Of a stretch of DNA of 64,000 nt, positions 1 to 64,000 are shown piece after piece. The DNA comes from Lewinella sp. 4G2. GTDB taxonomy: Bacteria; Bacteroidota; Bacteroidia; Chitinophagales; Saprospiraceae. The DNA is taken from NCBI RefSeq assembly GCF_001625015.1, contig NZ_LVWJ02000014.1:2852001-2916000 (forward strand), in the 5' to 3' direction. The notes beneath the pieces are model-generated. The model was given only the letters and a program-made list of their open reading frames with translations. It did no database searches and was not told the origin of the DNA. Each line of letters starts with the position of its first letter. Positions within the stretch are counted from its first letter, which is position 1. The position numbers and the translations under genes are program-made.

Positions 1-1
1 C

Positions 2-1069
2 GCTAGTTTAGAAATGGAGATTCATCAGCTGGTGTACGCCACTAATTTTTCTGGAAGCCCTCTTAATACTACCACATTTCATGAGTACACCTTCATTAAT
101 CGTGGCCAGGAAGACTTAATTGATCTACACGTTGGGCAGTGGATGGATTTCGACTTAGGCTGCCCGAGCAATGATCGTTTTAATTCAGTGCCTGAGAATA
201 ATCTGTTTTACTATTACAATGATTCTGCAATCGAAACGCAGCAATGTTTTCAGATAGGTTCTACAACTACTGGCACAACCAGACCAGTGACGATTGTGCA
301 AATCCTAGATGGTCTAAAAGCTTATAATTCGGATTCTTCGGAAGTTGTGAACCGAGGTATGTCCAGTATTTCAGGGTACGGTAATGAAGGTTTCTCTACA
401 ACGCCAGTAGGTGCTGGACCTGCGCGTAATCCTACCCAGTATTACAACTTACTCACCGGAAAGTGGTCCGGAGGTGAACCGATCACGAGGGGAGGGCTAG
501 GTTTTCAAACGGAAGGGGATACGACTCGGTTTGCCTACGATGGAGGGCTGGACGCCAATGGCGTTCCGTGGCGCAATTGTAATCAACCAGATGGGAATAT
601 TACTATTGATCCTCGCGTAGTGATGAGTAGCGGTCCGGTAATCATGTCCCCGGGTACTTCAAACTCTCTCACGATTGCCGTGACTACAACGTTCAGAAAT
701 AACTATGATGGAGAGTGCCCAGACGAAGGACCTATCGTTCGATTAGCAGGAGTGGTGAAAAGAGTTTTTGATGAATTTTGCGCAAGTTCTATCTCTACGA
801 GCGCCGACCCCCAACCCGCCACAGTCCTCCAACTATCCGTATACCCAAACCCTACCCACGGGCGAATTAATTTCGATCTACCGGTGGGCAGCTCCATCCA
901 GTCCCTGCAATTATTCAATGCTGCCGGGCAACGCGTCGCAACGATGCAAGGGAACGGGCCAACGTTGAGTTACGATACTAAGGCGAATGGCTTGCCGGCG
1001 GGGCTGTATCATTACCTGGTAAGGACTGGAGATGGGCGGTCTGGTAGTGGACGGGTGGTTGTTCGGTAG
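2..1069 (+). CDS. T9SS-sorted secreted protein, 5' end beyond window
   Basis: The reading frame is open from base 2, so the gene starts outside the window; the first internal ATG is at 14. The C-terminal ~80 residues form a type A T9SS sorting domain: a YPNPT motif, a beta-rich stretch and a terminal GRVVVR. Such proteins are exported by Sec, then by the type IX system, and cleaved or anchored at the surface. The body closely resembles the second half of the protein at 5248-7002 (shared EIHQLV/EVHQLV, a DLH-G-W-D-DLGC block and a G-P-FAYDGG-like block), so the two are paralogues. No catalytic domain was recognised. Confidence 0.85.
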   Translation, partial: ASLEMEIHQLVYATNFSGSPLNTTTFHEYTFINRGQEDLIDLHVGQWMDFDLGCPSNDRFNSVPENNLFYYYNDSAIETQQCFQIGSTTTGTTRPVTIVQILDGLKAYNSDSSEVVNRGMSSISGYGNEGFSTTPVGAGPARNPTQYYNLLTGKWSGGEPITRGGLGFQTEGDTTRFAYDGGLDANGVPWRNCNQPDGNITIDPRVVMSSGPVIMSPGTSNSLTIAVTTTFRNNYDGECPDEGPIVRLAGVVKRVFDEFCASSISTSADPQPATVLQLSVYPNPTHGRINFDLPVGSSIQSLQLFNAAGQRVATMQGNGPTLSYDTKANGLPAGLYHYLVRTGDGRSGSGRVVVR

Positions 1070-1311
1070 GGGGGTAGTTAGGATCTAGGCGAGAGCCGCA
1101 TTGACTGCTTTGAATTGGTCTCCTTGCTTTATGGATGCCAAAACTCATCCTTTCCAGTTCCCTTATTGGAGAGGGCTTGAGTTAGTCTAAGGGCTCCGGA
1201 AGTAACGCTTCTTCTACCCGCCCTAAGCTGCAAATAAGCAAAAAGGACACCAGGGGTTTATAAACATAGGCTGTCCGTAGCATTACTCTCCGGATTTCTG
1301 GGGTACTGCCG

Positions 1312-2088
1312 CTAATCTGGCAAGATAAACCTTCCCCTAACCGTGCGCTCAAAAGTGTTGGGCCTTTGACCTAGGGGTATCGAACAGAAAGCTATTTCAG
1401 TGCCGCCCTCTACTCTGCTTACGTAGACGTCCTGAAATTCTCGTGTATTGAAGAAATTGGTCCCTACCACGGTAACGGTAACAAATTTACCACGTGGGTC
1501 GTCACGCAGGAGAAAGTCATCGTCGGTGGTCTGGAAAATCCCATTGGTTGGCTTTCGGGGGAATTCGAATGTCATATAATTTCTATCACAGTTGGCAGTA
1601 ATGACATACAGTTCGCCATTCCTATCGAGAGCCCCAGTTACTGAAGGAGCGTTTCCGTTGCAATCAAAGGGGCTAAAATTGCTTCTTATAGAGTTATTAG
1701 CCAACGTACAGGGCAGCTCGAAGACAGGGGAGATGAGGTTAAAGGCAATTTCTTCGCTGGTGCCATAAAGCTCATCCGTAGCTACGATGATTCGTAGGAA
1801 ATTGTCTCCGTCATCAGGGCCAGTGAAAAGTACACGGTTTTCTCCCGTCGCGGGGAGAATAATTTGTCGGAAGGTGGAGTAAGACTGAGTGGGTTTGCGA
1901 TACTCAACGGTTATAATTTGCACCTCTTCCGACGTGCCAGGATCATACGTGAGTAAGACGCCGTCATCCGTATTTTCAACGGAAGTAATGGTTGGGACGG
2001 GTGGAGCGTAGCCATCCGAAAAGTAGCCGCAACTGGAAATAAGAAGAAGGGCAAAAAGAACGGATAGGGTAGTGTAAAAGGATTTCAT
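1312..2088 (-). CDS. Lipoprotein, function unknown
   Basis: 258 residues with a lipoprotein signal: a hydrophobic stretch ending in LLISSC, so Cys20 would be lipidated and the protein tethered to a membrane. Residues ~30-110 look like a fibronectin type III-like beta sandwich (PTITSVENTDDGVLLTY). The rest is beta-rich with four cysteines and no recognised family. It is the last gene of a minus-strand run, starting 12 nt after the beta-barrel gene at 2101-2742, so co-transcription is likely. Function cannot be assigned. Confidence 0.75.
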   Translation of the reverse strand: MKSFYTTLSVLFALLLISSCGYFSDGYAPPVPTITSVENTDDGVLLTYDPGTSEEVQIITVEYRKPTQSYSTFRQIILPATGENRVLFTGPDDGDNFLRIIVATDELYGTSEEIAFNLISPVFELPCTLANNSIRSNFSPFDCNGNAPSVTGALDRNGELYVITANCDRNYMTFEFPRKPTNGIFQTTDDDFLLRDDPRGKFVTVTVVGTNFFNTREFQDVYVSRVEGGTEIAFCSIPLGQRPNTFERTVRGRFILPD

Positions 2089-2100
2089 GGGGAAAGGGGC

Positions 2101-2742
2101 TTAAAATAGGTAAGTGAAACCGAGGCCAGTGTTCCAGAAGGCAAAAGTGGATAGTCCGTATGTATACCCATAGGTGCGTACCACGTTGGCGTAAAAGGTG
2201 TATTTCCCGTCTGACAAATATTCTAAACCACCGCCTATACCGGCTGAAGCACCCATATCACCGCCCGTTAAACTTTCATCTGCCCCAGCGCTAAGGACAT
2301 TTTCTGCGAAGTAGCCAATCTTACCTTGTAACTCCACGATCCCATAGGGTCTGAAAACGCTTTTACGCCATGGCCGAACCAAAGCTTGGCCACCCATGAC
2401 CACGTAACCAGCAAATTCGTTGATCTCCCGCGTACCAACAAATATGTCATTGTCATTAGTATTGGTTAGAGGATCCCTGCCAACGTAGTACCCAATATTG
2501 ACCGTGTCTTCTTGCGGAATGAAGTATTCAACGCCCACAAAACCGCGGCGTTGGAAAAGTTGATCCGTATCTCCGAAGGATCGCGTCAGGCGGAGGCTCG
2601 GGCTGGCATTGAAGCGGTACCCTAAGTTGCCCGTGGGTTTATTGATGCCGAGTTCTAACCCCCACTCATTCTGACCTTCGGCGGATGAGGACAGGCCAAT
2701 GAGAAGCCCGAAGGCTAGAAAAAAATTAACAAAGTACCGCAT
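2101..2742 (-). CDS. Outer-membrane beta-barrel-like protein
   Basis: 213 residues when started at the ATG at 2742. That start gives a clean signal peptide (MRYFVNFFLAFGLLIGLSSS) with cleavage near AEGQ; a longer frame to 2847 exists but would bury the signal and overlap the upstream gene. The mature part alternates hydrophobic and polar residues, is glycine and aromatic rich, and ends in YLF, as expected for an outer-membrane barrel with a terminal aromatic residue. It lies 25 nt after the gene at 2768-4315 and 12 nt before the lipoprotein, within a probable operon. The barrel call rests on sequence pattern only. Confidence 0.7.
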   Translation of the reverse strand: MRYFVNFFLAFGLLIGLSSSAEGQNEWGLELGINKPTGNLGYRFNASPSLRLTRSFGDTDQLFQRRGFVGVEYFIPQEDTVNIGYYVGRDPLTNTNDNDIFVGTREINEFAGYVVMGGQALVRPWRKSVFRPYGIVELQGKIGYFAENVLSAGADESLTGGDMGASAGIGGGLEYLSDGKYTFYANVVRTYGYTYGLSTFAFWNTGLGFTYLF

Positions 2743-2767
2743 GGTATAGCGAATTATATGTTGGGTG

Positions 2768-4315
2768 TTATTGAAGCTCGATTCGGTGAATAGCCGCCTT
2801 GTTCTTCCCAATAAAATTGTACGTGTAAATCCGTGATTTGTCCTCACTAAGTGTAGCGGTCAATGGGTAAATCATGTTGCGCTGCCCGCCTTTTTCACCA
2901 TAAACGAGGTGTTCGCGCGGTGTACCGTCCGGTGTGATGGTAACTAAGCGGCCGCAGGTGACGCTCATAGGATGAGCTTTATAAGGTTCTTTAGAAAATC
3001 GGTTGCGGTTTTTTGGGGTGTCAACAAAGGAAAGGTAAAGAGCTCCATCGACGGCTGACACCTTAACCGTGTTCAAGCCTAACGACCAGGGCGCGTAGGT
3101 TGCGTGCATTGGGATCGTTTGAATATAGTTTACTTCGCCATCGGGTAATACGTGGGCTGCGGTAATATTTTTAGCGGTGTAAATATTATAAATTCTATTG
3201 CCGGACGTTACTTCTTGCGAATATCTCTGCAGGCCGAGGATAAACATGCTGCCATCGGGTTCGTGGATGAGATGATTTGGTCTAAGCCAATCCGTAAGGT
3301 CTTCTAAATCATCAGCGTTACCATCCCCTCCATTAGATTTTTTTAATCCGTAGCCGCTTTCGGATAATGCAAAGGGAATAATTATCTCCTTCGTTTTTTC
3401 AGTTGTTGCCAGGTCAAAGTCCATGACGTAATAACCAAGCGAAGTATTGGGTCCGTAGGCTCCATATATTGTCAGGGTGTTTTTTTCATCATTTACACTC
3501 CATATGCCACTTCGTTTATCCCCCCGGTCTAATTTATATGGAGTTCGACTCGGAGTAGAGCCATCCTTATAGATTTGGTAAATCACCTCGATGCCTTTCG
3601 GATTTTTGTTGCGTGCTGTCTTTTCTGCTTCTTCCTTCAGGTACATTACGATGGTGCCATCGTTTTTGAGTATTTCTACGCCAAGCCTTAGTTCGCCACT
3701 GGGGCTTACGGGGAGGTCTGGTTCAAGAGTGGTGGTTACCTTGAGATCGTTGTCAAAATGCTCAATGATGACTTTTCCGTTTTCATTTTTTTTCTCTGGA
3801 TCATAGATGGTCTGAACGGCGAGTAATGATTCATTATCCGATGTCAATACTTTCCAAGTACCATTTGCTTTACCCTTTAATCCGGGTAATTTTGACATCA
3901 GTTTCAGCTTGCCTTTTGGTTTAAGGCTAACCGTATCGTATTCTTGGCCAAAGAGGTATGCAGTTTTGTCTTTCTTGTTGAAGAAGTAGCTGAATATGTA
4001 GAGACCGCCATTGAAAATTTTCGTATTGTGATAGGACATCGGTTTGCCCTCGTACTCAAACGTTATTGGAACAGAGGTGCCATCTCCAGTTTTATCATCG
4101 TATTTTATGAGCGTGTAACCTTTACCAACTTTTTTATTGTTTAGATTAACGGTGACGATAAACCGCGCATCTCCAAGTTCTAAAGTATTAGTTCTCGGAT
4201 AACTAATTCCTTGCACTTCAAATGGCGCACTTCGCTTTGAGGTTAGCCTTTCAGCCTGCCCAAAAGATGAAGAGACTGTTGTCAACAGGATTAGCATGGT
4301 TAAAAAGAAGCGCAT
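2768..4315 (-). CDS. Secreted protein of unknown function
   Basis: 515 residues from the ATG at 4315, which gives the signal peptide MRFFLTMLILLTTVSSSFGQ; a frame extends upstream to 4354 without a better start. The mature protein is rich in beta strands, Lys, Asp and Gly, with stretches such as LIKYDDKTGDGT that suggest a beta-propeller or similar all-beta fold. No T9SS tail is present. It resembles in length and style the protein at 40305-41822 (signal peptide, KKK-rich early segment, long all-beta body), but homology between the two was not established. It is the second gene of the minus-strand cluster. Confidence 0.65.
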   Translation of the reverse strand: MRFFLTMLILLTTVSSSFGQAERLTSKRSAPFEVQGISYPRTNTLELGDARFIVTVNLNNKKVGKGYTLIKYDDKTGDGTSVPITFEYEGKPMSYHNTKIFNGGLYIFSYFFNKKDKTAYLFGQEYDTVSLKPKGKLKLMSKLPGLKGKANGTWKVLTSDNESLLAVQTIYDPEKKNENGKVIIEHFDNDLKVTTTLEPDLPVSPSGELRLGVEILKNDGTIVMYLKEEAEKTARNKNPKGIEVIYQIYKDGSTPSRTPYKLDRGDKRSGIWSVNDEKNTLTIYGAYGPNTSLGYYVMDFDLATTEKTKEIIIPFALSESGYGLKKSNGGDGNADDLEDLTDWLRPNHLIHEPDGSMFILGLQRYSQEVTSGNRIYNIYTAKNITAAHVLPDGEVNYIQTIPMHATYAPWSLGLNTVKVSAVDGALYLSFVDTPKNRNRFSKEPYKAHPMSVTCGRLVTITPDGTPREHLVYGEKGGQRNMIYPLTATLSEDKSRIYTYNFIGKNKAAIHRIELQ

Positions 4316-4380
4316 AAACGATAGGAGTTTAATGAAGTTATGGTTGTTTGGCAAAGGTTAAAATTTAAGATCCTTGCGCA

Positions 4381-5004
4381 CTAAAATTCGTACCCGGCGC
4401 GGACCAACACCAGGCCTGCGACATTAAAGGGCTCATCGTCTTGAGTGAGCCTTGCGTATTCGATCTTAAATTCATCGCTGTGGATTACAAAGGCGGACGC
4501 AATTTCCCCCTCCAAAAAAGCACGGCCCCCTAGCGGTAGCCGGTAACCGTAGCTTAAGGAGAACGTGGATACGTTTAAGCCATCCCGACCAAATGCATCA
4601 AAGCTTTGGTTGATGTAACTGATAGTGTTAAAAGTGCCTCGGTTCCCCTGCTTGTGGTACCATCGGGCATCAATTTGGAAGGTAAATCCGCCGTCAGTCT
4701 CCCATGGGTAAAGGTCCTCATCCTCGAAGCCAAATACAAGCTGGTCCAATATATTCGGTTGATAATCTCCAATCCTCGGTCCAACCAATAGGGCTATCGA
4801 GCCGAGCCCGCCTACGTAGTATTCAAAGCCCACCAAAGCTTCACCGGTGTAGATACTGGTAAGGTCCACTTTAGCGGCACCAAACGCATTGGCTACGGTG
4901 CCATCGTCAAAAACATCGTCAAAGTCGTCCTGAGCGGAAAGGGTAGGGTTGGCGCTAAGCAATAGAGCAAGCAGGGCAAAAAGCCCGGCGTAACGTAGTT
5001 TCAT
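4381..5004 (-). CDS. Outer-membrane beta-barrel-like protein
   Basis: 207 residues with a signal peptide ending at LSAQ. The mature protein starts with an acidic segment (DDFDDVFDDG). Alternating strands then contain many Tyr, Phe and Gly residues (FEYYVGGLGSIALLVGPRIG, SLSYGYRLPLGG) and end in AGYEF. A terminal Phe is typical of Bam-inserted barrels. It is the first gene of the 5004-to-1312 minus-strand cluster, 65 nt ahead of the next gene, so the cluster promoter probably lies upstream of 5004; a weak TACATTTA box occurs at 5030-5037. Confidence 0.7.
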   Translation of the reverse strand: MKLRYAGLFALLALLLSANPTLSAQDDFDDVFDDGTVANAFGAAKVDLTSIYTGEALVGFEYYVGGLGSIALLVGPRIGDYQPNILDQLVFGFEDEDLYPWETDGGFTFQIDARWYHKQGNRGTFNTISYINQSFDAFGRDGLNVSTFSLSYGYRLPLGGRAFLEGEIASAFVIHSDEFKIEYARLTQDDEPFNVAGLVLVRAGYEF

Positions 5005-5247
5005 TTTGGGGTAGGGGTTTATTTCGCGGTAAATGTAACACTTCTTTCACGGGGTGGCAGTTGATGTGGTACCACGTAAAGAAGAGTGGTGCATTTCGCA
5101 TTTTGCTGGTCTAAGATTCAATAACCAGCTGAAAATAGCTTGTTGAAATTTAGTCGCCCAGAGTACTTGACAAATAATCCAAGTCACAATTGCCTCTATC
5201 CTCGATATCTTGAGATCACCCGTTATATCAAAACACCCATTAATTAA

Positions 5248-7002
5248 ATGCACCCCCAAAAACTCCTCCTCCTCCCCCTAACCGCACTCTGTCTCTACCT
5301 CGCACCCGCGGCAGCGCAAAATTGTGAGCCTGGAACGACGAGTAACGATTCCCTGAAAAATAACCATCTGGAAATTACCGTAGGGCAAGCCGGGGAACTC
5401 TTCCCAACCGGCGAAAACGGTGGCTTTATCGTAAACCCTACGGCGGAAAACACCGTGCCCTACAACGTCATGAGCCGGGCGGGGCTCTGGATCGGGGCGC
5501 GGGACGCCGCTGGAGCATTACAAGTCTCGTCGGTAACCTACGGGCCATTCAACGATAACCGGAATTTCCAGCCAGGACCGGTGTACGATGACCCCACCCA
5601 GACCGCCGCAAATTGTGGCTTTTGGAATCGCCACTTTAAAGTGTCCCAGGATGAAATCACGGCCGTGCGCCGGTCCTTTTTGGCCGGGACGCTGCGACGC
5701 GAGGACGTCCCCACGAACATCCTCGGCTGGCCCGCTACCGAAAATCCGTACTTCGAAGAAACCTGGGGCGCCTCCCTGCCCGACGCAACGACCGGAATGG
5801 CGCCCTTCTATGATGAAGATCTGGACGGCATCTACGACCCCCTCGCCGGCGACTACCCGGATTTCTGCGGTGGCCAGGCCCTCTACAGCGTCTTCAACGA
5901 CATGACGCTGCGCACGGGAAATGATACTCCACCGCTGGGAATTGAGGTCCACCAACTCGTACGGATCACTGAGGGGCGGGACGATATTTTCGCGCAAACC
6001 GTACTGGTCGATTACTTGATTGTCAACAAGTCCCTGGAAACTAAACTTGACCTCCACGCCGGGCTCTGGATCGATCCCGACCTCGGCTGTTTTAATAACG
6101 ACCTGGCCAGCACCCTGCCCGCCGAAAACCTCCTCTACGTCTACAACGATTCCCCCGACGAAGGCACCAGCTGCCCCAGCGGCCTCACCCCCACGGGCGT
6201 AGATGCCCCGGCGCTGGTGGTAAAAATGCTTAGCGGATTCATCACGCCCGTTTTTGATGACGACGGTTTCCTCATTGGCGAAGAAGACCTTCAACTAACC
6301 TCACTCGCGGGCTACATCAGCGCCGCTTTCGGCAGCCCGCCGCCGGGAATGCTCCTCCTCAACACGCCGGAACGACAGTACAATGTCCTGCGCGGCAGCT
6401 GGCCCGACGGCTCATCCATCGGCCGCAGTGGCAACGGGTTCGATAACCAGGGCGCCCCCACCAGCTACCTGTACGACGGTGGCGACACCCCCGCGGGAAC
6501 CCCCTGGAAAGGCTGCGCCCCCAACGATTTTTTCCTCGACCACCGTTACCTCGCAGCTTCAGGGCCCACATTCGTGGAGCCCGGCGGCGTAAAAACCCTC
6601 TCCTTCGCCCTGGCGGTAACGAAAGGGGTAGAATACGCGAATGATTGCCCCGTGGAGGATCAAATCTTGGAGGTCTCCTCCGCCCTCGAAGGAATCGGAG
6701 AAGCCTTCCGTACCTGCGAACTCCCCGTCAGCACCAACACCGACGTCGTTTTGGCCAATACCAAACTCCGCGTCTTCCCCAACCCAACCCGCAACCGCCT
6801 CAACTTCGAACTCCCCCAAGACGAGAAAATAAAACGCCTCACCCTCTACACCGCCACCGGCCAACGACTAGTGACAAATGCACCCAGCGAAAACTTCCTA
6901 AGTATCGACCTCTCCACCCACCAACTCCCCGCCGGCCTCCTCATCTACCACCTCCAAACGGAAGGCGGCGAAGTAAAAACCGGCAAGGTGGTACTGCTAT
7001 GA
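5248..7002 (+). CDS. T9SS-sorted secreted protein
   Basis: 584 residues with a signal peptide (LLLLPLTALCLYLAPAAAQ) and a C-terminal type A T9SS sorting domain starting near VFPNPTRNRLNFELP and ending GKVVLL. The central region is shared with the truncated protein at the left edge, including EVHQLVRI, LDLHAGLWIDPDLGC and SYLYDGGDTPAGTPWKGC. The segment DEDLDGIYDPLAGDYPD looks like a calcium-binding Asp-rich loop. No enzyme fold was recognised. Copy 1 of the dispersed 17-base repeat (5302-5317) encodes APAAA within the signal peptide. A strong hairpin follows the stop codon at 7046-7090. Confidence 0.85.
   Translation: MHPQKLLLLPLTALCLYLAPAAAQNCEPGTTSNDSLKNNHLEITVGQAGELFPTGENGGFIVNPTAENTVPYNVMSRAGLWIGARDAAGALQVSSVTYGPFNDNRNFQPGPVYDDPTQTAANCGFWNRHFKVSQDEITAVRRSFLAGTLRREDVPTNILGWPATENPYFEETWGASLPDATTGMAPFYDEDLDGIYDPLAGDYPDFCGGQALYSVFNDMTLRTGNDTPPLGIEVHQLVRITEGRDDIFAQTVLVDYLIVNKSLETKLDLHAGLWIDPDLGCFNNDLASTLPAENLLYVYNDSPDEGTSCPSGLTPTGVDAPALVVKMLSGFITPVFDDDGFLIGEEDLQLTSLAGYISAAFGSPPPGMLLLNTPERQYNVLRGSWPDGSSIGRSGNGFDNQGAPTSYLYDGGDTPAGTPWKGCAPNDFFLDHRYLAASGPTFVEPGGVKTLSFALAVTKGVEYANDCPVEDQILEVSSALEGIGEAFRTCELPVSTNTDVVLANTKLRVFPNPTRNRLNFELPQDEKIKRLTLYTATGQRLVTNAPSENFLSIDLSTHQLPAGLLIYHLQTEGGEVKTGKVVLL
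5302..5317 (-). repeat. Dispersed 17-base repeat, copy 1 (16 of 17 bases)
   Basis: Reverse orientation of GGCGCTGCCGC(A/G)GGTGC, lacking one end base. It lies inside the signal peptide codons of the T9SS protein and is read APAAA (residues 19-23). Confidence 0.75.
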
Positions 7003-7045
7003 GGCGGTATTTGACACAAACGATCACGGTAGTGATCATCATGAT

Positions 7046-7090
7046 AGCCCGGGATCAGTATTGACCGTAGGTCAAGACAGATCCCGGGCT
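7046..7090 (+). terminator. Nested hairpin, likely terminator
   Basis: Perfect arms AGCCCGGGATC (7046-7056) and GATCCCGGGCT (7080-7090) enclose a second hairpin, TTGACC/GGTCAA (7061-7075). It sits 43 nt after the stop of the T9SS gene and upstream of the convergent peptidase gene. No strong T-run follows, so termination is inferred. Immediately after it the 14-mer AAGATCCCACGTCT occurs twice (7091-7104 and 7112-7125), followed by short TCTAAAATCC repeats. Confidence 0.55.
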
Positions 7091-7155
7091 AAGATCCCAC
7101 GTCTTCCGGGCCAAGATCCCACGTCTAAAATCCAAAATCCAACCTCTAAAATCCC

Positions 7156-9333
<2,178 letters not shown>

Positions 9334-9429
9334 CGTGGCGAGTTTTACGGGAAGGGGAGTTCGTGACGTAAGGTAGGAAGTAATCCGGAGGAAAGAACGC
9401 GTGAAGTAGCCGAGCGTTGGGTCCGCGGA

Positions 9430-9460
9430 TTGGCCTAGTGTAGCTTGATAACTAGCTTTG
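9430..9460 (+). promoter_or_regulatory. Bacteroidota-type promoter, leaderless spacing
   Basis: TTG at 9430-9432, a 20-base spacer and TAGCTTTG at 9453-9460 match the Bacteroidota -33/-7 consensus (TTG, TAnnTTTG). The ATG of the next gene starts at 9465, only four bases after the box. Transcription would therefore begin at or next to the start codon. Confidence 0.6.
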
Positions 9461-9464
9461 CAAA

Positions 9465-10268
9465 ATGTTGAAAATTACGTTCGCCATTTTGCTGGCCACC
9501 GTCTTACTAACCTGCGGGCAAACCGTTGAGGAATCCCAAAACCAGGAAGCCGAAGTCGAAGCCTATTCGACCGATACCCTCGAGCACATCCTGGAGATCG
9601 GTGGCTACGACGTCGCCCACCTGGAACTGTACGACGACGGCCTCTTCGATTTACCCCTCCAAAAAATGGGCCCCTCCCACGTAGCCTGGCTGGCCGCCCT
9701 GCGGTGCGATACCTTCCTGTTGCGGAAAACCCTCGAAGACGGAGCCAACCCGAACCTCCACATGGAAGGTTACTGGACCGTCGAAGAAGCCGCCATGTGC
9801 GACAACGGCGTCGACCTCATCCGCATCCTCGAAGCCCACGACGTTACGATCTACCGGGACCTCTCCGAAACCGAAGACGTCGAAAACGAACCCCTCGTTA
9901 ACATCGCCCTCGTATCCGGCAACCTGGAAGTTGCGGATTACCTCCTCCGCAACGGCAGCACCCTCGACGAACGCGACCAACGCTACGGCCTCGGTTGTTC
10001 CGCCGCCCAGACCGCCAGGGATAGCGCAACGCTGGCCTTTCTCATCGAGCGCGGAGTCGACTACACGGAGCTCTGCAATTTCGACCGAAGTTTGCTCCAC
10101 AACGCGGTGCAACACGGGGCCCACAATTTTGTGGACTACCTGCTCAAGAACAAGCTGATCGATCCTGACATTAGGGATGAGGACGGCGACACCGCTTACG
10201 ACTACGCCGTCTACCAGGAAGACCAGGAAATGATGGACTTGCTGGAGACATATCTGCTGACGAACTAG
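9465..10268 (+). CDS. Ankyrin-repeat lipoprotein
   Basis: 267 residues with a lipobox (LLATVLLTCG), so Cys17 is probably lipidated. The mature part contains ankyrin-like helical repeats: ALRCDTFLLRKTLEDGANPNLH, VNIALVSGNLEVADYLLRNG and LLHNAVQHGAHNFVDYLL, with the family's typical G-N/H-L-x-V-x-x-L-L pattern. Ankyrin repeats mediate protein binding; the partner is unknown. It is followed after 61 nt by another lipoprotein gene on the same strand. Base 9465 is preceded by a good promoter with almost no leader. Confidence 0.8.
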   Translation: MLKITFAILLATVLLTCGQTVEESQNQEAEVEAYSTDTLEHILEIGGYDVAHLELYDDGLFDLPLQKMGPSHVAWLAALRCDTFLLRKTLEDGANPNLHMEGYWTVEEAAMCDNGVDLIRILEAHDVTIYRDLSETEDVENEPLVNIALVSGNLEVADYLLRNGSTLDERDQRYGLGCSAAQTARDSATLAFLIERGVDYTELCNFDRSLLHNAVQHGAHNFVDYLLKNKLIDPDIRDEDGDTAYDYAVYQEDQEMMDLLETYLLTN

Positions 10269-10329
10269 CACTTTTGCCAGACTGGGTCAGCCGCTCATTC
10301 AACTCATCTACCTACGCGACGATAATTGT

Positions 10330-11463
10330 ATGAAGCCTTACTTGCACTGTTGCCTTTACCTCGGTTTACTCCTGCTCCTTACCACCTGTACGGAAGAACA
10401 ACCGCCCGCTCCGCTGGACCGGGTTGGACTGGACGATACCACTTCAGCCGAACCTTACGCTGCTTTGGAAGTCACTACCAACGGAGTGGAGGGGATCCTG
10501 ATCAAGGTAGGGCGCGCTACAAAGGGTAGACCGGGGTACCAAATCGAGAATTTCGTTGAGTCCCGGTCGCGCGGTGCAGACTTCGCCACCGACCGAACCA
10601 TCACTTCAGCTGAGCTGGATTTGATTGCCGCTCACCTCGATACCGTGCTTACTCAGCTAACTTCCCACGGCGAAATACCTCTCAGGACGTTTCTTGTCGT
10701 CAGCGCCGAATACGAACAGGCGGGTTTAGGAGAAACACTGCGAAGGGACCTGCAGACTCGCTACCCCAAACTCACCGTACAAACCCTGACCCCCGCGTTG
10801 GAAACCAAGGCCAACTACCTGTCCATGCTTGGCCGTACGGATGTACCCATCAACGATTTCGCTCTGGTGGACATTGGGTCCAACCACTCTATCTTCTCTA
10901 CCTACGGCTATCCGGCTGATACCGAGGTGTCCGTGACCAGCTTGCCCTACGGAACGCGGTCCACTTACCGCATCGTCGACCCCTTGGGCGACCTGACTAT
11001 CAACCGAGCAAGCCAGCGCACCCGCATCGAACGGCTGGTGCGAGATAGTGTGGACATCAAGGTGAAATCCATCCTCCGGCAGCCTGCCTTTACCCAACGG
11101 GAAAAGGTAATGCTGATGGGTGGTTTTGTCTACAAGATCATTCGGGTACTGGATATCCCCCTTACTGGACGGCCCATTGACTTTAGCCGTGGCAGCGACG
11201 CAGAGCTACCCGCTAAGTTTCGTGCCCTGCTCGAAGTCTCCGCACCCGAACTGAAAAGAGGACCCAACTACAGCCGGGAAGAAATGTTTGCCGCACTCGT
11301 CCTGCTGGAATCGATTATGGATGAGTACAACGACGGGCAATCCACCTACTTCTTCGAGCGCAAGACCTGGCTCCCGGGGCTCATCCTCCACAATGTGCTG
11401 GAGGGAACGGGTAGCCAGGAGCCGGTGGCCCAGGAAAACCCCGCCGCTACGGATTTGAACTAG
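10330..11463 (+). CDS. Lipoprotein resembling Ppx/GppA phosphatases
   Basis: 377 residues with a lipobox LLTTC (Cys20). The body resembles the ASKHA/actin-like fold of exopolyphosphatase and pppGpp phosphatase: an early beta-turn segment (ALEVTTNGVEGILIKVG), a second phosphate-loop-like segment DFALVDIGSNHSIFS, and a later LMGGFVYKI segment in the place of the usual GG nucleotide motif. The usual DxGSNS and E-T-G-G signatures are altered. Family membership is inferred from motif order and spacing. A lipid-anchored, periplasmic member would be unusual because the known enzymes are cytoplasmic. It lies 21 nt upstream of the nucleoside hydrolase gene, so the two may be one transcript. Confidence 0.5.
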   Translation: MKPYLHCCLYLGLLLLLTTCTEEQPPAPLDRVGLDDTTSAEPYAALEVTTNGVEGILIKVGRATKGRPGYQIENFVESRSRGADFATDRTITSAELDLIAAHLDTVLTQLTSHGEIPLRTFLVVSAEYEQAGLGETLRRDLQTRYPKLTVQTLTPALETKANYLSMLGRTDVPINDFALVDIGSNHSIFSTYGYPADTEVSVTSLPYGTRSTYRIVDPLGDLTINRASQRTRIERLVRDSVDIKVKSILRQPAFTQREKVMLMGGFVYKIIRVLDIPLTGRPIDFSRGSDAELPAKFRALLEVSAPELKRGPNYSREEMFAALVLLESIMDEYNDGQSTYFFERKTWLPGLILHNVLEGTGSQEPVAQENPAATDLN

Positions 11464-11484
11464 TACTGGGGCAACGATATTGAA

Positions 11485-12513
11485 GTGGTGAATCAAAGCC
11501 AACTTACCATCAAGCGTACCCTCCCCGCTCTCCTCGCCATTGTTGTCGGTCTATTCACGATCGCGGGTATTGCCTACTTCTTCAACAATATCGTTGGTGA
11601 TCGCTACGCCAGCACCGGTGACCGCGCGCCAGACGCCACTCAGGAGTACCTGATCGACGCCGACACGGCCAACGAGATTGATGACCTCTTCGCCATCGTA
11701 GGTGCCATTGCGCAGGACGATCGGGGTGAGACGGGCCCGGTACTCGCCGGCATTACCGCCGCCCAGTTCCACACTTCCCCGCTGGCGAGTGCAACCTCGG
11801 CCGACGAAAGCCAGGCCCTCAACGAGCGCATTGTTCGCCTAATGGGCAGGCCGGCCCTTCGAACGCTGGTGGGCAGCAACCGCCCCCTGGCCGATGCCAA
11901 AACACCTAATCGCTCCCCGGCGGCCACTTTCATTTTGGAGCGGGCCTCCCTGGCTTCCAAGCAAAACAAACTGCAGATCTTTGTCCTAGGCCCCTGCACC
12001 AACGTGGCGAGTGCACTGTTGCTCAATCCCAAAATCGCCGAAGTCATCCACGTCCGTTACCTCGGCTTTTGGTACAATGCTGAAACAGGAGTTTACGATA
12101 AGAAAGAATTCAACACGGGAAATGACTCCATCGCACTGAACCTCCTCCTTAATAACCCCAAACTGGAGTTCACGGTAATGACGGCCACCACCAGCGAAGC
12201 CCTGCAAATGAGCCGTGCCGATCTGAACGAACGCCTTCCCCAGGGACACCCCGTCACGAAAATGCTCCAACGGCGGTGGGATACCTTCGACCGCTGGTGG
12301 ACGGACGAGGACGCCAACAAACAACACTGGACCATGTGGGACGTCGCCAGCCTCGAAGCCTGGTTCGAACCTGACCTAGCAACCTTATCTGAATTACCAG
12401 CCCCGGCTGATAATCTCGATCGAAACATCAAGGTGTACACCGCCATCGACTCCGCCGCCATGCTGGACCGCTACTTCAGCGTCGTCTCCGATTATCTCGA
12501 GACGGTAGAGTAG
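11485..12513 (+). CDS. Membrane-anchored nucleoside hydrolase family protein
   Basis: 342 residues. The start is GTG at 11485 (a second GTG follows at once); no ATG lies near. Residues ~13-33 form a membrane anchor (LPALLAIVVGLFTIAGIAYF). The hydrolase domain begins with YLIDADTANEIDDLFAI, matching the N-terminal calcium-binding aspartates of inosine/uridine-preferring nucleoside hydrolases (Asp58, Asp60, Asp66, Asp67). Later segments (FVLGPCTNVASALL, EFNTGNDSIALNLLL) fit the family's nucleoside pocket and second metal site. The family releases bases from nucleosides; the anchor suggests action at the periplasmic face. Exact substrate is unknown. Confidence 0.78.
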   Translation: MVNQSQLTIKRTLPALLAIVVGLFTIAGIAYFFNNIVGDRYASTGDRAPDATQEYLIDADTANEIDDLFAIVGAIAQDDRGETGPVLAGITAAQFHTSPLASATSADESQALNERIVRLMGRPALRTLVGSNRPLADAKTPNRSPAATFILERASLASKQNKLQIFVLGPCTNVASALLLNPKIAEVIHVRYLGFWYNAETGVYDKKEFNTGNDSIALNLLLNNPKLEFTVMTATTSEALQMSRADLNERLPQGHPVTKMLQRRWDTFDRWWTDEDANKQHWTMWDVASLEAWFEPDLATLSELPAPADNLDRNIKVYTAIDSAAMLDRYFSVVSDYLETVE

Positions 12514-12538
12514 GGGACTGCCCACAACCGCCACGTGC

Positions 12539-12546
12539 TACCTTTG
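12539..12546 (+). promoter_or_regulatory. TACCTTTG promoter box of gldC
   Basis: Exact match to the Bacteroidota -7 element TAnnTTTG, 17 bases upstream of the gldC ATG. No clear TTG element was seen at -33. Confidence 0.5.
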
Positions 12547-12563
12547 CGGAAAATTAACGACCC

Positions 12564-12923
12564 ATGGCACAGCCGAAAGTAAAGAAGCGCTCCACCATCA
12601 CCCTCGAAGTAGGATTGGACGAAACGAAGACCCCGATTGAACTCCGCTGGAAGGCCAGCGACAACCCCGGCCCCAGTGAGCGGTGTAAGGGGATGCTCGT
12701 CTCCCTCTTCAATGAGCAGAACAAGGAAACGATGAAGATCGACCTATGGACCAAAGAGATGCAGGTCGTGGAGATGGACCGCTTTATGTACCAGACCCTG
12801 CGCGGTTTGGCGGATACTTACTTTAAGGCCACGGGCAACAAGGAGCTGGCCAATCAGATGCAGCAGTTCACCTATTTCTTTGGCCAGGCAACCGGTGCTA
12901 TCCCGAAGGAACCGACTAAATAA
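12564..12923 (+). CDS. gldC: Gliding motility-associated protein GldC
   Basis: 119 residues, the usual size for GldC. The family pattern is visible along the whole length: an N-terminal TITLEVGLDETKTP strand, a KG-x-LVSLFNEQNKETMKIDLWTKEM core and a helical MYQTLRGLADTYFKATGN segment. GldC is a small soluble accessory protein of Bacteroidota gliding and T9SS, thought to act in the cytoplasm or periplasm; it has no signal peptide. It stands alone here, away from other gld genes. Its presence fits the many T9SS substrates in the window. Confidence 0.85.
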   Translation: MAQPKVKKRSTITLEVGLDETKTPIELRWKASDNPGPSERCKGMLVSLFNEQNKETMKIDLWTKEMQVVEMDRFMYQTLRGLADTYFKATGNKELANQMQQFTYFFGQATGAIPKEPTK

Positions 12924-13113
12924 TTTGTCATTTCTCCGGCCTGCAATCGTGCGCATGGATTAAATTTTTCGGCCAAACGATTGCATTTCTTGCGGCAATT
13001 CGGATTTATCCTGTTAGTGCCTACCTTGTCCATCATCATTGAAAAGAGAAGGAGAATCGGTCTCCTGCATCACACGTTGCCCCACCAAGCAGCTTAAATA
13101 GTCGATACATATT

Positions 13114-14427
13114 ATGCCCACTTATTTTGACAACATCCCCACCATCAAGTTTGAGGGTGCTAAAAGCGATAACCCCCTAGCCTTCAAGTACTACGATAAG
13201 ACCAAAGTCGTCGCGGGAAAGACGATGGCCGAGCACTTCAAATTCGCCATGGCCTGGTGGCACACCCTCCGTAATACCGGTGGCGACCCCTTCGGCCCCG
13301 GCACCGCCAACTACCCGTGGTTGGGTGACGCGGACCCCGTCCAGGAAGCCAAGAACGCCGCGGATGCCGGCTTCGAGATCATGGAAAAACTGGGCCTCGA
13401 CTACTTCTGCTTCCACGACGTGGACCTGCTTGACGAAGCCGGTGCTGATCTGGAAACCTACGGCAAACGCCTCGATGAAGTCACCGACTACATCAAGGAA
13501 AAGATGGAGGCTACCGGCAAGAAAGTCCTCTGGGGGACGGCCAACCTCTTCAGCAACCCCCGCTACATGAACGGCGCGAGCACCAACCCCGACTTCAACG
13601 TCGTGGCCTACGCCGGCGCCCAACTCAAAAACGCCATCGATGCCACGTTGAAGCTCGACGGTGAGAACTACGTTTTCTGGGGTGGCCGCGAAGGCTACAT
13701 GAGCCTGCTAAACACGGACATGGGCCGGGAAGTCGATCACCTTGCTCAGTTCCTGACGATGGCCCGCGACTACGCCCGGAGCAAAGGATTCGAAGGAACC
13801 TTCTTCATCGAGCCCAAGCCATTTGAGCCCAGCAAGCACCAGTACGATTTCGATTCCGCTACCGTGGCCGGATTCCTCCGGAAGTACAACCTGATGGACG
13901 ACTTCAAACTCAACATTGAGGTCAACCACGCTACGCTTGCGCAGCACACCTTCCAGCACGAATTGGCCGTCGCGGTCGCCGATGGCCTCTTGGGCAGCAT
14001 CGACGCTAACCGTGGTGACTACCAAAATGGGTGGGACACCGACCAGTTCCCCACCAACGTCCCGGAACTCACCGAAGCGATGCTCGTCATCCTTGAAGGT
14101 GGTGGCCTCCAGGGTGGTGGCGTCAACTTCGACGCAAAGACGCGCCGTAACTCTACCGATCTGGAAGACATCTTCCACGCCCACATCGGTGGAATGGACG
14201 CCTTTGCCCGCGCCCTCATCGCCGCGGACGAGATCCTGACCGAAAGCAAGTACAAAGCCATGCGCAGCGAGCGCTACGGTTCCTTCGACGGTGGTAACGG
14301 CGCCAAATTCGAAAAGGGGGAGATGAGCCTCGAAGAACTTGCCTCCCTCGGCCAGGCCCAGGGTGAGCCCGCTATGACGAGCGGTAAGCAGGAACTCTAC
14401 GAGAACATCCTTACGCAATTCAGCTAA
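13114..14427 (+). CDS. xylA: Xylose isomerase
   Basis: 437 residues, the length of class II xylose isomerases. Key segments are [23 protein letters not shown] (catalytic His region), [32 protein letters not shown] (metal ligand Glu and conserved Lys) and [10 protein letters not shown]. The enzyme converts D-xylose to D-xylulose in the cytoplasm using divalent metals. No xylulokinase or transporter is adjacent. A GH10 xylanase is encoded 12 kb away (26724-28871), consistent with xylan use, but the genes are not linked in an operon. An inverted repeat and a terminator follow the gene. Confidence 0.95.
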
Positions 14428-14494
14428 GCGCAACTTCGTTCCGCTATACCTGAAACGAGGTGGTTAGGGAAAATTAGCGCGATGTTTTTTTCGT

Positions 14495-14559
14495 GTCTAC
14501 CTAGGCAGAAAATTTAAGCATAGCCATAGCTACGGTTCAATTTTCTAACGACGGTAGAC
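14495..14559. repeat. Nested inverted repeat between xylA and rlmF
   Basis: GTCTACC (14495-14501) pairs with GGTAGAC (14553-14559), AGAAAATT (14507-14514) pairs with AATTTTCT (14539-14546), and a small TAGC/GCTA hairpin lies at the centre. The two outer stems are separated by internal loops of 5 and 6 bases. It is separate from the terminator that follows. Function is unknown. Confidence 0.5.
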
Positions 14560-14612
14560 GCGGAAAGGACAAGCGATAAATTCCCAAACCACTTTGATTC
14601 AGGTATAAATAA

Positions 14613-14650
14613 AAAGCAGCCCCCGTCTACATCGAGGCGGGGGCTGCTTT
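14613..14650 (-). terminator. Intrinsic terminator of rlmF
   Basis: 13-bp GC-rich arms AAAGCAGCCCCCG and CGGGGGCTGCTTT. Read on the minus strand, the stem is followed by a T-rich tract (CTTTTTATTTATA), placing a standard terminator 75 nt after the rlmF stop. It may also stop xylA transcripts from the other side. Confidence 0.8.
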
Positions 14651-14724
14651 CGTTATGGGGAATTGCCAGTAGGGATGGGCCATCCCCTTTTGTGTGATGG
14701 GCTGCGAATACCCTAAGGCAGTGC

Positions 14725-15639
14725 TCAGTACCGCCAGCAGAGAATCCTACGAACCTTCCCTCCCTGGCCGATAGGGATGATCTTGACGGTTTTGACCTTA
14801 GCCTTCCCCAACTGCTGCTTCGCGGCGTGGAGGTAGCCCTTCTTACTGACGAGGGTGGTGAACCAACCCACTTGCTTGCGAAACTGCCCGCTTTCAATGA
14901 TCATCCGCCGGAGGAAGGCGGGTTCGCCGCCGGGCGTCCACAACTCGTTGGGGTTGCCGCCGAAGTTGTAGCCGGTGGCTTCGTCTTCGCCCAGTTTTTC
15001 CCACTTGGTTTTGGCGGCGGAGGTGGCGCCCTGCTCGTCGGCAAAGAAGGGCGGGTTGCAGAGGGTGGCGGCGAAATAGTCATCCGCTCTCACTACATCC
15101 CGAAAGATTTGCTGCCGTTGCGGCTGCTTGCGGAGCTCGATCTTCCGCTGGAGCTTGGGGTTGAATTTTACGATGGCCCCGGCTACTTTGAGGGACTGGT
15201 CTTCAATGTCCGTACCGACAAAATTCCAGTTATACTCCTTGACGCCGAGGATGGGGTAGATGAGTGAGGCGCCCGTTCCGACGTCCAATATTGTCGGTTG
15301 TGACGAGTGGGGTCCTTGCTTTTTAGCCGGTCCCTTTTGCTTGTCCTTACTTGGCACCTGCGGCAGCGCCCCCTCAGTGAGTAAGTCGTTGATGGCGTGG
15401 ATGTAATCGAGGCGGCCGGGGACGCCGGGGCAGAGGCTGCCGGGTGGGAGATCCCAAAACTTAAGGCCGTAGTCGCGCAAAAGCAGGGCCCGGTTGAGGT
15501 GGCGTACGGCATCCGGGTGGGCGAAATCAAGGCTGACGTGGCCAGCGGGAGTGGTGACGAAGAAGTTTTTCAATTCCGGCACGATGCGGGCGAGGGCGGG
15601 GAAGTCGTGTTTGCCCTGGTAGCGGTTTTTGGGGTGCAT
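14725..15639 (-). CDS. rlmF: 23S rRNA A1618 N6-methyltransferase RlmF
   Basis: 304 residues from the ATG at 15639, which gives the family start MHPKNRYQGKHDFPAL; the open frame continues to 15690 but has no family sequence there. The SAM-binding motif is LDVGTGASLIYPILG and the adenine-methyltransferase catalytic motif is NPPFF. RlmF methylates A1618 of 23S rRNA. Between LLTE and TILDVGTG there is a low-complexity Lys/Gln/Ser-rich linker (about residues 89-115) that begins with ALPQV encoded by copy 2 of the dispersed repeat. The near-promoter box GACCTTTG lies at 15644-15651, four bases before the ATG. Confidence 0.93.
   Translation of the reverse strand: MHPKNRYQGKHDFPALARIVPELKNFFVTTPAGHVSLDFAHPDAVRHLNRALLLRDYGLKFWDLPPGSLCPGVPGRLDYIHAINDLLTEGALPQVPSKDKQKGPAKKQGPHSSQPTILDVGTGASLIYPILGVKEYNWNFVGTDIEDQSLKVAGAIVKFNPKLQRKIELRKQPQRQQIFRDVVRADDYFAATLCNPPFFADEQGATSAAKTKWEKLGEDEATGYNFGGNPNELWTPGGEPAFLRRMIIESGQFRKQVGWFTTLVSKKGYLHAAKQQLGKAKVKTVKIIPIGQGGKVRRILCWRY
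15354..15370 (-). repeat. Dispersed 17-base repeat, copy 2
   Basis: Full 17-base match, forward in the sense of rlmF. It is read ALPQV (residues 91-95) at the start of a low-complexity linker in the protein. Confidence 0.85.
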
Positions 15640-15704
15640 GGGTGCAAAGGTCGTGACTATGTAGCCAAAGCAAACATCGCCGGGGTGCACGGGTTACCGC
15701 AGGT

Positions 15705-16127
15705 ATGGAAGAAACCATTTTCGGATCGAGCGAAAGCATTGTTTATCAGGCGGCGGATTGGATCAAACTCGTGGTGGAGGTGCTGGGCGTGGCCATTATC
15801 GCGTGGGGCGTCGTGTTTAGTTTGCTCTGCTACGGTAGGCAGCTTTTTGGCTCCGCGGATGGTGATTATATCCCGCTCCGCTTATCCCTGGCGCGGTACC
15901 TCGTGGTGGCGCTGGAGTTCCAGTTGGCGGCGGATATTTTGGGAACCGCAATAGCTCCGGATTGGAATGCGATCGGCAAACTGGCCGCCATTGCCGTTAT
16001 CCGGACGGTCCTCAATCACTTCCTGATGCTCGAAATGGAAAAGGAAATTGAGATGCAGGAAAAGGGAGTGAAGGATAAACTCAACGACCGTGATAGCGAC
16101 GTAGATGCGGTGGTCTCAGTGGAGTGA
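15705..16127 (+). CDS. DUF1622 family membrane protein
   Basis: 140 residues. Three hydrophobic segments are visible (WIKLVVEVLGVAIIAWGVVF, RYLVVALEFQLAADILG and a region around IGKLAAIAVIRTVLNHFLML), with RLSLARYLVVALEFQLAADI typical of the DUF1622 family. The C-terminus is charged and probably cytoplasmic. The role of the family is not known. It diverges from rlmF (65 nt between starts) and converges with rmuC (7 nt between stops). Confidence 0.8.
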   Translation: MEETIFGSSESIVYQAADWIKLVVEVLGVAIIAWGVVFSLLCYGRQLFGSADGDYIPLRLSLARYLVVALEFQLAADILGTAIAPDWNAIGKLAAIAVIRTVLNHFLMLEMEKEIEMQEKGVKDKLNDRDSDVDAVVSVE

Positions 16128-16134
16128 GGTTTGT

Positions 16135-17466
16135 TTATTCTTCTTCCAATAGTTGCTGATTGATTCGTTTTTTCGTCTTGGCCCCGAGTGTGCGTAAGCG
16201 TTCCGCCCGGCCAATTAGAGTGCTGCCGTACTTCCCACCCGTGCTCAGTTTCTTGAGGGCACCCTGGTAAGTGACTTGTGCGCGATCAAGCTGCTTGCCC
16301 ACCTTTTGCAGTTCTTCGGTGAAGGAGACGAAGCCATCGTACAACAAGCCGCTTTGCTTGGCAATTTCGAGCACGTTCTTCTTCTGGCTGTCCTGCTTCC
16401 AAATGAAGTTGACGGTACGGAGCGTAGCCAGCAGGGTAGCGGGGGTGACGATGATGACGTTGCGCTCGAGCGCTTCCAAAAAGATGCCTTGATCAGTTTG
16501 CAGCGCCAGTCCGTAGGCGGGTTCGATGGGGACGAACAACAGCAAGTAATCCGGCGAATTGATCTGATAAAGGCTCGTGTAATTCTTACTCGCCAGATCG
16601 AGCACGTGCTGGCGTAGGCTGCGTAGGTGGGAGAGGGCGTGAATACGCCGGTCTTCCGGAGAGCCGTGTTCGGCGGCGCAGTACCGGTCGTAAGCGGTCA
16701 GACTCACCTTGGAATCGATGACGAGGTGCTTCGCCTCCGGTAAATTAATGATGAAGTCGGGGCGTTTAATCTGCTCGTTATCATCACGGTAACTGGTCTG
16801 AGCGTCAAAGTGAATACCAGCCTGGAGGCCACTGGCTTCCAGTAGGGTTTGCAGTTGCCATTCCCCCCAGTCCCCCTGGGTTTTACTGTTGCCGCGCAGC
16901 GCTCCGGCCAAGTTGTTGGCTTCGGAACTGATCTGCGCGTTGAGGTCCCGCAGGTGTTTGATCTCCTGCCGTAGCGTGACGCGGTCCTTAGTTTCTTCGA
17001 GGAAACGCCGTTCCACCTGGTGCTCAAAACCCTGAATCCGCTCCCGCAGGGGGCTGAGGATATTCTTGAGTTGATCTGCATTCTGGTTGGCGAAGCGGAC
17101 GGATTTTTCTTGCAGCAAACGCTCCGCCGTCCGTTCAAATTCCGCCAGCCCTTCCCGCTGGATGCGTTGCATTTCGGCTTTCCCTTGGTCCAGTCGCTCA
17201 CTAAGTTGTTGGAGTTCGGACTTGGCTACGGCGAGGTCCGCCGTCAGGGTACGCTCGATGTTTTGGTGCTCGCGGATGGTGTCCCGGTACTGATCCACTT
17301 CACTACTCACTTGCTCGTGGATTTCCCGGCGAACGAAGGATTGCGCCACCTCATCGGCCGGAATCATCCGCCCTGCGGCCCGCGATTGACCATACAGGTA
17401 GCCGAGCAGTGCCCCAACGATCAGGCAAAGGATGATAAGTAACAATAGGGTAGTGCTGGTGAGCAA
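16135..17466 (-). CDS. rmuC: DNA recombination protein RmuC
   Basis: 443 residues. An N-terminal membrane anchor (LLLLIILCLIVGALLGYLYG) is followed by a long coiled coil (~45-190) and the RmuC domain, recognised from GNSKTQGDWGEWQLQTLLEASGL, RPDFIINLPEAKHLVIDSKVSL and LLFVPIEPAYGLALQTD. RmuC has a PD-(D/E)xK-like nuclease fold; the PDF, DSK and nearby acidic residues are present. The family limits DNA rearrangements such as inversions at short inverted repeats. That is notable next to the many repeats of this window, although such a link here is inference. Confidence 0.92.
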   Translation of the reverse strand: MLTSTTLLLLIILCLIVGALLGYLYGQSRAAGRMIPADEVAQSFVRREIHEQVSSEVDQYRDTIREHQNIERTLTADLAVAKSELQQLSERLDQGKAEMQRIQREGLAEFERTAERLLQEKSVRFANQNADQLKNILSPLRERIQGFEHQVERRFLEETKDRVTLRQEIKHLRDLNAQISSEANNLAGALRGNSKTQGDWGEWQLQTLLEASGLQAGIHFDAQTSYRDDNEQIKRPDFIINLPEAKHLVIDSKVSLTAYDRYCAAEHGSPEDRRIHALSHLRSLRQHVLDLASKNYTSLYQINSPDYLLLFVPIEPAYGLALQTDQGIFLEALERNVIIVTPATLLATLRTVNFIWKQDSQKKNVLEIAKQSGLLYDGFVSFTEELQKVGKQLDRAQVTYQGALKKLSTGGKYGSTLIGRAERLRTLGAKTKKRINQQLLEEE

Positions 17467-17652
17467 AAGCGCTGAGTTAAGTAGACGACAAATATAACTT
17501 TATTGTTGGATTGTGCGGGAATTTGAAACGAAAGGTTTTGGAGGGGCTGGATTAACCCTGTTGAAAGCTTGCTGATCAAGGAGCTTTGTCGCGTCCATAT
17601 CGTTATCTGTTACCGTAGTCTTAAGAAAAACTATCGCGTACATCTACCTTAT

Positions 17653-17660
17653 TATCTTAG
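17653..17660 (+). promoter_or_regulatory. TATCTTAG box upstream of serine hydrolase
   Basis: Near match to TAnnTTTG, followed by CG as in the metK and adhesin promoters, 36 bases before the ATG. No clear -33 element was seen. Confidence 0.35.
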
Positions 17661-17696
17661 CGTTCTGAGATCGTTAGGTCAGTTTTACCCCACCGA

Positions 17697-19649
17697 ATGA
17701 AAAATCTTGTTGCTGCGTTTTTATTAACCGTGCTGCTTTTGCAGGCACAACCCGTCCACGCCGGTACCTGGGTGGAAAACGTCGTTGACTGGTTCACTGA
17801 ACTGTTTTCCGTCGGTGATCCCTCCGCTCAAACGGACGCAGTAGCCAACGTGGATTCCCTCCGCGCCACGCCCCTCGGTGTTTTGCTGAATGAGGTCACC
17901 CGCCACGATACGCTGGCCATCGAAAAGAACTGGCCGTACCCTACGGTTGACGCCGCAGCCGACCTGGATCGCCACGTCAGTACCCTCCGCAACACGATAC
18001 TGCTGACTGACCCCGCGGACAAACTTCCCCTTCGGAATGCCGCCGTCCGCGTCGTCTACCCCGAAGAGCAGCGACCCGGCTTCTTCCTGGATATGCTTAC
18101 CCGTTTCGTGGACGTACAGGAGGTCGTCTATTCCTCCCTGCTCCCCGAGACCCTTCCCGTCAGCGATCCGTTGCCGACCGTCCTGGTGGTGACGGAGCCT
18201 AGTGGCCGGAAGCGAGCCAAGTGGTACCAATCACTGGCTACCACGGCTGCGCAGGACATTACCCTACTCCACTTCGGCGACCTGAAAAAGATTGCTGGAG
18301 TGCCAGCGGCCTGGTCGGTGATCACCACACCTTTCCAAACGAAGGAGAGTGAAGCCATCCTCGCCCAGGCCCTGGTCGGCGCTGAAACGCTGGACGCCCG
18401 CGTTACGGAAAACACCTTACTTTATCCCGTAGGAACGGGCTACCGATTGAGTGCCGACCGCCCCGGTTTTAGCCTGCCGGAGCAACTCGGTATCGACCGC
18501 GCGGCATTGGAGAACGTCGATTACCAAATCAACCGCGGCATCCGTTACCGGGCGATGCCAGGCGCGCAGTTGCTGGTTATGAAAAACGGTCGGGTCGTCT
18601 ACGAAAAAGCGTACGGCCACCATACCTACCGCAAACAGGCCGTGACGAACGGTGACCTTTACGATCTCGCCTCCATCACGAAGGCCGCCGCGACGAGCCT
18701 CGCCGTCATGAGCCTCTACGATGAAGAGTTGATCGAACTGAATAAGAAGGTCCGTGATTACCTGCCGGAATACAAAAAGAGTCTGGTCGGTCGCTACACC
18801 ATCGAGCAATTGCTCACCCACCAGACGGGCTTGCAGTCCAACCTGCCCGTCAACGAATTCATGACGCGCGACCTGGTGGCTGACGACCGGTCGTTCGCCA
18901 ACAATCTCCCCCTCGGTCCCGACCGTTGGCTGGATAGCCGCTTACCTAACTGGGTGGCCGAAACCGTCGGCGGCAAACTGGACCGCACGGCCAAACCAGC
19001 CTACGTCTACAGCGACGTCAACTACTACCTCCTGCAGCGCGTCGTGGAAGCCATCACCCGTACGCCGCTGGACATTTACGTCACGGAGCGGTTTTACGAG
19101 CCGATGGGTCTGGGCCGCCTGGCCTATAATCCCCACGCTTCTTTCCCGGCGGAACGGCTCGTCCCCACCATCACCGAACCCTGGATGCGCGGTGGTCTGC
19201 TGCGCGGTTTCGTGCACGACGAAGGCGCTGCCCTGCTCGGCGGCGTATCCGGCCACGCTGGTCTCTTCGGCAATGCCCACGATCTGGGTCAGCTGTTCCA
19301 GCTCCTGAATAATGGCGGTACCTACGCCGGTAAGGAGCTGCTCAGTGCGGAGACCGTCGCCACCTTCACCGATCACAACCGCTTCAACTACCGGGCGCTG
19401 GGTTTCGACCGCCTCGCCGGCCGTTTCTCCAACGCCCATGGGATTGGAGCCGGAACGAATACCGTCGGCCACCTCGGCTACACCGGCACCTCCGTTTGGG
19501 CGGACCCGGAAAATGACCTCGTTTTCGTTCTGCTCACCAACCGCGTCAACCCGGACCCGAAGAATGAGAAGTTCCTCAAAATGGATATCCGCAGCAAGGT
19601 GACGTCGCGGGTTTACCGGGCATTGGGGACTTGGGAGTTGGATAGTTGA
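17697..19649 (+). CDS. Secreted beta-lactamase-fold serine hydrolase
   Basis: 650 residues with a signal peptide ending near VHAG. Residues ~280-645 are a class C beta-lactamase/esterase domain: the SxxK motif is SITK (Ser326, Lys329) and the second motif is YSD (Tyr438) in YVYSDVNYYLL. A third-motif equivalent may be HLGYTGTS. Residues ~50-270 resemble the segment that links a GH3 glycosidase to a beta-lactamase domain in large Bacteroidota fusions (RNAAVRVVYPEE, TVLVVTEPSG), but the GH3 catalytic domain is absent. The natural substrate is unknown; peptidase, esterase and cell-wall roles are all possible. Confidence 0.82.
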   Translation: MKNLVAAFLLTVLLLQAQPVHAGTWVENVVDWFTELFSVGDPSAQTDAVANVDSLRATPLGVLLNEVTRHDTLAIEKNWPYPTVDAAADLDRHVSTLRNTILLTDPADKLPLRNAAVRVVYPEEQRPGFFLDMLTRFVDVQEVVYSSLLPETLPVSDPLPTVLVVTEPSGRKRAKWYQSLATTAAQDITLLHFGDLKKIAGVPAAWSVITTPFQTKESEAILAQALVGAETLDARVTENTLLYPVGTGYRLSADRPGFSLPEQLGIDRAALENVDYQINRGIRYRAMPGAQLLVMKNGRVVYEKAYGHHTYRKQAVTNGDLYDLASITKAAATSLAVMSLYDEELIELNKKVRDYLPEYKKSLVGRYTIEQLLTHQTGLQSNLPVNEFMTRDLVADDRSFANNLPLGPDRWLDSRLPNWVAETVGGKLDRTAKPAYVYSDVNYYLLQRVVEAITRTPLDIYVTERFYEPMGLGRLAYNPHASFPAERLVPTITEPWMRGGLLRGFVHDEGAALLGGVSGHAGLFGNAHDLGQLFQLLNNGGTYAGKELLSAETVATFTDHNRFNYRALGFDRLAGRFSNAHGIGAGTNTVGHLGYTGTSVWADPENDLVFVLLTNRVNPDPKNEKFLKMDIRSKVTSRVYRALGTWELDS

Positions 19650-19755
19650 TTATTCAGCTTTCGGAATTTCTATCGCTATCACCACTTCATTTTTGCTGCG
19701 AATCTGTTTTCACCCAGTTGCCTGAGCTTACCTTCGTAAGCCAAACTGGTACCCC

Positions 19756-20817
19756 ATGAAAACCTCCGTCGCCAACAAATACGACATCACCTTCGGCCCC
19801 CTCACCGCCGAACACTTTGACTGGCTGCACGCGCGGAACTACGCCGGTTGGGTTGTCCTTGTCGACACCAATACGCGGGAGCATTGCCTGCCGCTGATCG
19901 AAGAATACCTTGATCACGATAATCTAGTCTTCATCGAATGCGAGCCGGGGGAAACCAACAAAAACCTCGACACCTGCCAGGACATCTGGACCAATATGTT
20001 CGAAGGTGGGGTAGGGCGCCGTTGGTGCGCCATCTGCCTCGGCGGCGGGGTGCTGGAAGACATGAGCGGCTTCGCGGCCAGCACCTTTAAACGGGGCATC
20101 GACTTTCTGCAAATCCCAACCACCTTGCTTTCCCAGGTCGACTCTTCCGTCGGCGGAAAGCTGGGGGTGGATTTCTACGAGCTCAAGAACAGTATCGGTC
20201 TCTTCGCAGACCCGATCGCGGTGTGGATCGACCCCACTTTCCTCAAAACCCTCCCGCCACGGGAGGTGCGTTCCGGTTACGCCGAGATCATCAAGCACGC
20301 GCTCATCGCCGACGCGGAGCAGTGGTCGCAACTTCAGCAAATCACCGACCTCAGCTTGGTGGATTGGACCCAAATCATCCCCCAATCCGTCAACATCAAG
20401 CGGGAGATCGTGCTCGAGGATCCGTTCGAGCGCGGGCGCCGCAAGGCCCTCAACTTCGGCCACACGATCGGCCACGCCATCGAGTCCTTCTTCCTCGAGA
20501 CCGACCAACGCCTCTTCCACGGGGAGGCCATCGCCGCCGGCATGATCATGGAAGCCAAGCTGGCCACCAGTTTTAGCCGGCTTTCCGCCACGGATTATGG
20601 CGCCATCGAAACCTATTTCCTCCGCATTTACGGGCACCAATCCATCCCCGAATCCGCTTTCCCGGAACTGCTCGGCCTCATGCGCCAGGACAAGAAAAAC
20701 GAGGACGCGCGCATCAACTTCACCCTCCTCGAGGCGCCGGGCAAGGCCGTCATCAACAAGACCGTGCCGGAGGCCGACATCCTCGCAGTCCTGCGCTACT
20801 ACAATAGTCTGGGGTAG
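19756..20817 (+). CDS. aroB: 3-Dehydroquinate synthase
   Basis: 353 residues. AroB motifs are GGGVLEDMSGFAAS (NAD-binding), PTTLLSQVDSSVGGKLGVD, SGYAEIIKHALIAD (zinc ligand Glu), NFGHTIGHAIES and FHGEAIAAGM (zinc ligand His residues). The enzyme makes 3-dehydroquinate from DAHP, the second step of the shikimate pathway. No other aro gene is adjacent. A TACCTTCG box lies at 19729-19736. Copy 3 of the dispersed repeat begins 20 bases after the stop codon. Confidence 0.95.
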   Translation: MKTSVANKYDITFGPLTAEHFDWLHARNYAGWVVLVDTNTREHCLPLIEEYLDHDNLVFIECEPGETNKNLDTCQDIWTNMFEGGVGRRWCAICLGGGVLEDMSGFAASTFKRGIDFLQIPTTLLSQVDSSVGGKLGVDFYELKNSIGLFADPIAVWIDPTFLKTLPPREVRSGYAEIIKHALIADAEQWSQLQQITDLSLVDWTQIIPQSVNIKREIVLEDPFERGRRKALNFGHTIGHAIESFFLETDQRLFHGEAIAAGMIMEAKLATSFSRLSATDYGAIETYFLRIYGHQSIPESAFPELLGLMRQDKKNEDARINFTLLEAPGKAVINKTVPEADILAVLRYYNSLG

Positions 20818-20836
20818 CAATTCAGTACGATCAGAT

Positions 20837-20853
20837 GGCGCTGCCGCAGGTGC
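20837..20853 (+). repeat. Dispersed 17-base repeat, copy 3
   Basis: Full match, intergenic after aroB. It shares AGAT before and a purine-rich tract after with copy 4. Confidence 0.9.
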
Positions 20854-20980
20854 CAAGAAAAGAGTGGGGGAGCCCGCTAACTAATAGACTAAGCCTGGAT
20901 AAAAGTCCAGTTAATAAAGTCATGTATCAATAACAACACTAATAGGTTTACACTGCTATCATGAAATGCCTATCACGTCT

Positions 20981-21001
20981 CCCCTCTCTTTTGGAGAGGG
21001 G
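20981..21001. repeat. Short palindromic repeat CCCCTCTC/GAGAGGGG
   Basis: Eight-base arms around a five-base loop (TTTTG), followed by GCTGGGGGAGAGG. Similar palindromes ending in GGGGGAGAGG are widespread in bacterial intergenic DNA; only one copy is seen here. Confidence 0.5.
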
Positions 21002-21169
21002 CTGGGGGAGAGGAATACTCGACCTCACATATAGTAGTGTACTAAAAGGTGGTTAAGGAAAGTCAAAATTCAATGGCCCGATCATCCAGATGGGAAGTAC
21101 GGTGTTAGTTGGAAGGTTCGTCGCTTACTGCGCCGGGCCGTAACTTCGCCCCTGGTAAAACCTTAACTT

Positions 21170-22606
21170 ATGAGAGCTGCCCTGTACTTGCTTTTTACCC
21201 TGGCCGCCGTTTGGTCCTCCGCCGTGTCCGCCCAGGATTCCCACCGGATCACCGTCACCATTGACGGCTACGAAGAGGAGATCATCTCGTTGGCCAACAA
21301 CGTCCTCGATAAGCAGTACATCGTCGATACGGCCTACCGCAACGACGCCGGGAACTACGTTTTCGAAAGCGACACCGCCGCCCTCCCCGGTGGCATCTAC
21401 CTCGTCGTGATGGCGCCGGATAACAACTACTTCCAGGTACTGATCAATAACGACGACCAGGAGTTTTCCCTCAAGACCAGTATCGATGACCTCAGCGACG
21501 TCAAAGTGAAGGGGAGCAAGGACAACGAACTCTTCTTCAGCTACCTCGAGTACCTCGATGGGCAGCAGGAAAAGGGGGCAACCGCTCAGCAGGTCCTGGC
21601 TGATTCCTCCGCCACCGAAGCCCAGAAAAAGGTGGCCAGCGATGCGCTCACCGCCCTCGACGAAGAAGTGAAAGCCTACCAGGAAGCGCTGATCGAGAAA
21701 AACCCGACCACCTTCACGGCCAAGATCGTGAAGACTAATCTCTCCTTTCCTCCACCGGACTTCCCTGAGTTGGCGGACGAAGAGGAACGCCGCGAAGCCC
21801 AGTTCCGCTGGCTTCAGGCCCATTACCTGGACCCACTCGATCTACGCGACGATCGCTTGCTCCGTACCCCCTTCCTCATCCAACGGATTGAGTACTTCGT
21901 GGACCGCCTCCACGTCCAGCACCCCGACAGTGTTAGTGCAGCTATCGACCAGGTCCTGGCCCGGATGGACCCCCAGAGTGAGTTGTACAAGTACTACGTC
22001 GTTCACTTCACCAACCGCGCGGCTTCCAGCAAGATTGTGGGGCGGGATGCGGTGTACGTCCACATGGTGGATAAATACTACGCCAGCGGGAAGGCCTACT
22101 GGGCGGACCCGGATCAACTCAAATCAATGCTGGAGAACGTTGAGAAACTCCGCCCCATCCTGATAGGTGAGCAGGCACCCGACCTGAAGATGAAGACCCG
22201 GGACGGTCAGGACGTCACCCTTTACGGAACGGACGCCAAGTACACCATCCTTTACTTCTGGGCTTTCGATTGTGGCCACTGCAAAAAGTCCACTCCTGTC
22301 ATCAAGGATTTCTACGCCAAGTGGAAGCCTCGGGGCGTCGAGATCTTTTCCATCTGCACGAAGCAAAGCAAGATCGAAAAGTGTTGGGAGTACATCGACG
22401 AGAAGGAGATCGGCGACTGGATGCACGTCACCGATAAGTACCTCCGCTTCTACAAGAACTACGATATCAAATCGACCCCCACCATCTTCGTGCTCGACGA
22501 GAATAAGAAGATCATCTCCAAAAAGATCGGTGCCGAGCAGTTGGATACCCTCCTGGAAATGTTTGAGCGCCAGGATACCAACGAAGAGGAACGGGGCGAT
22601 AAGTAA
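21170..22606 (+). CDS. Secreted thioredoxin-like protein
   Basis: 478 residues with a signal peptide (ending VSAQ). The N-terminal ~110 residues look like the DUF4369 beta domain seen before thioredoxin domains in Bacteroidota; the middle is helical (DUF5106-like). Residues ~330-470 are an AhpC/TSA-type thioredoxin fold with active site CGHC (Cys368, Cys371) in FWAFDCGHCKKSTP and cis-proline in STPTIFVLD. Such proteins reduce or rearrange disulfides in the periplasm. The gene below starts 19 nt after the stop and is probably co-transcribed. Confidence 0.85.
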   Translation: MRAALYLLFTLAAVWSSAVSAQDSHRITVTIDGYEEEIISLANNVLDKQYIVDTAYRNDAGNYVFESDTAALPGGIYLVVMAPDNNYFQVLINNDDQEFSLKTSIDDLSDVKVKGSKDNELFFSYLEYLDGQQEKGATAQQVLADSSATEAQKKVASDALTALDEEVKAYQEALIEKNPTTFTAKIVKTNLSFPPPDFPELADEEERREAQFRWLQAHYLDPLDLRDDRLLRTPFLIQRIEYFVDRLHVQHPDSVSAAIDQVLARMDPQSELYKYYVVHFTNRAASSKIVGRDAVYVHMVDKYYASGKAYWADPDQLKSMLENVEKLRPILIGEQAPDLKMKTRDGQDVTLYGTDAKYTILYFWAFDCGHCKKSTPVIKDFYAKWKPRGVEIFSICTKQSKIEKCWEYIDEKEIGDWMHVTDKYLRFYKNYDIKSTPTIFVLDENKKIISKKIGAEQLDTLLEMFERQDTNEEERGDK

Positions 22607-22625
22607 GCCGATCTAAACAGCAACT

Positions 22626-23078
22626 ATGGAACCCTCCCAAACGGGCCTCAACGTCTTTACCCCGCAGATGGGAGACGTCTATACGATGATGGCCGTTTGT
22701 GGCCTGGCTTTCGTGACCCTGGTCTTCCTGGCCTTTCGACTCAATAAGATCGATAATCCGGACCCCCGGAAAAAAGTGTTGCTGCCCATGCTCGCCTACT
22801 TTATGGCCCTGCTCGCGCTGATGGGTTTCCTCGGCTCTTTCTGGTCGGTCTTCAAGTACCCGACGGTGGAGATCACCCAGCAAAATTTCCTGGTGGGCGA
22901 TGAGACCTATCCGATACCACGTAGCCACGAAGTCAGGATTGAATCCTACGCCGGGACCGGTCTCAATAACAGTTCCCGCGTCCTCTTAATCCAGACGAAG
23001 GACCGCCGTACCTGGGCCTTCCCCGATGATCGTTACCCCATCACGGATATGCTACGCTTACTTAAGCGGGACCAATAA
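22626..23078 (+). CDS. Two-helix membrane protein, function unknown
   Basis: 150 residues. Two hydrophobic helices (about 19-37 and 51-73) are followed by a soluble beta-rich C-terminal domain (PIPRSHEVRIESYAG, RRTWAFPDDRYPI) that resembles a PH-like domain in pattern only. It lies 19 nt after the thioredoxin-like gene, which suggests shared transcription. No family was recognised. Confidence 0.65.
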   Translation: MEPSQTGLNVFTPQMGDVYTMMAVCGLAFVTLVFLAFRLNKIDNPDPRKKVLLPMLAYFMALLALMGFLGSFWSVFKYPTVEITQQNFLVGDETYPIPRSHEVRIESYAGTGLNNSSRVLLIQTKDRRTWAFPDDRYPITDMLRLLKRDQ

Positions 23079-23097
23079 TTTCCGGTAGTAACCTCCG

Positions 23098-24288
23098 CTA
23101 GAGGTTGACCCCGGCACGATAGATAACGGACTCCCGCAAAGCTCGCAGGGTGATCTTTTCGCCGGCGCCTACGAAGAGGGTACGGTGGTGCTCGTCCAAC
23201 GTAAAGGATCCATTCAGCTCCTGGGCTTCCCCCGTCATTAGGAGTAGCATACAGGGGCCCTGGGTGGCGTCCACGGTTACTTGCCCACCTGCGTGCACCT
23301 GCGACAGCGCCAAAGCGAAATCGGGAGCTGGGGTGGGGTAGACGGACCAGTCGTCACCCCCTGATTCCGGTAACAAAATGGCCGGCTCGACGGGATGGGT
23401 AAGCGTGTGTTTGAGTAACTCCGGCACGTCGATGTGCTTCGGCGTGAGGCCACCGCGGAGTACGTTGTCGGAGTTGGCCATGAGTTCCAGACAGGTGCCG
23501 CGGAGGTAGGCGTGGGGGATGCCGGCGTCTTGAAAAATGCCTTCACCGGGCTTGAGGTGGACGATGTTCATCCAGTAAATGCTGAAGATCCCGCGATCGT
23601 GGTTACCGTTTTTGGTGTAGGTGCGGAAGGCTTCTGCGGCCCAGTAGTTCGGGGAAGAAAGATCGCCTGGTGCTTCTTCTTGTAACGTGCCGAAGAGCGG
23701 TTGCAACCAATTATTGATCTGAACTTGGTCTGCTGCCATCACGTGGCGGTATAGCTGCTCGATCCCGCCCTGTTGTAGCTCGCCAGCCAAGGCGTCCCAC
23801 CCGGGAATAGTATTAAGTGTCTTTAGAATAGCAGCCTCACTACAGAAGCCGTGGAGCAGGTAAAAGTGGCTGATGGCTACGCCTAATTCTGGTTTGTGGT
23901 TGTCGTCGCGGTAATTACGGTTGGGTGCGTCGCGAGGAATTTCCCCCGCCGCTTCTTCGGCTGCAAAACCTTCCTCCGCGCCCTCCTTGTCGGGGTGCAC
24001 CTGAATGGACAGCATTTCAGCAACGTCGAGAATTTTGAATAGATACGGCAACTGATTAGCAAATTGACTGGCGACTTGCTGCCCAAGTAAATCCGCCGGA
24101 CTCATCGAAATAACCGTTGCGAGGTTCTTCCCGGAAGGGAGTGTTGCCGGTCCCTTAGCGTGCGTCCCCAGCCAGTACTCCGCCCAGGGTTGGCTAATCG
24201 CACCCTCTTGCTGTAGGAACTTGGGAATAAATTCCTCGCCGCCCCAGGCGTAGTGTTGAACCGTTCCGGTGATGGGGAAAACTGCCAT
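23098..24288 (-). CDS. manA: Mannose-6-phosphate isomerase, class I
   Basis: 396 residues. The type I cupin fold is seen in GTVQHYAWGGEEFIP at the start, the zinc-site segment LSIQVHPDKEGAEEG (Gln, His), NHKPELGVAIS (Glu) and DAGIPHAYLRGTCLELMANS (His). The enzyme interconverts mannose 6-phosphate and fructose 6-phosphate, feeding GDP-mannose and glycan synthesis or mannose use. It is a single-gene unit here, converging with the gene at 22626-23078. Confidence 0.93.
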   Translation of the reverse strand: MAVFPITGTVQHYAWGGEEFIPKFLQQEGAISQPWAEYWLGTHAKGPATLPSGKNLATVISMSPADLLGQQVASQFANQLPYLFKILDVAEMLSIQVHPDKEGAEEGFAAEEAAGEIPRDAPNRNYRDDNHKPELGVAISHFYLLHGFCSEAAILKTLNTIPGWDALAGELQQGGIEQLYRHVMAADQVQINNWLQPLFGTLQEEAPGDLSSPNYWAAEAFRTYTKNGNHDRGIFSIYWMNIVHLKPGEGIFQDAGIPHAYLRGTCLELMANSDNVLRGGLTPKHIDVPELLKHTLTHPVEPAILLPESGGDDWSVYPTPAPDFALALSQVHAGGQVTVDATQGPCMLLLMTGEAQELNGSFTLDEHHRTLFVGAGEKITLRALRESVIYRAGVNL

Positions 24289-24444
24289 TTAAGAGTGCGC
24301 TTAGCGGTGGTTGTTGCCAAACTAGCAATCTAACATGACTAAAGTTTAATGGCCCAGTAATTATAGTTTTTATGCAGGCAATTTGTTGTCCTCCACAACG
24401 ATAAACTACCCGGCGCCAGAGGTTAAGGTATGTTCTACTTTACC

Positions 24445-24452
24445 TACCTTAG
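24445..24452 (+). promoter_or_regulatory. TACCTTAG promoter box of metK
   Basis: Near-consensus -7 box, 22 bases before the metK start. The surrounding ACCTACCTTAGCG is identical to the stretch upstream of the giant adhesin gene (53597-53609). A -33 TTG was not found at the expected distance. Confidence 0.45.
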
Positions 24453-24474
24453 CGCCCCCATTAAATCGAAATGT

Positions 24475-25734
<1,260 letters not shown>

Positions 25735-25755
25735 GTCTGCTTTCCTGCCAAATAG

Positions 25756-25790
25756 AAAAGCCCCTTCCGAGTAAATCGGAAGGGGCTTTT
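25756..25790 (+). terminator. Intrinsic terminator of metK
   Basis: Perfect 15-bp arms AAAAGCCCCTTCCGA and TCGGAAGGGGCTTTT with a five-base loop, continuing into TTATTAAT. It could also serve the convergent gene at 25824-26597. Confidence 0.92.
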
Positions 25791-25823
25791 TTATTAATCG
25801 TTACCAAGGCGTAGTTGGGCCGT

Positions 25824-26597
25824 TTAAAGCTTAATAAAGTTCCGCGTCACTGCTTGTCCGTCCGCGCGTAAACGAATGGCATATTCACCGGCGGCCAGCG
25901 CTGAGAGGTTGAACTTCCGGACGTCTCCCTTATAGTGGCGTATCTCACGGCATTCCATATTGAAGACAGTCACATCGGAGAAGGTAGGTAAGTCGTCACC
26001 CGAGATGGTGACGGGTCCACTGCGGTAGGGGTTGGGAAAGATATTGACTCGCGCGCCCCAATCAGGTTCAGCGGCTGTAGGCGTAAAGATGCCAGAGGGG
26101 GCCTCCGTGTAAGTCAGACGCCCGGGGATCGTATCAAAAGGTTGCGGCTGGAAAGTATCCTGATCACCAAATTCCGGTGCATTCATGCCCCTAAAGTAGA
26201 TGGGGGAGTCCCCTTCTTTTTTGTCCTCCCGGCTAAAGCACAATTCCAGCATCACAGCGCCGGGTGCAACGGTAAAGCCGCGTGCCGTCTCGGATACAAA
26301 TGAGACATTGAAGCTGGCCGGATCGGTAGAGGAGATCATTGCGTCGTTACCCACGAAATTGAAGGGGTTGTCGCCCAGCCGGGCTTCGGCGAAATCAAGC
26401 GCATCGCCGTCCCAACTCAGCGAGAATTGCATGGCGGCGATGTTATCCGGAAAGGAATCCGCGATGACGGGAATACAGACGATCGGGTCAGCGGTGATGA
26501 TTTCAACCGTCGGGATGCGAATCGTGATGTCCGCTTGGGCGGACAACGAGGTACTCAGGCCACAAAAGACCAAAAGAGGTAAAAAATACTTGTTCAT
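25824..26597 (-). CDS. T9SS-sorted protein with cohesin-like domain
   Basis: 257 residues from the ATG at 26597, giving the signal peptide MNKYFLPLLVFCGLSTSLSAQ; an open frame to 26711 would cross the upstream hairpin and promoter. Residues ~22-150 resemble a cohesin fold: an IVCIPVIADSFPDNIAAMQF segment, SLSWDGDALDFAEARLG and PGAVMLELCFS follow the family's strand order. The C-terminal ~80 residues are a T9SS sorting domain (NIFPNPYRSGPV to NFIKL). Cohesins bind dockerins; a dockerin-like module exists in the giant protein at 53682-61286. It follows the xylanase gene on the same strand. Confidence 0.75.
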   Translation of the reverse strand: MNKYFLPLLVFCGLSTSLSAQADITIRIPTVEIITADPIVCIPVIADSFPDNIAAMQFSLSWDGDALDFAEARLGDNPFNFVGNDAMISSTDPASFNVSFVSETARGFTVAPGAVMLELCFSREDKKEGDSPIYFRGMNAPEFGDQDTFQPQPFDTIPGRLTYTEAPSGIFTPTAAEPDWGARVNIFPNPYRSGPVTISGDDLPTFSDVTVFNMECREIRHYKGDVRKFNLSALAAGEYAIRLRADGQAVTRNFIKL

Positions 26598-26657
26598 AGT
26601 GTTGTTGTGACTAAGGCTGTCCGCAACTCTGGACGAAATTTTAGGCTTAAGGTCACC

Positions 26658-26665
26658 CAAAGGTA
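26658..26665 (-). promoter_or_regulatory. TACCTTTG box of the cohesin-like gene
   Basis: Exact -7 consensus on the minus strand, 60 bases before the start codon. It directly abuts the hairpin at 26666-26702, so terminator and promoter elements touch. Confidence 0.5.
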
Positions 26666-26702
26666 AGCAACCGCTTTCATCACCAGGATGAAAGCGGTTG
26701 CT
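26666..26702 (-). terminator. Hairpin after the xylanase gene
   Basis: Perfect 16-bp arms AGCAACCGCTTTCATC and GATGAAAGCGGTTGCT with loop ACCAG, 21 bases after the xylanase stop. The tail after the stem (TTACCTTTG) is only moderately T-rich and doubles as the next promoter box. Confidence 0.7.
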
Positions 26703-26723
26703 GCGAATCAATTCAGAAATGAC

Positions 26724-28871
26724 TTACCAACGGATCACTTGCTCCGTTCCCGTCCGCACGCCATCGGTAAACCGCAGTTGGTAGCTGCCAGCGTTCAGGT
26801 AGATATCGAGGGTAGTGGCGCCGTGGCGCAGGGTGCCTTCCCAAATCTGGCGGCCGCTTACGTCGTAAAGGGTAGCCTCCAACTGTAGGGGCAGGTTGTT
26901 GCTGAGGGTGATCGCCCCCCGCCCGGGGTTGGGAAAAATGCTGACGCTACCCGTAGGTAGTTGTGGCCTTTCCGTACTGGTCAGCAATTGCGCGCAGTCC
27001 AGCGTCATATCGCTGTCTTCAGTCAGATTCATGCGGGTGGTCACTTCCTGGTCGCCACACATCAGGGTGATGGTGTACTCCCCCTTGAAGCCCCGGAGAT
27101 CGGCCTGGCCGGACCCGTTGGTCGTTACCGTTTCGTCCGTCCACCAGTCGTTAAAGACGAGGTCGGTAAAGACCTTGTGGGTGGGGCGTTTTTCCCAGTT
27201 GGCGTAGTAGAGGTTAGCGCCCCGGTTCTGCCAGGTATCGACGTCCCACCAGTTCCAGAACATGAAAGCGTCCATACTCGGGTGGCTAAATGTCATCGTG
27301 AGGTAGTCCCGTAGGTAAGCTTTAGCCAGGGAGGTGTCCGTTGGCGTCCGCATATCAAATTCCGTGATCTTTTGGTCGAGTTGGAAACGGTTGTAGAAGT
27401 CATCGTAGATGTCCTCCACTTCGTAAATGCTATTGGGGCTACCACCGATGTGGGCCTGGAAGCCGATACCGGTGATGGGTGCGTCGGCGTCCACGATCTC
27501 CTGTACGAAGGATTGATACTGGTCGTAGATCAGGCTGCCAATTTCATTCTTGGCGCTGATGGTTACGTAGTCATTCAGGACCAGTTCTGCCTCCAGGGCG
27601 AGCTCCCGGGCGCGCTTAAATACCTCGGCGTAGATCTCGCGGCCAGTCTCGTAACCGGGGGTGCCCTTCAGAGCGCCTTCCAGGCTGCGGTTGGTATTGA
27701 TCTCGTTGATGACATCCCAGTCTGTGACGGGCACGTCGAAGTTTTCGGTCTCCAGCATTTTGACCAGGTGGTTTTCGATCTGAGCCTTGAGGTAGTCCGG
27801 GTCGCCGGCGTTGTTCTCCATGCGGAAGGGCATATTGTCCCAGCCCGGCCACAGCAATACGTGGCCGCGCATGTGGATGTTACGGTCGGCGAGGTAGCTC
27901 ACGGTGCGGCGCATCTGGGAGTTGGTGGTCACCCACTGTTGTTCCCAACCCGGCCATTTGAAGTCATTCTCAAAAACGATCGCGTTGAAACCATGCCCTT
28001 TCCCGTCCAGGTCAAAGAGGTTGCGGACGAACGTCTGAGAGTAACGCTGGCCACCGGGGAAGCGCGAGCCAGCTACGGCCGTACCGAACTTGAACTCGTG
28101 GTTCTGCATATTCACGGCCACGTCGGCGTTGCTGAGGGGCGAGCCATCTACGTCCAGCACGGTCAGGTTGAGGTCGGCTTTGCGGATGTTCTCGATCCGC
28201 TGAGCGGCTTCGGCGCGCCAGGGGGCGTCGGCTTCAAAACCTCCGTATTCGCTGACGTTCAGGTTTTCGGGAAGCAATTCCAGGGGAACATCCTGGCCGT
28301 AGTTGATCACGGCGAGGCCACCAATTTGCACGTTCTGAGCGCGGTAACCTACGTGGAGGCCGAAAACCAGGTTTTCTTTCGGATAGGTGCTCTGGGCGTC
28401 GATCCGGATGAAGTAGCGGCGCCAGGTTTCGTCTAGATCAATGGGGATTTCAAATTCCTTGCGGAAGTCCGTAGACCGCTCAATGAAGAGGTTGGCCCTG
28501 GCCGTCGCGTCGTTCGTTGCGTTGGGTTTAGCGCGAAGGTAGATCACGTAAAGCACCTTATCCCCCTGCTGAATGGGTTCCTGGTTCACCACATTCCACC
28601 CGGCCTCGTAGGCAAAGGGAAAGGAGCGGCTTACCCGCAGGTTGATCAGTTCCGAAAACTCCTGCCCGGTCACGGGTTCCGAGGTGCGGGCCAAATTGTA
28701 GGCACCCGATCTGCGGCGGTAATCATCCTCGTTATCGTAATAAGGATAGGTCGCGTCGGGCAACGTGAACTGGACGCTCAGGAAGTCAACTAAACCGGTC
28801 AGGTACTCATCCGGCTGGGCCGAAAGCGAGGCGGTGCTCAGGAGGAATAGGGCGAGTAAGATCTTCTGCAT
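26724..28871 (-). CDS. T9SS-sorted GH10 endo-1,4-beta-xylanase
   Basis: 715 residues from the ATG at 28871 (signal peptide MQKILLALFLLSTASLSAQ). Residues ~60-195 are a beta-sandwich carbohydrate-binding-like module. The GH10 barrel follows, with HMRGHVLLWPGW, the acid/base Glu390 in DWDVINEIN and the nucleophile Glu504 in KITEFDM. A small beta domain and a type A T9SS tail (SIFPNPGRG) complete it. GH10 enzymes cut xylan backbones; export by T9SS places it outside the cell. An exact TACCTTTG box lies at 28892-28899. Confidence 0.93.
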   Translation of the reverse strand: MQKILLALFLLSTASLSAQPDEYLTGLVDFLSVQFTLPDATYPYYDNEDDYRRRSGAYNLARTSEPVTGQEFSELINLRVSRSFPFAYEAGWNVVNQEPIQQGDKVLYVIYLRAKPNATNDATARANLFIERSTDFRKEFEIPIDLDETWRRYFIRIDAQSTYPKENLVFGLHVGYRAQNVQIGGLAVINYGQDVPLELLPENLNVSEYGGFEADAPWRAEAAQRIENIRKADLNLTVLDVDGSPLSNADVAVNMQNHEFKFGTAVAGSRFPGGQRYSQTFVRNLFDLDGKGHGFNAIVFENDFKWPGWEQQWVTTNSQMRRTVSYLADRNIHMRGHVLLWPGWDNMPFRMENNAGDPDYLKAQIENHLVKMLETENFDVPVTDWDVINEINTNRSLEGALKGTPGYETGREIYAEVFKRARELALEAELVLNDYVTISAKNEIGSLIYDQYQSFVQEIVDADAPITGIGFQAHIGGSPNSIYEVEDIYDDFYNRFQLDQKITEFDMRTPTDTSLAKAYLRDYLTMTFSHPSMDAFMFWNWWDVDTWQNRGANLYYANWEKRPTHKVFTDLVFNDWWTDETVTTNGSGQADLRGFKGEYTITLMCGDQEVTTRMNLTEDSDMTLDCAQLLTSTERPQLPTGSVSIFPNPGRGAITLSNNLPLQLEATLYDVSGRQIWEGTLRHGATTLDIYLNAGSYQLRFTDGVRTGTEQVIRW

Positions 28872-28891
28872 GGATCGAGATAATTTAGAAA

Positions 28892-28899
28892 CAAAGGTA
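28892..28899 (-). promoter_or_regulatory. TACCTTTG promoter box of the xylanase gene
   Basis: Exact -7 consensus on the minus strand, 20 bases before the start codon. No TTG at -33 was seen. Confidence 0.5.
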
Positions 28900-28995
28900 A
28901 GTCCGCTGCCAGCCTTCCCGCTCATTTTGCGGTCACGGTTTCTGACGCAAAGCGGACTCGCGGACCTTTTCCAAGTATTCAGGTTCGACGCCCGT

Positions 28996-29025
28996 CTAAA
29001 ATCGAAAATCTAAAATCCAACGTCT
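28996..29025. repeat. TCTAAAATC short tandem motif
   Basis: GTCTAAAATCGAAAATC followed by TAAAATCCAACGTC. The same words occur at 7122-7155, after the T9SS gene. Copy 4 of the 17-base repeat follows directly. Confidence 0.5.
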
Positions 29026-29032
29026 GGAAGAT

Positions 29033-29049
29033 GGCGCTGCCGCAGGTGC
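29033..29049 (+). repeat. Dispersed 17-base repeat, copy 4
   Basis: Full match in the region between the divergent xylanase and lipoprotein genes. Its flanks resemble copy 3. Confidence 0.9.
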
Positions 29050-29106
29050 AAAGAAATTGGGGCCTAAAGGATCGGGCTTATCCGTGCGGACAATACTTTT
29101 ACGCGA

Positions 29107-30375
29107 ATGATCCGACCCATGTTCAAGTACACTTCCCCGCTTTTGCCGATCCTCGCCGTATTAATCCTTTCCCTCGTCGGTTGCAAAACGGACGATCAGG
29201 TTGGGGACGTCAGCTCGGGGACCAGTACCCAGGTTGCACCACCTACTCCCACAGCACCTGCGGCAGCGCCCATTCCGTATACCTTCGAACCGGGTATCCG
29301 CTTTGGCCGGATGGATTACTTCACCCGCCCCGAAGACCTGAATTTTCTCTACCCAAATAAGCTGATCAAGGCCAAGATTCACGTCGGTGAGGGGCAGTTT
29401 GTGGACGGATACCGCGTGCAGAGCGGACGGGAAACTGAATTTGAAGTGCTGCTGCCCAGTGAGGAAATGGGGCTGCCGACGATGTCCATCAAGGTTTTTC
29501 GGAAGGGCGGGCCGTGGAAATTCGCCGGCACCAACGTAGGTGTAGGCACACCCCTCGACGCGCTGATTGAAGCTAATGGCGACCACTTCGAATTCTCCGG
29601 TTGGGGCTGGGATTACGGTGGCGCCATCACGAATTGGAAGGGCGGAAACCTAACGGGATTACGTGGCTCGCTAATGTTCGAGCAGGAGATCCTGGAGCTG
29701 GATACCATCCCGGAAACGCTCTACGGAGACCATACCGTGAGTACGGCAGATGACCGCCTGTTCGGACTGGGCGTGCACCTGGAGGAGATCCAATTCACCT
29801 TCGATGACCCCGCTACCATCAAAGGAAGCCTGCTGAAAACCAAGGACAATAGCATCGTGCCCGGCGTCCGCCTGGGGGATATTTACGGAGGCACCACCGT
29901 TGCCGAATTCAAGGAAAAATTTGCCGGCGAATACGAAGTAGCCGACTTCGACGAACCCGGCGGTCTGGTACTAAAAGGCTACCGCGTCTACCCAAATACC
30001 GCCAACGAATTCCTGATCGCCTTCCCTGAGGAGAACCCCTACGAAGCAAAGGAACTCCGCATCCAACTGGAGCGCGCGGATAGCAACTGGAAGGTAGCGG
30101 GCACGAACGTGGGCGTCGGCAGCACCCTCGCCGAAGTGCAACTAGCCAACGGCAAACCCTTCGAACTGATGAGCTACAACTGGGAAAACGCCGGCGAAGT
30201 GATGGACTGGGACGGCGGCCACCTCAAAGGCACCTTCCTCTTCATCGGCGATGCCTTAACTGCAGACGGCAAGCGATTGGAGTACAATGAGGAAATGCAG
30301 ATCCTAAGTAATGATAGGAAACTACGGGAGTTGATGCCGGTGGTTAGTAAGATTGACCTATACCTGGCGGAGTGA
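29107..30375 (+). CDS. Lipoprotein with two repeated modules
   Basis: 422 residues; ATG at 29107, with an alternative at 29119. The signal ends in LVGC (lipid attachment). A Pro/Thr/Ala linker follows (about residues 40-57) and contains APAAAP, encoded by repeat copy 5. The rest holds two similar modules, each with a WK(F/V)AGTNVGVG(T/S)-L motif followed by ANG and a W-GG-L end (about residues 135-185 and 318-380). They look like internal duplication of one beta domain. No known family was recognised. A 27-bp hairpin starts five bases after the stop codon. Confidence 0.75.
   Translation: MIRPMFKYTSPLLPILAVLILSLVGCKTDDQVGDVSSGTSTQVAPPTPTAPAAAPIPYTFEPGIRFGRMDYFTRPEDLNFLYPNKLIKAKIHVGEGQFVDGYRVQSGRETEFEVLLPSEEMGLPTMSIKVFRKGGPWKFAGTNVGVGTPLDALIEANGDHFEFSGWGWDYGGAITNWKGGNLTGLRGSLMFEQEILELDTIPETLYGDHTVSTADDRLFGLGVHLEEIQFTFDDPATIKGSLLKTKDNSIVPGVRLGDIYGGTTVAEFKEKFAGEYEVADFDEPGGLVLKGYRVYPNTANEFLIAFPEENPYEAKELRIQLERADSNWKVAGTNVGVGSTLAEVQLANGKPFELMSYNWENAGEVMDWDGGHLKGTFLFIGDALTADGKRLEYNEEMQILSNDRKLRELMPVVSKIDLYLAE
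29254..29270 (-). repeat. Dispersed 17-base repeat, copy 5
   Basis: Full match in reverse orientation, in frame inside the lipoprotein linker, read APAAAP (residues 50-55). Confidence 0.85.
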
Positions 30376-30380
30376 GGACT

Positions 30381-30435
30381 TGGTGCTTTGGTATTTTGGT
30401 GCTTTGGTCCAAAGCACCAAAATACCAAAGCACCA
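30381..30435. repeat. Perfect 27-bp inverted repeat with one-base loop
   Basis: Arms 30381-30407 and 30409-30435 are exact reverse complements around the single base at 30408. Each arm contains GGTGCTTTGG twice, separated by TATTTT. It starts five bases after the lipoprotein stop codon. It may act as a terminator or may be a repeat remnant. Confidence 0.85.
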
Positions 30436-30476
30436 CCACGAAGTAGCAGCGTAGCTAAAGCACCCCTAACTAAATA

Positions 30477-30515
30477 AGAAAGCCCCCGACGACACATTGT
30501 CACCGAGGGCTTTCT
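30477..30515 (-). terminator. Intrinsic terminator of sucC
   Basis: Arms AGAAAGCCC and GGGCTTTCT with an inner GACA/TGTC stem, 19 bases after the sucC stop on the minus strand. The T-run is short. Confidence 0.7.
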
Positions 30516-30534
30516 ATTTCTGTAATCCAGCGCT

Positions 30535-31737
30535 TTACGCCAGCACCGACTTCACCACGTCAGCCGCATCCTGCAGCGTAATGGCGGACTTCACGTTCAG
30601 TCCAGATTCGTCGATCATCTTCTTAGCTTCCACGGCATTGGTACCCTGGAGACGCACGATGATGGGAACCTTGATGTCACCAATGTTTTGGTAGGCATCG
30701 ATGACACCCTGAGCGACGCGATCACAGCGGACGATGCCGCCGAAGATGTTGATGAGGATGGCTTCCACCTTGTCATCGCGCAGGATCATGCGGAAGGCTT
30801 TCTCCACGCGTTCGGCGTCGGCCGTACCCCCTACGTCGAGGAAGTTGGCGGGCTCGCCACCGGAGAGCTTGATGATGTCCATCGTCGCCATCGCGAGGCC
30901 GGCACCGTTAACCATGCAGCCGACGTTGCCGTCGAGGTTAACGTAGTTGAGGCCGTATTCGCCGGCTTCCACTTCGGTGGGGTCTTCTTCGGTCTTGTCG
31001 CGCATGGCGGCAATGTCCTTGTGGCGGTAAAGCGCGTTGGCGTCGACGCTGAACTTACAGTCGACGGCGATGATCTCGTCGTTGGCGTTGTGCAGGGTAG
31101 GGTTGATCTCGATCAAAGCGGAGTCCGCACCGAGATAGGCGGCGTAGAGCTTGTAGATGAACTTGGTCATGTTCTTGAACGCCTGGCCGGAGAGACCAAG
31201 GTTGAAGGCTACTTCCCGGGCGTTGAAACCCTGGAGACCGAGTTCTGGATCGATGTAGGTCTTGTGAACGAGCTCGGGCGTTTCTTCCGCAACGGCCTCG
31301 ATGTCCATACCACCCTTGACGGAGTGGATGATGACGTTTTGCTTGCGGGCACGGTCCATGAGGATGGATACGTAGTATTCCTTACAGGCGTCAAAGTCGG
31401 GAGCGTATGCGTCTTCGGCGACGAGGATCTTGTTGACTTGCTTGCCTTCGCCGTCCATTCCACCGGGGGTCTGGGGCGTTTTGAGCTGCATGCCTAAGAT
31501 GTTGGAGATGTGCTCCTTGGCCTCGTTGCGGTTCTTGGCCAGTTTTACTCCACCGCCCTTACCGCGGCCACCGGCGTGGATCTGCGCCTTGATGACAGCG
31601 AATTCGCTGCCGGATTCCGCGCTGAGTTTATCGTAATTGGCCATGGCTTCTTCCACCGTGTCGGCTGCGTAGCCCTTCTGGATGGGGACGCCGTACTTTT
31701 CGAGGATGGATTTGCCTTGGTATTCGTGGAGGTTCAT
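30535..31737 (-). CDS. sucC: Succinyl-CoA synthetase, beta subunit
   Basis: 400 residues starting [18 protein letters not shown]. The ATP-grasp region has [18 protein letters not shown] and EINPT, and the C-terminal CoA-ligase part has [19 protein letters not shown] and VRLQGTNA. It forms the TCA-cycle enzyme that makes ATP or GTP from succinyl-CoA, with SucD; sucD is not adjacent, so the subunits are unlinked here. A TATCTTCG box lies at 31776-31783. Confidence 0.95.
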
Positions 31738-31872
31738 ATGTGGGCTATTGTATTTAGCGGGTTGGTTACCGGGCGCGAAGATAGTTCGCGGCGGCTTATC
31801 TATTAAGGCTTCAGCTTAGGGGATGTTGAGTAGCTACGGGAAAATCAACGCAGGAGCGATGGAAATTCGGCA

Positions 31873-32370
31873 TTAGTCCCAATTGGAGGTTCCCCGTGAC
31901 TTATCGCTCTCATCAATCACGATGGTTTTGGACCATTTGTCGTGCCAGCCGATGATGGGCTCTTTGCCCAGAAAGCTGAGAGGATCGAAGGGGACAATTC
32001 TGCTAATCGTCCGAATCATGATGTCTTCCATGGACACCGGATTGCCATCCCGCTTCACCGTCCTTGTTTTGGTGATCATCTTGCCCAGTGATTTGCCTTC
32101 GAGCAGACCTTCGGTAAGTGGGTAATAGATGATGATCAGTAGCGCGCCGAGCAAGTAGTCCGTAATCTGATTGTTCTCATCGAATAGGGCGGTATCCAAA
32201 ATTTCAGGATAAATGGCACCTAAAATAACTCCGATAACTAGGCCAAGCACGGTGTACCCCGCGTAATCAATGAGGTAATTCAAAAAGCGTTTGCCGCGGC
32301 TGGCGATGGGGAAGTTTTCGTAGGGGGTGGTGTCGGAGAAGCCTTGGTCTAGGAGGGTGTCGTTTAGCAT
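31873..32370 (-). CDS. RDD family membrane protein
   Basis: 165 residues. The RDD signature is seen in ASRGKRFLNYLIDY (Arg and Asp in the first helix). Three hydrophobic helices follow, then GKSLGKMITKTRTVKRDGNP, typical of the family. RDD proteins are poorly characterised; some are Na+/H+ exchangers. A second RDD gene lies directly upstream (32500-32979); shared segments (GRSLGKLITKTRAV and GKSLGKMITKTRTV) show they are paralogues. Confidence 0.85.
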   Translation of the reverse strand: MLNDTLLDQGFSDTTPYENFPIASRGKRFLNYLIDYAGYTVLGLVIGVILGAIYPEILDTALFDENNQITDYLLGALLIIIYYPLTEGLLEGKSLGKMITKTRTVKRDGNPVSMEDIMIRTISRIVPFDPLSFLGKEPIIGWHDKWSKTIVIDESDKSRGTSNWD

Positions 32371-32499
32371 TTCTAGGTGGGGTGTGGTTTAAATGTAAGC
32401 AGATTTTCGAAGTCATAGGCTGACATACATCTCAAGGGAAGGCCCATGCACCGACCGACTAATTCTATTTTTATAGCCCGAGCCTTAACAGTATTGCTA

Positions 32500-32979
32500 T
32501 CAAAGTAGGTCCTCATTTAAGACAGATCCCACTTCAATCACCAGCGTCTGACTGTAACGGTCGTGTAAGCCAATAGGCCGTTCGTCTCCAAAATAGGACA
32601 GCAGTTCCAGTGGGATCAGCCGGCAAAGTGACCGTTTTAACACCTGAGTAAAAGAGATTTTTGAACCATCAAGTCGGACAGCACGTGTTTTGGTTATAAG
32701 CTTCCCGAGAGACCGGCCACTCAGTAGTGATTCACTGATCACGTAATACAAAAAGTACAGAAGAAGGTAGATCAAGCCAGGCAAATGGCTATCGATGAAA
32801 ATAAGAGCCTCCGCCGAGAGAAATTGATGAAGCGTTACCATCATCAACCAGTACGTCAAGGTTGAGAAGAAAAAATAAAACAGAAGGTCCAGTGCGAATG
32901 CATAAGCTCGGCGTTGCTTCGAGGCAATCATTATGATACGCGAATCGCTCGCTAAATCTCCGTCTAGTGTTTCTCGCAT
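32500..32979 (-). CDS. RDD family membrane protein
   Basis: 159 residues from 32979; an internal Met at 32931 gives a start just before KQRRAYAFALDLLFYF and is a plausible alternative. Three hydrophobic helices are visible, and GRSLGKLITKTRAVRLDGS matches the neighbouring RDD protein. The two are a tandem duplicate, 129 nt apart. Confidence 0.8.
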   Translation of the reverse strand: MRETLDGDLASDSRIIMIASKQRRAYAFALDLLFYFFFSTLTYWLMMVTLHQFLSAEALIFIDSHLPGLIYLLLYFLYYVISESLLSGRSLGKLITKTRAVRLDGSKISFTQVLKRSLCRLIPLELLSYFGDERPIGLHDRYSQTLVIEVGSVLNEDLL

Positions 32980-33031
32980 GTCAGCTGCATTTGCTGACCA
33001 TGAAGGTAAGCATCGTCTAATCAGCTGCTAC

Positions 33032-34576
33032 CTACAACTCCTCCCGGTGCGCCTTCACCCACTCCGCCCGCTCCAAAATGGCGGCTTTCTCTTCCCCATC
33101 CTTTTTGTCCCAGGTCCGGTACATGAAAGCCATGCGAAAATTCTTCTCAAACTTGTCACGGTGGCGCTCCAGGAAATCCCAGTAAAGGGAGTTGAAGGGG
33201 CAGGCCTTTTCGCCGACTTTCTTCTTGTGGTCGTAGTGGCAGTTCTTACAGTAGTCGCTCATCTTGTTGATGTAGTTGGCGCTGCTGCAGTAGGGTTTGG
33301 TAGCGATTAGACCGCCGTCGGCGCGTTGGGACATCCCCCTCGTATTGGTGATTTCCACCCATTCAATCGCATCGATGTAGACGCCGAGGTACCAGGCATC
33401 GACGTCGTCCGGGTGGGCACCGAGGACGAGGGCGAAGTTCCCCGTCACCATTAAGCGTTGGATGTGGTGGGCGTAGGCGTTGTCCAGGCTCTGGTTAACG
33501 GCGTGGGAGAGGCAGTTCATCTTGGTGTCGCCCGTCCAGTACCACTTGGGGAGGCTAAGCTGGTGGTCCAGGTCATTTTTGTAGGAGAACTCCGGCATCT
33601 TGGCCCAGTAGACCCCGCGCATGTATTCCCGCCAGCCGATGATCTGACGGACGAAGCCCTCTAGTTGGTTAAAGGTGATCTCGCTGCTTCGTTTGCGGTA
33701 GGTCTCGATGGCCGCGTCGATCACCTCCTTTGGAGAAATCATCTTGAGGTTCATCGCGAAACTCAAGTTAGCGTGATAGAGGAGGGGGTGCTTCTCCGTC
33801 ATCGCATCCTGGTAGGTGCCGAAGAATTGGAGGCGGTTATCGCAGAAATCGTGCATCGCCTCCAGGCACTCGTTGCGGGTGACGGGGTAGGTGAAAAGGT
33901 TATCACGCATCCGCCCCATAGTTTCGATCCCGTTGCGTTCGATCATGGCGACGATGTCGCTGGCGTCCCGCTCGAAGATGCTGGCTTCGGGGAAAACAAT
34001 GTCCTTGGGCAGGGAGCCCCGATTTTCCTGGTCGTAGTTCCACGTCCCGGTTTCTGGCTCGCCGGAGGGATCCATTAATACCTGATGGCGCTTGCGCATT
34101 GTCCGGTAGAAGGTCTCCATGAGGTAGGTCTTCTTCCCCTTGAAGATCTCCTCCAGGTCGTCGCGGGTGGACATAAAGTGTTCGGTATCTACCACTTCGA
34201 TTACTCCTCCAAAACTTTCTGATAATGATTTAAGCTCTTCGTCTAGCCGGTATTCATCCGGTAGCTGGTAGCCCAACTTCTTAGCGCCGATTTCCTCAGC
34301 GAGCGCTAGCAGGTTATCGCTAATGGATTCCAGTTGCGCCTCCCGCGTTTCATCGAGCGTTCGGTATACGACTTGGTGGCCGGCGTCCCGAGCCCACTCC
34401 GCGAAGTGCCGCATCGCCAGGAAGAACCCCGTGATCTTCTGGACGTGGTGCTTTGTATACGTCGCCTCCGACCAGGTTTCGAAGAGGGCGTAGGTGACGT
34501 CGTCGTCGACTTCGTTGAACCAGCTGTGGTGTTGGTTGAGTTGGTCGCCGAGGATGAGGCGGAGGGTTTTGGGCAT
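33032..34576 (-). CDS. Iron-sulfur photolyase/cryptochrome (FeS-BCP type)
   Basis: 514 residues from the ATG at 34576 (MPKTLRLILGDQLNQHHSWF); the frame continues upstream to 34648 but the added sequence is low complexity. It matches the prokaryotic (6-4) photolyase group: an N-terminal DUF-type domain, an FAD domain with GWREYMRGVYW and GTYQDAM, and four cysteines placed to hold a 4Fe-4S cluster (Cys355, Cys443, Cys446, Cys459). The spacing of these cysteines equals that of the Agrobacterium PhrB protein as I recall it. Such enzymes repair UV (6-4) photoproducts using light. It is followed by a REP repeat array. Confidence 0.92.
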   Translation of the reverse strand: MPKTLRLILGDQLNQHHSWFNEVDDDVTYALFETWSEATYTKHHVQKITGFFLAMRHFAEWARDAGHQVVYRTLDETREAQLESISDNLLALAEEIGAKKLGYQLPDEYRLDEELKSLSESFGGVIEVVDTEHFMSTRDDLEEIFKGKKTYLMETFYRTMRKRHQVLMDPSGEPETGTWNYDQENRGSLPKDIVFPEASIFERDASDIVAMIERNGIETMGRMRDNLFTYPVTRNECLEAMHDFCDNRLQFFGTYQDAMTEKHPLLYHANLSFAMNLKMISPKEVIDAAIETYRKRSSEITFNQLEGFVRQIIGWREYMRGVYWAKMPEFSYKNDLDHQLSLPKWYWTGDTKMNCLSHAVNQSLDNAYAHHIQRLMVTGNFALVLGAHPDDVDAWYLGVYIDAIEWVEITNTRGMSQRADGGLIATKPYCSSANYINKMSDYCKNCHYDHKKKVGEKACPFNSLYWDFLERHRDKFEKNFRMAFMYRTWDKKDGEEKAAILERAEWVKAHREEL

Positions 34577-34974
34577 GGGGTGGTTCCTTTTTTGGTGGAA
34601 CGGTGGGGTGGGGGTTTGGTTTTTTGGGAGGGTGGGTTTAGAAGTCATCGAAAGCCCAGGGTCTTCAGCCTTCGGCTTCGGGACCCTGGGTTTCGGGGGA
34701 CCCCTTCAGGGTCTAACGTTCTAAGTGTCATCGAAAGCCCAGGGTCTTCAGCCTTCGGCTTCGGGAACACGGGTTACGGTGACCTGTTCAGGGTCTAGCG
34801 CCGTAGGTGTCATCGAGTACCCAGGGTCTTCAGCCTTCGGCTTCGGGACCCTGGGTTTCGGGGGACCCCTTCAGGATCTAGCGTCCTAGGTGTCCTCGAA
34901 TACCCAGGGTCTTCAGCCTTCGGCTTCGGGACCCTGGGTTAAGGGGGACCCCTTCAGGGTCCTGTGTGCCCGTA
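34577..34974. other. 398-base non-coding region made mostly of repeats
   Basis: Bases 34577-34643 form the GC-rich upstream flank of the photolyase gene; the rest is the four-unit REP array described separately. No gene is present. Confidence 0.7.
34644..34974 (+). repeat. Four-unit REP-like array, 82-83 bp units
   Basis: Units begin at 34644, 34727, 34809 and 34892. Each starts GTC(A/C)TCGA and has one hairpin made of CCCAGGGTC and GACCCTGGG around an inner AGCC/GGCT, and a second of GACCC and GGGTC around CTTCA. Unit 2 carries several substitutions. The last unit ends at base 34974, directly against the stop codon of the RAYT gene. A further copy in inverted orientation lies on the other side of that gene. 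Confidence 0.9.
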
Positions 34975-35463
34975 CTAGGCAGCCAGTACTTCAGGGTCTG
35001 GTGGGAAGAGGTATCGTAAATCGAACTCTACGCCATGCCTAGTTAGCAGACCGATTAATTCACTCTGAAAGGAGCTATTTCGCGCTGAGGAAGCGTGGTG
35101 AAGCTTTTGATTTTCCACGTATTCCGTCAGCTCATCGAGGTTCGCGTAGTGGGCGGAGAATGATGCGAAGCCATTTTGCCACCCGATCCAATCGTAGTGA
35201 GAGTGGCGTAATTTTATGTACTTGGTCGACTTCTTCTTGACCTCCCGAATCAACTCTGCTATCGACCGTGTCCGCGGTAGCGTATGGATGATGTGGACGT
35301 GGTCCTCTACGCCATTGATACGAATGACGTGGCTATCCAACGTCTTAAGAATCCGTGTCATCTCGCGATATAAGTCGGGCTCGAACTCAGAAGATATTAG
35401 CGGCCTCCGGTATTTGGTGGAGAAGACCGAATGAATGACGATCCGGGAAAGTGATTGTGCCAT
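34975..35463 (-). CDS. REP-associated tyrosine transposase (IS200-like Y1 HUH)
   Basis: 162 residues from the ATG at 35463 (MAQSLSRIVIHSVFSTKYRR), the common family start. The HUH motif is HVHII (His55, His57), and the nucleophile is Tyr115 in LTEYVENQ. The size and GVEDHVHIIHTLP motif fit the Y1 IS200/IS605 superfamily. Its stop codon touches the REP array, and an inverted REP copy follows upstream, the layout of RAYT genes that process REP elements. Such proteins cut and join single-stranded DNA at palindromes. The upstream flank (35491-35545) is AT-rich, unlike the rest of the window. Confidence 0.9.
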   Translation of the reverse strand: MAQSLSRIVIHSVFSTKYRRPLISSEFEPDLYREMTRILKTLDSHVIRINGVEDHVHIIHTLPRTRSIAELIREVKKKSTKYIKLRHSHYDWIGWQNGFASFSAHYANLDELTEYVENQKLHHASSARNSSFQSELIGLLTRHGVEFDLRYLFPPDPEVLAA

Positions 35464-35546
35464 GCTGCTGTAGTTTTGTTTGTTTTTCACGTAATATTAA
35501 ACATAATTCTATAAATAAACACGAATTGTGTCAAATTTACTGAGTT

Positions 35547-35608
35547 GGACCCTGAAAGGGTCCCCATTAGCCCAGGGTCCCAAGGTCCGAAGGACCGACG
35601 ACCCTAGG
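35547..35608 (-). repeat. Inverted REP-like copy flanking the transposase
   Basis: Contains GGACCCT/AGGGTCC around GAA, then CCCAGGGTC and GACCCTAGG around an inner GGTCC/GGACC stem. Reverse-complemented, the two hairpins are in the same order as in the array units, so it is inverted relative to the array. Confidence 0.8.
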
Positions 35609-35655
35609 CGAATTATCCACCCCATCCCTATCTTCCCCCTCAAATCACGCCCAAA

Positions 35656-38600
35656 ATGCGCTACCTCCTCCTCCTAGCCCTCCTCCTCGCCCAAATCCCC
35701 TTCCCCCAATCACTCGGCACCCGCGTCAGCGCCCAGGAACTGGAGGCGATGGCGAAAACCAGTTCCCTCCAATTCCGCAACATCGGACCCTTCCGCGGCG
35801 GGCGATCGTGTGCCGTGACGGGCGTGGCGGGCAAGCCGAACCTCTACTATTTCGGGGCAACCGGCGGCGGCGTTTGGAAGACCAAGGACGGTGGCCAGAC
35901 CTGGACGAACGTTTCCGACGGCTATTTCGGCGGCTCCGTCGGGGCGATCGCGGTGGCACCCAGCAACCCGAACGTACTCTACGTTGGGGGCGGGGAGAAG
36001 ACGGTGCGCGGAAACGTCAGCTACGGCTACGGAGTCTGGAAATCGATCGACGGGGGGAAATCGTGGCAACAAACGGGGCTCAACAACTCGCGCCACATCG
36101 GCCGCATCCGCGTGGACCGCAACGACCCGAACCTCGTCTACGCTGCCGTGATGGGCGACCTTTATAAAGACACCGAAGAACGCGGCGTTTACCGCTCCAA
36201 AGACGGTGGCCAGACCTGGGAACGCATTCTCTTTGCGGGCGCTGCCGCAGGTGCCGTGGATTTGGACATCGACGCCTCCAACCCGAGGATCCTCTTCGCT
36301 AGTACCTGGAAAATCCGCCGAACGCCGTACAGCCTCTCCAGCGGAGGTGAAGGGAGCGCCCTCTGGAAAAGTACGGACGGCGGCGACACCTGGCTGGATA
36401 TCTCCTCCGCAAAAGGACTGCCGAGCGGCACCTGGGGCATCAACGCCGTGGCCATCAGCCCCGTGGACGGCGAACGCGTCTACGCCATCATCGAAAACGA
36501 AAATGGCGGCGTTTTCGTGAGCAACGACGGCGGCGAAACCTGGGCCAAACGCAACGACGACCGCGCCCTCCGCCAACGCGCCTGGTACTACACCCGGATC
36601 TACGCCGACCCGGTGGACGTCGACGGCGTCTACGTCATGAACGTGAACTACCACTACAGCCTGGATGGCGGGCAGACCTTTGAATTCCACCGTGCGCCCC
36701 ACGGCGACCATCACGACCTCTGGATCGCCCCCGAAAACCCCGAACGGATGATCATCGGCGACGACGGCGGCGCCCAGGTGAGTTTCGACCGGGGCGAAAA
36801 CTGGTCGACCTACTACAACCAACCCACCTCCCAATTCTACCGGGTAACGACGGATAACCACTTCCCCTACCGCATCTACGGCGCGCAGCAGGACAACTCA
36901 ACCATCCGCATCCCGCACCGGACGGACGGCGGCACCATCGGAGAAGCCGACTGGGAAAGCACCGCCGGTGGGGAATCCGCCCACATCGCCCCGGATCCCA
37001 ATAATCCGGACGTCGTCTACGGCGGCAGCTACGACGGTTTCTTCACGCGCTACGACCACGCGACGGGCCAACGCCGCGCCATCAACGTGTGGCCGGATAA
37101 CCCGATGGGCCACGGTGCGGAAGGGATGAAATATCGCTTCCAGTGGAACTTCCCCATCTTTTTCGGGGCCGATGGTGAGACCTTATATACTACGAGCCAA
37201 CACGTCCACAAAAGCACGGACGAAGGGGAGACGTGGGAGATCATCAGCCCGGACCTCACCCGCAACGAAGCCGAAAAACTCGGCCCTTCCGGAGGCCCCA
37301 TTACGAAGGACAATACCTCCGTGGAATACTACGCGACCATCTTCGCCGCCACCGAAAGCCATCGCGAGCCCGGTTTGATGTGGGCGGCTTCGGACGACGG
37401 CCTCGTCCACGTGAAAACGCCCGGCAGCGCCGACGGTGAGTGGACGAACGTCACCCCACGCGACGCACCGAAGTACATCATGTGGAACTCCGTCGAAGTG
37501 GACGACGCTCGGGAGGGTGCCGTATTCCTCGCTGGCACCAGTTACAAATCAGGCGACTACACCCCTTACCTCTACCACCTGACGGATTCCGGCAAAAAGG
37601 CCAACCGGATCGACGCTGGCATCCCGCGTGATGAGTTTACCCGCGTCGTTCGTCAGTACCGCAAATCACCGAATATCCTTTTTGCGGGGACGGAAAAGGG
37701 CCTGCACATCAGCTACGATACCGGCCGCTCGTGGGAACCTTTTCAGCAAAACCTCCCCATCGTCCCCATTACTGATCTGACGATCAAAGACGACAACCTC
37801 ATTGTCGCTACCCAGGGTCGCGCCTTCTGGATTTTGGACGACCTGACGATACTAACGCAGTTGAAGGACGTTGCCGCCGACGCTGCCTTCCACCTCTTCC
37901 AACCCGCCGACGCCTGGCGGATGGGTGGCTCAACGCGCAGTAGCCGGACGTCCGGCCAGAACCACCCCGGTGGCGTCAACTTCCACCTCTGGCTTACGGA
38001 GGACACGGCCAAGGATACCAATGAATATTTCCTCCGCATTGAGCAGGGTGGGGAGGTCATCCGCGAGTGGACCACCACCGATAAGGATAACATGCTGGAG
38101 CTGAAGCCCGGTGGCCAGGTTGTTAACTGGGACCTTCGCTATCCCTCCGGTACCAAGGTGCCGGGGATGATCCTCTGGTGGGCGGGCACCGGCGGGCCGA
38201 TGGCGCTGCCCGGCGACTACGTGGCCACCTTTGGTACGGAGGGCAACGAGCAATCCCGCGAATTCACCGTCAAGGCAGACCCCCGCGTGACGGCGAGCGA
38301 GGCGGACCAACTGGCCCAGTTCAATTTCATGAAGGAGGTGCGGGATAAGGTCAGTGAGGCCCACCAGGCCATCATCGACTTGCGGGAGGTCCGCGACCAG
38401 ATCAAGACCTTTCAATCTCGCTTACCCGAAGATTCCGCGGAGGAGTTGAAGGCGTTCGGCAAGACCATCATCGAGGAGTTAACCGAGGTGGAGGAAACGC
38501 TGTACCAAACCAAAAACCGTTCCGGGCAGGATCCGCTCAATTATCCCATCCGGCTGACGAATAAACTTGCTCATTTGAATAGCCTCGTCGGCGTTGGTAC

Positions 38601-38781
38601 CTTCAAACCGACAGCGTCCTCCTACGCGGTGAAGGCGGAGATGACGGCGGCTATTGATGTGGAGTTGGCGAAGTATCGCTCGGTGATGCAGGAGAAGGTC
38701 CCGGCGTATAATCGGATGATCATGGCGGCTGAGGTGCCGGTGATCGCGGTACCGGTGGGGGAGAAGGATGCGCGGAAGTAG
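35656..38781 (+). CDS. Secreted BNR/VPS10-type beta-propeller protein
   Basis: 1041 residues with a signal peptide (LLLLALLLAQIPF). Residues ~30-740 form repeated beta-propeller blades with many Asp-box motifs (SKDGGQTWE, STDGGDTWL, SNDGGETWA, STDEGETWE). This is the sialidase/sortilin-like BNR class. Enzymatic activity cannot be claimed from the boxes alone. The C-terminal part (from ~780) is a beta domain followed by a helical region with QLAQFNFMKEVRDKVSEAHQA. No T9SS tail is visible (end VGEKDARK). Copy 6 of the dispersed repeat is read GAAAG at residues 195-199. Confidence 0.85.
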   Translation: MRYLLLLALLLAQIPFPQSLGTRVSAQELEAMAKTSSLQFRNIGPFRGGRSCAVTGVAGKPNLYYFGATGGGVWKTKDGGQTWTNVSDGYFGGSVGAIAVAPSNPNVLYVGGGEKTVRGNVSYGYGVWKSIDGGKSWQQTGLNNSRHIGRIRVDRNDPNLVYAAVMGDLYKDTEERGVYRSKDGGQTWERILFAGAAAGAVDLDIDASNPRILFASTWKIRRTPYSLSSGGEGSALWKSTDGGDTWLDISSAKGLPSGTWGINAVAISPVDGERVYAIIENENGGVFVSNDGGETWAKRNDDRALRQRAWYYTRIYADPVDVDGVYVMNVNYHYSLDGGQTFEFHRAPHGDHHDLWIAPENPERMIIGDDGGAQVSFDRGENWSTYYNQPTSQFYRVTTDNHFPYRIYGAQQDNSTIRIPHRTDGGTIGEADWESTAGGESAHIAPDPNNPDVVYGGSYDGFFTRYDHATGQRRAINVWPDNPMGHGAEGMKYRFQWNFPIFFGADGETLYTTSQHVHKSTDEGETWEIISPDLTRNEAEKLGPSGGPITKDNTSVEYYATIFAATESHREPGLMWAASDDGLVHVKTPGSADGEWTNVTPRDAPKYIMWNSVEVDDAREGAVFLAGTSYKSGDYTPYLYHLTDSGKKANRIDAGIPRDEFTRVVRQYRKSPNILFAGTEKGLHISYDTGRSWEPFQQNLPIVPITDLTIKDDNLIVATQGRAFWILDDLTILTQLKDVAADAAFHLFQPADAWRMGGSTRSSRTSGQNHPGGVNFHLWLTEDTAKDTNEYFLRIEQGGEVIREWTTTDKDNMLELKPGGQVVNWDLRYPSGTKVPGMILWWAGTGGPMALPGDYVATFGTEGNEQSREFTVKADPRVTASEADQLAQFNFMKEVRDKVSEAHQAIIDLREVRDQIKTFQSRLPEDSAEELKAFGKTIIEELTEVEETLYQTKNRSGQDPLNYPIRLTNKLAHLNSLVGVGTFKPTASSYAVKAEMTAAIDVELAKYRSVMQEKVPAYNRMIMAAEVPVIAVPVGEKDARK
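36238..36254 (+). repeat. Dispersed 17-base repeat, copy 6
   Basis: Full match in forward orientation, in frame inside the BNR protein, encoding GAAAG between two blades. Confidence 0.85.
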
Positions 38782-38936
38782 CGGTCTGGTTCTCCTACGA
38801 AGTAGGGTGCCTGAATTTTATCCGTACTTTCGCTAACGCAAACGCCCTATTAAGTTGACCGCCAGCTTTTGTTGTGTTGTCGAGTCTGGAATTTTAGATC
38901 ACCCCCGTTATTTTACGTTTTTCTATTAGCCTCCTA

Positions 38937-40289
38937 TTGTTATTGCCTTTTCTAGTTGCCCCTTCACTGTTCGGGCAAGTAGCCTGGCAAGGTATAGGCC
39001 CTTACTTACCGGCGGATACGGCTTCTACCTTTACGCTAATTCGCAACAAAGTCGAAGAAGCAACTTCAACTTGGGAGGGTGAAGTGCCCCCCTCCTACCT
39101 CCAAGTGTTTGAACGACGATCCGCAGCCTTGATTGAAGGCGTATTGGACGAAGAATTTTATTTCGAACCAAGCGCCACCGCTTACCTGGAAGGGATTTTG
39201 TTGGAAGTTGCCGCAGCCAATGGTATTGAATTTTCTCCACTGCTATTGATTGAGCGATCTCCTACGGTGAATGCCTACAGTATGGGCCACGGGCTCTTCG
39301 TAGTCACGACTGGCTTGTTGGCAAACATGCCCCGGCGCGATCAACTTGTCTTCATTCTGGCGCATGAACTGGCCCACGACCAGCTGGATCACCTGGGTGA
39401 TAAACTCGCCCAGCTTCCACCAATCCCAGAGGACGCTCAAAGTGAAAGAGATAAGCGTGCCGCCAGGAGAGCGCAGCGAAAAGAACTGAAGGAGCGCGGC
39501 CAATTCGCCATGATGAAAGACCAGCGTGACCAACTGTACAACGCTCGACGCTTCAACCGCGCCAATGAGTTGGAAGCCGATTCTATGGCTGCCGTCTACC
39601 TACAGCAAACCAAGTACGACGTTCTGCGTGCAGCAGATGCACTGGCCAATCTCAACCCTGGCGTTGCTTTCAATATTACCAGGGAACAAACCGTATCCGC
39701 CCTTACCAGTGCTGGTTACCCACTACAGGAACATTGGTTACGCGCTAAGGCAACGATGTTTGGCGGTTCCTTTGGCAAGAAGGAAACTGAGGAGGCAGAA
39801 GAGGAATATTTCTGGGCGGCTGACAGCCTCCGAACACACCCGGATATTGACTTACGACTGGCCAGGTTAGGCCTGGATTCTGCGCTCGCACGCAACGGTG
39901 CGTCCGCTGTCGACCATCCGCTGGCTACCCTGGCCCAGCGAGAACAGATGGCCCTGTACGATGCGGCTGAGTTGCCCATCCACACCATTTGTTTGGCTAT
40001 ACCTTACCTGGATAAGCCGGAAGACCCTAATTACCTGATTGCCCAGGCTTTTGTCGCCCGGTCTCTCGATCGTATCGGTCGCTCGATCCCGGAACACAAC
40101 TACGCGAAAATGGTTCCCCCAGCCGCTCACTTCGAAGCGGAGGGTGCCCACCTTTTAGTGGAAATGACTCAAAGAATGAATGCTGGTGATCTGCGGCAGC
40201 TTGCCCTCGCCCTAGCGGAAGATGCCAAAAGAGAATTTCCGGATTCATCAATATTTACCGCGCTCCTATTAGAGCTGCGCGCTGACTAA
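38937..40289 (+). CDS. M48 family metallopeptidase
   Basis: 450 residues if started at TTG 38937; the zinc motif HELAH is at residues 143-147 and the third ligand is probably Glu in RANELEADSMAAVY. The start is uncertain. An in-frame ATT at 38910 would give ILRFSISLLLLLPFLVAPS, a textbook signal peptide, whereas the TTG start lacks the positive N-terminus. No ATG or GTG lies between the upstream stop (38895) and 38937. M48 peptidases are membrane or periplasmic zinc proteases in protein quality control. The next gene starts 15 nt later, likely in the same operon. Confidence 0.82.
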   Translation: MLLPFLVAPSLFGQVAWQGIGPYLPADTASTFTLIRNKVEEATSTWEGEVPPSYLQVFERRSAALIEGVLDEEFYFEPSATAYLEGILLEVAAANGIEFSPLLLIERSPTVNAYSMGHGLFVVTTGLLANMPRRDQLVFILAHELAHDQLDHLGDKLAQLPPIPEDAQSERDKRAARRAQRKELKERGQFAMMKDQRDQLYNARRFNRANELEADSMAAVYLQQTKYDVLRAADALANLNPGVAFNITREQTVSALTSAGYPLQEHWLRAKATMFGGSFGKKETEEAEEEYFWAADSLRTHPDIDLRLARLGLDSALARNGASAVDHPLATLAQREQMALYDAAELPIHTICLAIPYLDKPEDPNYLIAQAFVARSLDRIGRSIPEHNYAKMVPPAAHFEAEGAHLLVEMTQRMNAGDLRQLALALAEDAKREFPDSSIFTALLLELRAD

Positions 40290-40304
40290 TACAACCCCAC
40301 AACC

Positions 40305-41822
40305 ATGTTATCAAGACTTACGCTAACAACTTTGCTTTGCCTTTTCACCCTTTCCTTCTTAAGTGCGCAGAGCGTCACCATGAACGAGCTCTACGGTGTG
40401 AACCTGCGCCAGAGCGGTGCCATCGACAATAACGGTACGGTAACCGGCTACTACTTTCTGACGGTCCGCCAGAAAGAGCGCCGCGTAAAAGGAAAGAAGA
40501 AACCTCAAATCACTAAGAATTATCACCTCGAGCTTTACGACGTCGATATGGCGAAAATTGGTGAGAAGGTAATCAGAGATAAGCCTGGCTTGGCGATTCG
40601 GCAGGTCGCCTACAACGGAACCTACCTGGCCGTCAAAATGGCTAACCACGTTGATGAACGTAAGTGGGTGGAACTCCTGGACGGAAGCGGCGAAACCGTT
40701 AATCGCGCTACGTTGAAATACAGCGCTTACGATGATCCTAAATTAGTCGCCAGTTTTGCAAATTATGGTTTCAAAGAGCTACATTCTATCCCGGGTGGTT
40801 TCGTCAACGTCGACGTCATGGCGGAGAAGAAGCTAGGCCGTAGTAAGTACGAGGTCAAGTTCATCTCGAACGAGAAGGAGGTAAAAGGTTGGACGAAACG
40901 GAGCTCCTCAAAAAGTAAGGACTACGAGTTCTCTACCTTCATTACGACAACCGATAGTCTAGCCATCTACAACGTATGGACGCGCCCGAACTTGCTTAGC
41001 CAGAAAATGGAGGGTGCCATTGCCGGTGTCCATTTAAGAACGGGCAAGCTAGTCTTCAAGCGCCAAGTAAAAGGTGATGAAAACACAGTTGCCTGGTCAT
41101 CTGGCCAAGTGGTTGATGACCAGATCATGATTACCGGCCATGACGTTGGCTCCAGCAATAAAATTTACACGGACTCGCCCAAGGGGCTGAATGCCGTATG
41201 GTTTGATCTAGAAGGGAAGCAAATCAACCAGAAGCGCCTGTCGATGGATGAAGTATTTCAGTTTACCAGCGCCTCAATCGGTGGAATTAAGGGTAAAAAC
41301 CTCTATATCCACGAAACAGCCATTGACGAAAAGGGCAATTTTATCATCGCCTGCGAATACTACAATAGCTTCAACGGTGGCCTCTCCGCTCTTGAAGGTT
41401 TGGTCATTGGCCTTGACGAAACCTTTAATCTTGAGGCCGTAGCGCTGGTTGAGAAGGGTAGGTCGCGAAACGGTGAAGGCATCGCAAGAACACTCTCGGG
41501 TGGTATTAGTCTTGGCCGGAAGGAAACTGTCGCTGCGATCGCGGCGGCTAACGGGGAGTTTGACCATGCGCTGCTGCACACGGAGGCGGGCGCGACAACC
41601 GTTGCCTACTTTGGTGGAAATAAGACCGTTCGTCAAGACGGCAACCTTTCGATTTTCGTCAACTTGGTGAAAGATGGCCAAATCAAGCAGGAGAAAATGT
41701 CTTTCAGCGCCAACACTGATTTTGTGCGCATCCTACCCGCTCGCCCCGGCTACATCGCGGTTGCCGAGTACGACAAAGACACTAAAAGCCTCAACGTCCG
41801 GGTAGAACGACTCAATTTCTGA
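40305..41822 (+). CDS. Secreted protein of unknown function
   Basis: 505 residues with a signal peptide ending LSAQ. The body is all-beta, with a basic segment near residues 45-65 (RQKERRVKGKKKPQ). It is similar in style and size to the protein at 2768-4315, but no family was recognised. It lies 15 nt after the M48 gene, so co-transcription is probable. A strong terminator follows at 41843-41895. Confidence 0.7.
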   Translation: MLSRLTLTTLLCLFTLSFLSAQSVTMNELYGVNLRQSGAIDNNGTVTGYYFLTVRQKERRVKGKKKPQITKNYHLELYDVDMAKIGEKVIRDKPGLAIRQVAYNGTYLAVKMANHVDERKWVELLDGSGETVNRATLKYSAYDDPKLVASFANYGFKELHSIPGGFVNVDVMAEKKLGRSKYEVKFISNEKEVKGWTKRSSSKSKDYEFSTFITTTDSLAIYNVWTRPNLLSQKMEGAIAGVHLRTGKLVFKRQVKGDENTVAWSSGQVVDDQIMITGHDVGSSNKIYTDSPKGLNAVWFDLEGKQINQKRLSMDEVFQFTSASIGGIKGKNLYIHETAIDEKGNFIIACEYYNSFNGGLSALEGLVIGLDETFNLEAVALVEKGRSRNGEGIARTLSGGISLGRKETVAAIAAANGEFDHALLHTEAGATTVAYFGGNKTVRQDGNLSIFVNLVKDGQIKQEKMSFSANTDFVRILPARPGYIAVAEYDKDTKSLNVRVERLNF

Positions 41823-41842
41823 TCATTCTATACCTACTCATT

Positions 41843-41895
41843 GCCAATCATCAACCATTCAGAACGTTTGAGGAACTGCATGGCTGATGATTGGC
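41843..41895 (+). terminator. Intrinsic terminator
   Basis: Arms GCCAATCATCAACCAT and ATGGCTGATGATTGGC (one mismatch), followed by TTATTTTTTT. It ends the M48-secreted protein unit. Confidence 0.9.
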
Positions 41896-41908
41896 TTATT
41901 TTTTTCAG

Positions 41909-41925
41909 GGCGCTGCCGCAGGTGC
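41909..41925 (+). repeat. Dispersed 17-base repeat, copy 7
   Basis: Full match starting four bases after the T-run of the terminator, intergenic. A purine-rich tract (GAATGAGGGGAAGG) follows. Confidence 0.9.
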
Positions 41926-42060
41926 GGTGTGAATGAGGGGAAGGATGGGCAGAAGTAGGAGGGCAGCTTTTCTCTTAAAGACCGTTGTTTCCCATCCCCC
42001 ACCTATATTTAACCCGTCTTAGTCTTACAACACCCTATTGTTTACCCTTTACCTATTAAC

Positions 42061-45000
42061 ATGAAACACTTAACCTGTACCTGGTAGCCCTGTTTTTAGG
42101 GACTACCGGCCAACTCTTCGCGCAACAAATTCCCTACGGTGTTGGCTTCATCGATGCCGAGCAAACCGCCGAACAAACGCGCGTTATTCAAGGAACCTAC
42201 CCTGTTAGCAACGGCGTGTATCTGGATTTTGTCGAATCCGGTACTAACGACGGTATTATCAGTTATTTTGATGGTACGACTGCGCGGGACATCTTCACCA
42301 CTGCTCAGCCCATCCGGGTGATTGGTGTGAGCGAAGATGGATTGTTTCTCCGCTCGTTTGATGGAAGCAATTTGGCTACCCTTATAGGTCTATCACGAGA
42401 CGGAGTTGCAACGAATCTCAATCCTGACGGCTTTGCCCTGGAAACTACCGCCGTCGTCGATGACAAATTGTGGGTCTTTACGGAGCAGGGCATCTTTAGC
42501 TACGATGTTGCCGGGACAGAGACCATCGTCGAAGCTGATTACGCTGGTTGCGCATGCGGGGAATTCATAGCAGCCCCGGTGTTGACGGAAGACTACATCT
42601 TCTATCCATTGGGCGATGCATTTCAAGTGCGGCGGCGGACTGGGGACTTGGTTGCCTCCAGCATCCTCTCCTCCGCGGAGGCGCTCGTTGAGTCCAACGG
42701 GGTGATGTTCGGCGTTAGCCAGGAAGTGCTAAAGGCCTTCAACCTGACTGACCTGGTAGAGAATGATCTTAATCGAAATAATGAGTTTGTAGAAATCGAG
42801 CGGGTTACCAAAACCACCTCGGGAATCGTCTTTTTCGCGGATGACGAGGATGGTGTTCTACGCGAGCTGTATGGAACGGATGGCACGGTAGCCGGTACCC
42901 GCTATTTGGCAGTTGATGCACCAAGCAGCATTTTCGATCGCCTCATCGAGCCCTACGAAAGTGGGCGTAATGATGCAGGTGTATTTGTATTTACAGGTTT
43001 TCAGGATGACGGCGAACAGTACCAGCTGTACGCCACTGATGGTACGCTAAACGGTACCCTCGCAATCGCTGACCCCTTCCCGGTAACGAATCTCCGAACC
43101 TTCAAGGTGAGAGCCGTAGACCGCTTATCCGATGGTTCCATCGCCACAGAAATTATGGATGGCCGTACAGATATGGATACTTCCTTGATCTATAACATTC
43201 AGTTAGATGGCGCGGCTCCGTCGGCAACGCTCGTCGCAAGTCTGGAAACGGACTTTGCCGTATAACCGCCACTACTAATTGGTGATCGCTACTTCATTGG
43301 TGACAGTAGGTTCAGCAAAAATTACTATTCGATCGGGCAGGTGCCCGGTGACGTTTTTGAACTCGAGGGTGGGCCATACGAGGAAGCTTATCATCAGGAT
43401 GGTGAGGACGCCGTCTATCTGCGGAAGGATTTATTTCGAGAGGATTTTACTGAGCTATACATAAGCGACATCGCTTCACCGGCGGTCACCTTAATTACCG
43501 AAATCCGGGAAGATTTTTCCCTAAATGGCCGTAACGCCGTGCCGATCGCTTTCGGCAGCCGGCAGTACGTCTACACGTTTGACGACCTCGAGGGCGAATC
43601 CATTTATGAAGCCCTCCTGGACCAACCGAGCCAGCTGTTGGGCGACTTTTCGGACCGCACCATAGGGGATAGAATTGATGCCCTGGTGGACCTGGAAGAT
43701 TACTTCCTGGTCGGAAAAACCGCAAGAAGTGGCAGTATTTCGAGTGCTTGGGTTTCCGACGGGACCGAGGAGTCCTCCCAACGAGTTCCCGGGCTGACCA
43801 CGGTGAGCGGTGATTACCGGTATGTCGGGCAAATTGGAAATAACCTATACCTAGGCGGACGGGGTTCCAATGGAGGGGATTTCGTTGAATATGATCCGAC
43901 AACCGGCCAATCCACTGTATTACCCCAATTCCCGGACGAATCTCCAGGAATTTATCACAGCCCTACCGTATACAAAGGGAGCCTTTACGTAATGCAGACG
44001 CTGGGCTTTTTTTCATCGGCCCGCCATGAACTCAGGGTATTGCGTTACACACCCGGCCAGGAAGCCGTAGATACCATTTACTTCTACGACAATCAGTTTT
44101 CTCCCATCAACGCAGGATTGGACGCCATGGGTACCGACGGGGAAACGCTGTATTTTACCTCGATGCGTCGCAGCGATCAAATCGATATCTTCAGCTATCA
44201 GGGTAACGATACCGACCCGGTTATAACTGATTTTGTAAGTAGCTCAGAAAACGGTGAGTTTCCCAGCTTTCACCGTGATGGTGATCGCTTATTCTTTTAC
44301 CACGGTCGAGGCTTCCAAGCCTCCAGACTCAAGCAACTAAAGAACGGTTTGCTCAGCGAATACTTTGTGGAAATAGGTGCGGTTGAAAGCATTGTTCGAT
44401 CGGGGGGTCTATCCATTATCGCCTCACGATTCGGGCGCGCGAGCGCCTTTGGGGAAAACGATGCCGTTGTGTTGGTAGAAGACCCAATGTTCTTGATCCG
44501 AGAAAATACGCTCGCAGCTTCCGCTACTCAGGGTGCCTACTTCATCCGCGAAAACCGGGATGATGGATTCCGACTCTGGAGAACGGACGGTACCCTTGAA
44601 TCAACCGCTGAAGTACTTGCCTTACCCGTCGGCGACAATAACTTTTTGACTGATGTCGCTATGCGGATTGTCGGTGATCTTGCGGTGGTCGTATCAACGG
44701 ATGAGCAAGGTGCCACCGCTCTGGTCATCAATTTACTCACGCTGGAAATAACGGAGTTGGACGTAGAAGTGACTGGTATCGAGGGTAGCCGCATTCCCAT
44801 ACTACAACAAGGTAACCGCGTCTATTTCCCCGCTTTCGCCGAAGGCTACGGTATTGAACCTCACTACATCGAAATTGCCGGGCAGGACTTCATCACCGGC
44901 CGGGTGTTCCGAGACTTCGACGCTGACGGGGAATTGAACATGGAGGATATCGGTCTGAAGGGCGTCACCATCAGAAACGGGGAGGGGCTACGAAGCTTCA

Positions 45001-46349
45001 CCGGCCAAAACGGGGAATACGCCATCCCGGCTGAGGCTGGCGTTGAGTACACCATCTCCGCGGACCCACCCGAATGTTACGAGCTAACTACCGCCGGAAG
45101 CTATCCGGTCACCTACGAATCGGGCTTCTCGACTTCACTTGATTTTGGTTTCAAACTCAATAAGTCAACCGCCAGCGTAAGGTCGCTCGTCGTCTCCGGC
45201 CCGGTCCGCTGTAACGTGGAGGTCCCCTTCTGGCTGACGGTCCTCAACGACGGTTGCCAACCCCATGCCGGGACGGTGGATCTTATCCTCAGTGACCAGG
45301 TGAGTTTCGTCTCCAGCGATAGCACGCCAGTATCCCAAACTACCGATCGCATTCAATTCAGCTACGATACGCTCCAACCGGGCGGGGAATCGCAGATTGA
45401 AGTCATCCTGCAAATGCCCGATGAGTTGTCAACTGGCGACCTCATTACGCTAAGTATGGTCGCCGCCTTTGAAGACGCAACTACGGAAGTCGTCGCCGAT
45501 ACGTTTGAATTTCGGGAAGTCCTCCGTTGTGCTTATGACCCCAACGATAAGCAGGTCAGTCCGAGCCGGACGGAACCCTCCAACAGCAATTACACCCAAC
45601 TCGACGAGATGCTGCGTTACACCATCCGCTTCCAGAATACCGGAAATGATACGGCCCAAACCGTGCGGATTGAGGACCAGTTGAGTTCCGACCTGGACTG
45701 GGAGACCTTCCGCCCCCTTACGTCGAGCCACCCATTCTCTACCAACCTGACCAAGGCCGGAAGAGTTACCTTCACCTTTGACGATATCCTTCTGCCGGAT
45801 TCAACCACTAACCTAACGGGCAGCCAGGGCTTCGTCACCTTCGAGATTGCCGCGAATCCTGATCTGACGGACTTCACCCGAATCAACAATACGGCCAGTA
45901 TCTTTTTCGACTTTAATCGGCCCATCGTCACCAATACGGTGAGCTCCACCCTCGTCGAATTTTTGGACCAGGATGAAGATGGTGCCCTCTTCTACGAAGA
46001 TTGCAACGATATGGACCCACTGATTTCTCCGTTCGCCGAAGAGATCCCGGGTAATGACGTGGACGAGAATTGCGACGGCTCACTGTTCCCGGTCAGCACG
46101 GATCAACCGGCCTTGGTCGGCGTGAGCATCTTCCCGAACCCAACTTCTGGCCGGGTAACGGTAACCTACTCCGGCAACCAACGCCTATCGTATAAAGTCT
46201 TCGATCTCTTCGGGCGCCAATTGCGCGCCGGAGCGTTTAGCGGCAGAGCAAGTGTAGATATCAACGATTTGCCGAGTGGCGGCTACTTCCTGCAAGTTGT
46301 TGATATTGCGTCCGGAAGGGTAGCGGTAGAGCATCTGCGGAAGTGGTAG
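42061..46349 (+). pseudogene. Large T9SS-sorted protein, frameshift plus in-frame stop
   Basis: The ATG at 42061 starts MKH, but the frame then reaches a stop at once. Shifted by one base from 42069, it reads LNLYLVALFLGTTGQLFAQ, a normal signal peptide, and stays open. An in-frame TAA lies at 43263-43265, and the same frame resumes to 46349. Adding one base to the first codons makes 1430 codons. The protein has ELWxxDGT-like repeats (LYGTDGT, LYATDGT, LWRTDGT). After these come an SdrD-B-like domain (GRVFRDFDADGELNMEDIGL), a DUF11-like domain (CAYDPNDK), a MopE-type DQDEDG-DCND-EIPGNDVDENCDG motif and a T9SS tail. Either the gene is decaying or the assembly has errors. Confidence 0.85.
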
Positions 46350-46409
46350 GTGTGGATTGTAGCTACCACCATAAAGTGATAAATTGGTGATTGGAAAATA
46401 GCTGATGAT

Positions 46410-46679
46410 ATGTCCACAACCACCATTGTTTCCAGCTACGCCGCCATCATCTTAATCGGCATCTTCCCAATCCTCTCCGTCATGCTTTGCGCGGCGTTGG
46501 CCAACTACTGCGGCTGCCGGGCCGACGAGTCGAAAGTCCACCCCTGTAAATGCCACGGCGTCGAAATCGGCGGGTTTCTCTATACTGCCGGCGTCATGGG
46601 CTGGCTGATGCTTGTCACTTTGCCTATCGCGGGCATCTTACTGGTGCTGTTTACGCTGCGGCTGTTGATCTGGGGGTAG
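46410..46679 (+). CDS. Small membrane protein with cysteine-rich loop
   Basis: 89 residues. Two hydrophobic helices (about 8-30 and 55-85) enclose a loop with NYCGCRADESKVHPCKCHG (four Cys and two His, metal-binding-like). No family was recognised. Base composition matches neighbouring genes, and the start follows a short spacer after the broken T9SS gene. Its existence is supported by the clear helix-loop-helix pattern and by the absence of a better frame. Confidence 0.6.
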   Translation: MSTTTIVSSYAAIILIGIFPILSVMLCAALANYCGCRADESKVHPCKCHGVEIGGFLYTAGVMGWLMLVTLPIAGILLVLFTLRLLIWG

Positions 46680-46698
46680 GGCAGTTAGCGGTTGTTTA

Positions 46699-46715
46699 GG
46701 CGCTGCCGCAGGTGC
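46699..46715 (+). repeat. Dispersed 17-base repeat, copy 8
   Basis: Full match, 20 bases after the stop of the small membrane protein, intergenic. Confidence 0.9.
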
Positions 46716-46929
46716 AGCGTGATGAGGATGAAAACAAAGTGATGAATCAATAGAAAGCATTCTCTCCGTAGTCTGGACAGACCACGAAGTACTGGCGCGC
46801 AACCGAAATTCTTGGCTGTTAAAAGTAGCGTGTTGGCCGTTCCGGTAGGGTTAGAGGCAGCTTGTAGACACAGATAGGCTCTACCTCTCCGTATTTTTCC
46901 GCATATTGAAGCCCTAAAACAGCAACGAT

Positions 46930-47139
46930 ATGAAAACACAGAACATCGGATTCGTACTGATGATAATTGCCATCGGCTTGATCGGCTTTCAAATTGGAGC
47001 CACTGCAAAGCATGAGGATAACAGGTACTTCTACCTTTTACCCATTGCCATGGCATTCTTGCTCACGGGTATGTTTTTATGGATGAGGGTGGCACTGAAG
47101 AGCAAAAGTAAAACCAACGACGCTTCGGAAGAGGCTTAG
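46930..47139 (+). CDS. Small two-helix membrane protein
   Basis: 69 residues. Helices lie at about residues 6-24 and 36-53 (IGFVLMIIAIGLIGFQIGA, LLPIAMAFLLTGMFLWMRV), ending with a charged Lys-rich tail. No family was recognised. It is probably real because of the standard ATG, compact hydrophobic pattern and isolation from other reading frames. Confidence 0.55.
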   Translation: MKTQNIGFVLMIIAIGLIGFQIGATAKHEDNRYFYLLPIAMAFLLTGMFLWMRVALKSKSKTNDASEEA

Positions 47140-47200
47140 CTTTCCACTGACTTGAGCGAGACGTGCTCTCCGCATTGAAGTAATACTATAGTACAATATG

Positions 47201-47235
47201 AAAGCCCCGCTCATCCAACGGACGAGCGGGGCTTT
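47201..47235. terminator. Bidirectional intrinsic terminator
   Basis: Perfect 12-bp arms AAAGCCCCGCTC and GAGCGGGGCTTT with an 11-base loop. It lies between the small membrane protein and the convergent rplT. Confidence 0.88.
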
Positions 47236-47260
47236 ACTTGTTTTAGCTGGTTGCTAAGGC

Positions 47261-47605
47261 TTACTTCACGCTATTCACTACCGCCGTAAACGCAGCTGGG
47301 TGGTTCATCGCCAAGTCAGCCAGAACCTTACGGTTCAATGGGTTACCCGCTTGAGCGAGACCGTGCATAAGGCGGCTGTAGGTAGTACCGTTCTGGCGAG
47401 CGGCGGCGTTGATACGTACGATCCACAGGCGGCGGAAAGCGCGCTTCTTATTGCGGCGGTCGCGGTAGGCGTAGGTAAGGCCTTTTTCAACGGCGTTCTT
47501 GGCTACGGTGTAGACTTTAGAACGTGCACCAAAGTATCCTTTGGCGGCTTTGAGGTAGCGCTTGCGGCGCGCGCGGCTGGCAACCGCATTTACTGAACGT
47601 GGCAT
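47261..47605 (-). CDS. rplT: 50S ribosomal protein L20
   Basis: 114 residues from the ATG at 47605 ([20 protein letters not shown]); a longer open frame to 47782 runs through the intergenic spacer and is not coding. Basic N-terminal RNA-binding tail, [18 protein letters not shown] and [19 protein letters not shown] are typical. L20 is needed for early 50S assembly and in many bacteria autoregulates its operon. It is the second gene after rpmI (115-nt spacer). Confidence 0.96.
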
Positions 47606-47720
47606 AAAGCTCTGTTTTTGTGCAGTACGGAGACCGAGTGGTTCTTTTTGGCCCGTACTCTCGTGGAAAATAGAACCCCTCCCTAAGACGCTGGGAAGGA
47701 TGGAGAAGAGAAACCTCTTC

Positions 47721-47915
47721 TTACTTACAAAGAAGACGCTTGATTCGCTTCTCGTCCGCCGTAGAAACCATCGCCGCGTCACGCAGACGAAGCTTAGCTT
47801 TGTTGGACTTGTTGCGCATCATGTGCGACGTGTAAGCCTGGAAACGCTTCACTTTACCAGATCCGGTAATCTTGAAACGCTTTTTTGCACTACTGTGCGT
47901 TTTCATCTTAGGCAT
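47721..47915 (-). CDS. rpmI: 50S ribosomal protein L35
   Basis: 64 residues from the ATG at 47915 ([20 protein letters not shown]); a few upstream codons are in frame but precede the promoter region. Its C-terminus ([15 protein letters not shown]) is typical. The usual infC is not upstream; an intergenic repeat region and the divergent esterase gene lie there instead. The promoter is TACCTTTG at 47940-47947. Confidence 0.95.
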
Positions 47916-47939
47916 AGCACCAAGTTTTAAAATGGAGCG

Positions 47940-47971
47940 CAAAGGTAATTAATCTCCCGCTGACAAACAAA
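47940..47971 (-). promoter_or_regulatory. Promoter of rpmI-rplT
   Basis: On the minus strand, TTTGTTTG at 47971-47964 precedes an exact TACCTTTG (47947-47940) with 16-20 bases of spacing, matching the Bacteroidota consensus. The start codon is 24 bases further. Confidence 0.65.
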
Positions 47972-48001
47972 TACAACCCGAGCACTAATCTTTCGATCTC
48001 G

Positions 48002-48208
48002 AAGACTACAGACTAAAAATCCCCGGCCGCTCCAGGAACCTCCCATTGTCGCTGCGCTCGGATGCGAGGCCACCTGGAGAACCTAAGTCGCGTGACTACA
48101 GACTAAAGACTAAAGACTATAGACTACAGACTGAAGACTACAGACTGAAGACTGAAGACTACAGACTACAGACTATAGACTCTAAACTCCAGACTACAGA
48201 CTAAAAAT
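48002..48208. repeat. Composite repeat, left of esterase gene
   Basis: A ~75-base module (48022-48098; GGCCGCTCCAGGAACC near its start, GCCACCTGGAGAA near its end) is followed by a ladder of short words such as GACTACA, GACTAAA, GACTGAA and GACTATA. A module of the same order occurs on the right side of the gene (48923-49085). Both are in direct orientation. Confidence 0.8.
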
Positions 48209-48220
48209 TTACCTTGCACC

Positions 48221-48922
48221 ATGCGCAACCTCCTCCTTACCCTCTTACTCCTTCCAATCGGATGCCTCCAAGCCCAGTGGCAACCCGGGATGCTGGACCG
48301 TGGCCTGGACACCATGCACTACCTCGTCCACTTCCCCGAAGGTTACGATCGGGATACCGCCGACTGGCCCGTGATCCTTTTCCTTCACGGAGGTGGCAAC
48401 AGTGGCTCAGATCTCCAACGGGTACGCGAGTCCGGTTTGCCAAAGGAGATTGATAATGGCCGGAAGGTGCCCGCCATCATCATCGCCCCCCAGAACCGAT
48501 TCGTGGCTGGTTTTTGGGACCACGTCACCCTAACCCATTTGCTCGACGATTTTATCGCCCACCACCGCGTGGATGAGCACCGCCAGTACATTACCGGGTT
48601 CAGCCGCGGCGGATTCGGTGCCTGGATGACGGCCATGCACAACAATGGCAGGTTCGCCGCGCTCGCTCCCGTCTGCGGAGCCGTTCCCCACAGCTATAAT
48701 GTCTGGATCGATCCTGAACTCCCCATCTGGGTTTTCCACGGTGCGCAGGACCAGTCCATCTACCTCTCCGAATCCGTAGATATGCTGGAGATCCTACAGC
48801 GCAAGATGACCGTCAAACCCAAATTCACCGTCTTCGAAAATACCGCCCATAATGCCTGGGATCCAGCGTATGCTACCGACGAGCTTTATGAGTGGATGCT
48901 GGCGCAAAAGAAAAGTCTATAG
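48221..48922 (+). CDS. Secreted alpha/beta hydrolase (esterase-like)
   Basis: 233 residues with a signal peptide (LLLTLLLLPIGCLQAQ). The fold is recognised from VILFLHGGGNSG (oxyanion), GFSRGG (Ser128), HGAQDQS (Asp177) and ENTAHNAWD (His210). It resembles the feruloyl or acetylxylan esterase/depolymerase group, which would fit plant-polymer use, but specificity is unknown. It is enclosed by the composite repeats. A TACCTTGC box ends only three bases before the ATG, so the mRNA may have almost no leader. Confidence 0.83.
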   Translation: MRNLLLTLLLLPIGCLQAQWQPGMLDRGLDTMHYLVHFPEGYDRDTADWPVILFLHGGGNSGSDLQRVRESGLPKEIDNGRKVPAIIIAPQNRFVAGFWDHVTLTHLLDDFIAHHRVDEHRQYITGFSRGGFGAWMTAMHNNGRFAALAPVCGAVPHSYNVWIDPELPIWVFHGAQDQSIYLSESVDMLEILQRKMTVKPKFTVFENTAHNAWDPAYATDELYEWMLAQKKSL

Positions 48923-49085
48923 TCTACAGTCTTTAGTCTATAGTAGCACCACTACAGACTGTAGACCAACGAGGCCCGGCCGCTCCTGGAACCCTTCACT
49001 GCGCTACGCTTGGGTGAAGGGCCACCTGAAGAATCTAAAGTCCGATGACTGCAAACTACAGACTATAGACTACAGACTGTAGACT
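48923..49085. repeat. Composite repeat, right of esterase gene
   Basis: Mirrors the left region: short words AGTCTATAG, AGTCTACAG and CTACAGACTGTAGAC surround a module with CCGGCCGCTCCTGGAACCC and GGCCACCTGAAGAA. The left end begins within a few bases of the esterase stop codon and the right end touches the udk stop codon. Confidence 0.8.
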
Positions 49086-49698
49086 AAACAAGACTCTCCA
49101 CAAAAGCCCGAACCACCCGCAGCCCCATCCCAAAGTCCGTATTATTATTCACGATGATGTCCGCCTTCTCCTTGTAAGGGGATAGGTACTTTTCGTAAGC
49201 GGGCAGCACGTGGAATTCGTAGCGGTACAGGACGTCATCCAGTGGGTAATTCCGCTCTACCCGGTCGCGCTTGATGCGGCGGACGACTTTAAGGTTATCC
49301 TTGGCGTGGAGGAAGATCCGTAGGTCAATCATCTTCCGTAGTTTCTTGTAGTGGAAGACGAAGAGGCCTTCCACGATGATGACCGGGGCCGGCTTGAAGA
49401 CCAGCGTTTTCGGCTCAGCTACCTCATTATTAAAGACGTACTCCTGGCGGTGGACGGTCTTTCCTTCCATGAGCAGGGACAAATCCCGCACGAATTCCCG
49501 TTTGTAGATGGACCAGGGAATGTCGAAATTTTCGATCCCATTATCGTCCTTGCGCTGCAGGTGGATGGGCTTATAGTAGTCATCCATACTAAGGTAGCAG
49601 ACCTGATCCTCGTCCAGCCCTTCACGCAGTTGTTTGATGAAGGTGGTCTTGCCCGATCCGGACCCGCCGGTGATGCCAATGATGAAGGGTTTCTGCAT
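49084..49698 (-). CDS. udk: Uridine kinase
   Basis: 204 residues. The P-loop GGSGSGKT (Gly11-Thr18), followed by SMDDYYK, EGLFVFH and FLHAKDNLKVVRRIKRD, is typical of Udk. It phosphorylates uridine and cytidine in pyrimidine salvage. A TACCTTAC box lies at 49704-49711, five bases before the start. Confidence 0.93.
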   Translation of the reverse strand: MQKPFIIGITGGSGSGKTTFIKQLREGLDEDQVCYLSMDDYYKPIHLQRKDDNGIENFDIPWSIYKREFVRDLSLLMEGKTVHRQEYVFNNEVAEPKTLVFKPAPVIIVEGLFVFHYKKLRKMIDLRIFLHAKDNLKVVRRIKRDRVERNYPLDDVLYRYEFHVLPAYEKYLSPYKEKADIIVNNNTDFGMGLRVVRAFVESLV

Positions 49699-49781
49699 GG
49701 GCCGTAAGGTAGGAACTAGGTCCGGAAAATGAAGCTATTCACCTTAGCTGCTCGGTAGTCCTATTTACCACCCTTTACTCC

Positions 49782-49798
49782 GCACCCGCGGCAGCGCC
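49782..49798 (-). repeat. Dispersed 17-base repeat, copy 9
   Basis: Full match with the G variant at base 12, reverse orientation, between udk and smc. Confidence 0.88.
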
Positions 49799-49859
49799 CT
49801 AAATATTTAGTGCGTGCACACTTAACCCGAAATTCAGCGCGGATTTCCGGACCGCTAAT

Positions 49860-49867
49860 TACCTTCG
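49860..49867 (+). promoter_or_regulatory. TACCTTCG box upstream of smc
   Basis: Near-consensus -7 box, five bases before the smc ATG. The leader would be nearly absent. Confidence 0.4.
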
Positions 49868-49872
49868 CCGTC

Positions 49873-52800
49873 ATGCGCCTACGCCAGCTCGAAATCAAGG
49901 GGTTCAAGTCCTTCGCCAACCAGACGATCATCAACTTTGATAAGGACGTGATCGGGGTCGTGGGGCCGAATGGCTCGGGTAAATCGAATATCGTCGACGC
50001 AATCCGCTGGGTGCTCGGCGAGCAGAAGGGTAAGGAACTGCGCCTCGATAAGATGAGTTCCGTGATCTTCAACGGCACCAAAAAGAAGAAGGCCGGTAAC
50101 CTCGCCAGCGTAAGCCTGACCTTCGATAACGACAAAGGGCTGCTGCCCACGGAGTACGGCACGGTACAGATCACCCGGATGCTCTACCGCAATGGCGACA
50201 GTGAGTACCGCCTCAACGGCGTGCAGTGCCGGCTGAAGGATATCAGGTCCTTATTACTGGATACCGGGATCGGGTCCAACTCCTACGCGATCATTGCCCT
50301 GGGGATGGTGGACGATATCCTGGCCGACAAGGACAACTCCCGCCGCCGCATGTTCGAGCAGGCCGCCGGGGTGAGTAAGTACAAGCAGCGCAAGAAGGAG
50401 ACACTCAACAAACTCAAGAATACGGAGGGCGACCTGGATCGGGTAGAGGACTTGCTGCACGAGATCAACAATAACCTCGTCAGCCTCGAAAAGCAGGCCA
50501 AGCGGGCACGTCGCTACCTGGAGATCAAAGCCCAGTACAAATCCATTAGCCTGCAACTTACTCAGGCCCGGGTGGGTGCCCTGCGCAAACGCTTCGGAGA
50601 GCTGAAGGGGCAGATCACCACCGCCGAGGACGACTACCGCAACGTGGACGTAAAGATCCGCCAACTCGAAGCCACCCTTGAATCCGAGAAGGCCAAGCAC
50701 ATCGATAAGGAGAAGGCACTCGGTGAGCGCCAGAAGATGCTCAATGCCCTGGTCAATGAACTCCGCGGCCTGGAGAACGAGAAGAGATTGCTCGCCCAGC
50801 GCAAGACCTTCGTGAAGCAACAGAGCGAACAGTTGTACCGGGACATCAGCACGGCCGGTAATCAGTTGACGGATCTTTCGGAGCAGATCACCCGCATGCA
50901 AACCCAAATTGGGGAAGAGCGCGTCACGGAAGCCGAACGCAAGCAAGCACTTGATGCCGCCGAGGCCGCCCTAACGGAAATCCGTGAGGGCCACCAGTCC
51001 ATTAAGGGCCGCCTGGAAGAAGGGCTCAAAGAACAGCAGACCGAGGAACGCAAGATCTTCGAGTTCGAAAAGCAACGGGCCATCAAGGCCAACCAGATCG
51101 CCAACTACCGCAGCCAGATCGAACGCAACGAAGGAGAGATGGAAGGCCGCCGGGGCGAAAAGGAAAGCCTCGAAGCCGCCCTCGCCGAACTGGAGGCCGA
51201 AGAGAAAACCGCCCTCCAGGAATTGGAGCAACTCGAGCGCGCCGAAACCGAACGCCGGGAACAACTCGACCAGGCCCAGGAGGCCACCGACCGCCTGCAG
51301 CGCGAACAACAAAAGATCAACCGTAAGCTGGATCGCTTCCGCAACGAGTTTAAGCTCACTAAGAGCATGATCGATAGCCTGGAGGGCTTCCCCGAATCCA
51401 TCCGCTTCCTCAGCCAGAGCAAGAAGTGGAACTCGGAAGCGCAACTCCTCAGCGATCTGCTGCTGGTGGAAGAAGACTACCGCGTTGCGATCGAGAATTT
51501 CCTCGGGCCACTCCTGAACTACTACGTCGTAAACGATGCCGCCGAAGCGAAGGAAGCCATTGAATTGCTGACCAAGAGCCAGAAGGGAAAGGCCAACTTC
51601 TTCCTCCTCGACCAAATTCCCGCACGCAACGGCATCGACCCACCCGCGCCCGCCGGCACTCGCCTGGCCAGTGGGGTAGTAAGCGTGGACGCGAAGTACC
51701 GTATACTCATGGACATGCTCCTCGGCTACACGGTGATCTCCGAAAAAGACGAGTTCCCGGAAATGCCACCGGCCAGCGAGGCCCACTACGGCGTCATCAC
51801 CAAGAGCGGCCGCTTCCAGCACACGGGCATGTCCGTCAAGGGTGGTTCCGTAGGCCTGTTCGAAGGCAAAAAAATTGGCCGCAAGAAAAACCTGGAAGTA
51901 CTCGAAGGCCAGATCCAACAGGCTGAAACGGAACGCAAGGAGGTCGACAAGTCCTTATATAACGAACGCAACCGCCTCAACGAGCTGCGGCAACGCCGGG
52001 TGGATAAGGATATTCAGAACAAGCAGCGCGAACTCAGTCGCCTACAGCAAAAACGCGCCGGCCTCAAGGCACGGGTGGAAAGTTTCGCCAATTACTTCCT
52101 CGAAACCCAAACCAAGAACGAGCGGCTCGCCGAGCAAGTGAAGGCTACTACGGACGCCATCAAACTGCTGGAGGTAGACCTGACGGGGGCACAAACAGCC
52201 GTGGAAGCACTGCGCGAACAGCTGGCCGGGACGGATGGCAATTACCGCCAACTCAGTGAGCAGCTGACCGAAGCTTCGGGTGCCTACAACCAGCAGAACA
52301 TCGAGTACATCCGCCAGCAGAATAAGGTCCAGACGCTGGAGCAAGAAGTCCAGTTCCGCCAGAACCGCCTGCAGGAGCTAGGCCGCCAGGAAACCTCCAA
52401 CAAGGATCAACTGGAGAAACTCGCCAAAGAATCCCGACAATTCGAGGAGCAGGAGCAGACCATCGCCCGCAACCTCGAGCAGATGTACGCCAACCGAACG
52501 GACTACCAAACTACCCTGAATTCCGTCGAGCAGGAATACTTCGCTGCTCGCACCCACATCAATAACCTGGAAGACGAGCTTCGCCGGGAGAACCGCCGCC
52601 GGCAGGATGGACAGATTCTTGTCAACCAGCTAAAGGAAAAGTTCACGGACGTCAAGTTCAAGATCAACGGTATTGCCGAACGCCTCAAAATTGAATTCGA
52701 CCTGCAGCTGGAAGCCCTGAATGAGATGGACATCCCCGAGTGGGTAGGTTCGGAAGGTGACCTGGAATTGAAGGTAGATCGCCTCCGCTCCCGCATCGCT

Positions 52801-53433
52801 AACTACGGCGAGATCAACCCAATGGCCGTCGAGGCCTACGACGAAATGAAGGAGCGCCACGAGACTATTTCGGGGCAGCGCGACGACATTCTCAGCGCCA
52901 AACAGACCCTGATCAAAACGATCAAGGAGATCGAGGAGACGGCTACCGTCCAGTTTTTAGAGTCCTTTGAAAAGGTCCGCAATCACTTCATCGAGGTCTT
53001 CCGCAGCCTCTTCACGGAGGACGATAATTGTGACCTCATCCTCGAAACGCCGGAGGACCCGCTGGAGTCCAAGATCGAGATCATCGCCAAGCCCAAGGGC
53101 AAGCGGCCCACGACCATCAGCCAACTTTCTGGCGGGGAAAAGACGCTTACGGCCACGGCGCTACTCTTTGCGCTCTACCTCCTCAAGCCGGCGCCCTTCT
53201 GTATTTTCGACGAGGTGGACGCGCCGCTCGATGATGCCAATATTTCCAAATTCAACCGCATTATCAAGAAATTCTCGAAGGAGAGCCAGTTCATCATCGT
53301 CACTCACAACAAGCTCACGATGGAAGCCGTGGACACCATTTATGGCGTTTACACCAACGAGCAGCAGGGTAGTGGGGTGTTGCCCGTCCAGTTTACTGAG
53401 CTAGAGGGTAGTTCGGTTTTCTCCGCCGTCTAG
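49873..53433 (+). CDS. smc: Chromosome segregation protein SMC
   Basis: 1186 residues from the ATG at 49873 (MRLRQLEIKGFKSF); a frame opening at GTG 49810 adds unrelated residues. Walker A GPNGSGKS is at 31-38; long coiled coils flank a central hinge (about residues 510-690); the ABC signature LSGGEKTL begins at 1085 and Walker B FCIFDEVD is near 1109-1116. SMC forms the condensin that organises and separates chromosomes, with ScpAB, which are not nearby. A near-promoter box is five bases before the start. Confidence 0.96.
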   Translation: MRLRQLEIKGFKSFANQTIINFDKDVIGVVGPNGSGKSNIVDAIRWVLGEQKGKELRLDKMSSVIFNGTKKKKAGNLASVSLTFDNDKGLLPTEYGTVQITRMLYRNGDSEYRLNGVQCRLKDIRSLLLDTGIGSNSYAIIALGMVDDILADKDNSRRRMFEQAAGVSKYKQRKKETLNKLKNTEGDLDRVEDLLHEINNNLVSLEKQAKRARRYLEIKAQYKSISLQLTQARVGALRKRFGELKGQITTAEDDYRNVDVKIRQLEATLESEKAKHIDKEKALGERQKMLNALVNELRGLENEKRLLAQRKTFVKQQSEQLYRDISTAGNQLTDLSEQITRMQTQIGEERVTEAERKQALDAAEAALTEIREGHQSIKGRLEEGLKEQQTEERKIFEFEKQRAIKANQIANYRSQIERNEGEMEGRRGEKESLEAALAELEAEEKTALQELEQLERAETERREQLDQAQEATDRLQREQQKINRKLDRFRNEFKLTKSMIDSLEGFPESIRFLSQSKKWNSEAQLLSDLLLVEEDYRVAIENFLGPLLNYYVVNDAAEAKEAIELLTKSQKGKANFFLLDQIPARNGIDPPAPAGTRLASGVVSVDAKYRILMDMLLGYTVISEKDEFPEMPPASEAHYGVITKSGRFQHTGMSVKGGSVGLFEGKKIGRKKNLEVLEGQIQQAETERKEVDKSLYNERNRLNELRQRRVDKDIQNKQRELSRLQQKRAGLKARVESFANYFLETQTKNERLAEQVKATTDAIKLLEVDLTGAQTAVEALREQLAGTDGNYRQLSEQLTEASGAYNQQNIEYIRQQNKVQTLEQEVQFRQNRLQELGRQETSNKDQLEKLAKESRQFEEQEQTIARNLEQMYANRTDYQTTLNSVEQEYFAARTHINNLEDELRRENRRRQDGQILVNQLKEKFTDVKFKINGIAERLKIEFDLQLEALNEMDIPEWVGSEGDLELKVDRLRSRIANYGEINPMAVEAYDEMKERHETISGQRDDILSAKQTLIKTIKEIEETATVQFLESFEKVRNHFIEVFRSLFTEDDNCDLILETPEDPLESKIEIIAKPKGKRPTTISQLSGGEKTLTATALLFALYLLKPAPFCIFDEVDAPLDDANISKFNRIIKKFSKESQFIIVTHNKLTMEAVDTIYGVYTNEQQGSGVLPVQFTELEGSSVFSAV

Positions 53434-53456
53434 TGGTTCTGAGCTATTGGATTCTG

Positions 53457-53473
53457 GGCGCTGCCGCGGGTGC
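53457..53473 (+). repeat. Dispersed 17-base repeat, copy 10
   Basis: Full match with the G variant at base 12, 24 bases after the smc stop, forward orientation. Confidence 0.88.
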
Positions 53474-53599
53474 CAGGTAATGGGGAAGGAAAAATGGGAA
53501 TCACCGAGTTAATACGATAACGGGAAGCAAATAATAATTCCGCGATTGATTACCGTGACGAATATTGTCCGCAAACGAACATTGAAAGGATGTTTAACC

Positions 53600-53607
53600 T
53601 ACCTTAG
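53600..53607 (+). promoter_or_regulatory. TACCTTAG promoter box of the giant adhesin
   Basis: Near-consensus -7 box with TTG 16 bases upstream (53582-53584). It shares ACCTACCTTAGCG with the metK promoter and leaves a 74-base leader. Confidence 0.5.
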
Positions 53608-53681
53608 CGGGGTCTAAACACCTGTCAAATGTTTGGGCCCAGTGTTTTCCTCCAAGTAATCTCATTTTAGAATCCTCTTAC

Positions 53682-56600
53682 ATGATGAATTTTTTACCCC
53701 AGTGGAGCCGGACGGCTCTCTGCTGCCTGCTGCTTATCGGCGGGCTTCCCCTATTGGCCCAGCCCGCAAATGATTTGTGTGGTGACGCTGTATTGATCGC
53801 GCTCGACGTACCTACTGACGGTACGACCGTAGAGTCTACGCAAACGGATGCGCCTACGTGCGACTCTGGTTCAAGCGTCGGCCGTGGTGTATGGTACACC
53901 TTCGCCGGTACCGGTGACCAGGTGGTAATCACCGTCGACCTGGTAGGTTGGGATGCTGAGATCAACGTCAGTTCCGGCACGTGTGATGACCTGACGAACA
54001 TCATTTGCCGCGATTCTGGAAACCCAGAAACAGCTACGATCGACACGGAAGTAGGCACGAACTACTTTGTCTACGTCGCTGACTGGATCACAGGCGAAAC
54101 ACGGACGAACGACGGTGAATTCACCATTACCATCTCCGCTCCTCCAGCCCCAGCCCCGGTGCCCGCCAATGATGAGTGTGATGCTGCGGTTGCGCTTACC
54201 GTAAATGCTGACCTTGATTGCGCCGTTTTCACGTCAGGTTCTACTGAGTCTGCTACCGAATCTGCGCAGGGTAACGGCACCTGTGGTGGTACTGCTGACG
54301 ACGATGTATGGTACAGCTTCGTAGCTACTTCCGAAAGCCATACCATTGAACTCTCTAACGCGTCTGCTACCTTCGGTACGACGAGCACTGATCTCTACCA
54401 CATTGTGTGGAGCGGTACATGTGACGCTCCCGTACAGGTGCAGTGTAGCGACCCTAATACGTCCAGTCTCTCTGGCCTTACCGTTGGTGATACGTACTTG
54501 GTTCAGGTCTACAGTTGGTCTGCGACGGGCAGCATTGCCTTTGATATCTGCGTAGGAACGCCTCCACCGCCCCCCGCTAATGACGAATGTGATGCGGCAG
54601 TAGCAGTGACCGTTAACGATGATTTTGAGTGTGGTACCACTACTCCCGGTACCATCACCTCAGCTACCCAATCTCCTCAGGGCAATGGCACGTGCGGCGG
54701 TACTGAAGACGATGATGTATGGTTCAGCTTCGTTGCAACCAATGAAGCTCACCGAATCACCCTCGGTGACATTGATGGTTCAACCACAGATCTTTACCAC
54801 GTTGTGTGGAGCGGCACTTGTGATGCTCCCGTACAGGTAAATTGTAGTGACCCGAATACCAGCAATCTTACTGGCCTGACGGTAGGCGAAACCTACCTGA
54901 TCCAAGTGTACACCTGGACGGCTACGGCTGGCCAAACGGTAGACTTTACGGTCTGTATTGGTACGCCTCCCCCGCCACCAGCGAACGATGATTGTGTGGA
55001 CGCTATTGAGCTCAATGTTGAGTTTGAAGGTTTCACTTCTCCGGACACCTTTGATAACATTAGCGATACGCCATCGGACCTGCCCGCCCCTACTTGTGGT
55101 GGCACCTTCGGTGATGGTGCCGACGTGTTCTTCACCGTAACGCCCACCAGTGATACCCTCATCGTAGAGGTTGCTGATGGTGGCGACGGTTCTAACGACT
55201 TCGCCATGACGGCCTACTCCGGCCCCTGTGATGATGCCACGCAAATCGAATGTGATGATGATGACGGCCCCGGCTCTTTCCCCCGCCTTGAGCTTGGCGG
55301 TCTGACGCCCGGTGAGCCCATCCTCCTGCGCGTTTACGAATTTGGTCAGAACGGTGATGGTGCCTTTACCATCTCAGCCTTCGAGCCCGCACCAGCTGCG
55401 ATTGTCCTCGACTGCCCCACACTCGATACGATCTTCGTAAACAGCGATTGTTCCGCCACTATTGAAGACATCACCGGTGACGTTACCGCGGATGATGACG
55501 AAGCTACCTTCACCCAGGATTCCGTTGCTGGCACCATGCTAGCCTTCGACCCCGCTGTGCCTACTGCATTTGACGTAACGGTTACGGCAGTAAGCCCCAA
55601 CAACCCCGCTCCATCGACTTGTGTCGTCAGCGTAGAAATCATTGACACCATCGCTCCCATTTTAGTCTGCCGTGATGTAACCGTAGACTTGGATGACATG
55701 GGCAATAGCACGTTGGATAGCATGATGCTGGCTGATAGCGTGTTCGTAGAAGTGGTAGAAAACTGCGCTGGCGAAGTGCTTGTCGCTCAGGACGGTGACC
55801 TAAGCATCAGCTGTGCCTCCAACGGTACCGCTCGGATCACGCTCATCGGCACGGATGCTTCCGGTAACGTTGGAACTTGTATCCAGACCATTACGGTACT
55901 GGACACTAGTGAATTCTGCCTCGGCGAACTCGTCCTTGAATGTGGCGAGCCTACCGATTCCATCGCCGTTGGTGATGACTGTATGGTTGCCCTCGAAGAT
56001 TATACGGGTACCGTCATGACGAACGCCAACAACATCACCCAGGAGCCTGCTGCTGGTGAAATGGTTGGCCTGGGTGATACTACCATTTTGGTTATCGCTA
56101 CGATTGGTGATCAGATTGATACTTGTACTATCCTGGTTAACGTGGCTGACACTACCGCACCCACCGCCGTGTGTGCTGACCTGGTAATCACGTTGGACGA
56201 CGACGGCAACGCTGCGGTAGCCGATTCAGCTGCTGCCCTGGGTGCCGGCTCTACGGACAACTGCACCGTCGATGCCCTCACCTTCGCCACTGACGTAATG
56301 ACCCTTACTTGTGCAGAGGCTGGTGACTCCACGGTTACTGTTACCGTTACCGATGAAAGTGGTAACTCTTCTACCTGTACCTCTGTAATTACCATTGCCG
56401 ATTCCATCGCTCCGGTCATCACGGTAACGACACCAACCATCACTCTCAGCGACGATGGTGAGGACGAAGTTGACGTAACTGAATTCGCTACGGCCACCGA
56501 CAACTGTGACCCAGCTCCGGTACTTACGGCCAACCGCTCCCTAACGTTCGGTTGTGGTGATATTGGCGCTCAGACGGTAGTAATCACGGCGACTGACGCT

Positions 56601-59600
56601 AGTGGTAACACTTCTACCGACAGCGTCGAAGTTATTGTTCTCTTCGAACAGCCCGACCTCGCCTGTATTGCTCGCCTGAACGTCACGCTGAACGACGACT
56701 GTGCATTCATCGTAGAACCTAGCCAGGTACTTCGCGGCAATACCAACTGTCTCGATGCATTCGGCTTCGACATCATCGTTATGGACGGAGATACCAGCAA
56801 CGGCCCCATCGTTGACGGTTGTGGTACTTACGACTACATGATCCGCTCCACTGCTTCCCCGACCATGACGGCTACCGGTTTCGTTGGCGATTACGCCGAG
56901 GAGTTCTGGACCATTGAGGAAGGCGCCAACAGCAGCGTTGAATTCACTGAAGAAACCATTACCCTACTGTCACCCGGTGACGTAACGATGGGTGGAACGG
57001 ACGATGACCCCAGCGTGAGCTACCAATTCATGGAAACGGCTACCGTGACCATGACGATTGATTACTCCCTGGAATCAGAGATCCTTCCCGATGTACTTGT
57101 CGTTGATTTCAATGGCAATGTTGTATTCGAAAGCGTCGATGCGGGCACTGATGACCCGGACACCGGCAGCGAAGACTTCGAGCTTGAAGTAGAGCCTGGC
57201 AATACCCTCATTATCGGTATTGAAGGTGACGGGTTTGTCACCGGTGGCGTACAGTCCGTCGTCACGGTAAGTGACTTCACCGTTACAACTGCTAACCTAC
57301 TGGGTCTCGACTTTGAAACCTGCTGGGGTACCATTACTGCCGAAGACAAGACGCCCATCGAACTGGAAGAAACGCCGGATGATATCCTCAGCGGTCTGCT
57401 CTGTGCAGACGTAGATGCTAATAACATCAACACCCTTCCTGCTTCCGTAAGCAAGTGCTTCCTCGTTGATAACGAAGGTGAAATCATCGCCGGCTCCATG
57501 GACGCTGAGTTGATGTCCATCCTTAGCCCCGATATGTTCGACGACGTTGAGCCCGATACCGCACTCATCCCAACCTTCACGGATGGTTGTGCTTCAACCA
57601 TCGAGGTTTGTGTGTCTGATGTAGTTGCTTCTTCTCCCGACGGTTGTGGTCAGACGATCATCACCCGTACTTTCCGGGCCAACGAAGCTGACGGTTGTGC
57701 TCCGCTCAACCCCGACGAAGAAGGTGCCGATGAAGAAGTTGTTACTTCCTTCACGATCTCTTTCGACCGTCCTACTTTGGATAGCCTGAACGCTAACAAC
57801 ATTCAGCCCGTAGTAGAAATCGAAGCTTGTGGTTCTGCCACCAGCCCACTCGAGTTCCTACCCGGTGAGGACGATTACCCCTTCCTCCAGTTGGGTGAGC
57901 GTACGTTCTCCCTCGCTAGCAATGAAGCTGCTTGTTCCATGATCGCAACGACGTTCGAGAACAGCCCTAACATCATCCAGACTTGTGCCAATACGGTTAA
58001 ATTCCAGCGTACCTACACCGTTGTCGACTGGTGTAACCCTACGGAAGTACAGACCTTCAGCCAGTTCGTGAAGATTGGTGATACAACCGGTCCTACTTTC
58101 TCTGCTCCTTCCGCTACCGTTGACAATGACGGTAACCTGGACGCTACGCTGACTTACCGTACTAACGTAGGTGGTGAGTGTGCCGCAATGGTTCGCCTCG
58201 ACGGGCCAGGCGTTGGTGCAGTCGACGAATGTGCCGGAGAGATCACCATGTCGGTAGCCATCTACCCCGAAGGCGACCTGACCCGTGCTCCATTTGGCGC
58301 TTACCCCGTGATCATGGATAACGGTGCTCCGGAAATGTCCGACCCACTGGAAGTTGGTGACTACGCCTTCGTGTACACCTCCACTGATGTATGTGGTAAC
58401 CAAACCGTTTCTACCGTTCCTTTCCAGGTAGTTGACGGTAACGGCCCCGCTGCCTTCTGTGAAGATGGCCTCAACATTGGCCTGAGTCGCCCCGCCGGTC
58501 TCGCCGTCGTTACGCCAGACCAAATCGATAAAGGTTCTTCCGACGATTGTTCCTCTGAGCTTACCTACCAGGTAGGTGTCAGTGCGGACATGACTTCCAT
58601 CCCTACGGAATTCTCCGATGAGGTGGTCTTCACTTGTGATGACCTTGGTACGCAATTCGTAACCCTCGAAGTCACTGATGAAGAGGAGAACGTAAACTAC
58701 TGTTGGACGACCGTCCTTGTAGAGCTCAAGGTTGGTGACACGCCAACCTGTATCGCTCCTAGCGCTGTAACCCTGACTTGTTCTGAATTCACCACTGCAC
58801 TTCCTGGCAACCTCGAAGAAGCTACCGACGAAGAGTTGAACGCTGCCTTCGGTGTAGCTACTGGTGTCGGCACCTGTGGCGCTGAGGTAACCGGCGAGTT
58901 TATCGTCAACAACCTTAACGAGTGTGGTATCGGTACCGCCGTACGTGAGTACCAGGCGACTGACCCACAGGGTGGCGTTTCCCAGAACACCTGTACGCAG
59001 CTGATCACCATCGTTGGGATCTACGACTACCAGATCGTTCTTCCTGGTAACGCCCGCACGAACGACTGTATGGATGAATTCGAAGCTGATGAGCTTGAGA
59101 TCGTTGGTGGTGCTTGTGACCTCCCCGTTGTTACTCCGGTAACCGAAGAGATCTTCAACACTGCTGGTGAAGAGTGCTACCAGATCCGTACTACGTACAC
59201 GATCGTTAACACTTGCGAATTTGACCCTGCCACCGGCGGTACTACCGTCATCTCCCGCGACGGTCTTGACGTTTCCGACAGCGACCCCATCTACCTAAAC
59301 GTAGTGAGCCGCAATGCTGCTACTGAAGGTGATGACCTTGCTTTCGTTTCCGGTTCTGACAACCTGCAGTTCACGCCAAACGATGATGATGATCTCGAAC
59401 TCGTTGGTTACGCTGCCTCTGCTGGCCGTGGTAACTTCACGTACGTTCAGAACATCAACGTATTTGACCGCACGAGCCCAGTTGTAGAAGCTGCTGCTCC
59501 TACCGCTTGTATTCCTGGTTGTACGGCTGACCTCAGCTTGCCATTCACGGCTACTGATGAGTGTCTTGCTCCTCGTATCCAGCTTGAGCTCGATCCTAAC

Positions 59601-61286
59601 TTCACGGGTACCTTCGAAGCGGCGACTGTTGACGGTGTGGTAATCACGCTTGACGCTGCTGATGCTGACAACGGTAACTACGTAATCAATGCTACCGGCG
59701 TACCTGCTGGAGACCACGCTATTCGCATCACGGCCATCGACGGCTGTGGTAACGCAACCCCCGTCATCGTACAGGTGAGCGTTTGTGGCGACGTAGCCCC
59801 GGTTCCACTCTGTATCCAGACGCTCGTTGCAACGCTGCAAATGAACGAGGACAGCACGATGGCAATGGCCGAAGTATGGGCAACCGACTTCCTGACCAAC
59901 TCTGCTCTCGTCGACTGTTTCGGAGACGAGGTAACCAAGTACGGTATCGTTCGCGCTGGTGAAGGCCCCGCGACGGAAGACCAGATTGGTGCCAAAGTGT
60001 TCTGTGATGACATGGGCGAACTCGTACCATTCGAAGTGTACGCTTTCTCTGATAATGTCAGTGATGACGTCCCCGCTGCTTTCTGTTCCGTACTGGTACA
60101 GGTCGCCGAAGGCGAAGGCGTTGAATGTGGAATGGGTGGCAACCTTGCCGGTACCGTAATCACCGCTTCATCCCTTACCATGGCTGATGTAGAAGTGACA
60201 CTGACGGGATCCAACGACATGGATGAAATGCAGCTGACGGGTACCGACGGTACCTTCAACTTCACGGATTTAATGATCGGTGGTGACTACACGCTTACGC
60301 CAGCCTACCAGGAAGCCGTGAACCTGCAAGAAGTGAAGATCTCTGACGTGGTCATGATCTCCAGCGTAATCCTTGGCGCGGCTGACTTCGACTCTCGCTA
60401 CGATTACCTGGCGGCAGACGTCAACCAGGATATGACGCTCAACGTCCTCGATATGGTCGCTATCCAGCGGGTCATTCTTGGCCTTGACGACATCTACCGT
60501 ACCGGTGAGAGCTGGGGCTTTGTTCCTGCCAACGTCGACGTAAGCAACCCGTACGCCGTTGCCTTCCCCGAAGTGATCAATACGAACAACTTCGACGCCA
60601 ACATCCTCAATGCTGACTTCGTAGCCTTCGCTTACGGTAACGTAACCGGTGAAGGCCGTACGGCAATGACCGTCGAAGTTGCTGATGCTGCCCTCGCCGC
60701 TGGTGAGACGCACACGCTGACTATCGACGCCGCTGACCTTGCCGGTTTCCAGGGCACGATTGAACTGGCCGCTGGCCTCGAGCTTGTTGCTGCTGACTAC
60801 GCTGGCGAAGGTGCACTGAATCTGAACTACGCGGCTCAGGGCCAGATCGCCGTTGCTCTCCTCGGTGGTACTGTAACTCTAGAGGTACGGGCTACTGAAG
60901 CTGGTAAACTTAGCGACCTCGTTACGCTAACTGACGCCATCGCCGTTCGCGAAGGTGTTGCGGCTAACGGTGCGTCCGGTGCCATCAACCTGACCTTCGG
61001 CGCTACTGTCGCTGGTGAGGTTGTAACCATGCTTGGTGAGGCTACGCCCAACCCAGTTGTTGAGTCTACCATGATCAACTACACACTTGCTGCTGACAGT
61101 GACGTTACGCTGAGCATCCAGGACGTTCAGGGCCGTACGATCCTCGTACGTAACCTCCGCGGTACTGCGGGTGTGAACGGTGAGCTGATCAATGTTGCCG
61201 ACCTGAATGGCGCTACTGGCGTCCTCACGTACACACTCGTTGCCGGAGACTTCTCCGCTACGAAGAAGATGGTTGTCGTTCGTTAA
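53682..61286 (+). CDS. Giant T9SS-sorted multi-domain surface protein
   Basis: 2534 residues with a signal peptide (ending LLAQ). Residues ~29-570 are four similar PPC-like modules: the second, third and fourth start PANDECDAAVALTV, PANDECDAAVAVTV and PANDDCVDAIELNV, and the first at PANDLCGDAV. Then follow HYR-like immunoglobulin domains (~570-1000, repeated TIAPI-type and D-x-D loops). After long beta-rich regions, a CarboxypepD-like domain (~2150-2200) precedes a dockerin-like segment (DVNQDMTLNVLDMVAIQRVILG, ~2246-2267). The final ~90 residues are a T9SS tail ending TKKMVVVR. It is probably an adhesin or matrix protein. GGT, GCT and CGT codons are frequent in the second half, suggesting high expression. 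Confidence 0.9.
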   Translation: MMNFLPQWSRTALCCLLLIGGLPLLAQPANDLCGDAVLIALDVPTDGTTVESTQTDAPTCDSGSSVGRGVWYTFAGTGDQVVITVDLVGWDAEINVSSGTCDDLTNIICRDSGNPETATIDTEVGTNYFVYVADWITGETRTNDGEFTITISAPPAPAPVPANDECDAAVALTVNADLDCAVFTSGSTESATESAQGNGTCGGTADDDVWYSFVATSESHTIELSNASATFGTTSTDLYHIVWSGTCDAPVQVQCSDPNTSSLSGLTVGDTYLVQVYSWSATGSIAFDICVGTPPPPPANDECDAAVAVTVNDDFECGTTTPGTITSATQSPQGNGTCGGTEDDDVWFSFVATNEAHRITLGDIDGSTTDLYHVVWSGTCDAPVQVNCSDPNTSNLTGLTVGETYLIQVYTWTATAGQTVDFTVCIGTPPPPPANDDCVDAIELNVEFEGFTSPDTFDNISDTPSDLPAPTCGGTFGDGADVFFTVTPTSDTLIVEVADGGDGSNDFAMTAYSGPCDDATQIECDDDDGPGSFPRLELGGLTPGEPILLRVYEFGQNGDGAFTISAFEPAPAAIVLDCPTLDTIFVNSDCSATIEDITGDVTADDDEATFTQDSVAGTMLAFDPAVPTAFDVTVTAVSPNNPAPSTCVVSVEIIDTIAPILVCRDVTVDLDDMGNSTLDSMMLADSVFVEVVENCAGEVLVAQDGDLSISCASNGTARITLIGTDASGNVGTCIQTITVLDTSEFCLGELVLECGEPTDSIAVGDDCMVALEDYTGTVMTNANNITQEPAAGEMVGLGDTTILVIATIGDQIDTCTILVNVADTTAPTAVCADLVITLDDDGNAAVADSAAALGAGSTDNCTVDALTFATDVMTLTCAEAGDSTVTVTVTDESGNSSTCTSVITIADSIAPVITVTTPTITLSDDGEDEVDVTEFATATDNCDPAPVLTANRSLTFGCGDIGAQTVVITATDASGNTSTDSVEVIVLFEQPDLACIARLNVTLNDDCAFIVEPSQVLRGNTNCLDAFGFDIIVMDGDTSNGPIVDGCGTYDYMIRSTASPTMTATGFVGDYAEEFWTIEEGANSSVEFTEETITLLSPGDVTMGGTDDDPSVSYQFMETATVTMTIDYSLESEILPDVLVVDFNGNVVFESVDAGTDDPDTGSEDFELEVEPGNTLIIGIEGDGFVTGGVQSVVTVSDFTVTTANLLGLDFETCWGTITAEDKTPIELEETPDDILSGLLCADVDANNINTLPASVSKCFLVDNEGEIIAGSMDAELMSILSPDMFDDVEPDTALIPTFTDGCASTIEVCVSDVVASSPDGCGQTIITRTFRANEADGCAPLNPDEEGADEEVVTSFTISFDRPTLDSLNANNIQPVVEIEACGSATSPLEFLPGEDDYPFLQLGERTFSLASNEAACSMIATTFENSPNIIQTCANTVKFQRTYTVVDWCNPTEVQTFSQFVKIGDTTGPTFSAPSATVDNDGNLDATLTYRTNVGGECAAMVRLDGPGVGAVDECAGEITMSVAIYPEGDLTRAPFGAYPVIMDNGAPEMSDPLEVGDYAFVYTSTDVCGNQTVSTVPFQVVDGNGPAAFCEDGLNIGLSRPAGLAVVTPDQIDKGSSDDCSSELTYQVGVSADMTSIPTEFSDEVVFTCDDLGTQFVTLEVTDEEENVNYCWTTVLVELKVGDTPTCIAPSAVTLTCSEFTTALPGNLEEATDEELNAAFGVATGVGTCGAEVTGEFIVNNLNECGIGTAVREYQATDPQGGVSQNTCTQLITIVGIYDYQIVLPGNARTNDCMDEFEADELEIVGGACDLPVVTPVTEEIFNTAGEECYQIRTTYTIVNTCEFDPATGGTTVISRDGLDVSDSDPIYLNVVSRNAATEGDDLAFVSGSDNLQFTPNDDDDLELVGYAASAGRGNFTYVQNINVFDRTSPVVEAAAPTACIPGCTADLSLPFTATDECLAPRIQLELDPNFTGTFEAATVDGVVITLDAADADNGNYVINATGVPAGDHAIRITAIDGCGNATPVIVQVSVCGDVAPVPLCIQTLVATLQMNEDSTMAMAEVWATDFLTNSALVDCFGDEVTKYGIVRAGEGPATEDQIGAKVFCDDMGELVPFEVYAFSDNVSDDVPAAFCSVLVQVAEGEGVECGMGGNLAGTVITASSLTMADVEVTLTGSNDMDEMQLTGTDGTFNFTDLMIGGDYTLTPAYQEAVNLQEVKISDVVMISSVILGAADFDSRYDYLAADVNQDMTLNVLDMVAIQRVILGLDDIYRTGESWGFVPANVDVSNPYAVAFPEVINTNNFDANILNADFVAFAYGNVTGEGRTAMTVEVADAALAAGETHTLTIDAADLAGFQGTIELAAGLELVAADYAGEGALNLNYAAQGQIAVALLGGTVTLEVRATEAGKLSDLVTLTDAIAVREGVAANGASGAINLTFGATVAGEVVTMLGEATPNPVVESTMINYTLAADSDVTLSIQDVQGRTILVRNLRGTAGVNGELINVADLNGATGVLTYTLVAGDFSATKKMVVVR

Positions 61287-61306
61287 GCGATCGCATCAAT
61301 TGCCTT

Positions 61307-61342
61307 AAATGCCCCGGCTTACACCTGTAAGTCGGGGCATTT
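61307..61342 (+). terminator. Intrinsic terminator of the giant gene
   Basis: 16-base arms AAATGCCCCGGCTTAC and GTAAGTCGGGGCATTT (one mismatch) with a four-base loop, then TTGATTG. It starts 21 bases after the stop. Confidence 0.85.
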
Positions 61343-61408
61343 TGATTGCGGCTCAAAAACTTAAGTGTTCCTTATTAGAGGATTCCAGCGGTTAGGTGTT
61401 GTGACAGT

Positions 61409-62377
61409 ATGAATGCATCGAAAGTAATCATGGCGTTTTCCATCCTGCTTGCATTGGTGTCTAGCCATCGAGCGGGAGCGGAAGCTGCCTACGATTGGTC
61501 CCCCTATCAATATTTGCTCGCCGAACGCTATACGAGCCCTGAAGATTTGGCCTCGGAAGTAAGTGTCAGATTTGCGGGGGATGAAGAGCGTGCCGCGGCT
61601 TTATTTTATTGGGTGGCCAATAGTATTAGCTACGATACGAAGTTGATGAACCGCATCGCCGGGTCATCAATAAAAAGCTACACACTGGCAGAGATTGAAC
61701 GCTTGTATGAAGACCGGATTCAATACGCCTGGAAGAAGAGGAAAGGTGTGTGCGAAAATTATGCACGGCTCTACGAGCGCCTGGCAACCTTAGCCGGCCT
61801 GGAAGCGGTGATGATCAGCGGCCACGCCCGCGGAGACTATCTGACTGCAGGCATGATCGGAATAGGCCACGCCTGGAACAGAGTGAAAATAGATGGAAAA
61901 TGGCAACTGTTGGATGCCACCTGGGGTGCCGGCCACCTAAATGAAAACCTGCAGTTTGAGGCCGAATTTAAGCCACAGTATTTCCTTCCAGAACCGGTGA
62001 CGTTCAGCTATTCTCACTTTCCTGAAGATGCTAATGATCAACTGCTGGCTAACCCCGTCTCCAAAGTGACTTACCTCATGCGCCCGGCCGTCGGGGAAGG
62101 TTTCTTACGCTATGATATAACGGAGCTTAATCTCGATACGTACGCGATTGAGATTGGCCAGGGCAACCAGTTGACGATCTCCGGAATGGGTACGGACCTT
62201 CCGAGCCAATTCATTTTAGCTAACCTGTCCACGGGGTATCAAATTGGTGGAAGTACCGAAATTGCTGGGAATCAGTTCTCCATCACGATGTATGCTGAGG
62301 AAGTTGCGCCGATGAAACTGGGCGTTCTAAATCCTCGTGGTGAGATCGTGCTGGCCTACGAGCTTACCGTTCGGTAG
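61409..62377 (+). CDS. Secreted transglutaminase-like protein
   Basis: 322 residues with a signal peptide. The transglutaminase-like protease fold is seen with a Cys-His-Asp triad: Cys115 in KRKGVCENYARLY, His154 in GIGHAWNRVKI and Asp169 in WQLLDATWGAG. These proteins cleave or crosslink peptides; the C-terminal ~130 residues form a beta domain. The stop overlaps the end of the convergent glycosyltransferase gene by 14 bases. Confidence 0.85.
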   Translation: MNASKVIMAFSILLALVSSHRAGAEAAYDWSPYQYLLAERYTSPEDLASEVSVRFAGDEERAAALFYWVANSISYDTKLMNRIAGSSIKSYTLAEIERLYEDRIQYAWKKRKGVCENYARLYERLATLAGLEAVMISGHARGDYLTAGMIGIGHAWNRVKIDGKWQLLDATWGAGHLNENLQFEAEFKPQYFLPEPVTFSYSHFPEDANDQLLANPVSKVTYLMRPAVGEGFLRYDITELNLDTYAIEIGQGNQLTISGMGTDLPSQFILANLSTGYQIGGSTEIAGNQFSITMYAEEVAPMKLGVLNPRGEIVLAYELTVR

Positions 62378-63479
62378 CTCCGTCCAATGTTGAAAGGACA
62401 TCATTGAATCTACGGGCGTAATCCGCCCAACTGAAGCGGGCGGACCAGGCTGGGCCGGCTGCCGCCCTTTCCTTTACATGCTGACCGCCGACTAGTACTT
62501 CTTGCATTCGGTCCGTCAGCGCAGCGGTATCGTGGGTGGGGTAGTAGTAGGCCAATTCTCCGCCTACTTCTGGAAGGCTGCTGTTGTCCGGACAGATAAC
62601 GTTGGTGCCGCACGAAAGGGCCTCAAGAATGGGAAAACCGAAACCTTCGTAGATGGAGGGATAGACCAACGCTTCCGCGTGGGAATAGGCTTGCAGTAAA
62701 TGGTCCTTGCTGACGTACCCCGTTACGATGATATCGTTCCGGTAAGGGTGATCCTTTAAGGCTTGGTCCAAAAGCTCATTCTTCCATCCTTTGCCCCCTA
62801 CCAAAACACACTGCACCTGCGGCAGCGCCCGCTTTCTTAATTGCGTGAATGCTTGGAGTAAGAGGACGAGATTCTTCCGTGGTTCCAGTGTGCCAACGTA
62901 GAGGAAATAGGGTTTGGTGATTTTGTATTCGGAAAGGAAATCGCGGTCCGTGACCGGCTGGAAGGATTCATTGCGGCCCAGCAATATAGTCTGGATTTTA
63001 CCTTGGGTAAAAGGGTAGTATTGTTCTACATCCCGCTGCGTGTTGAGCGAATTACTGATGATTAGATCGGCCCGTTGAAGGATGCGGTTAAGAAACAGCC
63101 GCTGTAATTGTTGGCTGTGCCACCGGTGAAATTGGGGGAAAAGGATGGGCGTCAGGTCGTGGATCATGGTGATCCGCTTAACGCTTTTTGGTAAGTTGAA
63201 GGGGCCAAAGTGGGCCGGCTCAAATACTGCGTCCACTTTAAGCCGGCGCAGAATGCGGGGAATAATGAAGAATAAACGCGCCGAAGCGTAACCTATTGGA
63301 AGGCGAATATTCTTCACGGCTACCTGTCGGAGCGATAGGTTCGGGTCCACCTTCTCTCGAATAAGGATGTATTCGTGCTCGCCGGGATTGGCCGCCAATG
63401 CCCGAACCAACTCCCGTACGTAGACGTGGACACCGGCGTTCTGATTATCCAGCGGATCCGCAATGATCGCCACCCTCAT
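62364..63479 (-). CDS. Glycosyltransferase family 4 (GT-B)
   Basis: 371 residues from the ATG at 63479 (MRVAIIADPLDNQNAGVHVYV); the longer frame to 63575 lies within the upstream gene. The GT-B fold is shown by YVGTLEPRKNLVLLL, VLVGGKGWKN, EGFGFPILEALSCG and PDNSSLPEVGG. It transfers sugars from activated donors, probably in cell-surface polysaccharide synthesis. It overlaps the stop of the upstream gene (ATGA overlap), so the two are one operon. Copy 11 of the repeat encodes ALPQV (218-222) in a loop before VLVGGKGW. Confidence 0.9.
   Translation of the reverse strand: MRVAIIADPLDNQNAGVHVYVRELVRALAANPGEHEYILIREKVDPNLSLRQVAVKNIRLPIGYASARLFFIIPRILRRLKVDAVFEPAHFGPFNLPKSVKRITMIHDLTPILFPQFHRWHSQQLQRLFLNRILQRADLIISNSLNTQRDVEQYYPFTQGKIQTILLGRNESFQPVTDRDFLSEYKITKPYFLYVGTLEPRKNLVLLLQAFTQLRKRALPQVQCVLVGGKGWKNELLDQALKDHPYRNDIIVTGYVSKDHLLQAYSHAEALVYPSIYEGFGFPILEALSCGTNVICPDNSSLPEVGGELAYYYPTHDTAALTDRMQEVLVGGQHVKERAAAGPAWSARFSWADYARRFNDVLSTLDGATER
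62813..62829 (-). repeat. Dispersed 17-base repeat, copy 11
   Basis: Full match in the sense direction of the glycosyltransferase gene, read ALPQV in a loop. Confidence 0.85.
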
Positions 63480-64000
63480 GATCGTGAATAAAGGATATCC
63501 TCGTAGGCACTGAGGGTGAGCAAGGCAGTTTTCAGCCAATTCATACGGTGACTTTGGCGACGGGCCTCCTGGCAAAGTTGATCATGGCGCTCTTGATCCG
63601 TGAACAGGGTTGAAATGGCCGTTTGGATATCGTCTACACTTTCGGCGTCCACGGCGATTCCTCCCTGGCCGGCCACCTCCGGCTGGGAACTATTATCCCC
63701 GTAAATGACGGGTGTGCCGCAGGCAAGCGCTTCCGCGATGGGGAGGCCGAAACCTTCGTAAAGACTGGCGTATAGGAGCCCACGTGCGTTTGCGTAGAGC
63801 GCGGGAAGGTGCTCATCTTCAATGAAACCAGTCAGAACAATGTCTGGTCGGTCCAGCGGCAGCCCGGCGAAGATCTCACTGGTTTTCCAACCCTTTTTTC
63901 CGCCGATTACTAAAAGGTCCTGCCTTTCCGGGAAGGCATCCTTATGGGCGATGAAAGCCTGAATCATCCGCCGCAGATTCTTCCGTGGCTCAATGGTGGA
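63476..64000 (-). CDS. Glycosyltransferase (GT-B), 5' end beyond window
   Basis: The frame is open to base 64000 and begins here at TIEPRKNLRRMIQAF, so the start lies outside. The remaining ~175 residues are the C-terminal domain, with LVIGGKKGWK, EGFGLPIAEALACG and GDNSSQPEVAGQGG, closely similar to the downstream glycosyltransferase. The two are probably tandem paralogues working in one polysaccharide pathway; acceptor and donor are unknown. Confidence 0.88.
   Translation of the reverse strand, partial: STIEPRKNLRRMIQAFIAHKDAFPERQDLLVIGGKKGWKTSEIFAGLPLDRPDIVLTGFIEDEHLPALYANARGLLYASLYEGFGLPIAEALACGTPVIYGDNSSQPEVAGQGGIAVDAESVDDIQTAISTLFTDQERHDQLCQEARRQSHRMNWLKTALLTLSAYEDILYSRS

Follow-up and report, generated by a model that had tools for sequence, protein, structure and literature searches.

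The 17-base core GGCGCTGCCGCRGGTGC, the pattern used for all exact matches below, is dispersed, strand-balanced and evenly spaced in the source genome (5,213,657 bases; closest named relatives Neolewinella), and it is probably a DNA uptake sequence that would be bound by a surface receptor. Its genomic signature matches that of DNA uptake sequences, and we regard it as a likely new DUS-like system that would be independent of a pilus motor. To our knowledge, only two families of the Proteobacteria, the Neisseriaceae and the Pasteurellaceae, have known DNA uptake sequences, and both cases are tied to pilins.

Copies of the core in the 64-kb window

Searching the window (the whole 64-kb stretch of DNA that was analysed) at up to 3 mismatches returned 14 core sites, against a mean of 0.45 and a maximum of 2 in 100 dinucleotide-preserving shuffles. 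Ten of the 14 are exact cores, one has a change at base 1, and three have a change at base 8. The original prediction had listed 11 copies, all of which lie where it placed them and 10 of which are exact, while the total is higher since three copies had been missed. The remaining copy on its list, at 5302..5318 (-) near the start of the ORF at 5248-7002, had been described as lacking an end base and really carries a substitution, T for G at base 1. The three additional copies are found at 9274..9290 (+, T at base 8), at 23295..23311 (-, T at base 8) in a gene for a type I phosphomannose isomerase, and at 35717..35733 (-, with G at base 12 and a change to A at base 8) early in the Sortilin-Vps10 gene at 35656-38781.

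By gene calls, six of the exact copies are intergenic and four are coding, and with the 5302 copy lying in an ORF, the predicted division of six to five holds. The intergenic copies are located right 3' of the stop codon of 3-dehydroquinate synthase (20837..20853, +), between divergent genes (29033..29049, +), 3' of the DUF6770 gene at 40305-41822 (41909..41925, +), at 46699..46715 (+), and on both sides of the SMC gene at 49810-53433, i.e., directly upstream of it (49782..49798, -) and 24 bases 3' of its stop (53457..53473, +), both with G at base 12. In N. lacunae, a copy likewise lies right 3' of the SMC gene. The coding copies are found at 15354..15370 (-) in the variable loop of an RNA methyltransferase gene (PF05971, 14725-15690, -) whose product we take to be RlmF-like, at 29254..29270 (-) in the ORF at 29107-30375, which has no Pfam match and where the copy forms an inverted pair with that at 29033, at 36238..36254 (+) within the Sortilin-Vps10 gene, and at 62813..62829 (-) within the glycosyltransferase gene at 62364-63575.

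Genome-wide abundance, spacing and placement

The source genome contains 614 exact cores, 305 on the forward and 309 on the reverse strand, and the reversed-pattern control returned 0. The original prediction had proposed a comparison with shuffled sequence and had raised a shared protein motif as a possible cause of the copies. With counts far above the shuffles in the window and a reversed-pattern control of 0 in the genome, an artefact of composition is ruled out, and a common protein motif behind the coding copies is ruled out by frame use, as the in-gene copies are read in five of the six frame and strand combinations. The density of about 0.12 exact cores per kb is well below the density of roughly one per kb given for USS and DUS in PMC1626085.

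The 17-mer is the core of an asymmetric motif of about 38 bp with a purine-rich tail. The logo of 65 exact sites has G at position 0, purines at 19-20, G at 21, AA at 23-24 and GGG at 26-28, so the purine-rich tract that had been noticed after some copies in the window is a feature throughout the genome. Position 8 is the variable base in 29 of the 38 single-mismatch copies. Given this extended, binding-site-like logo and the between-species versions described below, a motif recognised by a protein is the best reading of the 17-mer; of the possibilities offered by the original prediction, this one stands, and a tiny mobile element is a less probable one. Uptake of DNA was not among the readings proposed there.

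Spacing and placement statistics were drawn from 862,648 of the 5,213,657 bases, with gene calls from a home-made caller (83% coding). In 42 windows of 20 kb, the mean number of sites was 4.64 and the ratio of variance to mean was 0.24 (lower-tail P 1.3e-7), and on contig C11, with 88 sites, the gaps had a CV of 0.73 as opposed to 0.985 under random placement (P 0.0014). According to PMC1939737, sites for chromosome compaction should lie at more regular intervals than uptake sequences do, and by that measure the strong evenness seen here also suits a site for a protein inside the cell that organises the chromosome or maintains DNA and that drifts in specificity from species to species. The long asymmetric logo and the preference for intergenic DNA would suit an architectural protein as well. 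However, the motif lacks strand bias, with sites on both strands in 19 of the 20 separate stretches of 20 kb that were sampled, and 85 of the 163 sampled copies lie inside genes. Counts are uniform, with no regional bias seen in the sampled parts of the genome. Known organiser sites (matS, KOPS, Noc, SlmA) are regional, oriented or much fewer, and the distribution in the sampled parts, with its uniform counts and its use of both strands, is unlike theirs. The sequence also differs among congeners and has a very different core in one of them. We therefore regard an organiser site as unlikely. An apparent strand bias on contig C14 was an artefact of listing, both strands being found in the sampled stretches.

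In the same sample, 78 of the 163 sites are intergenic where 27.6 were expected, a 2.8-fold excess, and all eight close pairs on contig C11 (<300 bp) are in opposite orientation. Known uptake sequences are described as lacking a preferred orientation and as being overrepresented in non-coding DNA (PMC1939737, PMC7811141), and inverted close pairs are an arrangement reported for the Neisserial DUS (PMC3630211).

The copies at 20837, 41909 and 53457 come after stop codons, as would be expected of a transcription terminator or another cis-regulatory signal, and the original prediction had described the intergenic copies as often lying shortly after a stop codon. This position is not general: among 43 sites in co-directional gaps, 26 share the direction of the genes and 17 oppose it, and the upstream stop is the nearer one in 23. 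Gaps between divergent genes hold 23 sites and those between convergent genes only 7, in nearly equal amounts of DNA. The core can form a weak fold-back of 5-7 bp, but the folding of five sites was no better than that of shuffles (z -1.85 to 1.14), and scans of the window for Rfam families and tRNAs gave no match. With more than half of the sampled copies inside genes in addition, a terminator or other cis-regulatory role is highly improbable.

Versions of the motif across the genus

A version of the motif is carried by all 21 same-genus genomes searched, and the versions differ between species groups. At 2 mismatches, 18 of the 21 exceed the control. Most versions deviate just 5' of CGCRGGTGC, and the consensus strings in other species, for which sequence contexts were taken from 80-180 kb each, are related to the logo of the source genome. 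The word GGCGNNNNCGCRGGTGC has 346 to 1425 copies per genome in ten named Neolewinella/Lewinella genomes and 755 in one MAG, KGCGSCGGMGCGCRGGW has 429 copies in genome G001 and 388 in G007 (control 0), and GCGSCGGMGCGCRGG is the version in two same-genus genomes. The genome of SD302 has a core very different from those of its other congeners, CTAACAAAGTAGCA, with 791 copies within 1 mismatch (control 5).

Outside the genus, no word matching that of the same-genus genome G006 in strength stood out in the stretches sampled from L. cohaerens (about 124 kb), F. nigricans (54 kb), G021 (40 kb), G022 (160 kb) or G023 (80 kb). The best word of F. nigricans, GTCCAGGTCT, occurs in 6 places against 0.21, and that of L. 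cohaerens, TTCTGCGCAATA, in 4 places against 0.04. Given the small size of these samples, and best scores close to what the true carrier G009 gave in 100 kb, both species may have a word of their own.

Conservation and turnover of sites

In close species, the core is kept at common sites while the flanks diverge. Between N. maritima and the MAG L060, all 7 of 7 sites aligned, with core identities of 0.88-1.00 and flank identities of 0.62-0.80, and control 17-mers averaged 0.77; a looser match in N. maritima, at 9158, is left out of this tally and lacks a counterpart in the MAG. Between N. maritima and the more distant N. aquimaris, 1 of 4 aligned sites is kept, and in more distant species many sites differ.

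The comparison of orthologous positions with and without the motif, which the original prediction had recommended, gave a divided answer: 25 of 45 aligned pairs keep the site in the other species, 24 of these without gaps, and 20 lack it, 8 of these gap-free and 12 with nearby gaps of 1 to 24 positions. In the RNA methyltransferase loop, 7 of 20 genomes have the motif in the corresponding position; these are the source genome and six others, and in two of the six it is split by one extra base. The loop is variable in length and missing in some orthologs. With gaps at these orthologs and a copy in such a loop, copies may have arisen by insertion as well as by substitution, the mode expected of uptake sequences.

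A tiny REP- or MITE-like element that moves or amplifies by inserting itself would account for many dispersed copies and for the close inverted pairs, and the gaps near 12 of the 20 orthologous positions without the site, the copy in a loop missing from some orthologs, and the weak fold-back of the core could be taken in the same sense. However, the gaps have no fixed unit of size, the copies have no common body beyond the probabilistic tail, and 25 of the 45 aligned pairs share the site, nearly always gap-free. Spacing evener than random and the unremarkable folding of the five sites also speak against an element of this kind, which we consider quite improbable.

Competence genes and possible receptors

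ComEC was found in 37 of the 40 genomes searched and DprA in 20 of the 21 same-genus genomes, the source genome included in both cases. ComEC is also present in relatives and controls without the motif, and 11 of 14 controls have DprA, so that neither is specific to motif carriers. Among at most 33 scored candidates per genome, no full-length match to PF00437 (PilB/PilT-type ATPase) was found in the 21 same-genus genomes, and full-length matches occur in only 2 of 45 genomes, both of other families. Partial matches to PF00437 of about 19-25 bits were obtained in 20 of the 21 same-genus genomes and are nominally above the cut-off in 11, again among at most 33 candidates each. A motor-driven type IV pilus is an unlikely receptor, as the genus gave no full-length ATPase of the PilB/PilT type among these candidates.

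We also considered the DUF5689/TonB-barrel pair of Riemerella as the receptor of the source genome and rejected it, as DUF5689 (PF18942) was not found there and the barrel matches are weak and partial. PF18942 is absent from 20 of the 21 same-genus genomes, the source genome among them, and the receptor in these 20 would thus not be the DUF5689 protein of the Riemerella pathway. The sole genome of the genus with the pair is that of SD302, barrel matches in the other 20 being weak and partial. Barrels of 934-959 aa in four genomes (G005, G007, G017, G019) were likewise set aside, their neighbours being frames of 547-573 aa unlike the DUF5689 protein. These searches did not yield a receptor. Outside the genus, G021 and G022 possess the DUF5689 pair and yielded no such word in the stretches examined.

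We infer a pathway in which DNA with the local version of the motif would be captured by a putative surface receptor and passed on to the competence machinery. Single strands would then enter via ComEC, and DprA would hand them over to RecA for recombination. Biased uptake of motif-bearing fragments could in turn let the motif multiply in permissive places by molecular drive.

Comparison with known uptake systems

Similar to the motif described here, the Neisseriaceae DUS, as characterised in PMC3630211, is one word in hundreds of copies without strand bias, situated at intergenic or otherwise permissive sites, with inverted pairs, versions by species group, and sometimes two versions per genome. 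The phylum and the sequence are unrelated, the Neolewinella core is longer and has a purine-rich 3' tail, and a full-length type IV pilus ATPase was not found in the genomes with the putative Neolewinella system. The Pasteurellaceae USS (PMC1626085, PMC7811141) also shares a core with conserved 3' flanks, an excess in non-coding DNA and versions by subclade; its flank is AT-rich, in contrast to the purine-rich flank in Neolewinella. For its receptor, a minor pilin has been predicted (PMC12616744), whereas a full-length pilus ATPase was not found in Neolewinella.

Within the Bacteroidota, Riemerella anatipestifer is described as transforming with ComEC, DprA, ComF and RecA along with proteins unlike known machinery (PMC8459023). 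Its sister species Riemerella columbina is transformed preferentially by DNA of its own kind according to PMC7965970, which looked for a Bacteroidota uptake sequence and left the question open. The counts in Riemerella covered only words of up to 10 bases and gave A/T-rich runs of unsettled role. In the open-access literature, we found no uptake or transformation experiments in Lewinella or Neolewinella and no established uptake sequence of the Bacteroidota.

Taking the reading further, we lean slightly towards a code for self-DNA uptake that would have evolved in Neolewinella independently, outside the Neisseriaceae and Pasteurellaceae, with a surface receptor that is not part of a type IV pilus. 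Drift would have split this code into at least four groups of dialects, and in the lineage of SD302, the only one of the genus with the DUF5689/TonB-barrel pair, it would have been replaced outright, possibly with a change of receptor.

Judging from the genomes, the motif would likely represent the first DNA-uptake tag system of the Bacteroidota known to us. If this is true, it would add a third, unrelated case of uptake sequences, in the Bacteroidota and without a pilus motor, and self-recognition in bacterial transformation would have evolved repeatedly with different hardware. The roughly 20 genomes with several versions would then form a set for finding the receptor and for testing species isolation by code, and adding the tag may be a route to DNA uptake by Neolewinella bacteria.

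Copies and anatomy of the motif

The original prediction of 11 copies of a 17-mer in the window held up: all are among 14 sites within three mismatches of GGCGCTGCCGCRGGTGC (shuffled mean 0.45), and the additional three, at 9274, 23295 and 35717, deviate at base 8 only. Across the whole 5.21 Mb genome of Lewinella sp. 4G2, in which the window spans C14:2852001-2916000, exact copies number 305 and 309 by strand, with none of the reversed pattern used as control.

Reading the anatomy of the motif from 65 exact sites within 464 kb of this genome, we found an asymmetric pattern whose conservation extends beyond the 17-mer: position 0 is G in 77% of sites, and a tail follows with purines at 19-20, G at 21 (92%), AA at 23-24 and GGG at 26-28, beyond which purines are more weakly favoured up to about position 38. 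At position 12, A (68%) is commoner than G (32%), and position 8 is the deviating base in 29 of 38 single-mismatch copies. No longer common body around the 17-mer was seen at these 65 sites. At the five window sites folded, the single-stranded core could fold back weakly, and no excess of folding stability over shuffles was found (z -1.85 to 1.14).

Some further repeats were observed. Two stretches of contig C11 give 54-79 base matches (77-87%) to the segment around site 29033 (28983-29084), and both also contain inverted site pairs 223 bases apart; judging by these matches, this short segment seems to be repeated in the genome. The window also holds heptad tandem repeats, (GACTACA)n, at 48004-48203 and 49055-49086 and an 83-base tandem unit at 34644-34961 (3.8 copies, 86% matches), and GACTACAGACT forms short arrays at 38 places in 862 kb sampled from the genome. 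Elsewhere, words GAGCCTCATCC to AGGATTAAGAC each occur 56-58 times in 100 kb of genome G002 (L173-L177), which may be a CRISPR array, and TCGGCSGACGA repeats form a dense array in genome G017 (L169:133-700).

Versions across the genus

Of 60 genomes searched, 13 have exact copies of GGCGCTGCCGCRGGTGC, and all 13 belong to the same genus; at two mismatches 18 of the 21 same-genus genomes exceed the control. The exceptions, G001, G007 and G011 (SD302), are not above control because they use word versions of their own, as recovered from de novo words and contexts. KGCGSCGGMGCGCRGGW is used by G001 (429 copies) and G007 (388), with a control of 0 and consensus strings drawn from seven and eight sites, respectively. 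The SD302 word is TTTTGGCTAACAAAGTAGCAATG-like, and its core CTAACAAAGTAGCA has 791 copies within one mismatch (control 5) and at most seven in each of the other 59 genomes. With the first pattern in 18 genomes and own words in three, all 21 therefore carry a version. Some genomes have two types; in G017, for instance, the first pattern is matched 122 times within two mismatches (control 18), and the second, that of G001 and G007, 111 times (control 0).

The named relatives closest to Lewinella sp. 4G2 are Neolewinella. GGCGNNNNCGCRGGTGC (controls 0-11 across genomes counted) has 1425 copies in N. persica, 1285 in N. aurantiaca, 1211 in N. lacunae, 986 in N. agarilytica, 782 in N. antarctica, 755 in MAG L060, 494 in N. 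maritima, 399 in N. aquimaris, 397 in Lewinella sp. W8, 352 in N. litorea, 346 in N. marina, 6 in SD302 and none in L. cohaerens, F. nigricans or M. maritimus.

Spacing and gene context

We counted sites in 862,648 sampled bases of Lewinella sp. 4G2, with position 8 left free and one mismatch tolerated. The 42 full 20-kb windows hold a mean of 4.64 sites with a variance/mean of 0.24 (lower-tail P 1.3e-7), and on C11 (88 sites) the gap CV is 0.73 versus 0.985 under random placement (P 0.0014). Such strong evenness would suit an intracellular binding site too, which is the main rival to reading the motif as a DNA uptake sequence. Gaps below 300 bp on C11 number 8 versus about 5.6 expected, and in each of these eight pairs the two sites face opposite ways.

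Genes were called with a home-made caller, which places 78 of 163 sampled sites in intergenic DNA (27.6 expected); the genic ones run 48 sense and 37 antisense. The encoded peptide is GAAAG-like at 28 sites, T(C/R)xSA at 22, ALPQV-like at 20, APAAA-like at 13 and HLRQR at two; the sixth frame, RCRRC, is unused among the genic sites sampled. Between co-directional genes, 26 sites run with the genes and 17 against, the upstream stop being closer for 23 of 43. Divergent gaps hold 23 sites versus 7 in convergent gaps, with nearly equal amounts of DNA.

Orthologous sites

Site 15354 lies in an RNA methyltransferase gene, in the loop after PGRLDYIH. Among 20 genomes having this gene, seven carry the motif at this position, namely Lewinella sp. 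4G2, G005, G018, G019 (C at base 12), G015 (two bases longer) and G003 and G014 (both split by one extra base); in another three the loop lacks the motif, and in ten the loop is short or absent, with no motif. Since the amino acids differ and the DNA word persists, the comparison points to a constraint on the DNA.

In the SMC region, all seven pattern-fitting sites are common to N. maritima and its close relative MAG L060, with core identities of 0.88-1.00 versus 0.62-0.80 in the flanks; control 17-mers average 0.77, and 10% reach at least 0.94. Fewer sites are kept between more distant pairs. N. maritima and N. aquimaris keep one of four aligned sites, and of two aligned between N. marina and N. 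litorea, one is identical and one at 0.82. A five-species survey (100 site-by-species comparisons) yielded 45 alignments, with the site common to both in 25 (24 gap-free) and absent in 20. Because 8 of these 20 are gap-free and 12 have gaps of 1-24 positions, some copies were likely born by substitution, and others may have been born by insertion.

Competence genes

ComEC is encoded at C14:790378-791193 in Lewinella sp. 4G2 and present in 37 of 40 genomes. DprA is encoded on contig C19 of Lewinella sp. 4G2; 20 of the 21 genomes of the genus have it, and it was not found in G010, a genome 55% complete. PF00437 comprises the ATPases that serve type IV pili and type II secretion. Among the matches listed, full-length PF00437 occurs in 2 of 45 genomes, both of other families, and in none of the 21 from this genus; 20 of these 21 yield partial matches scoring about 19-25 bits (11 nominally above the family cut-off), and G010 shows not even a partial one.

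According to one study, transformation of Riemerella anatipestifer requires ComEC, DprA, ComF and RecA, as well as a DUF5689 protein, an HHH protein, a DUF1343 protein and a carboxypeptidase-regulatory-domain outer-membrane protein (PMC8459023). R. columbina prefers its own DNA, according to a study that counted words up to 10 bases (PMC7965970). DUF5689 was not found in 20 of the 21 same-genus genomes searched, SD302 being the sole carrier, where it adjoins a barrel. There, L236:5673-10601 encodes a TonB-plug-type protein (933 aa) and, after it, a protein of 695 aa that has three DUF5689 domains, a pair resembling neighbouring Riemerella uptake genes; similar pairs were also observed in G021, G022 and G024.

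A candidate uptake sequence

On the combined comparisons, we consider the motif to be probably a DNA uptake sequence. In the open-access literature, we found no publication establishing an uptake sequence in Bacteroidota and none joining Lewinella with natural transformation. Unlike in the pilus-based families of uptake sequences (DUS of Neisseriaceae, USS of Pasteurellaceae), the pilus ATPase was looked for in the genus and not found, and for this reason we do not class the motif with them. As reported for them, DUS and USS share with the motif balanced strands, spread and even spacing, a non-coding preference, a core with a 3' tail, inverted close pairs, species-differing versions, two versions in one genome and the retention of sites common to close species (PMC3630211, PMC1626085, PMC1939737, PMC7811141). 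It is thus fairly likely that the motif acts in the manner of a DUS, in which case the word would be bound at the cell surface and would bias DNA uptake.
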